Shown piece by piece: positions 1 through 64,000 of a stretch of DNA of 64,000 nucleotides. Positions within the stretch are counted from its first letter, which is position 1; the number at the start of each line of letters is the position of its first letter. This stretch comes from Tribonema minus. Taxonomy: Eukaryota > Sar > Xanthophyceae > Tribonematales > Tribonemataceae. The DNA is taken from contig JAFCMP010000010.1 in assembly GCA_017506865.1 (NCBI GenBank), forward strand, positions 248,001-312,000, given 5' to 3'. The position numbers were made by a program, and so were the translations under genes. Below the pieces are notes generated by a model. It did not search any database, was not told the origin of the DNA, and saw nothing but the letters and a program-made list of their open reading frames with translations.

Positions 1-203
1 CATAAGCTGTTGAACGCCAAGGAAATCGTCATATCCCACTGTAATAGAGCTTGTGTGACGCATGCTGCTCGCTGCAATCTCGCAGTGACGCCGCACCGCG
101 CCGCACACTCCGCCCCCGCGCTGCGGAGTCACGAACGCCCGCCTCGCCATCCTCAGCTGCTCAACCCCACGCCGTTCTGTCCCGCGCGCCCCTTGCTGCG
201 CAG
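1..203 (+). other. Probable intron, upstream part of the OSCA-like gene
   Basis: No coding exon is recognised here. The segment ends in a good 3' splice site (CTGCGCAG just before 204), and the next exon opens in phase 0. It is therefore read as the end of an intron of the channel gene whose first exons, including the N-terminal membrane helices, lie before the window. Confidence 0.5.
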
Positions 204-859
204 GTGAAGATCGGGCGCGGCCCGTGCGGCCTGTGCCACGGGCGCACGGAGCTCGCACGCGAGTTCTACGGCGCGCGCGTGGCAGAGCTCAGCCACAAGC
301 TCGAGCCGCGCCTCAAGCAGATCATCGAGGCGGCGGCGACGGTGGAGGCCGTCAAGCGCGAGGAGCTCGTGCAGATGCGCGCGACGCAGGTGCGGGAGGC
401 GCGCATCGCCTGAGCGCTGCTGTCTCGGCGTTGCTGTGCGCGCGTTGCGCGTAGCACGCGGCGGCGACCACCGGCGTGCTTCCCTGATCCGGTTGTTGAT
501 GTAGCACTCTCTGCCCTCACCCCTTCTCGTGTGTGCCATCATCAGCAGTGCAGAGTCAAGCGGACTCGTGTGCGCGGCAATCGCAACGCCAGCGTCGCAA
601 TTGACACCCCCCCCCAACCCCCCCGCCACCCCCCTCTCCTGTCGCCCCCCCCCCCCCCCACCCCGCCAGGCCAACATGGCGTTCTTCTTCAGCAGGCAGC
701 TGGGCGTCGCGGACAGCCGCGCGGAGGAGATCATCAAGCGCCAGCGCTCGCCGCGCAAGGCCTCGCTGGGCGCGCCGCACTTTGACGGCACCCTCGACTC
801 CCCCCTCCCCTCCCCCCCCGACAGCCCCCTGCGGCGCCTGTCCCCCTCTGACCTGGAGC

Positions 860-919
<60 letters not shown>

Positions 920-3900
920 GCGACGGCGGCGGCGCGAGGCAGGAGGAGCGGCGGCTCAGTGCGGCGCCGCCGCCGCCGAGGCGCGGGCTGCTGCGCGAGA
1001 TGACCATGCGCCTGCCGCACGCGCTGCCGCACGGCCTGCCGCGTGAGTCCCCCGCTTGTTGAAGATGGCGCTCGCGTTCGCATCGTCATCATGAGGGAGA
1101 GTCTGCTAGAGTGCGGTCACGGGACTGCCGTGCCGCCGCGGCCCGCGCTGGCGTGACGGACGCGCATGTGACGCTATGCACACGCATAGCCCTAGTTGGG
1201 GGGCGGTTCGAAGTGAGGGTGACCTCGCGTAGCCCTACCCCTAGTTGCCGCGCAGGTGAACGGCGAGGGCGTCTGCGCGGAGTTGTGAGGCGTGGCTGCT
1301 GCAATGAGATGGCGGCGCAGTCGCTGCGCGATGTGCTGCAGCGGTCCGAGCGGCAAAATAGCGTAGGGCCGGGCGACCCCAGACAGGACATGCCGTAGAG
1401 CGCCGCCGATACGTAGGGTCAGGGCGACCGTCCAGCTCGGTTTGTTGTGTGTCCGGCGGCAGCCAATGCGCCCACTATATGCCTAAGACTGTTTCAGGAG
1501 CTTGCAGACGATGTCGAGGCTACTTGGTCGCAAGGCGTTGCTGAGGCGAGACGGATGGATGCCTTTGGCTGCTATCTTCAAATTGCACATGGGTTCTGAT
1601 GCTGCGCGCTGCTATGGTTTTCTTCCTCAACTCCTCAACTTGAAGTTGGGCATGCAGAGTGTGACTCTCCGTGACGCTTTCTCCGGTGCGGTGCAGGCGG
1701 CGTCACTACGGGCAACGACAACGCCGCGCCGCCATCGATGCAGGAGGCACAGGAGTTGCTGAGCGGACAAGAGGTGAGGCACATGTGTGGTGGCAGGTAC
1801 GAGTGTTTGCGTGAGCGCTCCGAGCATGGCATCAGTTTACGCGTAGGGGATGCGAGCTCATACACTTGAAGTACCTACATGACCAGAAGCCTTCTGCGTG
1901 CACGAGCCCTGAGCCACTGTGCGCCGCCGCTCCGCTGCACAAGCACAATGACTTGCAAGCACTCGCAATGCGCCTCATGACCTCAGCGCAGACGACCCTC
2001 CCATTTGAGCAAAGCGCCTCTCACATATCCCCCCCCCCCCCCCCCCCCCCCCCCCGGCGCGCCGCTGCCGCTGCCGCTGCTGCTGCCGCCACCCTGCACG
2101 CGGCTTCACAGGCGCGCACCGCGTACGTGCGGCGGCAGCTGCGGCGCGTCCACCGCGACTCGCAGAAGTTCTCCACGCGCCACCGCGCCAACACGACGGC
2201 GTTCACGCCGCCGGACACGCGCGCTGCGCGCCGCCGCCTCGCGCGCGGCCTGCCTGACACCGCAGGCGAGTGCATGCGACCGCGCGCGTAGTTGCAGACC
2301 GCGGTGACGGCGTCAACTCGCGCCTCGCTCCTCACCGAGTGTCTACGAGCTGCGGCAGCGGCGGGCAGCCGGAGCCGCCCGGCGGACGAGCGCAGCGCTC
2401 TTTGTTCAAATGCATTGTTGAACACAGCAGCCACTGCCGCTGCGTGCTGGCCACCCCTTCGTCCGTGCAGCGACAGAGAGATGTGCGGCGGCGCACCCAA
2501 ACCTCCGCCATAAACCCCCCCCCTCGCTGCCCCTCCCCCCCCCCCGCGCAGCCGCAGCGGCGGCGGCGACGGAGGCGGAGGCAGCCACCTCAACGTCCGA
2601 CGCAGCCGACGGCAGCATGGGCCGCGGCGGCTCGCCCTCGCGCACACGCCGCCCGTCGCTGCGCGGCTCCCCCGCACGGCCGCGCGGCGCCACGGCGCAC
2701 TACGGCGGCGGCGTCGGCGGCGACCCGCGGCCGATGGCGTGGATCGCCAACTGCGCGTTCGGCAGGACCATCGGGCCCGACGAGCTGGAGCGCATGCGCG
2801 GGCCGCCGTCGCCGCGCAACGGCGGCAGCAGCGGCGGCAGCTCGGCGGCGGGGGGAGGGGGGGGGAGGGGGCGGGTCGCCGCGCTGGAGGACGCTCACGC
2901 CGCCGTGGCTGCCGCGCGGCCTGTCGCAGGTGGGCGGGGCACGCCGCGCTGCGCCTGCGGGGAGGGGGGGGGCGCTGGGTGCTTGGCATGTGCGTGTGCG
3001 CGCGTATACGGCTGTCGCTCAGTTGCAGTTCTGCAGCGCCTAACTGTGGCAGCGCAGCGCGTGCATCTGAGCGTCTTTAGCGCGCGCGCCGCTGCGCGCG
3101 TGTCGCGAGCGCTGCGCTCGTCGTACGCACGTGCGGAACTTTACACGAATGCCCATTGTGACTCATGCTCCGGAGGCTGCCACGCTGTTTCCAGCGAAGC
3201 TACGCTGCCACTGCATTCTGCGGCATCTCACACACACACACGATGCCCCCACCCTGCCACGCTTCAATAGGACTTCAGCAACTACTCGCCGCGGCGCCGC
3301 CACACGGCCGACGGTGCCACGTCCTCCAAGTCTGACCTCGCCTCCGCCGCCGCCGCCGCCAGCGCCGCCGATGCCGCCGCCGCCACGAGCACCAGCACCA
3401 GCACGTCCTCCGCGGCCTCGCTGCACAGGCTGCGCCTCACTGCCCCCACCTCATTCTCTGAGAGGCTAGCGCCCAAGGGCTACTCGCGCCTCAGCCCGTC
3501 GCCGCCGCGCAACGGCACCGCGGCGGCGCGCGCGGCGGCAGCGGCGGCAGCGGCAGCGCGCGGCGGCGCGCGCGCGCAGGCGGCGCCTCCTCCTCGTGGT
3601 CGCCGCCGCCGGCGCTGCTGATACCGCCGCCGCCGCAGCCGCTGCCGCCGCGGCGCACGCACGGCTCCATCGCCGAGGAGCAGGAGGCGCTGTCCGGTGA
3701 CGAGGATGGTGCTGCTGCCGCTGCTGCCAACGGCGAAGCGACGCGCCGCCTGCCGCCGCCGCCATCGCTCTCGCCGCCGCTTTCGGCATCGCCGCTGCTG
3801 CGGATGTCCGATGCGCGGCGCGCGGCGAGCGATGGCGATGCGGGCATCATCGGTGGCAGCGGCAGCGCCGCTGCTGATGACGTACTGTCGCTGGCGCTGC

Positions 3901-4417
3901 CGCCGCCGCTGCTGCGGTCGCCGGGACTGGTGCCATTCGTCCGCCCATCGCGTCTCGCCGTGGCGGAAGATCAGGGGGCGGGTTCACAGGGTACTGAAGA
4001 GAGCAGTTTGGCGGCAGGCGCGGCAGCGCTGCCGTTGCGGCCGCCGCCGCCGCTGCTGTCGCTTTTATCGGAGTCGCCTGAGTCGTCGGCGCCGCCAGAC
4101 GTGGAGGCAGCGGCGCACGCAGCGACGCACGCGAATGTTGCGGGAGGCAGTGGCACCTCTGCCGCGCTGCCGCCACCTCAGGTGTCGCCGGTGCGCACGC
4201 CGCCGTCGCCGTCGTCGCCGCGCGCGCCGCACGCGCGCGCGCGCTCGCCGTCGCTGACGTCGCTGGACACGCCGCGGCACTTCCTGGGCCGCAGCATGTC
4301 GGTGGACCTGCCGCCCAGGTGCGCGCGCTCATTAGTCGTGCGGGCGGTGGTGAGCGCTGCAACTGTCTGCCGCTGCTCCGCTGCTGCTGCTGCTGCTGGT
4401 TGCGGCAGTGTTGCTGG

Positions 4418-4463
<46 letters not shown>

Positions 4464-7400
4464 ACTGCTACAGCTGCTGCTGGTGCTGCTGATGCCGTCG
4501 CTGCTGCCGCTGCTGCAGCCGCCAATACCCCCACCGACGCACGAACAACCCTCTGCCCCACCACACCCTCTCACTGCCGCAACCACCTCACCCCCCCCCA
4601 CCCTCCCCCTCCACCCCCCACCCCCCACCGCGCAGCGCCAAAGGCAGCCTGGGCAGCCTGGGGCGGCGCAACAGCAGCGGCGAGGTCGGCGACGCCGCGG
4701 AGCGCCGCCACCTGCGCTGGGGGTCGCTCATCGCGGCGCCCGTGAGCGCGGGGCGCGGTGCGCGTGCTCGTCCCTGTGGTCGCGGCGGTGACGGACGCGG
4801 GGCGCGTGGCGGGGCGCGAGGTCGCGCAGCGCGCCAAGGGGCTCGGCGCCGTGTCGCTGCGCGGCGCGCAGGTGAGGGCAGCCGGGGCGGGGGGGGGGCA
4901 TGTGTTTGCGGTGGTTCTGAGCGGCTGGGAGATTCATGATTGTGAGGATGGGGCTGTTGGCAAGGGTTGCGGGGGCAGGGCGGCAAGGGGCTCCATATGC
5001 GTTCACAGCGGGTTTGGCGCCGTGTCGCTGCGCGGCGCGCAGGTGAGGCCGGCGTGAGGCCAGTGTGAGGGGGCGGGCATGTAGGCAGCGGCTGCGCTGT
5101 ACGCAGTCATGTATTGAGAGCTTGGTGTGTGCGGGGCGTCGGCGCTGTGCCGTGGGGGCTGCGGGGGAATCAGATGCGCGGTAAGGGCGTTCGGCGCTGT
5201 GTCGCTGCGGGGCGCGCAGGTGGCGCCATCGGCCGGGGGGGGCGGGTTCAGTGTGCAGCGCCGAGCAGTTGAGAGGCTGTAGTGTGGAGGGCGTTGGGGC
5301 TGTTGGCAAAGGTGAGTCGGCGGGGTGCTTTCCTGCAGGGGGGGGGGCAGGGGGCAATGAGCGCTTCGAGGCTGGGGCGCGCAGCGCATTGCAGCTCTTG
5401 GAGCACAGCAGAGAGCAGTGGCAGGCGGACGCGATATGGCATGCGCACAGAGCGTGGCACAGCATGACGCGTTGCTGTGTGGCTTTTCCGAAGGGTGCCA
5501 CAAAACTGCGCTCTCACACTTCGCCCTGGATCTGGAACAACGCCTCAACACGCAATCCTCAGTCGCCGACCCCTCATTAGCCCCCATTCACTGCCCCGTC
5601 GCCGCCGCTTTCATTTTCACCCCCCTCTCCCCCCCCCCCCTCTCCCCCCTCCCCCCTCCCAACCGCCGCCAGGGTGTCGCGGAGGCCGTCAAGATCCTGA
5701 CCGTCGGCAGCATGTCGGCGACGGGGTTCGTGACCTTCAAGACGCTCAGCGCGCGCGCGTCCGCCGTCCAGTCCGTCGTGGTGAGCCTCCCGGGCGTGCT
5801 GGAGGTGACGGCGGCGCCGGAGCCGCGCGACCTCATCTGGCCCAACGTCACGCGCCACCACACTCAGATCAAGTACAGGTGCGCCTCCCCCCCCCCCCCC
5901 CTCCCTCCCCCCTTGGTCTTGTGGTCCGTGGTGTGAGGTTCATGCGGCGCCTGTGTGAGCGTGCTGCAGGGCTGCGGCGGTGAGATAAAGGACATGTCGC
6001 CGCTGCCCCCCGTGTTGTTCAGCGGCGTGCCATGACTGCACGTGTCCGGGTCATTGCGTAGCGGCGTCTGCGGAAGCATGACTGTGAGTCTGCTCTTCTC
6101 GAGCAGCAGCACCGCTTGCGCTCTTGCTGACTCCTTCCTCGGTCCGCAGGCGCTCGTAGGCGGCGAGCACTGGCAAACACTGGCGCGCGTGGGGCACATT
6201 GAGACTAGGGTTAGGTCGGGGTTACGGTTAGGCTAAGGTCAGCCTTGCCCGTGGAAGCGCCGTCGCGTTGCCCGTCAGTCATCGCCGCAGTGTCTCCCCT
6301 CTACCGCCGCCCAAGAAAGCACCTCGCTCCCAAGGAGACGAGGGGCAAGTGAAGAGACAGCGTTGGGATCGCCGGCTGTAGCATCTCTCCCTTGACTGCG
6401 CCTTGTACGCGCCACCGCGCACGGACAGCGTGCAGCCCGCTGCTGACTCTGCGCGCCCCCCTCCCTCGCTTCCCCGCTGCCCCTGCCGCAGGCGCATGTT
6501 CGTCTCCGCAATTGTCCTGGTAGGCCTCGTCTGCTGGAGTCTGATCGTCATCGGCATCCAGGCGCTGACGTCGCCGGCGTCGCTCGACGCCATCTTCCCG
6601 GGCATCGAGGCGTACGCCAAGGCGCACCCGTTCATGGGCGACCTGCTGTCGACGTACCTGCCGGTGGTGCTGCTGCTGCTGCTGCTGCAGAACCTGTACT
6701 TCATCTTCAAGGCGCTCGCGAAGCGCGTAGAGGGGTACAAGAGCGAGTCGGAGGTGGAGCGCGCCGTCATGGGGCGCTACTTCTACTTCCAGGTGCGCGT
6801 GTGCTGTGTAGGGTTGGGGTTAGGGTTAGGGTTAGGGTCAGGTCATGGGCGCTGCTTCTACTTCAGGTGCACGCCGCTTTGTAGATTTGGGGTTAAGGCT
6901 AGGGTTCGAATTGGATCAAAATCAGGGCATGGGGCGCAATTTGTCTTTCACGTGTGCGCTGCTTCTTAGGACTTAGTTAGGGATGTCACTTTATTCAGGT
7001 GTGCTCCTTAGGAGTAGGGTTTGTGCGAGGGTCAGATTAGGGCTGGGGTTGAGCGCATGCTTCCTAGAGTTAGGATTATGGTTAGAGTCAGGATAGGGTC
7101 AGATCATTGGGTGCGGCATCTACTTCAACGTGCTGCAACCGCGAGCGCATCCGGCCGCGCATGTCCGTCGGCGACGACTGCCTTGCCGTTCTGGGCAGAA
7201 CCATACTTGCCTTGTCTGGTGGCGCGCACTTCACCGCCCATGCGTGTACCAGCGGCACTGAGGCACGCCACCGCTCCACCGTGCCATGACGTGTCGTGTG
7301 CACACGCCCCGTACACAAACACTTCGCTTCTGCCCCCCCCCCGCGCCCCCTGCACGCGCGCGTCCCGCTCTCGCAGCTCGCCAACGTGTACGTGTCGGTG

Positions 7401-10400
7401 ACGTCGGGATCCATCCTGGACGCTCTGCGGGACATACTGGAGAACCCCTCGTCGGCCCTGTCGCTGTTGGGGCAGGCGCTACCGGGCGTCGCCGTCTACT
7501 TCACCAAGCTCATCATCGTCAAGGCGAGTGAGAACATGAAATCACAGATGTGAATTCATCGCGGAGGAGGTCGAGGCCAGGGGCACGAACCTGCTGCAGA
7601 TCACCGATGACATTGCCAACATGGTGCGCGCGCTCTGGTCTCGGAACTGCTTGCTGCAGGAAGTGCTGACTGTAGGTATGTGAGCGGCGAGCCTGAATCG
7701 CGGCGTAGCGCGCTGCTGCTGCTGGGCTGGGTCTCGCCATCGGCGCTCTCAGACAGCACGGCGCTTCTGCTGAGCACTGCGAGGCTTGGCATCAGCGCCG
7801 GTGGCGACTCTCGAGTGCCGCTGCTGCTGGGCTGACATGCACACGAGCGCTTGACACTGCGTACGTGTGTTTATATGTGGCAAGCACCGCGACACGTGTG
7901 TCCCAGGCTGACTGTCCTTCAGCCGCGGCACTTCTTCGCCAGTCCCAGTACGCACTGTCGCTAATCGGATGCCGCCGTCAATACACTTTCACGGAGCGCA
8001 TGTCAGCGCATCTGTTGCCCCGATTACTGCCGCATCAGAGCAGACCTTGGGGCGACGCTGGGCTCACGAAGGGGCATCAGTGGACTCATTCAGCCCGGGC
8101 GCACGCGCGAGCGCATCTCGCGTCGCAGCAGCGCTCAGAGCTCATCACAAAACCTAACCCACTTTGAAACGCATGTGCGGACGCAGGTTGTCACAGCCCT
8201 CATAATGCAGCCGTGCCTCGTGCAGCCATGGTCAATCTGCACACCAACCAGTACGACTCTTGACTCACTTTATGACTCACTTAATGACTCATGTGCGACC
8301 GCAGGTCGTCGCGGGCCTCATGATGGAGCTGTGCTTCGGCGGGCGCCCCCTCAAGTTCTGGCGCATCCTGTGCATAGAGATGTTCACGGACCCGCTGCTG
8401 CGCACGCGCGAGGACCGCACGCGCGGCGTCTTCGAGCCCAGCGAGCCCTGGTACGGGCGCTTCTTCGCCGACTTTCTCCTCGTCATCATGGTCGTCTTCG
8501 TATGTGAGTGATGGCGCCCACGCTGAGAGCCAGTGATGAAAATTAAGATTTAAAAACTTGCTGATCTGCCATATCGGGTTCTTGAGTACTTCAGGCATAG
8601 GCACTCTCCTTACGAAAACGTCCTGGACCATGCACACATACATTACGCCACGTCATGTGGTCTTCTAGCAGGAGACGATGCTGATGTGAAATGCCCCCTC
8701 TCGACGATGATGCATCCAATATACGTTCATGCTCCAGGAACGCAGGTTACTCCAAGCTTGTCAGCGCTCAACAAAGCACATCACGGCGCTCCTCATGACA
8801 GCCACTGTCTTGTATCACACGTCCGGTACGACTTTGAGGATCGCTGCATAAATACACCCACTTGTGCAGAGATGTGTACAGCTGGCTCACCAAGTCATCA
8901 CAACTTGAACCGTGTCAGCGCTCAGCGCTCCGCAGCACACATTGCAATGGCGCTTGTCGTGACAACTGCTGATGCTGCCGCCCCGTCTGCTGCCGCCTCC
9001 TCCCCTGCACCCGCACCCGCCCGCCCTTCTGCAGACCAGTGCATCGCGCCCTTCGTCGCCCTGGCGGGCCTGGTGTACTTCTGCGTGGCCGCCATCGTTT
9101 ACAAGGTAATATGGACACGCCAACACCCTGTGTTTCCAGTTGCACAGTCTTGCAGGGGCATTCGTTGTTCTTTCTCAAACAGATCAGATTTTGAGCGTCC
9201 TGGCGCTCCCTGTTGCTCGATGCTGCGGCGGAGGTGTCAGCGACTGTAAGCCATGTGAGCAGCCCGCCAGTACTGCCTAGCCAGCCCTCTTGTGAGCACA
9301 GTACCTGACACGTGTCGCACAGTTTGACTGCTGCGCGCCGCGCTCGCAGTCGCGTTGGGGTGCCTCCGAAACGCATCATCGTCTGCAGCGGCTCGGATCG
9401 GCAGACGTGCATTGGGGAGTGCGTTGGAACGTTCCATTGCGAGGAACTGGCAGCCCTGATCTAGTCAGCGGCTGCGGCGGTGGTGTCTCGCAGCCCAAGT
9501 GTTGCAGGTGTTGCAGTGAGAATCGTGTTCGGGGTACGTGCGATTCTGCGCTGGGTTGATTCATTCATCTCTGCGGCTGCTGACCTCGTTCATCTGCCGC
9601 GCTCCTCCGCTGCTGCGCGCTCGCCTGCTCTGCTCTCCCCGCAGTATCAACTCGTGCACTGCTACTACCCAATTTACGAGAGCGGCGGGCTGTACTTCTA
9701 CAAGCTCTTCCGGCAGGTGAGCCCAGTCAAACCGGTACACTCACTGAATCCGTTACACTTGCCTGACATGGTTCAGAACTCAGCTGGTTTGGTGACGCGC
9801 ATGCATAGCGAGGCGCTGTCACGCTAGACTGGCCTGCAATTGCGTTTGTAGCAGCTGCGCGCGCGCCGGTTGCCCTTCACCCGACGCTTCCCGTCAGCGA
9901 GCGACCCTCTCCTGATCCAGCGGGACACCTGACAGCGTGCACGCATGCCTATGCAGAGAGGTCAAGGCCACACACTGACGTCCACACTTTTGCACTCACC
10001 TATTGGACCGAAGGGGCCACGTCCTGTGCCGGCGGCTCCATCTGCAACAGTACGCCGTACGCCGTGCCCAGAACACTGGCAGCATGATCCCCCATCCCAT
10101 TTCTACACCCCGCCCCTCCCCCCCCCCCCCCCCCCCCGGTGTGCAGGTGATCATCGGCGTTGTCGCCGGCTCCGTCTGCAGCAACGGCTCATTCCCCAAA
10201 TAATCGCTGCACGGCACCCCCCCCCCATTTCTGAACGCTGCCCCCGCCCCCTAACCCCGCCCCGTGCAGGTGATCATCGGCGCCGTCGCCGGCTCCGTCA
10301 CGCTAATTGGCTACATGTCCATACAGCGCGGCCTCAAGCAGGGCCCGTTCCTCATCCCAATACCGTTCATAATTGTGTACTGGGGGCTGCGGTGGACGCG

Positions 10401-12069
10401 TGAGGGCGTCGCCGCGTCCAACCTCCTGTCGCTCGACAAGGCCGCGCTGCAGGACCGCGAGGACGAGCTCGCGGAGGGGCGCCACTGCTTGGCCACGTGG
10501 GAGGTGAGCGCTGCTGCCAGCTTGCTTTGTTGAAGTATGCACAGGTTCAGGGTTTGTGTGTTGGTAGCGGCGCGTCCCCGGTGGAAGTAGCCGCCTGTCG
10601 CTCGACAAGGCGACGCTGCAAGACCGCAAGGACGAGCTCGCGGAGGGGCGTCACTGCCTGGCCACGTGGGAGGTGAGCGCTGTCGGTAGCAGCTTGTGTT
10701 CAGTGTTAGTAGCAGCACGTCACCTGTTGAAGTGGCTGCTTGTCGCTGGACAAGGCCGCGCTGCAGGACCGCGAGGACGAGCTCGCGGAGGGCCGCCACT
10801 GCCTCGCCACGTGGGAGGTGAGAAGTCTGAAAGCTCATTTAGGGGTGCGTCACCTGTTGAACTATCTTGCGGTCGCTCAGCAACGCTCGTCCTCGCGGGA
10901 CGGCGCCCGTCACTGCTGTGCCACGTGGGGGGTGAGACCCGGCTGCGAAGCTCGCCTACGGGCTGACGTTGCCTTCTGTCGTTGCAGTACCGCAAGCACG
11001 TTTCTCAAAGGGCTGCCACTGCTTTGCAACTTGGGAGGTGAGCGCTGTTGCCAGCCTGTTTGATGCTGGTGGGGGTGCGTCACCTGCTGCGACGGCGCGG
11101 CGGCGGCAGGCCCCATTGGCGAGAGCTTGACACTTGCGGCACCACATCGCTGCGCGTAGTTGCGCGTAGTGCGCGTGCTGGCAAGGCTGCGAAGTTGCGC
11201 CCGCGGATGGCCAGCGAAGCACGCTGCACCGCAGCTTCACCAAGTCTACCTTGCGGCTTCCATTGCACACATGGCATCATGGATGCGCGTTCGCCGGCAT
11301 CTCTCTGAGCGCTGGTGCCGCCGCCCACCGCGCGCGCACGCCGCAGACCAGCAATCTACGCTTACGGCAGTCCGCTACGTACATAAACACTGCTTGTGAT
11401 GCGCTCGCTCCGGCATTGCTGAGCGCTGCTGCTGTTCCCCCCCCCCCGCGCGCGCACGCCGCAGACGTTCGACCAGAGCGCATACCAGCAGCCGGTGCTG
11501 CGCGACGCGCTGCTGGGCGGCGGGCGCGAGGACGACTTCAACGTCGACCCGGAGGCGTCCGACGTCGACGCGGACGGCGCCCTTGAGGTGCGTCACCCCT
11601 GCGCTTGCACTTGACGATGCACAAACTTGAACTTCATAGTTGATCACAGTTCCAATAGGGTAGGTGGTGAACATGGACGCCTCGGTTCTTGTCAATGCGG
11701 CTGATGACACCTCCTGCGTGCATGTGCACACGCAGCCTTGTTGCTTTCTGCGAGATGCGGCTCGTGCATACACCGGCAAAGCAAACCTTTAAAGCTGGCA
11801 GCCCGTAGACGGCACTTCAGGTGCGCCTCAGCCGCAGTGTTGATGCGCCACCTGGAAGAACCGTCGAGCCTGCACTATTTTTTAGGAGGGCCATCTTATC
11901 GCTTACTCCGCGCGCGCCGCTCGCCCCGCAGATCGACGAGCTGGGCCACCTGGTGTGGCCGCCGCGCAAGGGCGATGGCGACGACGAGGCCACCGCCAGC
12001 CTGCTTGAGCGCGGCTCGGGCGGCGCCGTCGCTGAGCACTGCATCAACACCACCAAGGTCGCCTGCTGA
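204..12069 (+). CDS. OSCA/TMEM63-type mechanosensitive cation channel, 5'-partial, multi-exon
   Basis: Calcium-permeable stress-gated cation channel of the CSC1/OSCA/TMEM63 family, a multi-span membrane protein. Inferred exons: 204-389, 670-1042, 1697-1773, 2112-2265, 2552-2929, about 3271-4318, 4636-4871, 5673-5878, 6492-6792, 7377-7523, 8305-8503, 9035-9105, 9645-9716, 10270-10503, 11465-11587, 11932-12069. The first exon (GLCHG..REFYGARVAEL) matches the start of the cytosolic domain. The 5673 exon carries GFVTFKTLSAR and the family motif APEPRDLIWPNV. Exons from 6492 to 10503 encode the hydrophobic channel core. The last nine exons join in phase for 496 codons. Exons 670-4871 encode a huge Gly/Ala/Ser/Pro-rich loop; the frame is not continuous near 2929-3271, near 3580 and near 4741-4758, which suggests homopolymer errors or missed micro-introns. 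Helices before the cytosolic domain are off-window. Confidence 0.87.
670..4871 (+). other. Low-complexity insertion in the cytosolic loop of the OSCA-like channel
   Basis: Seven exons between the conserved halves of the cytosolic domain encode a disordered-looking stretch rich in Gly, Ala, Ser, Pro and Arg. It includes a poly-Gly run at about 861-910 and many Ser-Pro pairs (SPRKAS, SPLPSPPDSPLRRLSPSD, SPSPPRNG, SPVRTPPSPSSPR) that look like proline-directed phosphorylation sites. Related channels have only a short structured linker here. Reading frame changes inside homopolymer or triplet-repeat runs make the exact residue count uncertain. Confidence 0.6.
4838..5220 (+). repeat. Tandem copies of an exon 3' end plus its splice donor
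   Basis: The exon ending at 4871 finishes GGCGCGCAG followed by GTGAGG. Near-identical copies of the last 28-30 exon bases and the donor end at 5042 and 5219, spaced 171 and 177 bp apart, inside the following intron. The sequence between them is also partly repeated (GGGGCTGTTGGCAA at about 4949 and again at about 5297). These are additional potential splice donors. Confidence 0.85.
6203..7105 (+). repeat. Interstitial telomere-like TTAGGG tracts
   Basis: Perfect TTAGGG units occur at 6815-6838, and degenerate TTAGGG, TTAGGC or TCAGG units are scattered from 6203-6238 and from 6880-7105. They lie in two neighbouring introns of the channel gene. The unit matches the telomere repeat used by many protists. 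No chromosome end is indicated because coding exons lie on both sides. Confidence 0.75.
8166..8220 (+). repeat. Echo of an exon 5' edge with its acceptor
   Basis: About 50 bases at 8166-8220 (CATGTGCGGACGCAG then GTTGTC...) are a diverged copy of the acceptor and first bases of the exon that begins at 8305, about 120 bp upstream of the real site. The copy retains a usable CAG acceptor. Confidence 0.75.
10140..10192 (+). repeat. Echo of the 5' edge of the 10270 exon
   Basis: GTGCAG|GTGATCATCGGCGT and the following GTCGCCGGCTCCGTC repeat the acceptor and first 30 or so bases of the exon starting at 10270, placed 123 bp upstream. A fainter third copy (GCCGGCGGCTCCATCTGCAACAG) is visible at about 10029-10051. 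Confidence 0.8.
10430..11045 (+). repeat. Five-copy decaying array of an exon 3' end plus donor
   Basis: The exon 10270-10503 ends GCCACGTGGGAG|GTGAGC. Copies ending at 10672 and 10817 repeat about 75-80 exon bases with high identity and keep the coding frame (SLDKA.LQDR.DELAEG). Shorter, more diverged copies end at 10931 and 11037. Spacings are 169, 145, 114 and 106 bp. No clean in-phase acceptor precedes the copies, so they look like donor decoys rather than complete alternative exons. Confidence 0.85.
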
Positions 12070-13771
12070 CGGGCGGTAGCGCATCAGGCGGCGCAGGCGG
12101 CAGCGGCGCTGCAGTGTAGCGCCCTCGCGGCGGAAGCCGTGCGCTGCCGCCGCTGCCGTCCCTGCGGGTGAATGGACGCGTCATTCGGTCAGTCGGTCGG
12201 TCGGTTTTGTGGCCGCCGCTGCAGTCACAACCCGGCGGAAGCGCAGAGACGCGCCTAGTGCTGCGCCTGTGGGAGCGTGGCCGGCAGGAGCGCGTGCTGC
12301 AGCAGCAGGCGATGCTGCCGCGCCGCCGGGCCAGGCGCTGCGCCGCCGCCGCCGCAGGCGATGCGCAAGACGCGTCTGCCGTTCTGCTGCCGCCGCCGTT
12401 GGCCGACGCACCACTCTACCAGCAGCAGATTGCAGGGCAGACCACACCCATCAACGACAAGCTGAAGTCAAGCTCAGAATTGACATGCGCAGCAGCATGC
12501 AGCAGTTCCCGTCACTGGGCGTCGATGTGCCGATATGCCCCGAAGTGCAGCCAACGTCTCTGCTTCCGGCGCCATGCGCCACAACACCCCGTCACGTGCG
12601 TAGCAGCACGCCCCCGCCGCCACACATTTTACACAAGTTCATTTGGCGTCCCACTTCAGCCTTTCTTTTGCAGGGGGCTGGATGGGGCACAAAAAGGGGG
12701 GGGGGGGGCGTCAATTCCAGCCAGGTTGTGCGACTGCTTCTTGAACGCAGTCAGCGTTAGGGGCGCTTCAGAAAGATCACAAAGTGTGTTTGTGTGTGCC
12801 GTATTGACGTGGTTGAGGTGCGTCGTTTGCGCCTCTGGGTTGCGGCACGCAGCGAGCAAGCAGTGGCTGCGTCCAGTGTTGTGCATACATGTAAGCAGAG
12901 GGCTCAGGCGCTTTTGCAATGCCATTCTTGTACTCCAGTGAATGTCCATCGCGGCGCCTTGCTGCCTGTCCTCAGCTCATACTGCTGGCCGTGTATTGAC
13001 CAGGGCTCCTTGCCTAGAATGCATTCATGGCGTGTCTGTGTGCGCCGAGTCTGATGATGCCTGTGACGATGCAGTTGTGTCTGGACCATGAGACAGAGTC
13101 ACCTTGCCCCGCAGTGGTTCGGCGCAGCACCTGCTACTGATGTCGTAGGATGCAATCCCTTTAAAAAGGCGCACAACCGCTCTACCATTGTGAGCGGCAG
13201 CATCACAGCCATGAGCGCAGCTTGCGGCCACTGCAGTAGACATGTAATTGTTCACCATTTAGGTGGTGATGACACTGCTTTGCCATTCTTGACTTCAAAC
13301 ACAGCAGACGCAAACTCCAGAACACAGTCTGCTTCACTGCGCAGTACACGCGTGCACCGGTAGCGACAGCAGCTGCACACTTCACGTGCAAGGCGTTCCG
13401 CCCCCAGCGGCTGCCTCTGCACATGCGGTGCAAAAGTCTAACCATATCAGAGCGCGCACAGTAACAACGCCCGTAGAGCACACTGTTGTTACTATGATGT
13501 ATCGGAGCAGCGCGGCGGCAGCGCCGCGCCACACGGCCCACTGCACATGCGAGCATCATGCCACGACGTCCGTGTTCCGCAGCGTGCGCGCGGCGCCACA
13601 CTCCACAAGCAAACAAGCGCGCATGCACACACACGACACGTCACCGGGAGGGAGTCGCCGACTGTACATTGCACCGCACATGACGCATGACACAAGTGGG
13701 CCTTCACAACGCTGCTCACAGCACCGCTGACGCTGCGCACGACAGCGCGCACGCACGCAACCGCGCCCCGT
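12070..13771. other. Intergenic region between convergent genes
   Basis: This holds the 3' flanks of the channel gene (+) and the METTL1 gene (-). Several short open frames exist but none shows a recognisable domain or a convincing splice structure. A G10 run occurs at about 12699-12708. Nothing else supported. Confidence 0.5.
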
Positions 13772-15994
13772 TCAGAAAATCGAGTAGCTCACGTCGGCGT
13801 CCTCCTTGCGCCGGAACACGGCCCAGTACTTGGCGCCGCCCGCGCGCGCGACCTTCTTGCCCTCCTCCGTCTCCTCGCGCATCGCCGCGACGCACGAGTC
13901 CGCCTCCGCTTCCTCCGCGCTCAGCGCCTCGAACGCGGCGTGCGCGCCGCAGCGCGCGACGTGCCACGCGTGCAGCGCCTCCACGTCCGTGATCGTGTAG
14001 AGCAGCCCCCCGGGGCGCAGGAAGAAGGCGTACTCGCTCAGCAGCGCGTCCGAGACGATGCGCCGCCGGTGGTTCTTGGCCTTGAAGTGCGGGTCGGGGA
14101 AGGCGAAGAACGCCTTGTCGAGCTGGCCGCGCGCGAGGTAGTTGGGCAGGTTGACCATGGCGTTTGCGCGCAGGACGGCGGCGTTCGCGTACGCACCGGG
14201 GTGCTCGCGCCGCAGCGCCTCGATGCGCAGCCGCACGAATTCGGCGACCTGAGGGGGGGGGGGGGGGGGGGGCGTACGGGGAGGAAGAGAACGGAGTGCG
14301 CACAGGCGTGGAGCGCCGCCGCATGTGTGTTTTCGCGGCGTGAGCTCAGGCACGCGCACGCGGGGCGCATTGCGTCGCAGCGCAGCGATGCGCGGCCCCA
14401 CCTCATCCTGTTGCCGACTGACGCATGAACCTTTGCGAAAGGTGGTGAAGGTCATCCACAGACATGCCTGGTCGGCCTGCACGGACCGCTGCCACCGTGG
14501 AAGCATGAAACACTTCATCTTGAGGCAGCTGCCCTATCATGCTGGCCTGGGCGGGCTGAACCTGAAATACTTCACACCAAGCCGCACCAAATCGTGCCTG
14601 CAGATGTCCATGCCTGATGCATCATCAAACACACTGGTCAACTGTGCGCAGCCACATATCGGTGCAGCCACAACGCTTGTGCTCATGCATTGCCCCTTCC
14701 CCGCCCGTCGTCACAGGCGCGGCCTTCACTCTGTTTCTTGTGTTTCAAGGCTGTCTGGCATGGACATCAGGCTAACGTGCACTGTCTGCTTTACACGGGT
14801 GGTGGCGATGTGCGTCACCGCATGGCCGCCGTCGCCCCCGATCGCCACTATTCCCTCATGGTGTGCGACTGCACTGCATGCAACTCTGCCGACGTTAGGC
14901 CAGCCGCCGGCAGGGAGCCAATGCAGCTCGTCCACATACAATCACCAAGTGCACATGCAGCAGGCGCATCATGCACGCGTCCGGACGTGCTCCGCAACAG
15001 CACGTGCAAAGCGCTAAAGCAGTGGTCTGGCGACACCAGGAGAACAAGGCCTGTGGCAGCTCACAGGTTCTCACCTTGTCTCTGATCTCCATGGCCAGCA
15101 CACACTTATCCGGCAGCAGCTTTGCCAGCGCCACCGTGAGCCCGCCAAATCCACACCCTATGTCGACAACCCTTACCACAGGGTTATCCACTCCTGGATA
15201 CAGCTGAGCCCAGGGCGCTTCCTCTGGGCACCTCGGACTGTGCAGCGGACGGGGTAGTACAGTACAATTGTTCAGGGTACATATGCCAGGCGTACGTGTG
15301 GTTCCTAGCCATGCATGAGGCGCAGTCGATATAAGGCAGGGCCAATGCTCATTTTCAGGATGCCAGTATCGCGAACGCAAGCGGGAGTTGATAACTTGTG
15401 CAGTGCTGAACGGAGGTGACTGCTGCTTGTTCATTTCCACAGGACTATAATTATGTGTTCACGGAGACGGCTGTTCCACGTGCAGTCGTACAAAGGGAAG
15501 CAACAGCGACGCGCGAGAGCTTTGGTCGTGTTGCACCTGAGCAACCATCAGAAGCACCTTGCACGGCGACGTTGCACGTCAGAAAGCCTTGTACTGAAGT
15601 AAGCGTCGTGTGACAAGAAGAGCCCTCCGTGAAACATGTCACGGCAGTGACGCGCCGCCCTCATGAGGGCTGAGAGGTCTCCATTAGCTAGCTTTTTTCG
15701 TTACCCATGCAGCCAAAGCTGGCCTACTGCTCCATACAACCTATTGCAAGATGCAGGCAACTCAAATGTAGCAACACCTTCCCAAAACTTGCTTGGGGGG
15801 CAGGATGTAGTGGCGAAGCAAATAGCGCTTATACTACGGGGAAAGTTCACTTACTATCGATAGGCCGAGTTGTGACTCAGCGGATTGACGTGCGCTCTTG
15901 ACCGGTAGAAGCGCTTCTGAGGCATCTCGCCATCCTTCGTGATCGCCTCACCAGAAGCGTCTGGCTCCGGCGGGTTTCTTCCCCTCTTGCCCAT
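13772..15994 (-). CDS. METTL1: tRNA (guanine-N7-)-methyltransferase, catalytic subunit (METTL1/Trm8/TrmB family)
   Basis: SAM-dependent enzyme making m7G46 in tRNA; in eukaryotes it works with a WDR4/Trm82 partner. Three exons on the minus strand: 15855-15994, 15075-15237 and 13772-14248, all joining in phase to give 259 residues (the human protein is 276). The start is the ATG at 15994. Residues 29-52 carry the family N-terminus PQKRFYRSRAHVNP and the YPRCPEE segment. The SAM-binding motif VVDIGCGFGGLTVALA is in exon 2, and the tRNA MTase signature FFAFPDPHFKAKNHRRRI is in exon 3. A poly-C tract of about 20 bases sits before the exon 3 acceptor. It is divergent from the gene at 16283. Confidence 0.95.
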
Positions 15995-16282
15995 TTGTCA
16001 ACGCCTGGTTGTTGAAACTGGCGGATAGGATAGCGTGTCGAAGTGGCACTTTTCTTGCCTGAGACTACGACACAGCAGACACACTCTCCAAGGACGCTCC
16101 AACTAACTTCAACGGTGAACTTCAAAAGCAACTTGAAGTGCTGCTTGAACTTTTAAGTTTTGTGCACAAAGCTGGCTGGAGCGAGCAGCTTCATTTCAAA
16201 GCAGCCTACGCGCCACCTCAGCGCCCACCCAGCACCTCAATCACCTGCAACGCCCTCAAGTTGCAATCAAGAGCAGTTGAAC
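15995..16282. promoter_or_regulatory. Short divergent intergenic region
   Basis: The start codons of the METTL1 gene (-) and the gene at 16283 (+) are 288 bp apart, so both promoters must lie here or overlap. The region contains CAACTTGAAGTG (16129-16140), one of a set of related motifs dispersed through the window. No TATA box is obvious. Confidence 0.5.
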
Positions 16283-17679
16283 ATGCGACAACGAGCGCTG
16301 GTGGCTCTGCTGGTTGCAGGGAGTGCGTGTGCATTCCACACTTGCTCGCCAGCCTCAGCATCTGTGCGGCATAAAAATTCGGTCAGGCGTCGGGTGAGCG
16401 AGGAGGTGGAGAGCTTTGATGTGGACTTCGACATAGATCGTTTGGACGCCATGAACACTTACATCACGGACGTCAAACAAAAAGGCTATGTGCCAGCGAG
16501 GTACGTGGGCATTCCAACCATCCTGTGCAATTCTTAGACGTGATACCGCATATGCACACCGTCATCAGTTACGCACATCTGTTGACAAGACTTGTGGAGC
16601 AGCAGCAGCACCTAGCATGCATCAGTGCAGCATTTCGGCACATCCGTTTGCATCCCCCTACCTTCGCATGGCAAAGCTATGATTGCCCTGCATAATGGTT
16701 TTCCAGGCACAAAATGTTTATCAGGGTGATGCATTGCATCATCACAACAACTGTCTGCGATGATGCTGTCTGAGGTCCGATCACCCGATCGGCTCCATGA
16801 GCCACCACGAGCACGAGTGTCGGCACAGTGCGCTACTGGTATGCTGTGGCAGTCTAGCCTAGCCCTGCTTCACCACTTATCACTGGACACCCAACAGCGG
16901 CCCAAGCCAAACCTCGCCAAGGCCGTCAAACTGAATGGCGAGACACCCCCCACCCGTTCGTCCCCCCTGCCTGCACCCCTACTCACCAACCCCCTGTGCC
17001 CCCCCGCTCCCCCCCCAGCTCCAACATCGTCTACGACTGCACGCACGGGCAGTGGCTCCTCATGCAGGTCGCGTACGACAGGAAGATCAAGCTCTTCGCG
17101 AGCCGCAGCGCCGCGGGCGTCGCCGACCTCGCCGCCATCGTCCCCGACGACGCGCAGGTCCTCTTCACGGGCGCCTTCCTGCCCAAGCACGCCAAGCGCC
17201 TCCTCAAGCTGCGCAACCTGCACTCGGTCGTCGTGCCGGACGCCGCCGCGGCGCGCGCGCTGAGCGACGCCATGGCTGACGAGCGCGCGCGCCTCGCCGC
17301 CAAGGGCCTCTCCAAGGTCTCCCGCGCGCGCGAGCGCTACCTCACGGCGGGCGGCGGCGCGCAGCTCGCGCCGCCCGACACGGCCGTCCTGGAGCGCATC
17401 CGCGTGTTCCTGAAGCTGCCGGAGGAGGGGAGCACGACGGCGGCGGCGGTCGCGGCGACGCTGGCGGAGGTGCGCGAGGGGTGCCCGGGGGTGGAGGTGA
17501 TGGGGCTGTGGGGGGAGGGGCGCGGCGCGTACGCGCTGCTGCAGGAGGTCAAGGCGGCGGTCAACGCGCCCAAGCTCAAGGTCACGCTGCCGTACCGCGG
17601 CGTCGAGGAGTCCTTCAAGTGGAACCAGGGGCTCGGCGAGGGGCGCGGCAGCATCATCTGGACATTCGAGTTTGAATAG
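16283..17679 (+). CDS. Unknown protein with plastid-type presequence
   Basis: Two exons, 16283-16500 and 17019-17679, join in phase to give 292 residues. Residues 1-20 form a hydrophobic signal peptide ending SACAF|HT; a Phe at +1 of the cleavage site is typical of plastid targeting across four membranes in algae with red-derived plastids. The mature part begins with an acidic helix (SEEVESFDVDFDIDRLDAM). It contains CTHGQWLLMQVAYDRKIKLF, an alternating alpha/beta-looking middle with a Lys/Arg-rich segment (PKHAKRLLKLRN), and ends SIIWTFEFE. I do not recognise a family. A stromal or thylakoid protein is inferred from the presequence only. Confidence 0.85.
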
Positions 17680-18560
17680 CGCTTGCTTTTTTTGCACGCC
17701 GCGTGCGCGCTGCGCGTTTGGGGGTTCTGCCTCTGCTCTGGGTGTGCTTCTGCAGCTGCACCGCACGTGTGCAGCGCTTCTCATGTTCACTGCTGCCTTC
17801 ATTACTGCAGGCCATTTCTGGGGGGGCATGTGCACATGTAAGACTTGTGGCTCCGCGGTGGCACAGATGGTGTTGGTAGCCCGCACTCAGGTGATGGCGA
17901 CATGACCTCATCTCTTTCGCAAACTTTGGCAGCAGCAACGAGCCACGAGCTAACGCTCAGTAGGCCCCTTCAAGGCGCGTGTATGTCTGTTCTCATGTCT
18001 GTTGCTGAGGCGGTACATCTGGCGGCACACATGGTCATACCACACTCAGATAGCAGCAGGGCTGCTAGCAGCAGCAAACTCATGTGTGGGCAGTCTGGGC
18101 TAACAAGAGCTTCATTGTACATGTGTACTACATACCCTGCCTGTGCACAGCGCACGGAGAGGGCATCACAAGTCGGAACTCGCATCCCTCCCCTCTCCAC
18201 GCATGCTGCTACCAGTGCATACATCAGTAGCGCATATGACTGGCGCAGCGCCACCTGTCTGTCCCAGAGCCAGTAGCCGGGACCGTTTGTGGCAACACAC
18301 TCGTTGCCACACACCCCGCATGCTCCTTATCCACTTCAAAACTCAAAACGCAGTGTGCGGCGCGCCTGACGCCGACTACTATGCGCAACGGCCAAGGCGC
18401 GTGCGCTGCATGACATGAGCGGTGGGGGTGTGGGTGCGAGCGTGTGTGCCCCCACTGTGCGCGGGGTGGGGGGGGGGGGGACAGGGGAGGGGGTGCAACC
18501 TGAGGACCGTGGCTGGAATCCCCGTTTGCTGTGCGACGATGGCTTGTGCGCATAGGCACG
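17680..18560. other. Intergenic region between convergent genes
   Basis: 3' flanks of the 16283 gene (+) and the PAPS transporter (-). A G12 run is at about 18469-18480. No coding signal is seen. Confidence 0.5.
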
Positions 18561-21500
18561 TCACCTCGCGCGGCCGTCGTATTTGCGCTTGATGCGGTAC
18601 CCGAGCGTGCCGAAGACGACGGTCGTGCCCAGCAGGCTCAGCAGCCCTAGCACGTGTCCGAACCTGTGCACGAGCACGGACGAGAAGGCGATGCCTGAGA
18701 AAATGTACGCACAATCAGGGCTGATGCGGCCAGCGCGCCAACGGGCAGATGGCAAACAAATGCACATGTGCATGGCATGACGACTTAAAGGTGTTCGTTG
18801 CGCAGATACTCCATGCGTTGGTGGACGCAACACATGCAGTACATTGTCACTCACTGCGGCGCACAGCCGCCGTCTTGTAAAGGTTGCGCACGCACGGCTA
18901 TATGCCTGGGTGCATCATATGCAAGGCCCGCAACCCGTCCCAAGTATCCAAGAGCTGCAAGCCATGCATTTGATCCTCAGCTGCGTTGCCAATCATCAGG
19001 CGCTGCACCAGCTGAGCCTTGGCACCGTTCACCGTGCACGTGATGAAGCAGGGGTCGCTCTTGGAGCGCAAATACCGTTTGTCGAAATGCGCCACGCCCA
19101 AAGTGGTTCGCAAGCACTCACCACAAGGTGCTGATGACCAGGCTGAACATCTGACGGCAGGTCATGATGATGGTGAAGATGATGGGCCCAAAGTTCTGTG
19201 TGACAAGGGCGGCACGCACGAGGGCCAGGCGTGAGCGCTGGATGTTCGTGGCGCGTGTGGTCAGGGACAGCATACCAGATCATGCTTCAGCAGACAAGTG
19301 ATGTGGCTCCAGGCCAAATGGATGGGCTTTGAAACAGACAGGCAAATTGGCGCATTGACACTTGTGCTCACGCTCTGCTTCGGTCAATCATGCGCCAAGC
19401 AACGCAGACAGTGACAGGCGAACTGCGGCAGGGTAGCACTAGTGCGCACGCTTTGCAGCAGTTCACAAAGTCTACAACAGGAGGTCAAATCAAAAGCACC
19501 CATGTCCATTCCCACAGTGCACAAGGCAAGGCTGCCCGCTGTTGCAGTTCAAACAGTGCTTCACGTTTCGGTACACAACGCATTGGCGCTGCTGCGATGC
19601 CGTTTGCGCCAGAGGTTGCGGCATTTTCAAGCCTCTCACCTTGATCGTGTAGAAGATGAAGAGCTGACCAGTTGCACTGCAAAGGACGAGAAACGAGCAC
19701 GAGAGGCATCGTTGGCGTACGATTTGTCATGTGATTTGCTGCACACATGCGCTGTCAGTCTAGCAGCTCAGTCAATACATAACTTGGCCATCACTCCCAA
19801 ACCAGCCTGGCCCTTACCCTAACCCAGACTAAGCCAAACACATCGCCACAAGCCATGAATGCATGCGGAGTGTACATGGTGGCACCAGGCAAGGCGTTGC
19901 TGAACACGGCAATATACATACTTCTATGAAGTACAGTATGATAACAAATGCGCAACTGATGGTGCACCACCCCAACAACCGTACATACGCGTTGCTGCGC
20001 TGACACACAGTTGAAGAAGCTTGTCTGCAATCTGACCACAAGTTGCCTCAACACCGCGACATTGCAGCTGCACACCCGCAACCCCCCAACAAGGACCCCT
20101 GAATTGAAGCCCATGGTTATGCCAGCCGGAAACGACGCATTTCCCCGCCCCCCCCCCCCCCCCCCCCCAAGTACTGAGGCCTGGCAAATCGCCTGCGCAA
20201 TGTATGGCACTAGCACAGCCCCTGCGACGGCCACCAAGTGCACGCGACGTCGAGCGGACCAGCACCCAGAGGTGGCGCCCTGAGCCTGTGAGCTGCACAA
20301 CACGCCCCGAGACGTCTGCGCACACAGGCGCTCACCTCGTGATGCTGAGCGTTGCCAGGTGCTTGAGCGCGACGGGGTGATCCATGACGAACGCGATCGA
20401 CGAGAAGAGCTCGCCCGACCACAGCAGCGCCACCGTCGTGAAGAAGATGCTGAACATGTTGATGCCCAGCATCATCTGCGCGCAGCGCGTAAGGGAGGGG
20501 GGAGGGGGGAACGCAGCCGGAGAAGAGGTTATGCGCGCCCCCGCAACGACGCAGCAGAGCGCTGCAATGACGAGTCGAACACAGCAAGAGGAGCGCTGCT
20601 TGCATGAAGCCCGCAGCCAGGAAGGCGCTGGCGAGCGCGTGCTGTCGTCGTACTGCGCGGCTGCTGTTCACGGGGGCCTGAGGAGGCGGCCCGAGCGGCG
20701 GCGCTCTATGAAGCGAGTGCTGCTGCAGACATGAGCACTGCCATAGGAGACAGCGCGCGCGGCGCCGGGCCCAAGCAGCGCATCAGCCGATACATTGCGC
20801 CGATCCTGCTTTGTCCGCAACGCTGCAGCGCTGTTGTGCGGAACTCCTGACGCAGGCAGCAGACACGAGTACACACGAGTACACCACAGGCCTCAGTGTA
20901 CCGGTGACGCACCTGGTACTGGTCGATCTTGTACGTCTGGAAGATGCGGTCCTGCCACTGGCTCGTGAAGGAGTCGCACGTCAGGTACATGGCCACCAGC
21001 AGCAGCCCAAAGAACTGCAGGAAGGGGGGGGGGGGAGGGCAAAGCAACGAGCGGTACACAGCAATTGTGAGGGGCTGCAGTCCGTGCGGCAGAGGGCAAG
21101 GTCTTGGCGTGATGCTCTGGGTGTAGCCACACACTTCACTACAATAAAAAGCAATCGTTCTGTCTGTCTTGCATGCGCATCAGGCGTTCGCCCTTCCTTC
21201 CCGACAGCTCGGCACGCCGTGCAGGGTACTGCACATCCTTGCCTCCGCCCGTCAGAATCCTCCACAAAAAAGGTGTATCCACCTTGTGAAAACACTCACA
21301 AAGCACCGTCGTGACTGGGAACGACCGCCCGCAGCACGTCGGTCCTCACCGAGGAAAAAAGGACACTCAATGCGGCAGCTGCGGGTGCGCTGCGCGCAGC
21401 ATGAGGTGCAGCGACAGGTCGCGCCTGCGCAGTCTTCGGATCATGAGTCGTGAGTCGTATACTGGCCGCCGGCCGCAAGACGCATGCAACCCCACACCTG

Positions 21501-24500
21501 TAGTGCGCCTCTGAACCACGCGCGCCGTGGCGGCACTGCATGCTGCCCAGCTGCGGTGCTGCAAGTGTCGCCGCACTGGTGCGCACACGAGTGACCACCA
21601 GTGGACGCTCGTAAAGCCTTTTCTCAGATTCGACTGCGAGCCGCCAAGATTGACTGAACGTCGGCTCGCACGTGCACTCTGGCGTCGCAGAGCTGCACAA
21701 GTGCCCTGCGGCAATGCCTTCAGGGCCAGCAGCACTTGGTCACACCAGGCGCCTCGTAAGGAAGCAGTTGATCTGAGGGCGGATCCCCGTTGGCAAACGC
21801 TCTGACTAAGCTCTACAGCGGGTCGGCCTTGTGATCTGAGTCGACTGACGCTGGCGGCGAATCTGAGTCGGCGGACGAGTCGTCGCCGTTGGACGGATAA
21901 CAATGGTAACTGCCCGCGCCTGACAACTGACAAGCAGGCCCGCACTTCGCTGCTTTCTTCAGCCTCCAGACCCCCCCCCCCCCCCCCCCCCCCCCGCGCG
22001 CGCCCCCCCTCCCCGCTTTTCATCTGCTGCACGGCATGCGTGCGTCAGTGCTCACCATACCTTGTAATGAGGTTTGCGCGCGACTGAATAGGCTTCATGT
22101 GGACATATCGGTCTGAAGCTCACTCCGTGGAGCTCGGAGAGAACAAGCACATATGTGACTAGCAGACAAGCACTCTGGCCTGGTGCTTTCCGCCACAACA
22201 CACTGCATAGTGATTACAGAGCGCCAGTCTCAAGCACCATCTTATGCTCAATTCCAAGTCATTTGCATCTTCCGCAATCCGCAGGCATCTGGAACCTTTG
22301 AGTACGCAACATCCGGAATCCGAGCTGCTTCCAACACATGAATCACCACTAAGGCTTTCATGAATGCACTAGTCGTGCTACGACAACGATGGTTGCCACC
22401 TGATGCCGTCATGTTTATAAGTGGTACCACAAATGGTGCATTGGTCAATGCCTGCATTGTAGTAATGTCAGGCGGTCTCACCAATGACATGGAGCGGCTC
22501 TCCCCGTGCACTGCCCCATGCACTGCCCCCTGTCCACACACAGACGCACTGCATGATGGCAGGTAGACCGACATATCGGAATCGGTCGACATGTCCCACT
22601 GCATCCTTTCTTACATTGCAAACCATAGTACTTCTGATTGCAGCAACTCACGATTTGACTGTGTTCAGCCCTCTAAACGACACAGAGCGGCCCTCCCCAT
22701 GCAGTGCCCCCTCTCCATAGAGAGATGCACTGCATGGGGATATGTAGAATAAAAATGTTGGAAATGTGTACTGTAGACAGATCCTACTGCATCCCTTTTT
22801 ACACTTCGGTTATGGCAGTTCTGACTGCAGCAACTCACGATTTGACCAAGTTCACGTTGAGCCCTTCTGTACTTATGCACCGCACACCGTCCTTGGCAGT
22901 TGTGCGCATGCGTCGAACCTGTTGGGGCTGGGCGCTCCAGGAGAGTCACAGCCCAGAGCACATCCCACCAGACAGGTTTCAGACAATGGCCTTTGTTCTG
23001 ACACAAAGGGCTTCAGAAGCAAACCCCCAAATATGCCAAGTGCCGTAGCACCTACAAGAGCTATGCATGCGCCTGCATCTGCCGAGCACTGTTGCATCTA
23101 TGTCAGTCCATGTGCTCGTGTTTGCACCGACCACTGCGGCGTTTGTGTCCATACACGTCATTGGAAGCAGCTACGTATCTTCCTTGCCGTCAAAACCTGG
23201 TGCACTGCGGGGCATCTCCGCTGCTTCAAATGTATACGTGTACACGTGCGTCTGTACATGCACATGCGTGCGCCCGCCGAGGTTGCTGTGTCCGATCCAG
23301 TCACCTGCGTCTGCCGCGCGTCCTCGTCGTCCTTCGCGCTGCTCTCATTCAAGCTGAACATGCTCACCCCCACCGTGATCCCCACCGCCTCAATGTACTC
23401 GATCCTGCGGGGGGGAGGGACCGGCCGCAGCGCCAGCAAACACGGCGGTCAGATGACTAATCGAGGCGCCAGACCGCCGTTACACGGCAGTTAACAGCAA
23501 CTGTTGCACGGCCGTTACAAGCAGGTGCAATGTGTGTAACTGCAGTCAAGCGCATTGCGGCCGCGTGCGTGGCGCGCAAAATCCATTCGACGGCGTCACC
23601 GCGCCAATGTGCATGCATGCATGCACTACGACGCGCGTGCAGCAAGGCCATCGTCACATGCCACGGACGGACCAGAAGACGCCGAAGGAGGATGCACTCG
23701 CACACGGGACGCAAAGCAGAAGGGGCACCCTGTGCTGCTGCAGTGCATGCCTGCAGCAGCGGCAATGGCGCCGTGCTGCCGCGACTCACCACGGGTAGCT
23801 CTTGTGGTGCACAAACTTGCCCACGAGCATGACGGGGATGACCTTGCAGGACTTGCTCACCACCTGCATCGGGAAGCTTATGTACTTGAGGCACTCGTAC
23901 TGCGCCCACGAGCTGTCGCGCGCAAGCGAGCAGCAGCGACCCACGTCAGCGGCATGACACTGAAGCATTTGACGTTGATAATGGAAGCTCAGCGATTGCG
24001 AAGAGGATCTTCCGCCGCTGAGCGTGTCGCATGCGAGTAGACGCCCTCGCACGTACAGGGCGAATTTGGAACACAGTGAAGAGCATCGGCTCTGTCTTGC
24101 AGTGCACTATGATTATAAGCTGCTGCTCTCTGTCACCAGGCGCCAGCCGGTGGATGCAGAGTCCTCGCCGTAGCCTAGACGCCCTTGGCGGCATTGCTGC
24201 CGATTTCCGTGCGACAGAAGTCGGCGCTGCATAGATGCGTTGAAGTTCATGGTTAAGTACAGAGCTGAGGCTGACTAGCATGCAGCGTTAGCGTTTTGCT
24301 GACGTCATCAGGTGCAAGAATTGATGGCGTCTATAAGGTGCATGCTGCAGCGCCATTTGCATCAGAGCGGCTGACGCAATTTCCTCCGCGCTGATGTGCC
24401 AGGCACGCACCTGAGAACGTTGCTGAAAGAGCAGGGCGCAAATTGCACCAAGGGGGCCTTTGGGCGGGTGGCATTTCCTGGCCGTAAACTTGGGCCATAC

Positions 24501-24957
24501 ACGAGCGCGGCTGCCACCAGCAGTGCCAGCAGCCTGTTGCTGAAGACCACGAACGTGCTGCTGGGAAACTTCTCCCCGTCGTAAGTTATTGTCATGATGA
24601 CCTGCGGAACACAAGCACGGGTAGCGGACAACATGGGCTGAGAACGAATGTTGCAAAAGAGAGCTTTCACAGACAGCAGGCTGCTGGTGCTCGAGGCTTG
24701 AAATGTCATGCATTGACTTCATGCTCGTGCATGGCAAAAGCGGAACTAGCGGTTACGTGATTATTTCGGCGAACTCTATTTTTGTCTCGCTGACTTACCT
24801 CCTGCACAAAACCCCATGTGAGATACGACGCTAGCAGCCCCACAGAGCAGAAGGCGAGATTACATGCTTTTGCCATAAAGGAGTCCTTGATCCTTTTCTC
24901 GTCACGCGCCGTTGCTTCTCGCCTGCGTCGAGGTGGGACAGCAGAGCAAGCACACAT
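18561..24957 (-). CDS. SLC35B2: PAPS transporter, SLC35B2/PAPST1-type nucleotide-sugar transporter
   Basis: Moves 3'-phosphoadenosine 5'-phosphosulfate into the Golgi lumen for sulfation, in line with sulfated polysaccharides of algae. Nine minus-strand exons (24799-24957, 24411-24601, 23790-23912, 23305-23404, 20913-21014, 20336-20475, 19640-19676, 19122-19195, 18561-18663) join in phase at every junction to give 342 residues. Diagnostic segments in order: [125 protein letters not shown]. These follow the animal PAPST1 order closely. The N-terminus is shorter than the human protein (432), so an upstream exon may be missing. Intron 4 (2.3 kb) holds tandem repeats. Confidence 0.93.
19806..20335 (-). 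other. Intron of the PAPS transporter gene with a poly-C tract
   Basis: This is part of the intron between exons 6 and 7. It contains a run of 20 C on the + strand at 20149-20168 and a short telomere-like CCCTAACCC at 19817-19825. No coding signal seen. Confidence 0.5.
21015..23304 (-). other. 2.3-kb intron 4 of the PAPS transporter gene
   Basis: The largest intron of this gene. It contains a run of about 23 C at 21970-21993 on the + strand and the tandem repeat described separately at 22480-22940. The short open frames in it have no recognisable domain. Confidence 0.6.
22480..22940. repeat. Diverged tandem repeat, unit about 180-190 bp
   Basis: GCAGCAACTCACGATTTGAC occurs at about 22640 and again at about 22827. 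CCCCATGCA-type GC-rich blocks followed by CACTGCATG recur at about 22505-22555 and about 22695-22735, and ACTGCATCC recurs at about 22598 and about 22786. This gives two to three imperfect units within intron 4 of the PAPS transporter gene. Confidence 0.7.
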
Positions 24958-25728
24958 TCAGCACAGAGCAATGCCTCGCCTGGCCAGGTCGACCGGTTTT
25001 GCGTGCAACTGAAGGGAATTCAACTCTCAGAGCGCGTACAACTGCTTACCCTCTTGATGGGCTGTCCCCCAACAGCGTACTGCGCGCTTCCTCGACATCA
25101 GCTTCCGGTCTCCTGCCCCCGGTGCTGCTGTGGTCGCCGTTCATTTCCTTGGGAGATTTTTCGCTGCTCATTACCGCATGCGCCAAGCGAGCTCAGTGCG
25201 CACTTCGGCGACGCACAGCGCTCCTGTCTCAACGTTGTTTAGCGGGGCGAAAAGAAAGTGTCCCCGTAAAGGCGTTCAGGGGCCCCCCTTGCTGTTGGCG
25301 TTGCCCCCCCTCACAACATGTTGTTGGCAGTTGCAAGACACAAGGGTCGCTGACATTCAGCAGATGTGCACCCCACACCTCATGTTGTAAGGGCGGCAGA
25401 CCCCTGAAAGAAAGAACTAAAAGCAGAGATGAGCTGTGTCTATGGGAGTCCCTTGGTGGGCCAGCATGGGAACACCCCCCAAGTACACCCTGTGTTGCAT
25501 GTGACAGCCTCGCGCCTAGCAAATGGTCCGCAACACAAAGCGCCAGGCATATGCAGTCAAGCGCACCCCGCAGCAGCACCCAACAAATAACATCCAGCAA
25601 ATCACCAGTACACGTAGCATCACTGCACGAACACATACACAGACCGCGGCCGCCGCAGCGCGCCACACGCAAGATGCAACAACACTCGTGTTCATCGCAT
25701 CTCGTATTATCACCGCCGCCTGCCTACG
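24958..25728. other. Intergenic region, upstream of the PAPS transporter gene
   Basis: Lies between two minus-strand genes, so it should hold the PAPS transporter promoter and the IFT70 3' flank. No further gene or clear element is seen. Confidence 0.45.
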
Positions 25729-28700
25729 CTACGCGAGCCGCAGGTATATGCGTTTCAGCTGCCGCGCCTCGAAGCTCACGGTGCGCGCGGGGCGCGCGCC
25801 GCCGCCGCCGCCCCCGTCGACATCAGCAGCGGGCGACACCGCACTGGCGCTGGTCTTGATGGCCTTGCCGTGCAGGTCGGCGGCGTCGAGGAACGCGATG
25901 ATCTCCTGCAGCGACGCGTCCTTGAGCATGAGCATGTGCTTGGACATCTGCTCCGCCAGCGCCAGGAAGCAGCGCTGGGGGGGGGGGGGGGGGGGCAGTA
26001 TGTGTGCGTGTGGGGGGGAGGTCAGTGACGCGACAGGTGCCAGGGACGCCAGCATGGCATAAAAATGACAGATGGCAAAGCAAATGGTACTTGTGTCAAG
26101 AGCTTCCTGAGCACATGGTCAGAACTGCGGATTCAGCAAGGAGGCAAGCGTACAAGGTAGCATGGCGATGTGTGCTGCCCTTGAACGTCAGTGCTTCCCC
26201 TTCCAGGCATAGTGGGTCAGAAATGCTGCCGCTGAGCGCGTGGGGATGGCAAAGGGGCCTTTGTGCTACAGTCAGCATGATCAACCTCCACGGGACCCGT
26301 ATGAATTGCCCCTTCCCACAGCATCAACAGCAAGGTCAGCAACAACAAGTAGGCCCATCCCCCACTGCCATGCTTGCATGCAAACGCGACGGCGCAACGC
26401 GCTCCGCCGCGAGCGCCTTGAACGGGCTGCCGCGCGTTGAGCATCATCGACACAGCAACGGCGCTGTCCTCAAACTGCCTGCCGAACCCGCGCTCACGTG
26501 CCGCGCCGCACCCACCTTTGCGTAGTACCACGTGTCCATGCTGAGCTTCTTGTCGTACGGCTCGAGCGACTTGATGACGCGCGAGATGCCAAACTCGAAG
26601 TTCCCCTTGGCGCAGTACAGGGTGCCGATGACGAGGTTGACGATGCACAGGTGCAGCGTCTGGCGGTCCGGGTCCGTGTACGCCGCTCTCTCCTCCTCCT
26701 GCGGGGCAGGATGGCAAGCGTGGCGGCTGCTGTCAGCGCCGCAAAATGAAGCTGCTAGCACTGCTGTTGTGTGTGGTTGTGCGGCCTAGGAGAGTGTCAC
26801 GGGGCGCGGACGGCGCGCTGCGGCTGCCAGCGCAGGGCGGCAGTGCTCAGGTTTACTGGTCTTGGAGCACCTGAGATGAGTGATTAAGAACGGTGTGGCA
26901 CTATGCCAGACGTCTGCAAGATCAAATGACGAAGCACCGCAAGTGTACTTGGTTGTTGAGAAACACGCGCACCTGCTGATGAGGCATGGCAGCTTGACAC
27001 ACCCTCACATCACGCCTCGTAACTGCGGCGAGGCGTGGCGAGCGGCGGCCGGGAGCTCGCACGCTGACATGAAGTCTTCAAACGCACTTCCCTACAGCCT
27101 TGCCACCCCTCCCACCCCGCTGGCCAACAAATGCACGCAGCTATGGCAATGGGACCTGTTCTCAACAGCCCGGCACACCCTCGCTACAGCACGGTTCCCC
27201 ATGCGCCTGCGTGCTTCCGTTCATTCATTCTCAGTTCAACGCTCAAATTCCACATGAACACTGCGGCACATGCGGGACTGCGCCGCGTCGCCCTGCGCCC
27301 TGCCGCTCACCGTCTCTATGCGCCGCATGAGAGGGAATCATCCTCCGCAGCCCGGCACACCCTCGCTACAGCACGGCTCCCCATGCGCCTGCGCGCTTTC
27401 CTTCATTCTTTCCCGCTTCATCGCTCAACTTGCTGCGCGCGCTGTGCAACGTGTACAAAAATGTGCCGTGGCTCTCACCTTCTCTATGCGCCGCATGAGC
27501 TCCTCGGCCTCCTCGTTCTGGCTGGTCATGATGTGGCTCACGCACAGGTTGGCCAGCACGATGGCCGGCACGCTGAGGATGTCCTCCTGGTGCTTCTTCA
27601 CGATGGGCTCGTAGTACCGGATGGCGTCCTTGAACTTGTTCTCCTGGGCGGCACAACAGCAAGGGTGGGTGGGATGAGAGTTTGGGCACGGAAAAAAGGG
27701 TTAGGGGGGTGAGCTGCAGGTTGAGTTCTGGTGTGGCGCTGAATGCAGGCACCTCTTAGTGGTGAGATGGGCATTGCGCACTCCGGCTTGGGCGTGCTTC
27801 TGTGTTCAGTCTACAGCACTTGAGAGCGGCTCAGTATGCTGGCGTTACGGCAGTTGCGGAATCGCCGCGTCACCTGACATGTGCTGCACAAGCCGCCGCA
27901 GGGCGCCAGCACGGCCGCTGCGACAGCCGGAGACGCATTTTTCTGCACCGCTCGCGGGCGAACGATGATGTCTCGCGATGCTGCGAAGCAGCAGCGGGGG
28001 CGATTACTGTTTTGCGGAATGAAAATTTACTGCTGCTTGCGGCATCCGCGAACCACGACCAGAGACACCCTGTCATCAGCAGCAACAAACACTGACATTA
28101 CTCCTGCGTGCGCAGCCTGCGTCGCAAACGCGCACCTGGACGGACCCATGCAAAGATAAGCCTAGGCGGTCGCTGCGGTGACAATGAAGTGCTGCTGCCG
28201 CCGCAGCCGCGGCAGCGCAGCGCGCACCTGCATGAAGAAGACGTGCGCGACGTTGAGCTTCCAGACGTCGTGCTCCGCGCAGAACTCGCCGCTCTGGCGG
28301 AAGATCTTCTCGACGGCGGGGTAGTTGTCGCGCTCCCAGTACACGCGCGCGAGCGCCATGAGGACGGGGACGTAGCGCTCGAGCGCGTCGTCGTAGGCGC
28401 GCAGCGCGCCCTTGATGGCGTCGTTGTCGCGCGCGAGCCGCGCGTCCTGGATCTTCTTGGTGAGCCTCCGCAGGCCCTCGACGTGCCGCGCCGCGAGCTC
28501 GTCGTACTTGCGGTACGCCTCCTCGGGGCTCGCCGTCGCCATGATGGCGGCGTCGAGGTACTCGTACAGCTCCGTCGAGATGAGGCGGTACGTGAGGTGC
28601 GCGTTCTCCGCGAGGATGTCCGCCGCGAGGTCGAAGTGCGCGTGGCGGCAGTGCAGCAGCAGCAGGTTGCCGAACGTCTCCGGCGGGTACGGCGGGTTGC

Positions 28701-30747
28701 TGAGCAGGAACGTCAACTTCCGGAAGCCGTCCGTAGGTTCCTCGTCCATGCGCATGAGCGCCTGGTTGTGGAGCGTCACCGCGTCCAGCTCGCGCTCCGC
28801 GCGCGGCGGCATGTCGCTCAGCGCCTCCACCGCCGCCTCCGGGTTCTTCATGGTGAACTCGATCGCCGCCTTGAGGTTGAAGGCCTGGCGGCCGGGGGGG
28901 GGGGGGGGGGGCAGCGAGGTTCAAGCGCCGAGTAGTCTAGGCCAGTGCCGCAGCGATAACTCTCACGGAAACGCATGCGCATGAGCCGTGCCCGGCCCGT
29001 ATCATAGCACCGCAGCCTCACGGGGTCTGCTTACCCTCAGCCTACAGTACTTCAAGTACTTGAAGTTTCAAACATCAAGTACTTGAAGTAGTAGCAACGC
29101 CATCTCGAAGCGCTCACCTCCACGAGGTATGTCTCCGCAAGCACCGCGCTGTTTCCCACGCTGCGCATGTCCGCGCCGTCGGTGCTGGACCCCACGCCCA
29201 GCTCCGGGTGCTCCCGTACGCCGCGTTCGATCACCTGCGCGTCAGCAGCGGCGGTAGTACGGGTGGAAAGGGGACACCGGGTCACGCTGGTGGGCACCCA
29301 CACACTGTGCGCAAATGGCGAGCACCGCGCGATCAATGCGGCCGCAGCGCAACGGCGACGCATCCGGCGGCGACGTGATAGGTGTCGCCGGAGCGCTTAC
29401 GCGCTGCCGCTCAAAGCGTATGGAGGGCGCCACTGCGCCGCCGACAGCGCGCGTCTGCGGCGCGCCCCCGCACACCGACGCAGCACGTGCGCATTTGCAG
29501 AGAACGCGCCAATTTCACCAGGTGACTCACCTCAGCGACGCCCTTGAGCGCCGCTGCGTGCGCGTTCTCGCGGTAGTGGCACAGCGCAATGTTGTAGGCG
29601 AGCTCCGGCTGGTAGCCGGCGGTGTTCATGGCGTCGGTGTACTGCGCGCGCGCCTCCGCAAACTTGCCCTCCTTGAACGCCGTGGCCGCGTAGTTGACGA
29701 CCACGTCGGGGTCCTCCGGGTCCAGGCACTGGTCCAGGAGCGCCTGCGGAGATGGCATGAAAATGTGTACGCTCCAGCATGTCAAAACACTTGCAAGGAC
29801 ATGATGCGTGCTGCATCGTGAAGAGAAAAACAGGTACAGAACAACAGCTCTTGCGCAATGCATAGCTGCCTGCGCGCAGTGCAAACTGCATTCACTTGCA
29901 CACGCTGCTGCCGGCGGTGCCTGTGCGCCTGCAGCAACTACAGTGCCTGATGCGAAAGTGCTGTTCGGGATGTCGCAAAGCGGGCCCACGCGCTGCAAGT
30001 TGTGCACGGCGCAGCCCTCGGCAAATACAACACTTGATACCCTCTGACCATCAGCGGAGCATGGCGTCTACGATGCTGCGCACACTCCGCAGCCGCAAGC
30101 ATGAGTGCCCCAAAAATCCCAACTCGTAGCCCCTTTGAGGCTCACCTTGCACGCCGTGAGCTCGTCCTGTTCGTACTTGACGGCGCTCTGCAGCATCAGC
30201 AGGCGCTGCGCGTACTGCTCGCCGTCCACCCTCACGGCCGCGCGCGTGGCTTCCGCGTACGCGCCCGCCTTATAGAGTGACTGCGCCAAGTATACCTTGT
30301 ATTCCTCCACCCCCGGGCACACCTTGACTAGCTGTTCATACATGAGCGCGGCGCTCTTGAACTGCTGCGTCTGGTAGTAGCAGTAGCCCAGCAAGCTCAG
30401 AGCGGCACGGCTGCGCGGGAAGCTCTGCAGTAATCAGGAGAAAGGGACCACAGTGAGCATGCGGCATCACTGGTGTGCCTGATCCACAGCTACTGGCCAA
30501 GTTGCGGCAGTACGCGGCGAGGTGGAGCGTGTGGGATATGCTGCAGCCATGTAGAATTGCAAAGGCGTCGGCACCATTCAATGCTCAAGGCATGGCATAC
30601 CTAATTCGCAACAGTTTTATGCTTGCACTTATAACAAACAGAACATCGTACCTGCAACTGGAAGTTCAGCAGTTGAATGGCGTCTGCATACCGCCCTTCC
30701 TTGATGGATCCGTAAACGGTCGACGTGAATTGACCTTCGGGTACCAT
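25729..30747 (-). CDS. IFT70: Intraflagellar transport protein 70 (TTC30/DYF-1)
   Basis: TPR protein of the IFT-B complex needed for building cilia and flagella. Eight exons (30652-30747, 30146-30424, 29531-29743, 29118-29234, 28228-28884, 27479-27643, 26516-26698, 25729-25974) join in phase to give 651 residues (human 664). The start is fixed by an in-frame TGA nine bases upstream of the ATG. Conserved segments: SRAALSLLGYCYYQ, GYQPELAYNIALCHY, REHPELGVG, DMPPRAERELDAVTLHNQAL, PPETFGNLLLLHC, DVWKLNVAHVFFMQ, VLANLCVSHIMTSQNEEAEE, CIVNLVIGTLYCAKGNFEFG and DTWYYAKRCFLALAE. A Gly-rich tract with no human counterpart sits near the C-terminus. Most introns are phase 0. Poly-C tracts precede the exon 5 and exon 8 acceptors. 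Confidence 0.97.
27165..27490 (-). repeat. Tandem duplication including the 3' end of IFT70 exon 6
   Basis: On the + strand CGGCACACCCTCGCTACAGC occurs at 27171 and 27353, and TCTCTATGCGCCGCATGAG occurs at 27313 and 27481. The latter is the end of exon 6 (IEK) next to its donor. A unit of roughly 170-180 bp has therefore been duplicated inside the intron with the exon end and a donor-like site. Confidence 0.75.
29048..29090. repeat. Palindromic TTGAAGT cluster
   Basis: Contains the perfect 18-bp palindrome ACTTCAAGTACTTGAAGT at 29049-29066, followed by a second half-copy (ATCAAGTACTTGAAGTA) at 29074-29090. It lies in the IFT70 intron just after exon 4, within 75 bp of its donor. Related sequences are dispersed across the window. 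Confidence 0.8.
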
Positions 30748-31091
30748 GACGCCTCAGCTTCCGTTGTCGTCACTGCTCTGCAAACGTCTCTGCTGCTCTC
30801 TGGTGTCGCTCGTCGCACCTGGGCTGGCGCTCGTCAGTGCAGCTGATCAGGACTTTCGACAACGCAGGTGCTGCACACTAGCGCCAATGGTCTTCCGGCC
30901 ACATCATCTTCGGTGAGCGACATACATTTCTGGCTCTGTCATGTGATGCAAGCAATTGCAACTGCCTTTCTATCTTTGAAAGCTGCCAGTTATGGTGGAA
31001 GTTCGCAACAACTTCAAACCCTATGGTCAGGTCTCAGCGCCTTAGACGTTGACTGTGTGCTCACTCACCTTTGCTTATCAGCTGTGGCAGC
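30748..31091. promoter_or_regulatory. Short divergent intergenic region
   Basis: 344 bp separate the start codons of the IFT70 gene (-) and the 83-residue gene (+). Promoters for both must lie here. No RFX X-box was recognised by eye. Confidence 0.45.
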
Positions 31092-31470
31092 ATGGGGTTG
31101 CTGTACACATTGGGAGGTGGTGCCGCTGGCCTGGGGCTGAAGTGGTGGACCAACAGCGTCAGGAAGGTGCCGCTGCGGCGAGGTAAGAAACAGTCTTTGC
31201 ACACTGCAGCTCAGCCAGCACATTCACACGCGCCGCATCGCGCCTGCCACACTATTGTCTCGTGAACTCAACCCTGATGCTGCTTTCAACTACTCGCCCG
31301 CCGCTGCAGATCCGTGGGAGTACGTTTTGTACGCAGCAGCAGGCGCGGCGCTGTTTAGGCAAATACCCATCTGGGAGAAGAACCTGACGGAGCAGGTGAA
31401 CACGAAGAGGGCGGCCAGGAACTTGCCACCAATCAACCGCGAGGGAGCTACTACCATGTTTGGTGGCTGA
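31092..31470 (+). CDS. Small unknown protein, possible membrane protein (83 residues)
   Basis: Two exons, 31092-31182 and 31310-31470, join in phase to give 83 residues. An N-terminal glycine-rich hydrophobic stretch (LLYTLGGGAAGLGLKWW) is followed by RKVPLRRDPWEYVLYAAAGAA and a charged tail with Pro (KRAARNLPPINRE). The size, basic character and single hydrophobic segments would suit a small accessory subunit of a mitochondrial inner-membrane complex, but I cannot assign a family. The clean splice sites (GAG|GTAAGA, GCTGCAG|AT) support a real gene. Confidence 0.7.
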
Positions 31471-32968
31471 TTGTCCAGACCACCTGGGGGTAATCTGCTA
31501 CATATATAGCAATAGCACTAGGTTGTGTGAAGTTTGTGCCTCAAAGGCGGCCCAGCGTGGCAATGGCGATGGTGTTGTTTATACTGGATCCTCTTTTTCA
31601 TAGTCTTCTGCGGTCCTTACATGTTTGCGACGATTGTTTTTTGATGCTGTGGTCATGTACGTTTACCAAGACTCCTCACTCTTGCCTCGAAGGCAGACTG
31701 TGCTGTGATCTTCTAGACAAGACGCAAAGGCGGTTTGCAAGTACTATCACACTGTATGCTCGTCGTGGCGCATCAAGCCAGTTTCTGCACACCATCCAGC
31801 CCTGCACCATCGCCGCCCTCAACAACTTGGGCACAATCACAACCGCATTTGGCACGAAATTCATTCAACATGCAAGTCACAATGGTCTCAAGCACAAGTT
31901 CATGTTGGGGACAGACAAGGCCGTGTTGCATGTATTTGAGAACCTCATATTGCTTGATCTGCTTGCGCAGCTCGCCTCCGCTGGTGCTTTGACAGTCTGA
32001 ACACTTGCTAGCGCTGACCTGTCGGCCACATCACCGACAAATCGGCATTTCCACAGCTGCAGCCTTGAGTGAGAAACAGTTCAAGTGCAGCGCGAAGCTA
32101 CAGTGATACTGTAGAAAGTTGCTGTTAGTGGACGCACTGTCGGCAAAGTTGAAAGCACTTGGCTCGTCACCTGTGATTCAGGCCATGTTCACCATTGCAG
32201 CACTGCCGCCACAGCCGCCCAGGTGCTGGCTTGATGGCCACACTGGAATACGGGTGCACGAGTCTACATCGTCGACACACGCGCACGTACTATGCACATA
32301 CAAACCCCGCGGTCTTGGTGTTGTAAAACATGTGTCTCTGGGACAAAGCCTTGTTCGCTTCTTCGTGATTATGCATGAAACAAAGCATGCACCATTTCAT
32401 CTCTGTTCGGCTGCATTCACAGTCAATGCTAGAATGCAGCCTGCCATCCAGTGAAGTTAAGAAGACTGCTTGTTGAACAAACACACAGCTGTGCGTTGCC
32501 CCATCATTAGTGAGCCACAGATTATGTTGGACCCTTGAAGGCCATTGCAAAGAATCTCTCGGCAACACATCCGGCGCACACAGGAGCTGACAGTGAGGAT
32601 CTCTTTGTGAGCATGCAGAGATGTAATCGCCAGCAACGCACGCGTTGTGATCATTATGCGTATGAAACGCTTGAAACGCCTTGCACGGGCCTCAACACGC
32701 AACATGAACAGCAACATGGAGGGTGGATCCTAGCCCACCAACGCGCGGCCTGTGCGTCAAACACGCGCAGCTCGTACTGTCAAATACACGAAGGCCTGAG
32801 CCGCCGACGCAAGGCCTCATCGCAGCGCGAGGATGCCGCACTGTGCGGGCGGGCACGGGTAGCGCCTGATGCGGTCTCTAAAGACACTACAAAGATCTCA
32901 AAATGACGACGCTGCGCGATGACAGCTACACAGAGACAGAGCAGCAGCGCGCACGCGCAGGCGGCGCG
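31471..32968. other. Intergenic region between convergent genes
   Basis: 3' flanks of the small gene (+) and the LYPLAL1-like gene (-). AT content is higher than in the surrounding coding sequence. No coding or RNA gene is supported. Confidence 0.5.
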
Positions 32969-34405
32969 TCACGACACGACGCACTCCTCCGCGCCCGGGG
33001 GCGCGCCGCCGTCGATACGCGACCGTATGCGCAGCGCGAGCGCGTCCGCCGTCGCGTGTGGTGCCGGGCTCTCGAAGGAGGCCACCACGGCGCCGGCGTC
33101 CGAGCGGCAGGCCCGCAGCTCAAAGTACGCGCCGCGCGCAACGAGCGGCTGCGACACCAGCAGCGCGACCGCCGCGGCGCCCACTTTGAACGTGGCCATA
33201 CATCTGTCGCCGCTGCACGAGAGCGCGTACGGTATGCTGCGCGCGTGCGCAGCGCTGCTGCTGTCGTCGCTGCTGCCGCTAGCGCAGGCGGCGGCGGCCC
33301 CCTCGACATCGCTCTCGCCAGCCGGCCGCTGCTGCTGCTGCCGCCGCCGCTCCTGCCGCTGCACGCGAGCGTCGGCGACGCGCGCGCCGATCCACTGCAG
33401 CAGCGCCTCCACCTCCGCGCGCGACATGTCGTGGCCCAGCGTGGCGTACTCTGCGTGCGTCACGGCGTAGCCCGCGGAGGTCAGCCCCTGCGCCGTGCTG
33501 CGCGCCCACGCGTGCGACACCATCTCGTCGCGCAGGCCGTGCGCCGTGTACAGCGGCGGCGGCGGCGGCGGCGCCTGCTGCTGCTGCTGCTGCTGCGCGT
33601 AGAGCGGCGACGCGGCGTGCAGGAAGCTGCTCAGCGAGAAGACGCCCGCCAGGTGGCACGCCCACGGCGCTGCGATGCACTGCAGTGCGACTCCGCCGCC
33701 CATGCTGAAGCCGCCCAGCACCTGCGCGGGCAGCGGCGGCGGCGCGCGGGGGCAGCGGACAGCATCAGCGGCAGGTGCAGCGTTGTTGCGGGTTTGCGTC
33801 GTCCATGATTAAAATTTTTTTCATACAAGTACATCTCTTGATGTCATTGAGTGTGATTGTCGATGAGCTTTGAGAAGCGTTGTTGAATGAATATATATGA
33901 ATGCTCTGGGAGCAAGCTTGGCATCCGTCATATCCACTCAGCAAGAATCACAATGTAGGTCTCTCACACTTCAACATAGCGGCAAGAGCCTGTGCTCTCT
34001 GTCTCTGCCTACTGCTGCAATTCTGCGTGAGCAATGTGGTCACTGTAGCTCTGCCCTGCTCACCACAGCGGACCTATCGACTCCCGCCTCCTCCAGCTCC
34101 TCCAGCAAGCCCTCCACGATCTCCATGGACTCAAGCACATGCTCCTCGTCAGGGATGCTATTGAAATCCAGCGCTAGTCTATCGTGCCAGACGTGTCTCA
34201 ATTCGCCTTGGCACATGGTGTAGGGTCGCAACGGGGCTGTGGGATACAGGCAGAGGATACCCTGTCCTGCCAGAGTGCGCTCAAAGCTCCCTCCGGTGAT
34301 GTAGTCCAGCCACTCCTGGACTCCAGGTCCCGTGTCGCCACTGCCATGTAGGAAGATCAGTCCACCTCTGTACTGATCACTCGTAGATGGCCGACTGCTT
34401 GTCAT
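32969..34405 (-). CDS. LYPLAL1/acyl-protein-thioesterase-like serine hydrolase
   Basis: Alpha/beta hydrolase of the phospholipase/carboxylesterase family, which removes acyl groups from proteins or small esters. Two exons, 34064-34405 and 32969-33721, join in phase to give 364 residues. Oxyanion-hole motif LIFLHGSGDTG at about residues 16-26. The nucleophile elbow is GFSMGGG at the exon junction, as in LYPLAL1 (most APTs have GFSQGG). The acid is likely the Asp in HGLRDEMV and the His is in LGHDMS. Oddities: a poly-Gln/poly-Pro insertion between the nucleophile and the acid (33546-33596), and an extra C-terminal region of about 110 residues, Gln-rich then structured, with no counterpart in the 237-residue human protein. 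The ATG at 34405 is used; the frame has no earlier ATG nearby. Confidence 0.88.
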
Positions 34406-34749
34406 GAGGGTCGCCACACGCTGGAGGTGTGTGTACAGTGGTCAACTGTGCGTTGCGTTTGGCGTTTAAGCCGTAATCCTGTGATTCCGTAGTGCTGCTA
34501 GTTGACCTTACTGTTGTCCTGCACAAGCAAATGAGGTCGTGTCCTACGCGACAGCGAAAAAACACGTGTTGAAGTTAGCCTGAAAAGTAACGGCCGAAAC
34601 AGTTGTGTTTGAGAGCACGTGAGAGGTGTGATGCCGGTCAGCAAGCACAGAATCGGCATGTCCTCACAAAAGGTGCACAGCTCTTGCATTTAGCGAGCAA
34701 CAAGAATACAGTTACTTGGCGACCTAGCTGCGCTGAGGGAGATTGTAGC
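34406..34749. promoter_or_regulatory. Short divergent intergenic region
   Basis: 344 bp lie between the start codons of the LYPLAL1-like gene (-) and the FAM184 gene (+). This implies shared or overlapping promoters. No specific element was recognised. Confidence 0.45.
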
Positions 34750-37700
34750 ATGGATGACACAAAGGTGCTGCCGCCACTGACAGCGGGCGACGTCTTCCCT
34801 GATCTGCACCACAAGATGAGCAAGAAGATTGCTCAGCTGACCAAGGTGATCTACCACCTCAACACCAAGAATGAGGACCGGCAGTTCGAGCTGGAGGAGG
34901 TACGTGCTCTGCCAACATGCCAACAATTCAGCCTTCATGCGCTGCTGTAAATACCCAGGTGTCTGCTGCGTGCTTCGAAGCTAGTCACAGATGAACCGAT
35001 GTATTCGATGAATCGACGACCTCGGTCACAAAAAACCCAAAAACTTGTTGCGCGACATTGCCAGGTCCTGCTTTAGCCATTGGCATGGAGAGGGTCAGTT
35101 CTCTGTTACTGTTTCTTAAAATCTGATTGTCGGTGAACGCTGTGCTGATGTGTTCAAGATGACAGCACCGTATTCGGAAAGTATGTCGCCAACCTCGTGA
35201 AAGTTCCACTGGGATGTTGGCAATACCGACAGTATTCTGACCCGACTGCTACAGCACAGTAGGCAACACACCAAGCGCTCGCATCGACCCCCAAGTCACC
35301 GCCAACGCCAACGCAATCCAACGGACCGCCAACGCGTGCTGGTCACGTGCGCGCTTGCGCCCCCGTCGCGGCAGGTGCGCGCCAACCACCAGAAGGAGAT
35401 GCAGGACATACTGACGGACGCCGCCAGCAAGATCCAGCGCTTCAAGGAGTCGCTGGAGAGCAAGCGCGAGGAGGCGAACGCCGCCGCGCGCGCCGCGACG
35501 CTGGTCGAGAAGCACGAGCGCGAAAAGCGCGAGGCGCTCGCCGAGTTCAAGACCTTCCAGAGGGGCGTCAAGGAGCGCGAGCGGGCGCTGGCGCAGGAGG
35601 TCCGCGCACGCCTGGACGACGCGACGCGCGACGTCGAGGCGCAGCGCGGCGCGTTCGCGGCGCAGTCCGCGGCGCTCGCGGCGCGCGCCGCCGGCTGGCA
35701 GGGCGCCCTCGCGGACGCGCGCGCCGCGGCGGCCGCGCAGCTCGCGGCGGCGCGCGACGCGCACGCCGCGGAGCTCGCCGACGCCGTGCGCGAGGGCAAC
35801 GAGCGCTACAGCGCCATGCTCACGCAGCAGATGATGGCGCACGAGGCGCTGCGCGCGGAGGCGGAGGGGCGCGCGGCCGCCGCTGCCGCTGCTGCCGCCG
35901 AGCAGCTGCGCGCGCGGCTGCGCGACGCGGCGGCGGCGGCGGCGGCCGACAAGGACGCAGCGCTGGCCGCGGCACGCACCGCCGCTGCGGACGCGCTGTC
36001 GAAGCTGCGCGCGGAGGGCGCCGCCGCGGCGCAGAAGCAGGCGGACGACGCGGCGCGCGCGCTGGCGGCGGCGGCGCAGGACGCGGCGGCGCAGCGGCGC
36101 GAGGCGGAGGCGCTGCGCGCGTCGCTGGCGGCGCGGTCCGCGCGCAGCGGCGAGGAGGTTGCGGCGCTGGCGGCGCTGTCCGAGGAGCGCGCGGCGGAGG
36201 CGGCGCGCGCGGCGGCGGAGGGCGCGGCGCTGGCGGCGGCGCTGCGCGAGGCGGAGGCTGCAGCGCGCGACGCGCGCGCCAAGCTCGCGGCGGCGGCAGA
36301 GCGGCACGACGCGTACGTGCGCGCCATGGCGGACGAGCTGGCGGCGCGCGACGGCGCCATGTCGGCGCGGCTCGGCGAGCTGGAGGCGCTGCGCGCGCTG
36401 CTGGAGACGCAGGGCGCCGACGCTGCGGAGCGCGAGGCGACGCTGCGCGTGGAGCTCGCCGGCGCGGGCAGGGCGGCGCGCGCGGCGGCGGCGGAGCAGG
36501 CGCGCGCGCTCGCGGAGCTGCGTGCACAGCTGGAGGAGGCGCGGCGCAGCGGGTCCGCGACGCAGGGGGACCTGCAGAAGCAGGTGCGGGGGGCGGTGTA
36601 AAAAGTGCACTGCTCAGCGCAGGAAGACATGCAGTCTTGGAGGCTCCTCCTGTGTTGGAGCACTGTTTGTGGCTGCTTCACGGAGTGTGAGATGCAGTGC
36701 GCTGCACCGTCGCCCGCTGCTTACATCCACTCCCGCGCTCGTGATGCTTGATGCAGGTGCGTCTGCTGCTTTTCGCACACATGTCCAGGGTCCAGAACGA
36801 ATGGAACGCCAGCTGTACCCCATACATTCGCATTCCCAACAAGTCACGCGCCCCAACGCGCTCTTGACAGGTGGCCACGCTGCAGGCCCAGCAGCTGGCG
36901 CGCGACAAAGACGCGGCGCGGCAGCTGTCCGAGGCAGAGGCCAAGCACGCCGACGCCTTGCAGCACGCAGCCGCCGCTGCCGCCGAGGCCCTTGCAGCGC
37001 TGTGCGCCGAGCTGGAGGGCGCGGCGGCAGTGGAGCGCGACGCCAGCGCTCAGCGCGAGGCGACGCTGCAGCGCGCCATAGCGGACGGCCGCGCGCAAGC
37101 GGACGCCACGCTCGCGGCAGCGGCGGCGCAGCACGCGGAGGCCCTCTCCGCGCTGGAGGCGCGGCTCGGGGAGGAGCTGGCGGACGCCGCCGCCGCCGCG
37201 GACACGCTGCGGCGGCAGCTGGACACCAGCGCGGAGAGCGCGGGCGCGGAGGGCGCGCGCCTCGCGGCAGCGCTGGCGGCGGCACAGGCGGAGGCGGCGG
37301 CGCTGCGCGGCGAGCTCACGGCGGCGGCGCAGCGCGAGGACGCCGCCGCGGCCGCGCTGGCGGCGGCGCGGCGCGCGGCGGCGGACGCGGCGGACGCGGC
37401 GCGCGCCGACGCAGCGCGGTGCGCCGCCGAGCTCGCGGCGGCGCGGCGTGAGGGGGACGCGCGGCTGGCGGCAGCGGGGCGCAGCGCGGGGGAGCAGGTG
37501 GAGGCGGCGCGTCTGGCGGCGGAGGCGAGCCACAGGGCGGAGCTAGGGGAGCTGCGGTCGCTGCTGAGCGCTGAGCACGCGGCAGAGCTTGCGGCCGCCG
37601 ACGCCAGAGTCGCAGAGCTGGAGGCGGCCGTCGGCGCAGGGCAGGAGCGGCTGCGTGCGGCGGCGGAGGCAGCGGCGCGCGCTGCCGCGGAACTGCAGCA

Positions 37701-38799
37701 GCAGCACGATGCGGCGCTGGCAGTGCTGCGACAGACGCTCGAGAGCGGTGTGGCCGCGGCGGCGGTGGCTGCAGACGCACACTTGAAGGAAGCTGCGTCT
37801 GCCCACGCTAAGGCACTCGCAGCAGCGGAGGAGAGGCGCGCTGCGGACGCTGCCGCGGCACGAATCGCTGCGCAGGAGCAGAAGAGCGAACACATGGCAG
37901 CGCTCAACAGGGCGAGCGTCGCAGCGCAGGAAGAGGCGGCCGCGGCGGCGCGGCGTGCGGAGCGCGCTGCAGCGGACGCGCAGTCCACTGCAGTGAAGGC
38001 ACTGCGCGCTGAGCTGCTGACGCAGCAGGAAGCCGCGCTCGCACAGGCTGCGGAGCGCGCGCAGCAAGAGGCGGCGGCGGCCGCAGCGCTGCTGGCGGTG
38101 GCGCAGTCCGATGCCGCGCGCACGGCCGCGCAGCTAGCTGACGCACAGGGCGCGCTGCAGCAGATGCAGATCAATGCCGCCGCGGCTGCAGAAGGCGCGC
38201 GGCGACGAGAGCTCGAGCTGGCGGCGCTCAACCAGGAGGCCTTGGCGGCGGCAGCGCGGCAGGGGCAGGAGGCACTGGCAGCTGCGCAGGCGCGGCACGC
38301 GGCGGCGGCGGCTGAGGCCGCGCAGGCGGCGGCGGCGCTGCGCCGGGAGCTCGCGCAGTCGGAGGCGCGCTTCGTTGACAGGCCGAGCCGCGCGGAGGAC
38401 GTCGCGCGCATAGAGGCGCTGGAGGGCGAGGTGCGCGAGCGCGACGCGCGTGCGCGCCGCGCGCTGGAAGAGACGGCGTACTTCAAGCGCGAGCTGCTGA
38501 ACCGCGAGGAGATGTACAACCGCAAGTTCAACGCGAACCCTGTCGTGGGCGTCATGCAGGTGGTGAAGCCGCGCGAGGCGGCCGCGGCGGGGGGGGTAGC
38601 CGGCATAGGATTCGGAGGCCGCGCAGGCAGCAAGCCGCCGCGGGCTCGGTCCAATAGCGTGTCCGCCACGGCAGCGGCGCCGTCGTCATCGGTACCCAGC
38701 AAGAAGCCGGTGCACCGGTCCGCATCTTTTAACTCCAACGTAGGCGTCGGCGGCGGCAGCGCCGCGAGCATTGAGTCGCGTCGTAGTAGCAGCAAATAA
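34750..38799 (+). CDS. FAM184: FAM184 family coiled-coil protein
   Basis: Three exons (34750-34899, 35375-36583, 36871-38799) join in phase to give 1095 residues, close to human FAM184A (1140). Residues 20-45 carry the family signature HHKMSKKIAQLTKVIYHLNT. The middle of about 900 residues is an unbroken, extremely Ala/Glu/Arg-rich coiled coil. Near the C-terminus the second conserved block reads YFKRELLNREEMYNRKFNAN followed by PVVGVMQVVK, then a Ser-rich disordered tail. The family occurs mainly in flagellated eukaryotes; a role in the flagellum or centrosome is inferred. The extreme GC bias has driven the coiled coil toward Ala codons and creates long antisense open frames. Confidence 0.93.
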
Positions 38800-39272
38800 T
38801 CAAGTCTCTCAGTGATGCTTGCCCAGTGCGTTTTTTGGTTTTTTGATGCTGAGAGTGCTGATCGTGCGCACCTGTGATCGCCACAACGTTCACACAGGGC
38901 GATCACCGCGACGGCCACACAGGGCGAAACACGGGCGTACATGCCACAGACCTGGATGCGGCGAGGGGCGCTGCAGACGCACGATGCCGCGGCCAAGGCG
39001 CACTATTCGTGCCCTCGCTGCGGCGGCCTGGGCGCCCTAGACATTAATTCCTGACGGAACACGCTCACCGACGCCAGGGGGGTGGTCAGGTTGATCATTG
39101 GCAGCAGATGGGCGCGCTGTTGGGGGGGGGGGAAGTACCTTCTTTTTAAGTCTTGAATATCGCCAATTTTGTTCCGCCACTTGGCGAATATATTTCGCCG
39201 AAGTCAACTTGAATTAGAATTGAGTTTTTTTTGCCCATCAAGAGCAAACACACAAGCACGCTACAAGAAGGC
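38800..39272. other. Intergenic region between tandem + strand genes
   Basis: 473 bp between the FAM184 stop and the F-box gene start. It holds a G10 run (39122-39131), then an AT-richer stretch with TTTGTTCCGCCACTTGGCGAA that may be part of the downstream promoter. No gene is seen. Confidence 0.45.
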
Positions 39273-41967
39273 ATGAACAAAGTCTCGCAGCCCGCCCGCC
39301 CCCCTCCCGATGAAGGCGACAAGGCCTGCACCCGCCTCTCCAAGGTGCAGCAGCAATTCTCGCAGTTTGGTTCTCGACTTCGGGCCTTGTCTGACCCTGC
39401 GAACTATCAAGACGAGGATGAAGGTACGCAAGCCGTGCGAAGGCATTGTCAATGTCGATCGGTCTTGTGCTTCAATCCAAAACTCATCTTGCTCCCTGGC
39501 TCTCGTGTCGTTGTCTGTTTGCACCGATCTCCAAGATCTGGCAGCTGCCCGCAAGAAGGCCTCCAGAACAAGCCCCCTGGCTGCCCTCAGCGACGAGGTG
39601 ATGGCGGGAGCCTGCACGTTCCTTCCCCCCTCCGACCTCATATTCCTTTCCCGAGCCTGTCAGAGGCTGAGGGCCGTGGCCTTGCGCCCCCACCTTTGGC
39701 GGGACATCTGCCTTCAACAGTGGGGCCTGGCTCCAGGGACCCCTACTCACTCGGCCCTAATGCAGGCTCCCCTTGGGCCTCACTTCCTGGAGCTCTACCC
39801 CCTCATCGAGGAGTACCCCTCGGGCTTCAACTGCTCCGCCCTAGACGCGGACTCGCGTTCCACCATCCACGCCGATGCCGACGAGGAGCCAGTTGAGGTC
39901 AAGACCGGAGCCAAGTCCGCTGGCGCTGGCACCAAGACGGCCCTGCTGGTGGAGTACACGGGTGGAGTGGGCCTGGGAAACCGCTGCGTCCGTACGGACG
40001 CCCCCTTCCCCTCCCCTCGCATCTGGGAGCGCCGCAGCCTGGCCGCCAGATCCGCCCGACACGGCGCCGCCGCTGGGCCCCTGGCCCTCATGTACAAGCT
40101 GCTGCGCGCGGTGCACGCGGGGGGCTCGCACTCCGCCGCGGCGACGCCTGGCGCGGCGTCGGCGGCGCTGGCGCTGCTGGGCGCGACCACCTGCGGAGCC
40201 TCTGTGCACGCGGCGGCGACGACGCCGCTGCCGTTCAGCACGCCCATCTGGACGGCGCCGGGCACGGTGGACGCGTCTGCGCGCGTCGTGAGCTACTTCG
40301 AGGTGTCCATCGCGCCGCGCACGGGGGCGCGCGGCGCCGGCGTGCCGGAGTGCATAGCGATTGGCCTCAGGTGCGCGCCCGCAGAAGTGGATCTTTCGGA
40401 TACGAAGTTGAAGTGGACAATTGTGGTTGGTGATTAAGTGCCTTGAAGCGACATGCTGACGTTTCTTGCATCTCAAGGCGACAACATGGCATTTGGTACG
40501 CTCGCTAGGCGCTGCCACAAATTTTTACTCAGGCACGTGGCTGTTGCTCTGCGTCCGCTTGGCGGTCGCGCAATATGTTGGACTATTTACTGCTGTCCAT
40601 GCCTCAGCACTTCCATGTAGAGCCAGTGCTGGCAAGTTCACCTGCAGCTCTATTGCTGCCAATGGCGCTTGCGGCTCCTGTCATTATGCACACTGTCATC
40701 GACGCCTATGCAACTGGCAGCAGCGGCATCACGCAGCTGTCAAATTTGTGACCACCCTCATCTATTGATACATCAATCCTTTGATTGTGAACCTTGTGGC
40801 CTTGGATCTTGCAGCGAGGAGCAGTTCACGCTGCAGGGGAAGATGCCGGGCTGGGACAGCTGCAGCTACGGATACCACAGCGATGACGGCGGCGCATTCC
40901 ACAACGCGGGGTCCATGCTGTTCCGCTACGGTGAGTGCGCCAGCAGTGTCGACAGTAAATGAGCGAATCATGTGTCGTAGCTATGCTGCAGGCCAGCATA
41001 ACAATTTTCCCTGGCAGCGGAGCAGCAGCAGTGCTGCACCATAAGCAACTGCCAAGCTTCGGGCGGTCGCTGAGGCAATGTCAGGTTTGTTTGCTGCGTG
41101 TTGCAGCAGCGCTAGGAGCATGTTGCGCTGTTTGCGCTGTGGGGAGTACAGGCTTGTAAGTGGGCTCAATGACTGTTCCACCGGGCAGCACCTCACTCAG
41201 CAAGGAGCGAGTCGCATTGCTGTCGGGTAGGAGTCATCTGCTGTAAATCAGCACGAGTATCAATTTCTGCGCTGCGATGCTAGCTACCTCAGTGCAGTAC
41301 GTCTTGTGGCCTTTGCGCCACAGCTCCCGTCACAGTCGCACTTGCCGCCAGTTGGTGCATTCATACACGGTACCTGTGAGGCATGGTGACATCATGCTTT
41401 TATCGTTGAAAAATGCGAGTGACACTCATTTCATGAGGCGCTCTTGCCTTTATCTACACCAGCGTTCAAAATCATCAAGATCCGCATGCACAACACACAG
41501 CCATCGCCCCGTTTGCGAGCTCGCCCCACCCAATCTAACCCCCTCCCCCCCCCTTACTACTGATGCTCACAAACGCAGGCCCCACGTTTGGCCGCGGCGA
41601 CGTCGTCGGCTGCGGCCTCGACTACTCGCACGGCGGCGGCGTGTGCGCGGACATCTTCTTCACGCTCAACGGCCGCTATCTCGGCGTCGCCTTCGCGGGC
41701 GTGCGTGCCGGCGGCCTCTACCCCACCGTCGGCATCGACTCCGCCGCGCCCGTGCGCATCAACCTCGGCGGCGCGGCGCCGTTCGCCTTCGGCGTCGGCG
41801 CGTTCGAGCGCGAGAGGCGCGCCGCGGCGGCGGCGCGCGCACGCGACGACGCCGCCGCGGCCAAGGCGGCAGCGGAGGCGCGCCACAACACGACGGCGAC
41901 GCGCGCGCTGCTGCTCGGCGCGGCAGCGCTGCCGGCGCTGGCCATGGCGCGCGCGGAGGCATTCTAG
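39273..41967 (+). CDS. F-box and SPRY (B30.2) domain protein
   Basis: Probable substrate adaptor of an SCF ubiquitin ligase. Four exons (39273-39423, 39536-40370, 40815-40930, 41579-41967) join in phase to give 496 residues. The F-box lies just after the first junction (PLAALSDEVMAGACTFLPPS, then LSRACQRLRAVALRPHLWRD). The SPRY core is split over exons 2-4: SYFEVSIA, IAIGLR, PGWDSCSYGYHSDDGG, FGRGDVVGCGLDY, FFTLNGRYLGVAF and LYPTVGIDS. The C-terminus is an Ala-rich tail with a hydrophobic segment (ALLLGAAALPALAMA). An alternative start in a different frame at 39310 avoids the first intron but would lose the good ATG and splice pair. The tandem orientation with FAM184 is probably incidental. 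Confidence 0.85.
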
Positions 41968-43873
41968 GCGGCATGGCCGAAGGAGCGCTGCTGCAGCGGC
42001 GGCGGCTGCGCGGCAACGGAGGCGCGGCGGCGGCGCAGCGGCGGCGCGGCGGCGGCGGTGGCGGAGGCGGAGGGCGCGCAGCTGGGAGACGCAAGCTGCC
42101 AGCTGCCGCTGTTGTGCGGTCCTGCTGCGCTGCGGCGCCGACGGTGCTGATGGGAGAGGCTGCTGCGCGGGCAGCGCTGCGGCGGCGGGCAGAAGGGCAT
42201 GCGTATCCATCGATGGAGCGCCTGGCGGCAGCGGCGCACCTGCTGCCATTGCCGTTGCTGCCAGCCCGTTGGCGGGGGGGGCTTTGGTTTTCGGAAGAGC
42301 GGGAGTCCAGCTCGCCGGCAGCGTGAAGGGGTGATTGCCAATTGCGGCTTGCACCGACATGCGGTGCCGCCGCTTCCGCTGCCGGCCAGCTGCCGCTATC
42401 GGCTGTATAGTATATGCCCGCAAATGGCCGCGCGCACGCGGTATTGCGGGCTTGCATGTTAACATGGGTGCATTGTGTGTGCGTGCAACAGTTGTGCAGT
42501 GACCCGGCTCGGGCGAGCCGCGGCTGACAGCACAAGGGGATGCATGGGGGGGTTTTAGATGTGAGCGGGGGACCAAAGAACCGTGCGCTGCGCCAGCGGG
42601 TTTACGGACTGTACATATGTAATGGTATCATACCCTGTGTCAAGAACGGAGAGGAGCGGCCTCAGGATTGGACGGAAGGGAAAGCGGGGGGGGGAAGGGG
42701 GGGGGGTATACCGGGTTTGGGGGTGGCTTGCTGCCATGCATTTTGCTTTTTTTCCTCCCAAGACATACACTAGACGTCTGCCCATAGACAGCCATCACAC
42801 CGTGTGTAAGTAAGCGGCGGTTGTGCCAGGTGACGACCAATGTGTCAGTTTTCACGGTCACTGTGCGGTGGCGGCCCGGAGCGGCGATGGAAGACTTTCT
42901 GTGCAAATACGCAAAACCTGGCTGTCACGCATGCAGCGCGCGCCTCTGTGCTGCACTCGTACCCCCTGCATATGCGTCTAGCAGCATTGCACCTATTGGG
43001 TTCGGGTATTGGTCGCCATTATGCTCAGTCTTCGCCATTGTGCTCTGTCATTGCTGTCAGAAGTGACCGAGCCGCTTGGAGTGCGCAATGTGCAATCTTG
43101 CTCGTGTGATGCTCATTGTGCAATGTGGCCCGCATTTGGCATAGGTCCTGGGGCAAACATGATCGCTGATGCTGCATTAGTTCCTAGCGCGACAACAGGC
43201 TGTGTGCCATGCGCTTGCGGGTTTTTTCAGGTGTGTCAGCCTGGTGGCCAATGCTCCTCAATTCGCAGCGCTGAAGGTCTGGCGTAAAGCATGCTCGCCA
43301 GCATTGATGCTGACAAACTGTGAATGAGCATCACCATTGTTTGCCATGATGTCAAACATAGAGGACACACGCTTGCTGAGAGAGCATGTAAGTGCGGCGT
43401 CTGTGTCACATCTATTGTTAACAATTGCATCAAGCAACCATACAAGCTGCAGCGGCGTGCATGCAATGAGCTGGATGACACTGGTAAAAAAAGTGTAGTT
43501 CTATGTGAACGCAATGCACCAGGCCAACAATGATGCACCCAGCAGTGTGATACAGCGCACCTCCTACACCATGCATAAAAGTACTGAACAGGAGCACATG
43601 CAAATCTGGAAGCGGCGCTACGAGCACAGCTGCCGTCATCAACAGTGAATCAGTGCTGCGTCGGGCATGCACTGGCAGCAAATGCAGCAATAGAAGTCAT
43701 GTCAACAAGGCAGCCATCACACGTTGATTCACAACCCAAACGAAAGACAAAAACTCAAGCGTGCAGAAGGAAGTGCCACGGCACCATATGCCATGGTGCG
43801 CGCGGCGCGTTGGTGTGATGATGATGTAGGGGGCAAAAACGTGTCGTGCTGCGGCAGCAGCGCTCAGCGACCA
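41968..43873. other. Intergenic region between convergent genes
   Basis: 3' flanks of the F-box/SPRY gene (+) and the Hsp110-TPR gene (-). It contains G-rich runs at 42687-42709. The Ala/Arg-rich open frames near 42000-42330 read through the F-box gene 3' flank and have no domain. No gene supported. Confidence 0.5.
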
Positions 43874-46800
43874 TCACGACGCGCCAAACGCGCGCGCCCA
43901 CATGGACTTCTCGGCCTTGGCCTGCATCTTCTGCTTCTTCTTGACCTCCGACCGCATCTTGAGCTGCGGTGGACGGGGACGCGCAAGTGCAAAATGAGTC
44001 ATTACACGGTGCTGAATGCCACTCTAGTTGCAAATTGGGGGCACTCGCATCATGCGCAGGGGAGAATCACAGAGCCTCTGTGCAAATGCGTCACTTGCAC
44101 TATGGAATCAGTGCAGGCAGTTGGTGCCCGTGTGAGGTGGGTGATTGCGCCCAACCGGCGGGCGTCTTTCGTCCGCGCAAGACCACCGCCGGCTGCGGAA
44201 GCGGTGGCACTGTCTCGCTCTTGTGCCAACGACACATCGTGCTGCGCGGATGGCATAGAGCTGCACGCTGACAGTGCTGACGCGTCCATGCTTGACTCAC
44301 ACTCTACAACCTGAGTCTCAATCTCTGTCACCCGCCCCCGCAATATGGGTCTTTGCAGCCGTGTCATGACCGTGTCATCGCAATGTGGCTGTGCCGGATA
44401 CCATAGCGCAAATAAATGCCAACAACGCGTGACGCCACGCCGTACGCCCGCCTACACCGGTCCTGGCTGCTATTCTGTGGTGATGCAGTAACTTCAACTT
44501 CAACTTCATGCACGTCTTGGCACTGCAACAGACATTGCGCCACTCACCACTGCAGCGTCTTGCGGTGCAAGTTCAAATGCGGCGTCCAGGTCTGCCTCCG
44601 ATTTGTCGTACTGTTTCTTGGCAAAGTATGCGTAGCCACGCCGGTACAGGGCTTTTGAGCTGCGCAACAGGAGCAAAACACGAGTCATGGCAGTAAGAAA
44701 TGAATAGTGGAAGCGTTGCAAAGTCCAACAGCGCCATGAGGGTGGCACAGCATGGTCACAGCACCACGGGAATAAGGGTTTACCGCTACACCACTTGCGG
44801 ACCGCAAGCAGCATTGGCAGGACGTACGCAGTAACAACGTGCTCGAGGCACTGAGCCAGCCAGCTTCCATGTAAGTGCAATATTGTGCAGCACGCTGGCG
44901 GACCTTGCAGAAGTACGCCGCATACTGTCGTCTTCTATAAATTTCCACTCTAGCGTGCCGCACAGGGTGAGCCAGTGGCGTTCCCGCTGCCAGTCCGTAC
45001 CCATCGCAGCGGCACTTGTGAATTTCAAAGCATGGTAGGATTCAGACGATCCCTGATAACCCCAAGGGCCCCATAAGAGGCTCATTGAGACCCCGACAAA
45101 GCGTGCAGCGCCTTTGAAAACGCTGCTACAGGACACGCAGTGATACGGAGTGCACACGCAGCCGTGCCAGCGAAGCAAGTGAACTGCGCGCGCGCGTTGC
45201 GCCAGCGCACGCACCTCTTGGCGTCGATCTTGAGCGCGTGCGAGCAGTTGGCGACCACCATGTCCCACTTCTCCAGCTTGAGGTAGACCTGGCTCAGGTT
45301 CATGTACAGGGCCACCTTGAGGGCGTCCACTTCCGTCTGCAGCGGCGGCCGAAGCGGCGCAAACGAACGCGGCAGAACGGCGCAGCGCGCGGCAGGAAGA
45401 AAAGGCGCGTCAGCATGCGCTGCTGCCGTGTAACCAACGTGAGTGAAAGCGGTGGCGGCATGAGGGCGTCCACTTCCGCCTGCAGCGGCGGCGGCAGCAG
45501 AAGCGAGCGCGGCAGAATGGCGCAGCGCGCAGCAGAAAGGGAAGGCGTGTCAAGGCGACAGAACGACGCAGCGCGCGGCAGAAAGACGGGCGCGTCAGCA
45601 CGCGCCGCCGCTGCGTGAGCGACGCGCGTGACAGCGGTGGCGGCATCGCAGCATGCGGCGGTGTGTCAAAAGGTGGACGGTGGCACCTGCCGCGGCGTGC
45701 ACGCAAGCCTGGCCGCTGGCAGGACGACACACAAGCAGGCAGCGGGCGCGCTGCACCAGACGCCGCTGCTGCAAGGTGTTGGGCAAAGGCCTCACTCGCT
45801 CGCACAGCTGACATCGTCTTGTTGATGGACGCCCCCTTGGGCAACAGCCGCGCGCGCGCAACACTGAATTGAAACATCTTTTCAACACTGAATTGAAACA
45901 TCTTTTCAGAATATCAATTTCGTGCTGATGACAATTCCCACCTGCTCGTCGGGGCTGAGGTCGACGAACTTGGCGGCGTGCGAGAGCGCCTTGGCGTAGC
46001 GCGCGCCCGCGGCCGTCCAGTTGCCGCCCTGGAACAGCTCGTTGCCCTCCTGCGCGGGCGCGGTGCGGCGGCGAGCTGGGGGTCAGGGCCACAGGGTACG
46101 TATGCGGCGTCACTAGCATGACAGAGTTGAAGTGCACCACAGTTGAAGACAGGGGGGAGGGGGGGGGGGGGGGCACTTGCAGTGGATTCGTGAAAATCGG
46201 CAGGCGCGAGGCAAACATCGCAACAACGCCCGCCCTCCTCCATCCCGAAGCGCCTCTACGCACGGCGACAGCGCACGGACGCGGCGCGCCATGGCCAGCG
46301 CATCGCCGGCCTCGCGGCGCCGCACTGATGCTGCACATATACGCGAGCGTGCGGCGTGCATCGACGCTCCAGCAGGTGCACCCGGCCGCAGTCAGCGCGC
46401 TGCTGACAGCTGTAACAGAGCAACAATGCAGCGTTTCGCGCAGAGGCGGCAGCGCGCGACGGCGGCACGCGCTCACCTCCTTGTTCTTGGCGAGCAGGCG
46501 CATGCGTTCCGGCTTTTTGAGGCGGCGCGAGTCGCGGTCGGCGTCCTCCTCGATGGCGTCGGGGTCGGCGGCGCGCTCCGCGGCGGCGCGCGCCGCGTCC
46601 GCCTCCAGCGCCTCCTCCTTGGCCTTCCGTTCTTGCTCCTGAGAGCGGCGAGGACGCGGCGCGCGCATGGGATTGAAGTCGTTGGCGCGTGTGTGAGGGG
46701 CAGCGCAGCAGCAACTTAGGAAGGGGACGGTGTGGCAAACGGGGCATGAATTATTGTTCCTGAGCGGACGCGGCGCGAGCGTGCGGTCGCAGGCGTTGAC

Positions 46801-49800
46801 GCGGGCGTGAAGGTGGCAGCGTGCTAGCAGGTTCAGGGCGGGGTGAGGACAATAGTCCACGTCGTGCGAAGACGGGCGCATTGCGAGCGGGGTAGAGGCA
46901 ACCGAGGCCATGTAAGGCGAGGGCGGGCGCGTTGCGAGTGGAGTTGAGGCGACTCAAATGGCCAGCGCAGTGTGCGCCGGTGGCGGTTGCCGCTGCAAGT
47001 TCCAAGCAGTTGAGCTGCCTCCGAGCAGCGCTGATGCGATGGCACACGCACAAGACTCCGCAGCGCTGCGTCAGCAGTGCTCGGCCAATGGCATAAGCGC
47101 TCAGCTCTGGCAGTGTCAGCTTTCAACTCGCAGCAGCAGCAGCGCTCAGCTCTCACCTCCGCCGCGTAGTAGCCCGCGCACATCTCGCGCAGCCGCGCCG
47201 TCACCTCCGCCTCCTTGGCGGTCATCTGCGGGGGACGGGGGGGCGCAAGAGCAGCAACAATCAGCATGCGCACTCATGAGAACTAAGCGGCGCTGCACCC
47301 GGCTGTTGTAAAACTAGCTGACCACGATCCCATGATCACATTGCCTCCACGGCGAGCATGCGCTGTGAAGGCGCGCGTGCGCATATCACGAGGCGGCACA
47401 CGCGCATGAAAGCGGGCACGCGGGGCATGACGGCGAGGTGAAACATGCGCAGCGGCACGGGCCAAGCAGTACCAGAAACTGACGCCAGAGCGGAGGAGCT
47501 GCCGCTTCGCCGCGCGCGAGCCGCTACATCGCGCGCCGCGCCATGCGCAAACGACACCCTCCTTCGACAGTGCTATCAACGACTAATCTCAAATGTCTGT
47601 GCGAGTCCCAGGTCACTGCTGCGGTCGCTTGCGACTGCACGCGCGTATGCATACGTGCCTACCAGAGAATGCGAGCGCCGTCGTCGCGCGGGCCGCACCT
47701 GCTCCAGCGTGGCCTCCGCGGCCTCGTCCGTGTACAGCCAGTCGTCGACCTCGTCGAGGTACGGCGCGAGCGCGTCGCGCGGCAGCAGCGCTCCGCGCGC
47801 CCCGTCCAGCGCGCCGCGCATGCTCAGCAGCAGCCCCTCCAGCGCGTTCTTGCGCTCCGCGATGGCGTGCAGCTCCGCGTCCGCGGCGGCCATCTTCGCC
47901 TGCACGCGAGATAGACGCGCAATACGCGTGTCGTTCAGCAGCGCCGATGATGATGCGGCTTTGATGGCGATGCAGCCGCCTTTGAGTGCAAGCGTTGGCG
48001 CGGAGCACGGCGTGCGTGCGCCGGCGCTGATGCTGCCGCGTGGCAACAGAAGGTGACTTCGGACGCGCTTCTGCGCGCAGCGTCTGGCGACAGAAGGCGT
48101 GCGCGCGAGACGTGGAACGTCGGCGGCGTGGAAGCGCGACGTTGGGTCCGGAGCAGCGACAGCAGCGGCGGTCCGTGCGCGCGCGCCAGAGCTACCGCAC
48201 GCAACGATCCTCAACAAGCAGCGCGCCGGCTTGCTGCGCGGCAACAGCAGCACACACGGGGCAAGGCAGGCATGCGACGCCAAACTTCAACTTGAGGTGC
48301 TCTCCGCGCAACCCACCTCCGCTTCAATGGCGTCCGCGATCTGCTCGTCGCTCATCCCGGATGCGTCCGCTGGAGGCGGCGGCGGTGGCGCGCCAGCTGC
48401 ATATGCGGCGCGGACCAAAGGAGCGCGCGAGAAAGCAGGGAGGCAGCGGTGAGCATGCTTGTGTGGCTGCCCGAACAGGGTGATTGCAGCGTGCCGATTG
48501 CAGCGCTTGGCGCGTAATACAGCACCATGCAACTTGAAACGACTGGTGTTAAGAGATACATACATGCCATGGCTGCTGCGCCCAGGATGATGGCGGGTCG
48601 ATTGCGCTGCTTGGCGCGTAGTTCAGCATCGTCCAACTTCAACTGCTGGTGTCAAATGGGAACACAGAATATGTACATGCTATGGCTGCCGTGTCCAGGG
48701 TGGAGCGTGGATTGCACTGCTTACGCGCAGTGCAGCAACATGAAACTTCAACTGCTGGGTTGGATAGACACGTACATGCCATGGCTGCCGCGCCCAGAAT
48801 GGCAGCGCCGCACGCGAGGGCGGCATCGTCCATCTTGTAGCCCATCGGCACCCCCAGGGCCCCCACAATATCCTGCGCCAGAAAGCGACAGGAGCGCAAG
48901 ATGGGCATAAGATTGACGGGTCAAGTTCAAGGTGGGGGTTTGATGACCAGGTCTTCCGTTGAGCAATGCGGAGCACCGACCTCAAGATTGGCGGCGCCAC
49001 AAACACTCAAGGGTGGCCGGAAACGAGGTCGCCACATGTCCATTGCACTTGAGGGAAACACTTTCACACTGCAGAGATGCGACGGCAAGAGTGACAAAAG
49101 CGAGCTGTTGCCGATGCGGCTCACGAACCACTACATCATGTCATGTCAACTACGCCCCTCCAACACCGCTCGCTGACGCTACTTTTCTATGCCCAGAGCG
49201 GTTGCAGGCACACGTTTGCACTGCTTGCTCGGTTGCGGGGTGGCCACCAGAAGTAGGCACGTCACCTGTATCAGAAGTGGACACGCCACCTGCACCAGAA
49301 GTAGGCACGTCACCTGTATCAGAGGCATCCTGGCGCCACCGCCAGCCACCTCCACGCTGCTCAGCTGCTCCTTCACCTGCCGCAAGCGCAGTCAACGGCG
49401 CAGTCGCAGCGGGCGTGGTCAGTGCACACGCTCGCGCCGAAACGGCGTAAGGGTAGATGACACAGTGACCTGACTTCAATCGGCAGCTCCAGTTAGCCTT
49501 CAGCGATGCGTGCTTCTACTAGTTTAGGTTTCAGCGGAGTCCCAGTTGCCAGGGGGCCCGGGTGACAGGCAGCAAATTCCACATGAAGGAGTAGACCGAG
49601 TGCTGGCACGGATGTCGACGCTTCGTCTGCAGTGCACCATCACCGCGAGACCACAGCTCACCGCGGTCTCAACTGCAGCAGCACAGACAGATAGAAGAGT
49701 GGGGCGCGCCGTGCGGCGGGATGTCGACAGCGGCGCAGCGAGAGGGCGTGACCATGGCGTGCTGCCGGCACCGGAGGTGCGTGCGCACGCCTGAAGACGC

Positions 49801-52800
49801 GCGCGATCGCTGCGCAGCAGCGGTGGTGACGTCACGCGCCTTACGCACAGCAACGCACGCGCCGGAAGCACGGGCACTGAGCGCTGATACAGATCATGCA
49901 GACAGCAGCGCTGCTCATCATCGCAGCGCGATGATGTGCAGGTGGGTGCGCACACGCACCTCAGGGCCCGCCTTGGCGAGCGCGGCGTGCAGCAGCGCGG
50001 CGAACGCGTCGAGCGACGACTTGCAGACGGCGGCGAGCTCCGCGCGCGACAGCGACAGCGGCACGTCCGCGTCCGCGCACAGATTCTCCACGGTCGTGCG
50101 CGCCTCCGGTATCGTGCTGCGGCGCGGCACGGCAGCGGAGCGCGCGCGGACAGGTCAGAGTCACGGGACGGGCCAGAGATGTGCATGGACCGATGAGGTG
50201 CAGCGCGGAGCGCAGGTCACAATCACGGGATGTGTACGGACCGCTGGTGTGCAGAGCGGAGCGTAAAGCCGCTGCAGGGTGCCAGAGGGCGCGCAGCGCT
50301 CGTATGCGTGGAGCGGACGTTGTGAGAAGGCGAGGCGCGTGGTGCAGAGCGGCGCATCGAATGCTGTGGGTTGCAACGGTGCGCCTCAGCACAAAATGAG
50401 GTGCGCTCACACGTACGGCCCCGTCGCCTACAACAATATACTACATCCTGGCATGTGGAGAAGAAGGCAAAGGTGGCTGCCGCCGTCGTCAACGGCAGCT
50501 GTAAACTCAGGGAGCTCGCGGCTGTCGCCCCGGGGCGACACGCGCTGCAACGCGGCTGCTGTCCTGTGTCAGTGCTCGGCGTCACGTCAATGGCAGCGCT
50601 CCGCGTCCGCGGCAGCAGCGCCCGCTGACATGCCGCGCGTCGCTACAGCGCTGCTTGTTAGTCATGATGCACGCAGCGTGAGCAGAGTGGCACTGCTCAG
50701 ACGATCCATGCTGACCACGTGCGTCGCCAGGTGTGTGGGCAAGTGCGCCGCTGGACGTTGCAGTAAGGTGCCGCCGCATATGCCTTGAGGAGGCGCGCGG
50801 CAACGCACTGCACGTCTGCATCAGCAGCGCCGTCTCATGCACCGTAGCGCTTCCCCACCTGCTACTGGCCTGGAACTTGAGCATGACGCGTCGAATTTGG
50901 AATGCAGGGCGTGACTTCAACACAGGCAATGAAACAGGGCAGACATGCACAAGATGATGTGGCTCGCGCCTTGGCAAACAGCTGCACGCGACTCGAGAAC
51001 AAGTTGAAGTTTGACCGCACCTCAACAGCTCCCTCAGCCGCTTGCACGCGCGCAGCAGCCGCGCGCCGCGCTTGCTCCCAGGCTCCACATCCTCCATGTA
51101 CTTCTCCCGCACCTGGCGCGGCACGTCGAGACGTGGCAGACAATTAGCGTGTATGGTGACAAAAGTGCGACAGGCGCAATCAGCACGTGCCGTCTGTCCT
51201 GCTGTCCATGCACTGCATCACGGATCTGTGCACCGCCGCGGCGCGAAGTCAGGCACGGCGAACGGTGTGAGTGCGTGTGGGGGGGGGAGCGGGGACATTG
51301 ATCTGGCGCGCAAATGGTGCACCACCACGCTAGCGTCGCCAGCGCTGCTGCATGCGCAGGACGCGTCACAACTCAGGTGCGGCACCAGCGGTTTCGCGGC
51401 GCGAGCCTGCTGCAGCGCACGCGGCAGCGTAGCATCGCGCACTGGACACCGTGCGCCGAGCAAGGGAGATATGGCATTGGTGTCGCCGTCCCATCCTCAG
51501 CAAACGCAGTACCGCTGCGCTCGGCGTTCTTGTCTCGGCGTCGCACGCGCACGTAGTCTCCCTCACCTGCACACGGAAGTGGTCGAAGAGGTCGTAGTCA
51601 AAGTCCGCAGCGCCCGCCCCCGCGCCCACCGACGCCAGCACCTCGCCGCCGCCGCCGCCGCTGCCGCCGCCGCCGCCGTCCTCCGCGAAGCGCACGATTG
51701 AGATGGTCGTCTGCGACGAGCCCATGTCCAGGAACACGACCGTGCGCGGCGGCGCGCCGGGCGCGACGGGGTGCTTGCGCGCGTACAGCGCCGCCGCGCA
51801 GCGCGCCGCGGGGAACGCGTACGCGCCGCCGCCCGGGAAGCCCGCGACGCGCGCCGCGTCGGCGAACGCGCGCAGCTGCGCCGGCGGCGCGTCCGGGTGG
51901 CAGACGAATGCCGCCGGCAGCAGCGCCGCGGCGGCGCCGTGCGCGGCGACGAGGTTCGCGCGCACCTTCGCCAGCAGCGTGCCGAGGAGCACGGTGCCGC
52001 TGAGCGTGAGCGGCGCGCCGCGGTACGTGAAGGTGACGGCGGGGTGGCCGGCGGCGTCGGGGGAGGAGGCAAAGGCGCGGTGCGGCGCGGCGCGCTCGCG
52101 CGACCACGCGGCGTAGTCGACGCCCGCCAGGCCGTGCACTGCGGTTTGGGGGGCGCCGGGGTTACCGCGTGTCCACAGAGAGAGTTGTGAGGATGGACGC
52201 CGGCGGAAAACCGACACATGGGGCACGCAAAGAAGGAACATGCTCTGGAGGCTGTCAGCCACAGAGAGTGACTCAATTGCAGGAAGCAATGACGACTTTG
52301 CTGAAGAAACTTTCGCATCAAGTGCGATGTAGAGAGAGCCGAATGTTGGTGACAACATGAAGCGAGGGAGCTGGTGGAGCAGCAGCTGCCTCCGCCGCCA
52401 ATCGAGTGCGAGTCGCTCATGAACTGGTTCCAAACGCATGTGGGTCTCAAGCGACTTGTCATTTAGTCAGCACCTATGTTTGAGCTGCTTGCTAGTGTGT
52501 AAAACCAACTTTCAACAGCTGATGAACCTCAAGAGCGATGCTGATGCAGCGCGCCAGGCCAGTTGCCACAGGTCACCAGCAGAATCAAGAAGCAGTGAGT
52601 ACGGCGTACCTGCACCGACACTGTTGGCGGGGTTTGCCGACAAATTCTGGACCCCTGCCTCGCCTACAAAGCGCTCCCTTCCAGAATAGCACACAGCGGA
52701 TGCAACACCCACGCCCCCCAGCTCGTTCCTCACAAGCTCCCCATTTGGCAGCACGGCCATCACCTTGAGAGAGCCAAGATCCAGCCCCACGGCATCCATC

Positions 52801-52820
52801 GCGGCAGATGGCGCCGCCAT
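43874..52820 (-). CDS. Hsp110/Hsp70-like ATPase fused to a TPR domain, without a substrate-binding beta domain
   Basis: Fourteen exons (52610-52820, 51567-52138, 51021-51112, 49960-50116, 49314-49376, 48776-48872, 48317-48396, 47699-47899, 47157-47225, 46477-46638, 45942-46049, 45215-45336, 44548-44659, 43874-43963) stay in phase at every join: 711 residues. Residues 1-398 form a divergent Hsp110-type nucleotide-binding domain: GLDLGSLKVMAVL, VCYSGRERFVGEAG, VVFLDMGSSQTTISIV and the adenosine motif VEVAGGGARMP. The substrate-binding beta domain is absent. After a Pro-rich linker comes an Hsp110-like helical segment (AIAERKNALEGLLLSMRGAL, YLDEVDDWLYTDE), a charged coil, then three TPRs with the carboxylate-clamp pattern (NKEEGNELF, YMNLSQVYLKL, KALYRRGYAYF) and a basic tail. 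No signal peptide: cytosolic. A co-chaperone that binds EEVD tails of Hsp70/Hsp90 is inferred. Confidence 0.88.
45323..45620 (-). repeat. Tandem duplication of the 5' edge of an Hsp110-TPR exon
   Basis: On the + strand GCGTCCACTTCC followed by (G/T)(T/C)CTGCAGCGGCGGC occurs at 45323 (the real start of the exon at 45336 with its acceptor) and again at 45466, 143 bp away. The following about 100 bases (GCGGCAGAACGGCGCAGCGC and variants) are present three times up to about 45620. A spare acceptor is therefore carried in the upstream intron. Confidence 0.8.
48555..48800 (-). repeat. Two echoes of an Hsp110-TPR exon 3' end and donor
   Basis: The exon ending at 48776 finishes GCGGCAGCCATGGCAT|GTACGT on the minus strand. 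Copies lie at about 48665-48695 (CGGCAGCCATAGCATGTACA) and about 48560-48595 (GCAGCAGCCATGGCATGTAT), each followed by a CAGTTGAAGTT-type or TTTCAAGTTG-type motif. The unit is about 110 bp and three copies in total are visible. Confidence 0.82.
49250..49330 (-). repeat. 24-bp in-frame repeats of a splice donor
   Basis: Three 24-bp units on the minus strand, each CTG(A/G)T(A/G)CAGGTG(A/G)CGTG followed by (C/T)C(T/C)ACTT-type sequence, begin at the donor of the 49314-49376 exon. Each contains a CAG|GTG donor. Use of a later donor would add 8 or 16 residues without changing the frame. Confidence 0.82.
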
Positions 52821-53021
52821 TTCGACGTGCCTCGTTCAAAACAAAGTTCAAGAACAAGTTGAAGTGTTCCACTTCGGAAATCAGAATAAACCCCTTTTTT
52901 CTTCGTCCGGATCCGTGCGAACGACGGGAGTCCAGTGCATACAAACAGCCAGCACAGCCACTGACAGCCCACGTAAGGCCAACCAGCAGCAGCAGTACAC
53001 ATCGGACCCAGACGCGACAGT
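52821..53021. promoter_or_regulatory. Very short divergent intergenic region
   Basis: Only 201 bp between the start codons of the Hsp110-TPR gene (-) and the repeat-protein gene (+). It contains CAAGTTGAAGT at 52855-52865. Confidence 0.5.
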
Positions 53022-53942
53022 ATGACGCGGCTGGCGCTGATCGTGGCGGGCTATTGGGCGACTTCTGCCATGTGCGAGGCTTTTGTCCCTCCTCCGGTGA
53101 TTGGACAGGGTCGATTTCGTGTGCAGAAGACCAAAACCGGGAGCTGCGACGCGCGTGGCGCGTGCCGCAGCTCGCCTAAGGCCAAGGCCGGTCCTGGCTG
53201 CTGAGGACCCCACCTCCGCAGAGGACTATGAGCCAACTGTCCGAGGTCAGTTTTTGTGTTGTTTCTTCGCAAAAGTTCTTGACGTTTTGCCGTGGTGTGT
53301 AGGTGTATGCACCTGGTGCATGCATGGCTGACCTGCGCTTGGCGCACTGCGTTCTGTTGCTCCTTGTGCTTGTGTTGTTCAGGAGATCAGGTCCGCGTAA
53401 TAATCGACAATGCCAAGGCGTTTGGCTCGCTTCAAAGCGATGTCAGAACGCTGATGGAGAACGGTGCCTCGAAAGAGGGCCTTGAGGGCGTTCGGAAGGA
53501 CGTGACTCGCATTGAGAGTACGCTTGGAAACTGCGCGACAAAGGAGGCTGTCGCCGAAATTAAGGCGGCCGTCGACAACTGTGCCACCAAGGAGGCTGTC
53601 GCCGGCGTCAAAGACGGCATTACACGCGTGGAGCAGGCCGTCACCAGTTGCGCTACCAAGGAGGCTGTCGCCGGCGTAAAAGGCGACATTTCGCGCGTGG
53701 AGCAGGCCGTCAACAATTGCGCTTCAAAAGACGCTGTCGCCAGCGTGCAAGAGGCCGTCAATAACTGTGCCACAAAAGACACTGTCGCTAGCGTGAAAGA
53801 GGATGTGGCCAAATGTGCCCAGAAGGAGGACGTGCGCAAGGAGAACATCTACCAAGTATTGATCTTGGTGTTTCTACACTTTATCCCACAGGATTCGCTC
53901 TCCTTCCTATGGGCAGGCTTCTTGAATGCTGCAGGCAAGTAG
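53022..53942 (+). CDS. Coiled-coil repeat protein with signal/plastid-type presequence
   Basis: Residues 1-19 form a signal peptide (TRLALIVAGYWATSAMCEAF), with Phe after the Ala and PPPVIG downstream, resembling an ASAF-type plastid presequence. The frame must shift between about 53110 and 53150 by an unresolved short intron, because the downstream exon (EDPTSAEDYEPTVR, ending 53245) is in another frame; the same shift exists in the inverted copy. The last exon (53383-53942) carries NAKAFGSLQSDVRTLMENGA, then six to seven imperfect repeats of the type CATKEAVAGVK.. ITRVEQAV.N, each with one Cys, likely a coiled coil. It ends with a hydrophobic segment (YQVLILVFLHFIPQ) before the TAG. No family recognised. 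Confidence 0.7.
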
Positions 53943-55828
53943 GAGCAGTCTTCCCGACACCTGTATTTGTGTTTGGCGCACATCGCATGTCAAGGACATG
54001 GATGTTTAATCTCTTTGTGCTCCATCAGTCGACATTCACATCATGGCACTGTTTGTTGGAGCAGGTCGTTGCTAGCGCACGCAATCATGTAAATAAATAC
54101 TTGCACACACTGTGAGGCTCCATCTGCTTCCCCCGCCTGCGCTCTCCCCAGCTACCCGGTGTGGCTTGTAGCACTTGCGTCTCAAGGCCCTTCAAGTGTA
54201 ACGCGCGTATGTAGATACTATCATTCTGGTGAAGCACGTCAGATCTGACATAATCTTGGCTCGCGGTATGCGCCGCAGCGGTGGACACGTGGTCACGAGG
54301 CGCATTGTTGAAGGCAGCGCCGCGCTACTAGTAGTGAACAACGCACAGCAGCAGAAACAAGTGCGGAACTGTGCATGCTAGCAGACTTCCTGTGCCGGGA
54401 GTTCCGTGTCTGTACGCAAGCAAGCATTCGTCACCACTGCAGGGCCATGACCAACATTACCATGGCTTTTTGCAGTCGACGTCTTCTGTACCGTAAAGTA
54501 TCGAGTGAAGGCCCCCCTACCGGCAAACGCCCTCTGCGGTGTAAACGATTCGTGGGGCATATAGCCTAGCAGCTTTGTGTCATGTTGGTCCCCCCCTATA
54601 CGGTAAACGACCCGGGGCGTTGTCTGCTAGCGCCAGCACACTCCAACATCGCCTGGATTATCGCCAGGATCGGCGCTGTGCACACATGCGAAGGTCCCAA
54701 CGACACAGCTACTGAGGTGGCTGGTGTTATTGCTGATCAGGGCAACAGCACACTGCTGCACTAGCAGCATCTGCGTCATGTTAGCCACTGCAGCTTAGCC
54801 TTCGCGAGGTTCTTCAACTTTGAATGAAGCCGATCGAGCTTGGCGCGAAAACGACCCGTGCCATTCACGCCTTGCCATGCGCCCGCCAGGCTTAGTCCCC
54901 CCCCCCCCCCCACGGTAAACGACCCCCGGGACGGCGTTCGCAGGCCCCCTGTCAGCCAAGACCCGGGGGTCGTTGACTCGGTACTTTACGGTACATGATG
55001 GATACAGTGTGTCTCAGAGCTCCCTGCCTTAGTGTCAGGATGGACAACGGCCACAAGCCAGCCACCGTAAATGTGGTTGGGCAGTGCGATGCGAAGGTGG
55101 CTCAAGACGTTGAAGGAGTCGAAAGCAGTCAGCTCCTGCTTTTGGGCGTCAGGCGTACGGCACACTCATCATCTCCTCTGTATGCACCCTGATGCGAGGT
55201 GTTGCGTTGAGCACGCAGCCTGGCCATCCAAGGAATACCGGCTGCTGGATCACAACTACGTGGTCCAACCGCTGCAGCTCATTGCGCTTGCAATTAGCGT
55301 CCGTGCGTAGAGGCGATACTATAGTATACTCGCTGGGGAGCGTGTTGAGCGGTGTGGCGAGCACAGCCGCCCTGCGGTGCAGCTCAGCCTCTGTGAGACG
55401 GGCAAGTTGCACGATTGGCGCGACGTGCTGCTGCTGGTGCTGGTGCTGCTGCCGCCGCTGTTGGCGTTTGCAGGCGCTGATGAAGGGCGCGCTTCTACTT
55501 AGGAGGGGGCACGCGCAACTCACCGCTGGCAGCTGTGCTGCTGTTGCTGCTGCTGGCAGCGGCTGGAAACGCTGAGGGATCTAGATTGTGATCGGCGTGC
55601 ACCCAATGCTGCTGCTAGTGCGTCCTCCTTTGCATATCGAGCGCGCTGATTCGTCCTTCACGGTAGTCAAATCGATGGCCGGCCAAGGCTCGCCCTGCCC
55701 ACTGGCAGGTAGGGCATGACTTTTACAAAGACGCACAGCAGCGCCGCCGCATACGCCAGCCGCGGCAGACTGAGGCCGTTGCGCTCGTGAGCCTGCCTGC
55801 TTGGCCAGCTTTCTCATGACTGCATGAA
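53943..55828. other. Spacer between the inverted gene copies
   Basis: Contains the 509-bp inverted-repeat element listed separately and otherwise no recognisable gene. GCTGCTGCTG-type runs occur at about 55430-55560. Confidence 0.5.
54487..54995. mobile_element. Possible MITE-like element with 20-bp terminal inverted repeats
   Basis: TGTACCGTAAAGTATCGAGT (54487-54506) and the reverse complement of 54976-54995 agree at 19 of 20 positions and bound 509 bp with no open frame for a transposase. Inside, blocks of the type CGGTAAACGACCC recur (about 54599, about 54917) and CTAGCAGC..TGCGTCATGTT-type blocks recur (about 54567, about 54760). No target-site duplication is obvious. A non-autonomous DNA transposon is the likely explanation but is not proven. 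Confidence 0.6.
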
Positions 55829-55945
55829 ACTCCTTATGGATAAAGGTGCCATCGAGGGCGTTGGCGTCAAGGACGACATTACGCGCGTGGAGCAGGCCGT
55901 CAACAATCGCGCTACCAAGGAGGATGTCGTCGGCGTCAAGACAAG
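55829..55945 (+). pseudogene. Fragment of the coiled-coil repeat gene
   Basis: Reads MDKGAIEGVGVKDDITRVEQ, then AVNNRATKEDVVGVK on the + strand, matching the repeat region of the 53022 gene. It has no presequence exon, then runs into an (ACAAG)n tract and a stop. It is a truncated copy facing the minus-strand copy that starts at 55975. Confidence 0.75.
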
Positions 55946-55985
55946 ACAAGACAAGTCAAGACAAGACAAGTCTTGACGCCGGCGA
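55926..55985. repeat. Inverted-repeat junction with ACAAG pentamers
   Basis: GGCGTCAAGAC (55932-55942) and GTCTTGACGCC (55970-55980) form arms around a block of ACAAG/TCAAG units. The two gene fragments diverge from this point in opposite orientations, giving a hairpin-like structure. Confidence 0.8.
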
Positions 55986-56560
55986 CAGCCTCTTCGGTGG
56001 CGCAATTGTTGACGGCCTGCTCCACAGGCGTAATGTTGATGCCATCAAGGGCCTCTTTCGAGGCACCTTTGTCCATCAGCGTTCTGACGTCGCTTTGCAG
56101 CGAGCCAAACGCCTTGGCGTTTTCAATAACGAAGGACTCCATCTCCTTAGATTCTCCTAAAACAACACAAGCACAAGGAGCAGCGGAACGCAGTGTGTTG
56201 TGCACAGGTCAGCCATGCATGCACCAGGTGCATGCACCTACACACCAAGGCAAAACGTCACAAAGTTTTTCGGAAAGAACAAACAAAAAACTGACCTCGG
56301 ACAGTTCGCTGATCATGGTCCTCTTCGGAAGCGGGGTCCTCAGAAGCCAGCACCAGCCCTGGCCTAAGGTGAGCTACGGCACGCGCTGCGCATCGCAGCT
56401 CCCGTCGTTGGTCCCCTACCCACAACGCCGCCAACCCTGTCCGAGGCAGAACCAATAACCGGAGGAGGCACAAAAGCCTCGCACATGGTAGAAGTCGCCC
56501 AATAGCCTGCCACAATCAGCGCCAGCCGTCTTCTGTCGTTGCATCTTGTACGCACCTTCA
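55946..56560 (-). pseudogene. Inverted, decayed copy of the coiled-coil repeat gene
   Basis: Minus-strand copy of the 53022 gene. The presequence (RLALIVAGYWATSTMCEAFV) is preserved but the ATG is lost: the sequence before RLALIV reads GACAGAAGACGG instead of GACAGTATGACGCGG. The SEDPASEEDHDQRTVR exon, its GTCAGT donor and the next acceptor (TTTTAG|GA) are kept. The repeat exon has only about one and a half units (NCATEEAVAGVK) before it runs into the ACAAG block near 55975. Missing start and missing C-terminus argue for a pseudogene. Confidence 0.72.
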
Positions 56561-57018
56561 CTTCGCTCTTCAAGTGTCTGTTGAGATTGGCACCGCAACG
56601 ATGGCGGCGCCGACTGCAAAAGCATCACATTCTCCACTATCTCACCGCCAGCCAGCGCCCCCTGCTTCTCTGCTACTATGCCTGAGTAACATGGTGTGCC
56701 TGCCTGCATGCCGCTTTCCAACCAACCAGATAAGAAATCGCTGAGCTGCAAACGTACCTCACAGATCCAACGCACATCGCCCCAAACTAAGACCGATGTT
56801 CTCCTTTCCCTGGCAGGCTTGCAAGACTATAGTAGTAGAGGGCAAAAACTCGGCCACGCGTACTCGTACTCAGTTGAAGTACTCGCTCGAGGTGCAACGA
56901 AAAGATTGCGGATGTTCCCTATAGCTCAAAGTACTTCCAAGGCCGAGGCAAAGGGAAGGCGAAGGGCGGCAAGTTGGGCAGCTTGAATATTCATCGTCTC
57001 TCCGCAGCATCTTGAGCC
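56561..57018. promoter_or_regulatory. Divergent intergenic region
   Basis: Region between the decayed copy (-) and the EEF1AKMT4-like gene (+), the probable promoter of the latter. It contains CAGTTGAAGTACT at 56871-56883. No other element seen. Confidence 0.4.
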
Positions 57019-60000
57019 ATGGCTGAATACGGCGAGTGCGCTATGAGGCCCGGCTGCAGCTTAAGATCCGCACCAAATTTACACACCTGTCGCTGCTCTG
57101 CAAGGCTGACGCTGGCCGCTGCTGCTCTGTGCTTGTCAGGCAAAGTTTCGTACTGGGACGACAGATACACCAAGGATCCGGAGCCCTTTGACTGGTACCA
57201 GGTAACACGACAAGGATGCTTCAATGCACCCAGTCCTCCTCATCAAAACTGTTCCCCCGCGAGCTGGCTAGCAGGTGGTATGATTACTGACGAGGGGGGG
57301 ATGTTGTCATCAGTCAACATGGCAGGTGCAGAGGGTCGTCGCATCATTTGCTGATAATCTGGTACTCTGATGCGGATATGTGCTGCACAACGTGAATGCG
57401 GCAACAAACACTCAAAATTGCTTGTATGTTACGCGTATGTGTGCGCACGGTGGTCTCGATAAGCCGTCATGTACAACATTGTCTTCTTGCACTCGTCATC
57501 TGCTGCCTTGCAGCGATATTCCGGGATCAAGGACCTGGTCGCAGCGCAAATGAAGCACGAGGACAATGTGCTGATGCTGGGCTGCGGCAACTCGCGGCTG
57601 AGCGAGGACATGCTGGAGGATGGCTTCACATCAATCACCAACATTGACATTTCAAGAGTTGTCATCGACCAGGTGCGCTGCTGAGATCTGTCGTGCTGCT
57701 CAGTGGCGCTGCAGGCACAGTGCCAGGTGCTTCTCCTTGTGTTCAGCGTTTGAATCCGGCATCAGTGGCAGCAGAAGGTGTATGTAGCGCTGACCGTTGA
57801 TAAGTTGTAGTGCGCGCTGTAGGCGCACATCCGTTGTCGTGGCGCTGATTGCGTTGCACACTAGTAAAGCAGCAGAACGCGGGTTGACGACGCCTGCTTA
57901 TTGTGGGCAGCAAGAGGTGATGCGCTTTCCCGCTTGTGAACGGGACAGGAAGCAAGCACATCTGGTTTCACGCATAAGCGCACCGGCCACCAATGGAAAG
58001 CGGAGCGGTGCATCCCAGCAGCAACCAATCGAGCTGACATGCAGCACGTGCATGCTCACGGGCGATGCTTTGCCAGCCGAAATGCCAACAAGACAGCATG
58101 GCTGCACACGCGCTCGCATGCAGCCCCAAAGTAGCAAGCACAATCATCACGAGCTGGTGCTGCACGGCCGGGCGGTATGAAGAGCTCATCTGAAGGCTGC
58201 CAGAGCTGTAACACGAGTCGACACGTTGCCCAGCTGCTGCACAGTCAGCTGCAGCCTGTAGAAGTGAAGCGGTCTGGCAGTTGTGCGATCACGCCCACAG
58301 CGGTCAGATGGCCTCACACGTGACCAGCATGAACCTGCGCTGCCATAGCATGGTGTGCACCGCACGCCGCAGTCACCGGAGCCAGCAGGCGCTCCTTTGA
58401 ACGGCATCGCCTGCAGACAGCGCCATTGGCGCTGCTTGGAAGTGCTTCACACCGTACAAATTTATCCTTACCGTTGACTGCATCCCGCTCACGAACTTCA
58501 ACGTCACAAGCTCACGACCACAACCGCGCCTCTCTCACGGTCGCTGCTCAAGAACAAGCAGTTCGGCGGTCACATGTTCACGACCACGAGCGGGCCTCAC
58601 ACGGTGGCTCCTCAAGAATCAGCGCGACCCACGCACCGCCGCCGCCGCTGCGTCGCGTACGCCGCCGCAGATGATTGAGCGCCACAAGGACAAGCCCGCG
58701 CTCGTGTGGCAGCGCATGAACGCCATGGCGCTGGAGTACCCTGACGAGAGCTTTGACGCCGCGGTGGACAAGGGGACGCTGGACAGCCTCATGTGCGGGG
58801 AGGGCGCGTCGGCCAACGTCGCCAAGATGTGCATGGAGGTGCGTGCGGGGCGGGCGCGCAGAGGGGGGGGGGGGGGGGGGGGCTGGTGCAGCAGCAGAAG
58901 GCAGACTGCTGAGCCGAGCCTAACAGCCCCACGGCGTTTGCAGCTGAGGCTTGCAGCCGGGGAGGGGGGGGGGGCATGCAGGTCGAGTGCAGGGCGCCTA
59001 AGCCCTGGATGCAGTGTCGGACGCGGGGGGGGGGGGGGGGCATTTGACGACCTTGTGTGCGGCGCGGGTGCGCCCACCAACGCGGCCAGGTCATGCAGGG
59101 GTGCGCTCTGTAGTTGAGCGTTGTTCGCAGAGCACAGCGCAGAGGCTGCTGCAGCGCCGTATCAGGGACTGATACTGGTTTCTTTAGCAGTTGCCCAGCT
59201 TGTCGCTGGCGGTTGCAGATGGCTGGCCGACTGTGTCGAGACAGTGCTTGGCATTTCAACCAATTGAGGATCGCGGGCTGCAGGGATTCATGCTCTGGCA
59301 AGGAATGGGCGCATTTGGGCGCTTTCTGTGGCCAGTCAAGGGTGCGGCTTAGGTCGACGTTTGTTGGCGTGCACGACGGAGGCGATGCCCCCGACACCGC
59401 CCTTATGCGGCATGATGAGGCAGGTGCATGTACGCAGGATCGCGGGCTTGGGGGCTCGGACGCCGCAAAGCGAATGTATCGCGCTCATCACGGCAGGGCC
59501 CCAATGCGGTGGCTGCCGTGTGCATACCCGCTTTTCATAGATGGCAGTTGGCATGAAGCGCTGTCTGGAGTTGACACCTGCAGTAAAATTCAAGGCGCAC
59601 TCCTGTGACGCCGTGCCAGCGCTGCTACGAGTGCCTCGCTACCTCCACCGGAGCGGCGCGCACACGCTTTTCTCCTGCGCCTTTCTCACCCGCCCTCTAT
59701 AAACGACAATATGATGCTCCTGATGACTGCCCTGCTTGCTCAAAGGCCGTAGCCATCCACTGCCCACAACGCTACGCATACAAGTTGTTCCTCATTGCGG
59801 AAAGTGCCCCTGCCGCGCCGCGCCGCTGCAGGTGAGCCGCGTCCTCAAGCCGAACGGCGTGTACCTGGTCATCTCGTACGGCGCGCCCGACTCGCGCCTC
59901 AAGTACCTCCAGTCCGACGACTACAGCTGGACGGTGTCGGTGGCGACGCTCCCCAAGCCCGCCATCAGCGCCGCGGCCATCCCCGACACCAAGGACGCGA

Positions 60001-60059
60001 GCGCCGTGCACTACGTGTACCTCTGCCGCAAGGGCGGGACAGCGGAGGAGGGCGGGTGA
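57019..60059 (+). CDS. EEF1AKMT4: EEF1AKMT4-like class I SAM-dependent protein methyltransferase
   Basis: Homologue of the methyltransferase that modifies a lysine of elongation factor eEF1A. Inferred exons: 57019-57031, 57140-57201, 57514-57672, 58671-58838 and 59832-60059, in phase for 209 residues (human 255). The start MAEYG|KVSYWDDRY matches the family only if intron 1 uses a GC donor (G|GCGAGT); reading through instead adds about 36 residues of no clear family match. SAM motif I is VLMLGCGNSRLSEDML; post-I is SITNIDISRVVID; DAVVEKGTLD-type motif is present as DAAVDKGTLDSLMCGE; SRVLKPNGVYLVISYGAP and HYVYLCRKG close the fold. A 1-kb intron 4 holds G runs and an echo of the preceding exon. 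Confidence 0.9.
58855..59110 (+). repeat. Poly-G runs and diverged echo of the preceding exon end
   Basis: Three G runs (58862-58882, 58966-58974, 59026-59040) are followed at 59046-59105 by a stretch resembling the end of exon 58671-58838: TGTGCGGCGCGGGTGCGCCC.. ACCAACGCGGCCAGG versus TGTGCGGGGAGGGCGCGTCG.. GCCAACGTCGCCAAG, each ending in a GTGCG donor-like site. Identity is moderate. Confidence 0.6.
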
Positions 60060-61901
60060 AGCGCGCGGCGTGAGAGAGAGTCGTAGAGAGCTGGCGTGGG
60101 GGGGTGGGGGGGGGGAGAATGCTGGTGCTGCCGCTGCTGCGCACGCGCAACTCCGCCGCGGCTGCCCTTGAGACCAAGCAGCTGCCTGCGATACCCCGAT
60201 GCGGCATTTTCTGCTGGCGTGCGTCGCGTTGCCCGGTGTTTTCGGCAGCGAGGCTGCATGCGCAGCCTGAGCGCCATCACATGGAGCTTGCCAGCAGCAC
60301 GCCCTCCCCCCCCCCCCCCCCCCCCCCCCTCCCCGCGCGCGCGGCACGAAGAGCCTGGGCCATGCAGGGAGTGGTTGCCACTTGCCGCCCAAGCGCGCGC
60401 ACCATTGAGTGCGCCGCGCCGGTGTTCCCCTGCGGGTGATCATTACCCACGTGAGGAAGCTTATCGCCGGTTGATCAAGGAAGCGCGGGGGGGGGGGGGG
60501 AATGAGGCGTGTCGGTTTGGTTGGGGCGGTAGAGAGCGTGTGCTCTGGCGGCAGCGTTGTATCTGTACCTGTGTGCGTTATTTGTTCCACATGAGATTAC
60601 AGGGCCACCTAGCTCTCGTGTCAACATCATCACCATGCTGAGGTCTCTCGTGTTTTTTTGGCTGCATGTGCCCATCTTCTTCCTGCACAAGAATGAGAAT
60701 CGATCATGCTGTCGACCACATCACTGTACCCTCCTCACCCAACAACTTGAAGTCAACTTCTGAAGGTGTCTTCTATGGTATGGTACAGTGGTACTACACT
60801 CGATGTCAAGACCATGGCCTCTTGCACGGCTTTGTGATGTGCACATTTCAACACATGCAAGTCTAGTAGATGCACAAACCGACAATTGGCAGGTAATTCT
60901 TCACCTTCCAAAGCATTTGCTGTGGCGCTTTGCTGGTGTCAGCGTGTGGACCTGACTGACTGCAATGGTCAACTGTCACATTAACCCACTTCCGCAGCGG
61001 AATAGGCATCCTGTGGCCAGGCTCCCAAGGACATGTTTGCGCTGCCAGAGTTTGTCACGTATTTGACACCTGAGAGCATGTCACTGCCGTCACTGCGCAA
61101 CTTCGTCGAGCACAACCTGTCTAGGAGACAGCGCTTGAACGGACAGCTTGTACTGCTGGCTCACCACCATTGTCATAATGACAACACGTCGCCGATACGC
61201 ACATGGACGGTATGTATGACAGCATATATGTATATATTGATGCTACCAGGAATGCAAGGTGAGGCACCAAAATACCACGTGGCATTGCACTAGGCGTGCA
61301 AGCACCTTGCTGTCGCACAGCAAGCAATCGAGCCTCGTGCCTCCGCCAAGACCTCTGTGGCTGCATGCATGTATGTCTTTGATCCGGATGCACAAGCACC
61401 AAGTCGCAGCAGGGCACATGGCCATGAAAACACAGGCTGTGCAGATGCCGATGACAGCCACAAACGTGCTGTCACGCAGAGTAGATTACGTACTCATGTA
61501 CACACATCTGTACATCCTACGCTCTCATAACGACTGTGTGTTCTTACAATACCTACAGGCATTTACATAGGGACGCTTCGCCGGCCCTCTTCGAACGAAT
61601 CCACTACAGCCATCAGCAAACAATGTGCAGGCTGCCCCTCACTTCTTGCTCGTGCGCCGCACACACCTCAAAGGCGCGCGCATGTGTGCATGTTATCACA
61701 GGGCTATGCCATACCGCTCATGTGCCGAGCGCTCCCGCAGGGCTGCGGACAGCTGCTGCTCACACAGCAGCATTGCACGTTTCGCTGCTGTCTTGTGGTA
61801 CCGCCGACTTGAACACTTGCAGATCAGCGTGTGTACGTTTTGCTCCTGCTGCAGAGGCTCCGTTCCGCCCTACGGCGGCGGCGCGCCCGCCTCCCCGCTG
61901 G
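60060..61901. other. Intergenic region between convergent genes
   Basis: 3' flanks of the methyltransferase gene (+) and BCKDHB (-). It holds a run of 23 C at 60307-60329, a G run at 60488-60500 and AAACAACTTGAAGTC at about 60744-60757. A short open frame from ATG 61033 has no recognisable domain and no convincing splice partner; it is not called as a gene. Confidence 0.5.
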
Positions 61902-64000
61902 TCAGTAGTTGACGGCCTTCTTGATGGCCTCGTAGACCTTGAGTGCGTCCGGCGCGTAGTGGCGCTCAAACACGAGAGGGAAGGGCGTGTCGTAGCCGCA
62001 CACGCGCGCAACGGGGGCCTGCGGGAGCAGCGACACGTGCACAGAATTGGGGGTCAGGGAGAGCGGCCTCTGGGCCACGTCGAGCACGTCGTGTGCACGC
62101 AGTTGGCGGGCGGGCATGAAGCGGCGGACACGGAGCAGTCGACACATTCGGCAGGGAGTGACGCTGAGCTGTGCAGACGCAGACGCGCGGGCGGCAGCGC
62201 ATATGTCGCGCAGCTGGCGAGTGGGCAGCGTCAGGCGCGCCGCCGAGCCGCGTGCGCGGTACCCTTGCGCCATGATCAGGCACGACTGCCAGCCGGTGAG
62301 CGCAGCGCTCGCGACTGCAGCGGCGCGCCGCTATCCACTGGCAGTGGGACGTAAACGTACTGTAGCGGAGCGCCGTCACACGCATTGAAGCGCAACGCCA
62401 TGACACGCACAGGCACAAGGGGCCTCGGGCGGCGTCCGTGCCGCACGAGACTGGGGGGTACGTAGCAGCACCATGCCCGTCATCGTATGTCACCTAGAGC
62501 TCTACGAACTTTTGATTCGTTTCTCATACATACCTGCAGGTGCAGGAAGCAGCGCTCCTGCAGGTCCGCGGCGACCTCCGCGGCGAACCCGCACGTGCGC
62601 GGCGCCTCGTGCGAGACGACCAGGCGCCCCGTCTTGCGCACGGACGCCGCGACCGTGGCGGCGTCCCACGGCAGCACCGTGCGCAGGTCGATGAGCTCGC
62701 AGGAGATGCCGTCGCGCGCGCGCGCCATATCGCAGCTGCGCAGCGAGGCGTTGGCAGGGGGTACGGGGAAGGACAGAGGGGGGTGCATGTAAGCAGTAGG
62801 CGGCGCCACCGGGGGGGGGGGGCTCAATTGGTGCTGCCGAACCGGCGATTTGTCGACATCAACGTCAACTTCGCCCTCTGATGTCTTGTAGCGAGCGTGA
62901 CGCTCCGCATGCGGGCGCTCTGCGTCGCAACCATTGTCGTCTTGCGTGAAAGAGGCAGATGCATAGAACAGACGGCCATGTGGGTGCCTGCGCAGGTGCA
63001 CTTGCAGCTGATCCTTTCGCAGGCGCATGTGCCCTGTGTGCCCCAGCCGGTGACACCCCCCCCACTCCCTCTGTGCTGCGCCCCCCCCCCCCCGCTGCGC
63101 TGCGCATCAGACGCTTTGGCACACCGTCCCGCCGCGCCATCAAGACTGCGCGCGGTACGAAGTTTCAGACCACCGCCTCGCGCCTCCCCCCCTGCCAGCT
63201 AAACCAGCGAACGAACCTGCCCCCCCCCCCCCCCCCCCCCCGCACCTCCCTCCACTAACGCATCCGCCGCCGCCGCCACCGCCGCTGCCGCCGCAGCCGC
63301 ACCACGCGTCAAGCACACACATGACATCGCTCAGCACACACGAAACAACAGCCGCACAGCAGCGGCAGCGGCAGCGCCCCGCGCGCGGCGCTCACCCCTC
63401 CGCCAGCACGCGCAGCTGCGCGCCCCAGCCGACAACGGTGACGTCCGCGCCCGCGCGCAGCACCTGCGCGACGCCGAGCGGCACCTCGTAGTCGCCGTCG
63501 GGCACGTCTTCCACGCTCGTGCGGTACAGCGCCTTGGGCTCGAGGAAGATGACCGGGTCGGGGTCGCGGATCGACGCCAGCAGGAGCCCCTTGGCCTCGC
63601 GCGCGTCGCGCGGCATCACCACCTGCGGCGTCGCAGTCATCATTTGTTGGTGGTCTGAGCCAGGCCTTCAATGCTAACATCACCAGTTTATTGGACTGCA
63701 GCCATGCAACGGCTGACGCCACGAGTGTCAAGATACGAAGCTGGCATGCATGACACCAGCAGGTGAGGATATGATGTTTGCGAAGGGCCACAGCGGGCGC
63801 GCGCGTGGGCGGCGGCGCGGCGCGCGCGGTGAACGCCTGCGGCTGCACGCGGTGCTGCTGCCGCAAAAGAACGTCAGCACACAAACACTGCGACGCCCAG
63901 ACGCTTCCCCTAAGCGCAGCACACACAGCTCTTGAACCAGAATGTTGCAAACCACGCTCCCTCTCAGTATGCCCACCTTCAAGCCCGGCGTATGCGCAAA
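61902..64000 (-). CDS. BCKDHB: Branched-chain 2-oxoacid dehydrogenase E1 beta subunit, 3' part
   Basis: Thiamine-diphosphate-dependent E1 component that decarboxylates the 2-oxoacids of Leu, Ile and Val in the mitochondrial matrix. Four minus-strand exons are in the window: 63977-64000 (continuing beyond it), 63396-63622, 62534-62735 and 61902-62018, all in phase. Conserved segments: [93 protein letters not shown] and the end [21 protein letters not shown] distinguishes it from pyruvate dehydrogenase beta. The N-terminal half with the transit peptide lies outside. Confidence 0.94.
63182..63300 (+). repeat. Poly-C tract in a BCKDHB intron
   Basis: A run of about 20 C (63221-63241) followed by GCC/CGC triplets, in the intron between the 63396 and 62735 exon boundaries. 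A shorter C12 run is at 63081-63094. Poly-C or poly-G runs of this kind occur in many introns of the window. Confidence 0.8.

Follow-up and report, generated by a model that had tools for sequence, protein, structure and literature searches.

Do duplications in the genome of Tribonema minus prefer the edges of exons? In the window, a stretch of 64,000 nucleotides, copies of exon edges recur within introns. These copies, here called echoes, are head-to-tail direct repeats that carry both an exon part and an intron part, as expected of tandem duplications crossing a boundary. A sequence-only reading had placed such echoes in nine intervals of four genes and proposed a process special to exon edges. 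The observation of exon-edge echoes is confirmed. As to its cause, we favor, with a probability of about 0.6, that echoes are ordinary short tandem duplications, and that the spare copies of exon edges are hidden by splicing and persist longer.

Exon-edge echoes in the window and beyond

Eight of the nine intervals contain direct repeats that include the splice site, and the echoes of the OSCA, IFT70-like and Hsp110-TPR genes are established (Table 1). The gene models are predictions of a self-trained HMM. Once echoes and several further short predicted exons are omitted, OSCA splices to an open frame of 8 exons, and the spliced frames of the IFT70-like gene (8 exons) and the Hsp110-TPR gene (10 exons, including exon 49314–49376) contain the terminal stop only. 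For these three genes, the open predicted frames bear out the exon edges and indicate that the coding sequence is intact with the exon-attached splice site. Pfam recognizes RSN1_7TM in the OSCA protein (1.2e-49), and TPR repeats and HSP70 plus TPR in the other window genes; all 7 spliced proteins scanned have matches, in a scan that excluded the models of loci L003, L004, L012 and L026. The labels IFT70 and EEF1AKMT4 are putative, being those of the earlier reading.

Table 1. Exon edges, their echoes and tandem pairs. Positions are those of the window; the last four rows are pairs at other loci.
Feature	Position	Strand	Basis or identity
3′ edge of OSCA exon, echo source; donor after 4871	4747–4871	+	HMM gene model, open spliced frame
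Intronic echo 1 of 4871 donor edge	5010–5048	+	95% over 39 vs 4839–4877
Echo 2 of 4871 donor edge	5184–5222	+	87% over 39 vs 5007–5045
Tandem pair at 6792 OSCA donor edge	6766–6833 / 6842–6906	+	82% over 68, offset 76
Copy of phosphofructokinase exon edge (7556–7626) and preceding intron piece, inside OSCA intron	7541–7626	+	
Echo of 8305 acceptor edge (source 8287–8338)	8169–8220	+	79% over 52
Echo of 10270 acceptor edge (source 10217–10299)	10089–10176	+	78% over 88
3′ edge of OSCA exon with four echoes; donor after 10502/10503	10422–10508	+	Self-comparison, HMM model, open spliced frame
Echo 1 of 10503 donor edge	10591–10677	+	Self-comparison; donor GT retained
Echo 2 of 10503 donor edge	10741–10822	+	95% over 82
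Echo 3 of 10503 donor edge, decayed, weak	10892–10946	+	76% over 55, E 0.02
Echo 4 of 10503 donor edge	10980–11065	+	78% over 88
IFT70-like gene, intronic copy of donor-edge unit 27348–27499	27166–27331	-	Self-comparison
IFT70-like exon, donor edge duplicated	27479–27643	-	HMM model, spliced frame
Hsp110-TPR gene, intronic copies of acceptor edge of exon 45215–45336	45461–45646	-	Self-comparison
Hsp110-TPR gene, intronic copies of donor edge of exon 48776–48872	48464–48707	-	Self-comparison
24-bp tandem units starting at donor edge of exon 49314–49376	49248–49323	-	3.2 units
Weak candidate echo of 58838 donor edge	59056–59105	+	52-column match in donor register, score 30
Tandem pair L013			331 bp, 99.7%
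Tandem pair L018			329 bp, 92%
Tandem pair L008			118 bp, 90%
Tandem pair L015, spanning exon edge			231 bp, 86%

In OSCA, the array at 10422–11065 comprises five copies of the donor edge, the best pair having E 1.4e-30, and the second echo of the 4871 edge sits in a longer alignment, in which 4829–4967 and 5176–5313 share 72% identity. Self-comparison of the window also revealed the array at 6766–6906, which was missing from the earlier list; further copies, apparently decayed, lie downstream of it. In the IFT70-like gene, 27166–27249 pairs with 27348–27431 (88% over 84) and 27294–27331 with 27462–27499 (87% over 38). The acceptor edge of Hsp110-TPR gives the pairs 45318–45412 / 45461–45552 (84%) and 45366–45461 / 45552–45646 (81%), and its donor edge the pairs 48464–48707 / 48570–48807 (70%) and 48485–48589 / 48701–48801 (76%). 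An allelic or collapsed-haplotype artefact was considered and rejected, since the scored matches (40 of 49 candidates) included no further copy of the OSCA region.

The ninth interval, 58855–59110, is weak. The score of its candidate echo is equalled or exceeded in 6 of 406 control stretches, and therefore the fourth gene (EEF1AKMT4-like) is not firm. Its methyltransferase label is weak as well (Methyltransf_11, E 0.007, below the family cut-off).

Recurrence in many genes, as the sequence-only reading had supposed, is borne out by random parts of the 158-Mb genome, of which 324 kb were sampled in all, with exon-edge echoes found in other genes, and by a phosphofructokinase gene on another contig, where they are dense. 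These 324 kb contain 151 direct and 5 inverted local repeat pairs. The duplications are head-to-tail with periods of about 60–350 bp, and repeats take up 10.3% of the predicted intron sequence and 5.7% of the DNA left unassigned. Full-length tandem pairs, with an aligned length close to the period, also occur outside predicted multi-exon genes (L013, L018 and L008).

Tandem duplication and splice junctions

The favored explanation can be put as a series of steps. The genome produces short head-to-tail duplications (units of about 60–350 bp) inside and outside genes, possibly through the fill-in of repaired breaks, which their size class and orientation fit. Where a unit crosses a donor or an acceptor, splicing would stay with the copy attached to the exon, leaving the protein unchanged, and the spare copy would therefore become intron. 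That extra copies lie in the intron and "never in the exon" had been presented as a feature of the process; the copies are indeed intronic, yet their position would therefore be the outcome of a filter, or of the gene models, and is not independent evidence. Purifying selection would hold the exon copy constant, and exon-edge pairs would therefore be recognizable longer than pairs of two intron copies. Among the causes proposed earlier, tolerance of duplications that retain the exon-attached splice site fits best.

The refutation test offered with the earlier claim was a comparison of repeat density at junctions with that elsewhere in introns. At donors and acceptors, direct repeats cover 7–10% of the first 60 bp on the intron side, 6–15% from there to 275 bp, and more beyond. 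There is no peak at junctions, and in this respect a special exon-edge process finds no support. Counted by array, however, an excess appears: of the 24 arrays inside genes, 19 straddle a junction, compared with 10.9 expected when the unit equals the period. A null in which the aligned block was the whole unit (7.8 of 24 expected) was discarded for this one, and then for a forward simulation. The 24 arrays exclude 43 outside multi-exon genes, 2 crossing a gene end and 4 wholly exonic, and those within one gene are not independent (five each in L003 and OSCA). The single IFT70-like duplication is counted as two arrays, one intron-only (27166) and one straddling (27294), and the acceptor array 10089–10299 is outside the 24, apparently through the complexity filter.

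The argument that tandem duplication at random would show no preference for exon edges leaves geometry out of account. Since introns (median 312 bp, next to a median exon of 164 nt in the predicted models) are short relative to units of 60–350 bp, about 44–51% of arrays are expected to straddle a junction without any preference. The forward simulation with detection bias, in which half of the straddling arrays are recovered near d 0.25 and half of the intron-only arrays near 0.19, gives 44% (P 0.0005 for the observed 19 of 24). This value is too low, because 431 of 6000 units with at least two junctions were omitted and the present, already lengthened introns were used; when multi-junction units are counted, 51% is expected (P 0.004). 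With the models of L004 and L026, doubtful by eye, dropped together with their three arrays (two straddling), 17 of 21 arrays straddle (P 0.0006 against an expectation of 0.44, and 0.013 against 0.55), and 48 echoes become 46.

Uniform tandem duplication seen through geometry and detection bias, with exon edges in no way special, is a possible but doubtful account of these counts. It agrees with the flat coverage at junctions and with the retention of splice dinucleotides at the expected level (see below). Straddling is not significant when exons are masked and detection is confined to introns (8/14 vs 5.2, P 0.09; 10/18 vs 7.1, P 0.11), nor among arrays of at least 85% identity, where numbers are small (6/8 vs 4.4, P 0.19). 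Nevertheless, the simulations already include both effects and still leave an excess, and the echoes overlap exons over a shorter length than simulated (median 37 nt in 48 echoes vs 56–66). These are hints that borders are involved somewhat beyond chance in a small sample of predicted gene models.

The excess could instead reflect exon edges as birth hotspots of duplication, for instance through breaks at co-transcriptional splicing, R-loops or nucleosome borders. The short exon overlap would suit a hotspot, as would the lack of depletion of intron-only arrays, of which 5 are seen and about 7 are expected from the 43 arrays in the approximately 220 kb outside genes. However, repeat coverage has no peak at junctions, and the excess fades in the youngest pairs, few as they are. 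We consider a hotspot unlikely. The phosphofructokinase gene pair, chosen non-randomly and outside the 24 arrays, bears on the same issue. Eight of its 11 arrays straddle (3.7 expected, P 0.008), and 4 of 10 do so with exons masked (3.0 expected). Six exons are equal in length between the paralogs, while the echoes differ. One junction, read by eye, was apparently hit independently in both paralogs; this would favor a hotspot, yet it is unsurprising with seven junctions echoed in the first paralog.

Decay of exon-derived and intron-derived parts

Reverse splicing, another of the causes suggested earlier, finds no support; a mobile element resembling an intron and making long target-site duplications was considered beside it. 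The echoes are head-to-tail, and for the group as a whole the homology of the intron flanks extends to 150 bp (0.47–0.63 matched vs 0.17–0.38 in unrelated flanks); repeats also lie outside predicted genes. Introner elements represent unusual intron growth in algae. Echo units, unlike introners, copy the local gene. The genome was searched with three gene regions (OSCA, IFT70-like and Hsp110), leaving very common words aside and scoring the best candidates only. Besides telomere-like repeats there were few other matches, and neither a dispersed repeat or introner family nor near-identical copies at unrelated loci were seen in these searches. In favor of such an origin, a few echoes end within about 7 nt of the splice site, and two sequences have relatives elsewhere. 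The phosphofructokinase exon edge in the OSCA intron matches C509:81245–81315 (93% over 71) and C545:141598–141669 (86% over 72), with 15 of 15 positions matching in its intron piece, and part of the Hsp110 intron array (48614–48736) is also found on contig C520 at 77%. Altogether, reverse splicing or a mobile element is highly improbable.

Identity drops sharply at the junction, from 0.87–0.91 to 0.63–0.55, and exon-derived pieces diverge more slowly than their own flanks. In 28 echoes with an exon part less than 10% diverged, the flanks match at 23–30 of 50 positions, compared with 37–44 in simulation. Below the same divergence, the flank match is also lower for real echoes (29.7, 20 junctions) than for controls outside exons (34.5, 27 arrays; p 0.009), a contrast that would shrink once the slower clock of the exon copy is allowed for. 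Above 10% divergence, the flanks of real echoes and control arrays are alike. The exon part differs by 0.149 between echoes, about 1.45 times the exon–echo value of 0.103; this ratio is near 1.38, the value we infer if each copy drifts on its own away from an exon under constraint. Third positions hold 92 of 182 differences (0.505; bootstrap CI 0.436–0.575, 27 junctions). For an exon evolving at 0.45, 0.6 or 1.0 times the neutral rate, the expectation is 0.40 (P 0.003), 0.42 (P 0.011) or 0.45 (P 0.09), respectively, the constrained share of 0.587 being derived from a single phosphofructokinase paralog pair. These hints suggest that exon-edge copies persist longer or are weakly targeted.

The identity step and the third-position share could also speak for selection of echoes as alternative or decoy exon edges, or for re-copying of their exon-derived part alone from spliced RNA or cDNA. 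The joined phosphofructokinase locus has a similar case at acceptor 5697, with about 96% identity in the exon part and no clear resemblance in the intron flank. However, splice dinucleotides are kept in 40 of 46 echoes, no excess over the 0.82 of a neutral simulation (P 0.27). An apparent excess over 0.68 fell away when the used site was held, which raised the expectation to 0.82. In-frame stops occur in 3 of 47 echoes, and the inclusion of echoes would be expected to break conserved enzymes. Re-copying from RNA predicts no third-position bias, and the flanks contrast only modestly with those of the control arrays. That exon-edge copies are kept in this way, with the exon part constrained by coding or splicing or repeatedly renewed from the exon or the transcript spliced from it, seems to us quite unlikely. 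Ordinary tandem duplication, the favored reading, does not fully explain the residual excess of junction crossing and the slower decay of the exon part. The likeliest extra factor is a longer persistence of exon-derived echoes, through weak constraint or exchange with the exon, and not a birth hotspot.

Known systems and implications

The literature searched contained no report of habitual copying of exon edges into introns. In the potato RdRp gene, a tandem duplication crossing an intron–exon boundary made one new intron (PMC4974935). That case concerns one gene and the creation of an intron; here many genes are involved with several copies per junction, and the introns of the window are lengthened, not created. 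Intron gain by tandem duplication shares with the echoes the duplication and the reuse of splice sites. Unlike there, echo junctions of the window lie within introns and miss the other splice site (the echo junction at 10146, for instance, is in an intron that starts at 9717), and no new intron is bounded by the duplicated copies. Intron birth through duplication of AGGT sites was rejected on the same position of the junctions relative to the far splice site.

Tandem exon duplication, which leads to mutually exclusive exons, likewise duplicates an exon together with adjacent intron in the genome (PMC6071210). Echo units differ: they usually contain a single junction, the exon part that they include (median 37 nt) is far below the median exon length, and whole exons with both splice sites are as a rule not duplicated. 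Small tandem duplications at broken DNA ends, called abundant in genomes, resemble the echoes in their short units, only size class and orientation being comparable (PMC8355091). They were demonstrated after breaks had been induced in cells of human and mouse, and the abstract draws no link to exon edges.

If the pattern is genome-wide, this alga would offer a dense natural record of intron lengthening and of the origin of spare splice sites, in which it is testable whether splice junctions are fragile or merely permit duplications to survive. If echoes are kept, introns would hold a lasting stock of exon edges, mostly in cis but at times also in trans. Gene finders should also be applied with caution, as echoes resemble short genuine exons: 34 predicted exons were removed from the present models, half of them (17) because they were echoes and the other 17 for a length below 25 bp.

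Exon-edge echoes in the window and across the sample

The sequence-only reading had claimed repeats of exon edges, spare copies lying in the adjoining intron (echoes), at nine intervals in four unrelated genes. Self-comparison of the window, which spans 248001-312000 of contig C10 in a eukaryotic assembly of 158 Mb and 554 contigs, followed by alignment of each claimed site, found them in eight of the nine. At the ninth, one match lies in register with the donor, but 6 of 406 control stretches score the same or higher. The self-comparison also revealed an unreported array at a further donor (see table). The gene models come from a gene finder trained on these same data, which predicts several echoes as short exons; once these are omitted, along with a handful of further short predictions, splicing leaves an open frame across the 8 OSCA exons, and the frames of the IFT70-like (8 exons) and Hsp110-TPR (10 exons) genes contain the terminal stop alone. 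From these open frames, the spare copy would be silent, splicing taking the exon-attached site. Pfam matches all seven spliced proteins scanned, which represent window genes, sampled genes and the phosphofructokinase gene (RSN1_7TM, TPR, HSP70 with TPR, PFK, P450, PRA1 and EamA); array-bearing models of four sampled stretches (L003, L004, L012 and L026) lay outside the scan. The predicted donors of the whole sample (n=171, HMM prediction) are 73% GT and 27% GC.

The pattern is real and recurrent across the 324-kb sample, made up of the window and 26 further 10-kb stretches, and it extends to a phosphofructokinase gene. The proposed recurrence beyond the window is supported, with an excess at exon edges that is modest and seen by array alone. 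Local repeats no more than 1.5 kb apart are direct in 151 cases and inverted in 5; their coverage reaches 10.3% in predicted introns, against 7.1% in predicted exons and 5.7% in unassigned DNA. The direct orientation, the near equality of period and aligned length in young pairs, and the repeats outside predicted genes point to plain tandem duplication as the source of the echoes. For the most part, the pattern is an ordinary outcome of frequent tandem duplication combined with splicing. Potato RdRp (PMC4974935) provides a single-gene precedent, a duplication crossing an intron-exon boundary; tandem exon duplication (PMC6071210) is a related system in which whole exons are copied. By analogy with another account (PMC8355091), the duplications may originate in break repair.

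The phosphofructokinase gene on contig C509, which came to light through one of its exon edges lying in an OSCA intron of the window, carries echoes at seven junctions. Its paralog on C545 shares six exons of identical length, differs at 24% of fourfold sites, and has echoes at two junctions and a weak third. At one acceptor the flanks are alike, by eye, within each paralog and not between them, and hence this acceptor appears to have been duplicated independently in the two.

Excess of junction-crossing arrays

The suggested preference for exon edges fails by position and holds by array. Repeat density does not peak at junctions: intron-side coverage is 7–10%, with comparable or greater values farther into the intron, while exon-side coverage decreases to 2–5% past 45 bp at acceptors and drops little at donors (6–9%). 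Among arrays inside multi-exon genes, purely exonic ones excluded, 19 of 24 cross a junction, against 10.9 expected under a uniform null with the unit equal to the period (P 0.0006). A forward simulation, with duplications placed uniformly, the exon copy evolving 0.35 times as fast as neutral DNA and detection repeated, gave 44% straddling (690 of 1568 detected; P 0.0005), or 51% with multi-junction units scored as straddling (P 0.004). After doubtful models were dropped, 17 of 21 straddle (P 0.0006, 0.004 and 0.013 at 0.44, 0.50 and 0.55). With exons masked there is no significant excess (8/14 vs 5.2 and 10/18 vs 7.1 expected). The excess fades under age limits, with 9/12 vs 5.7 at 80% identity (P 0.04) and 6/8 vs 4.4 at 85% (P 0.19), which points, in small numbers, to longer persistence rather than a hotspot of birth.

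Ageing of the echoes

Divergence in 48 echoes is 10.3% on the exon side and 24.6%, with many gaps, in 50 bp of the intron side. In 46 of them, identity falls across the junction from 0.87–0.91 through 0.63 to about 0.55, and the intron flanks remain far above unrelated flanks out to 150 bp. This step and flank likeness support joint duplication of exon and intron, the intron part then changing faster. Some of this drop would arise anyway: selection holds one exon copy, and detection favours conserved pieces. Where the exon part is less than 10% diverged (28 echoes), 23–30 of 50 flank positions match, against 37–44 simulated with detection; empirically, non-exonic arrays give 34.5 and real junctions 29.7 (p 0.009). 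Above 10%, flank matches show no difference between echoes and non-exonic control arrays, and the residual flank deficit is therefore modest. Of 182 differences, 92 (0.505) fall at third codon positions. If the echo is neutral and the exon evolves 0.45 times as fast, 0.40 would be expected; with both equally fast the expectation rises to 0.45 and the contrast is weaker (P 0.09). Retention of splice dinucleotides in 40 of 46 echoes (neutral decay gives 0.82, P 0.27) and in-frame stops in 3 of 47 count against constraint. A modest exon-edge excess, together with the slow decay seen in exon-derived pieces, is not fully accounted for by plain tandem duplication and splicing.

Copies in trans and other features

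Two cases show that exon-edge and intron pieces can move. An OSCA intron holds a 93% copy of a C509 phosphofructokinase exon end, placed after part of its intron start; a 21-base motif from this intron, sought genome-wide with up to 2 mismatches, has five occurrences, and its reversed control one. Part of the Hsp110 intron array has a 77% match on contig C520, by eye just past a donor-like site; the gene finder predicted no gene on this 1.2-kb piece of C520.

Window features and their counterparts
Feature	Window positions	Counterpart or remark
Telomere-like TTAGGG/TAGGGT runs, OSCA introns	6200-6240; 6795-6862	
Array at additional donor	6792	
Phosphofructokinase exon-edge copy	7541-7626	C509
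Long open frames, very GC-rich, dense low-order repeats	35200-38800	
Span searched in Pfam	36868-38796	no match
Part of Hsp110 intron array	48614-48736	C520 (stretch L037, 576-701)
Tandem repeats (48-69 bp) in overlap with an open frame	53529-53819; 55863-56073	copies, direct and inverted, some 2.3 kb distant

The OSCA region has 66 genome matches, the majority on the second telomere-like run. An alga of chlorophyll-c type is the probable source of the DNA, since the nearest PDB entries to a light-harvesting protein of this genome are fucoxanthin chlorophyll a/c proteins.
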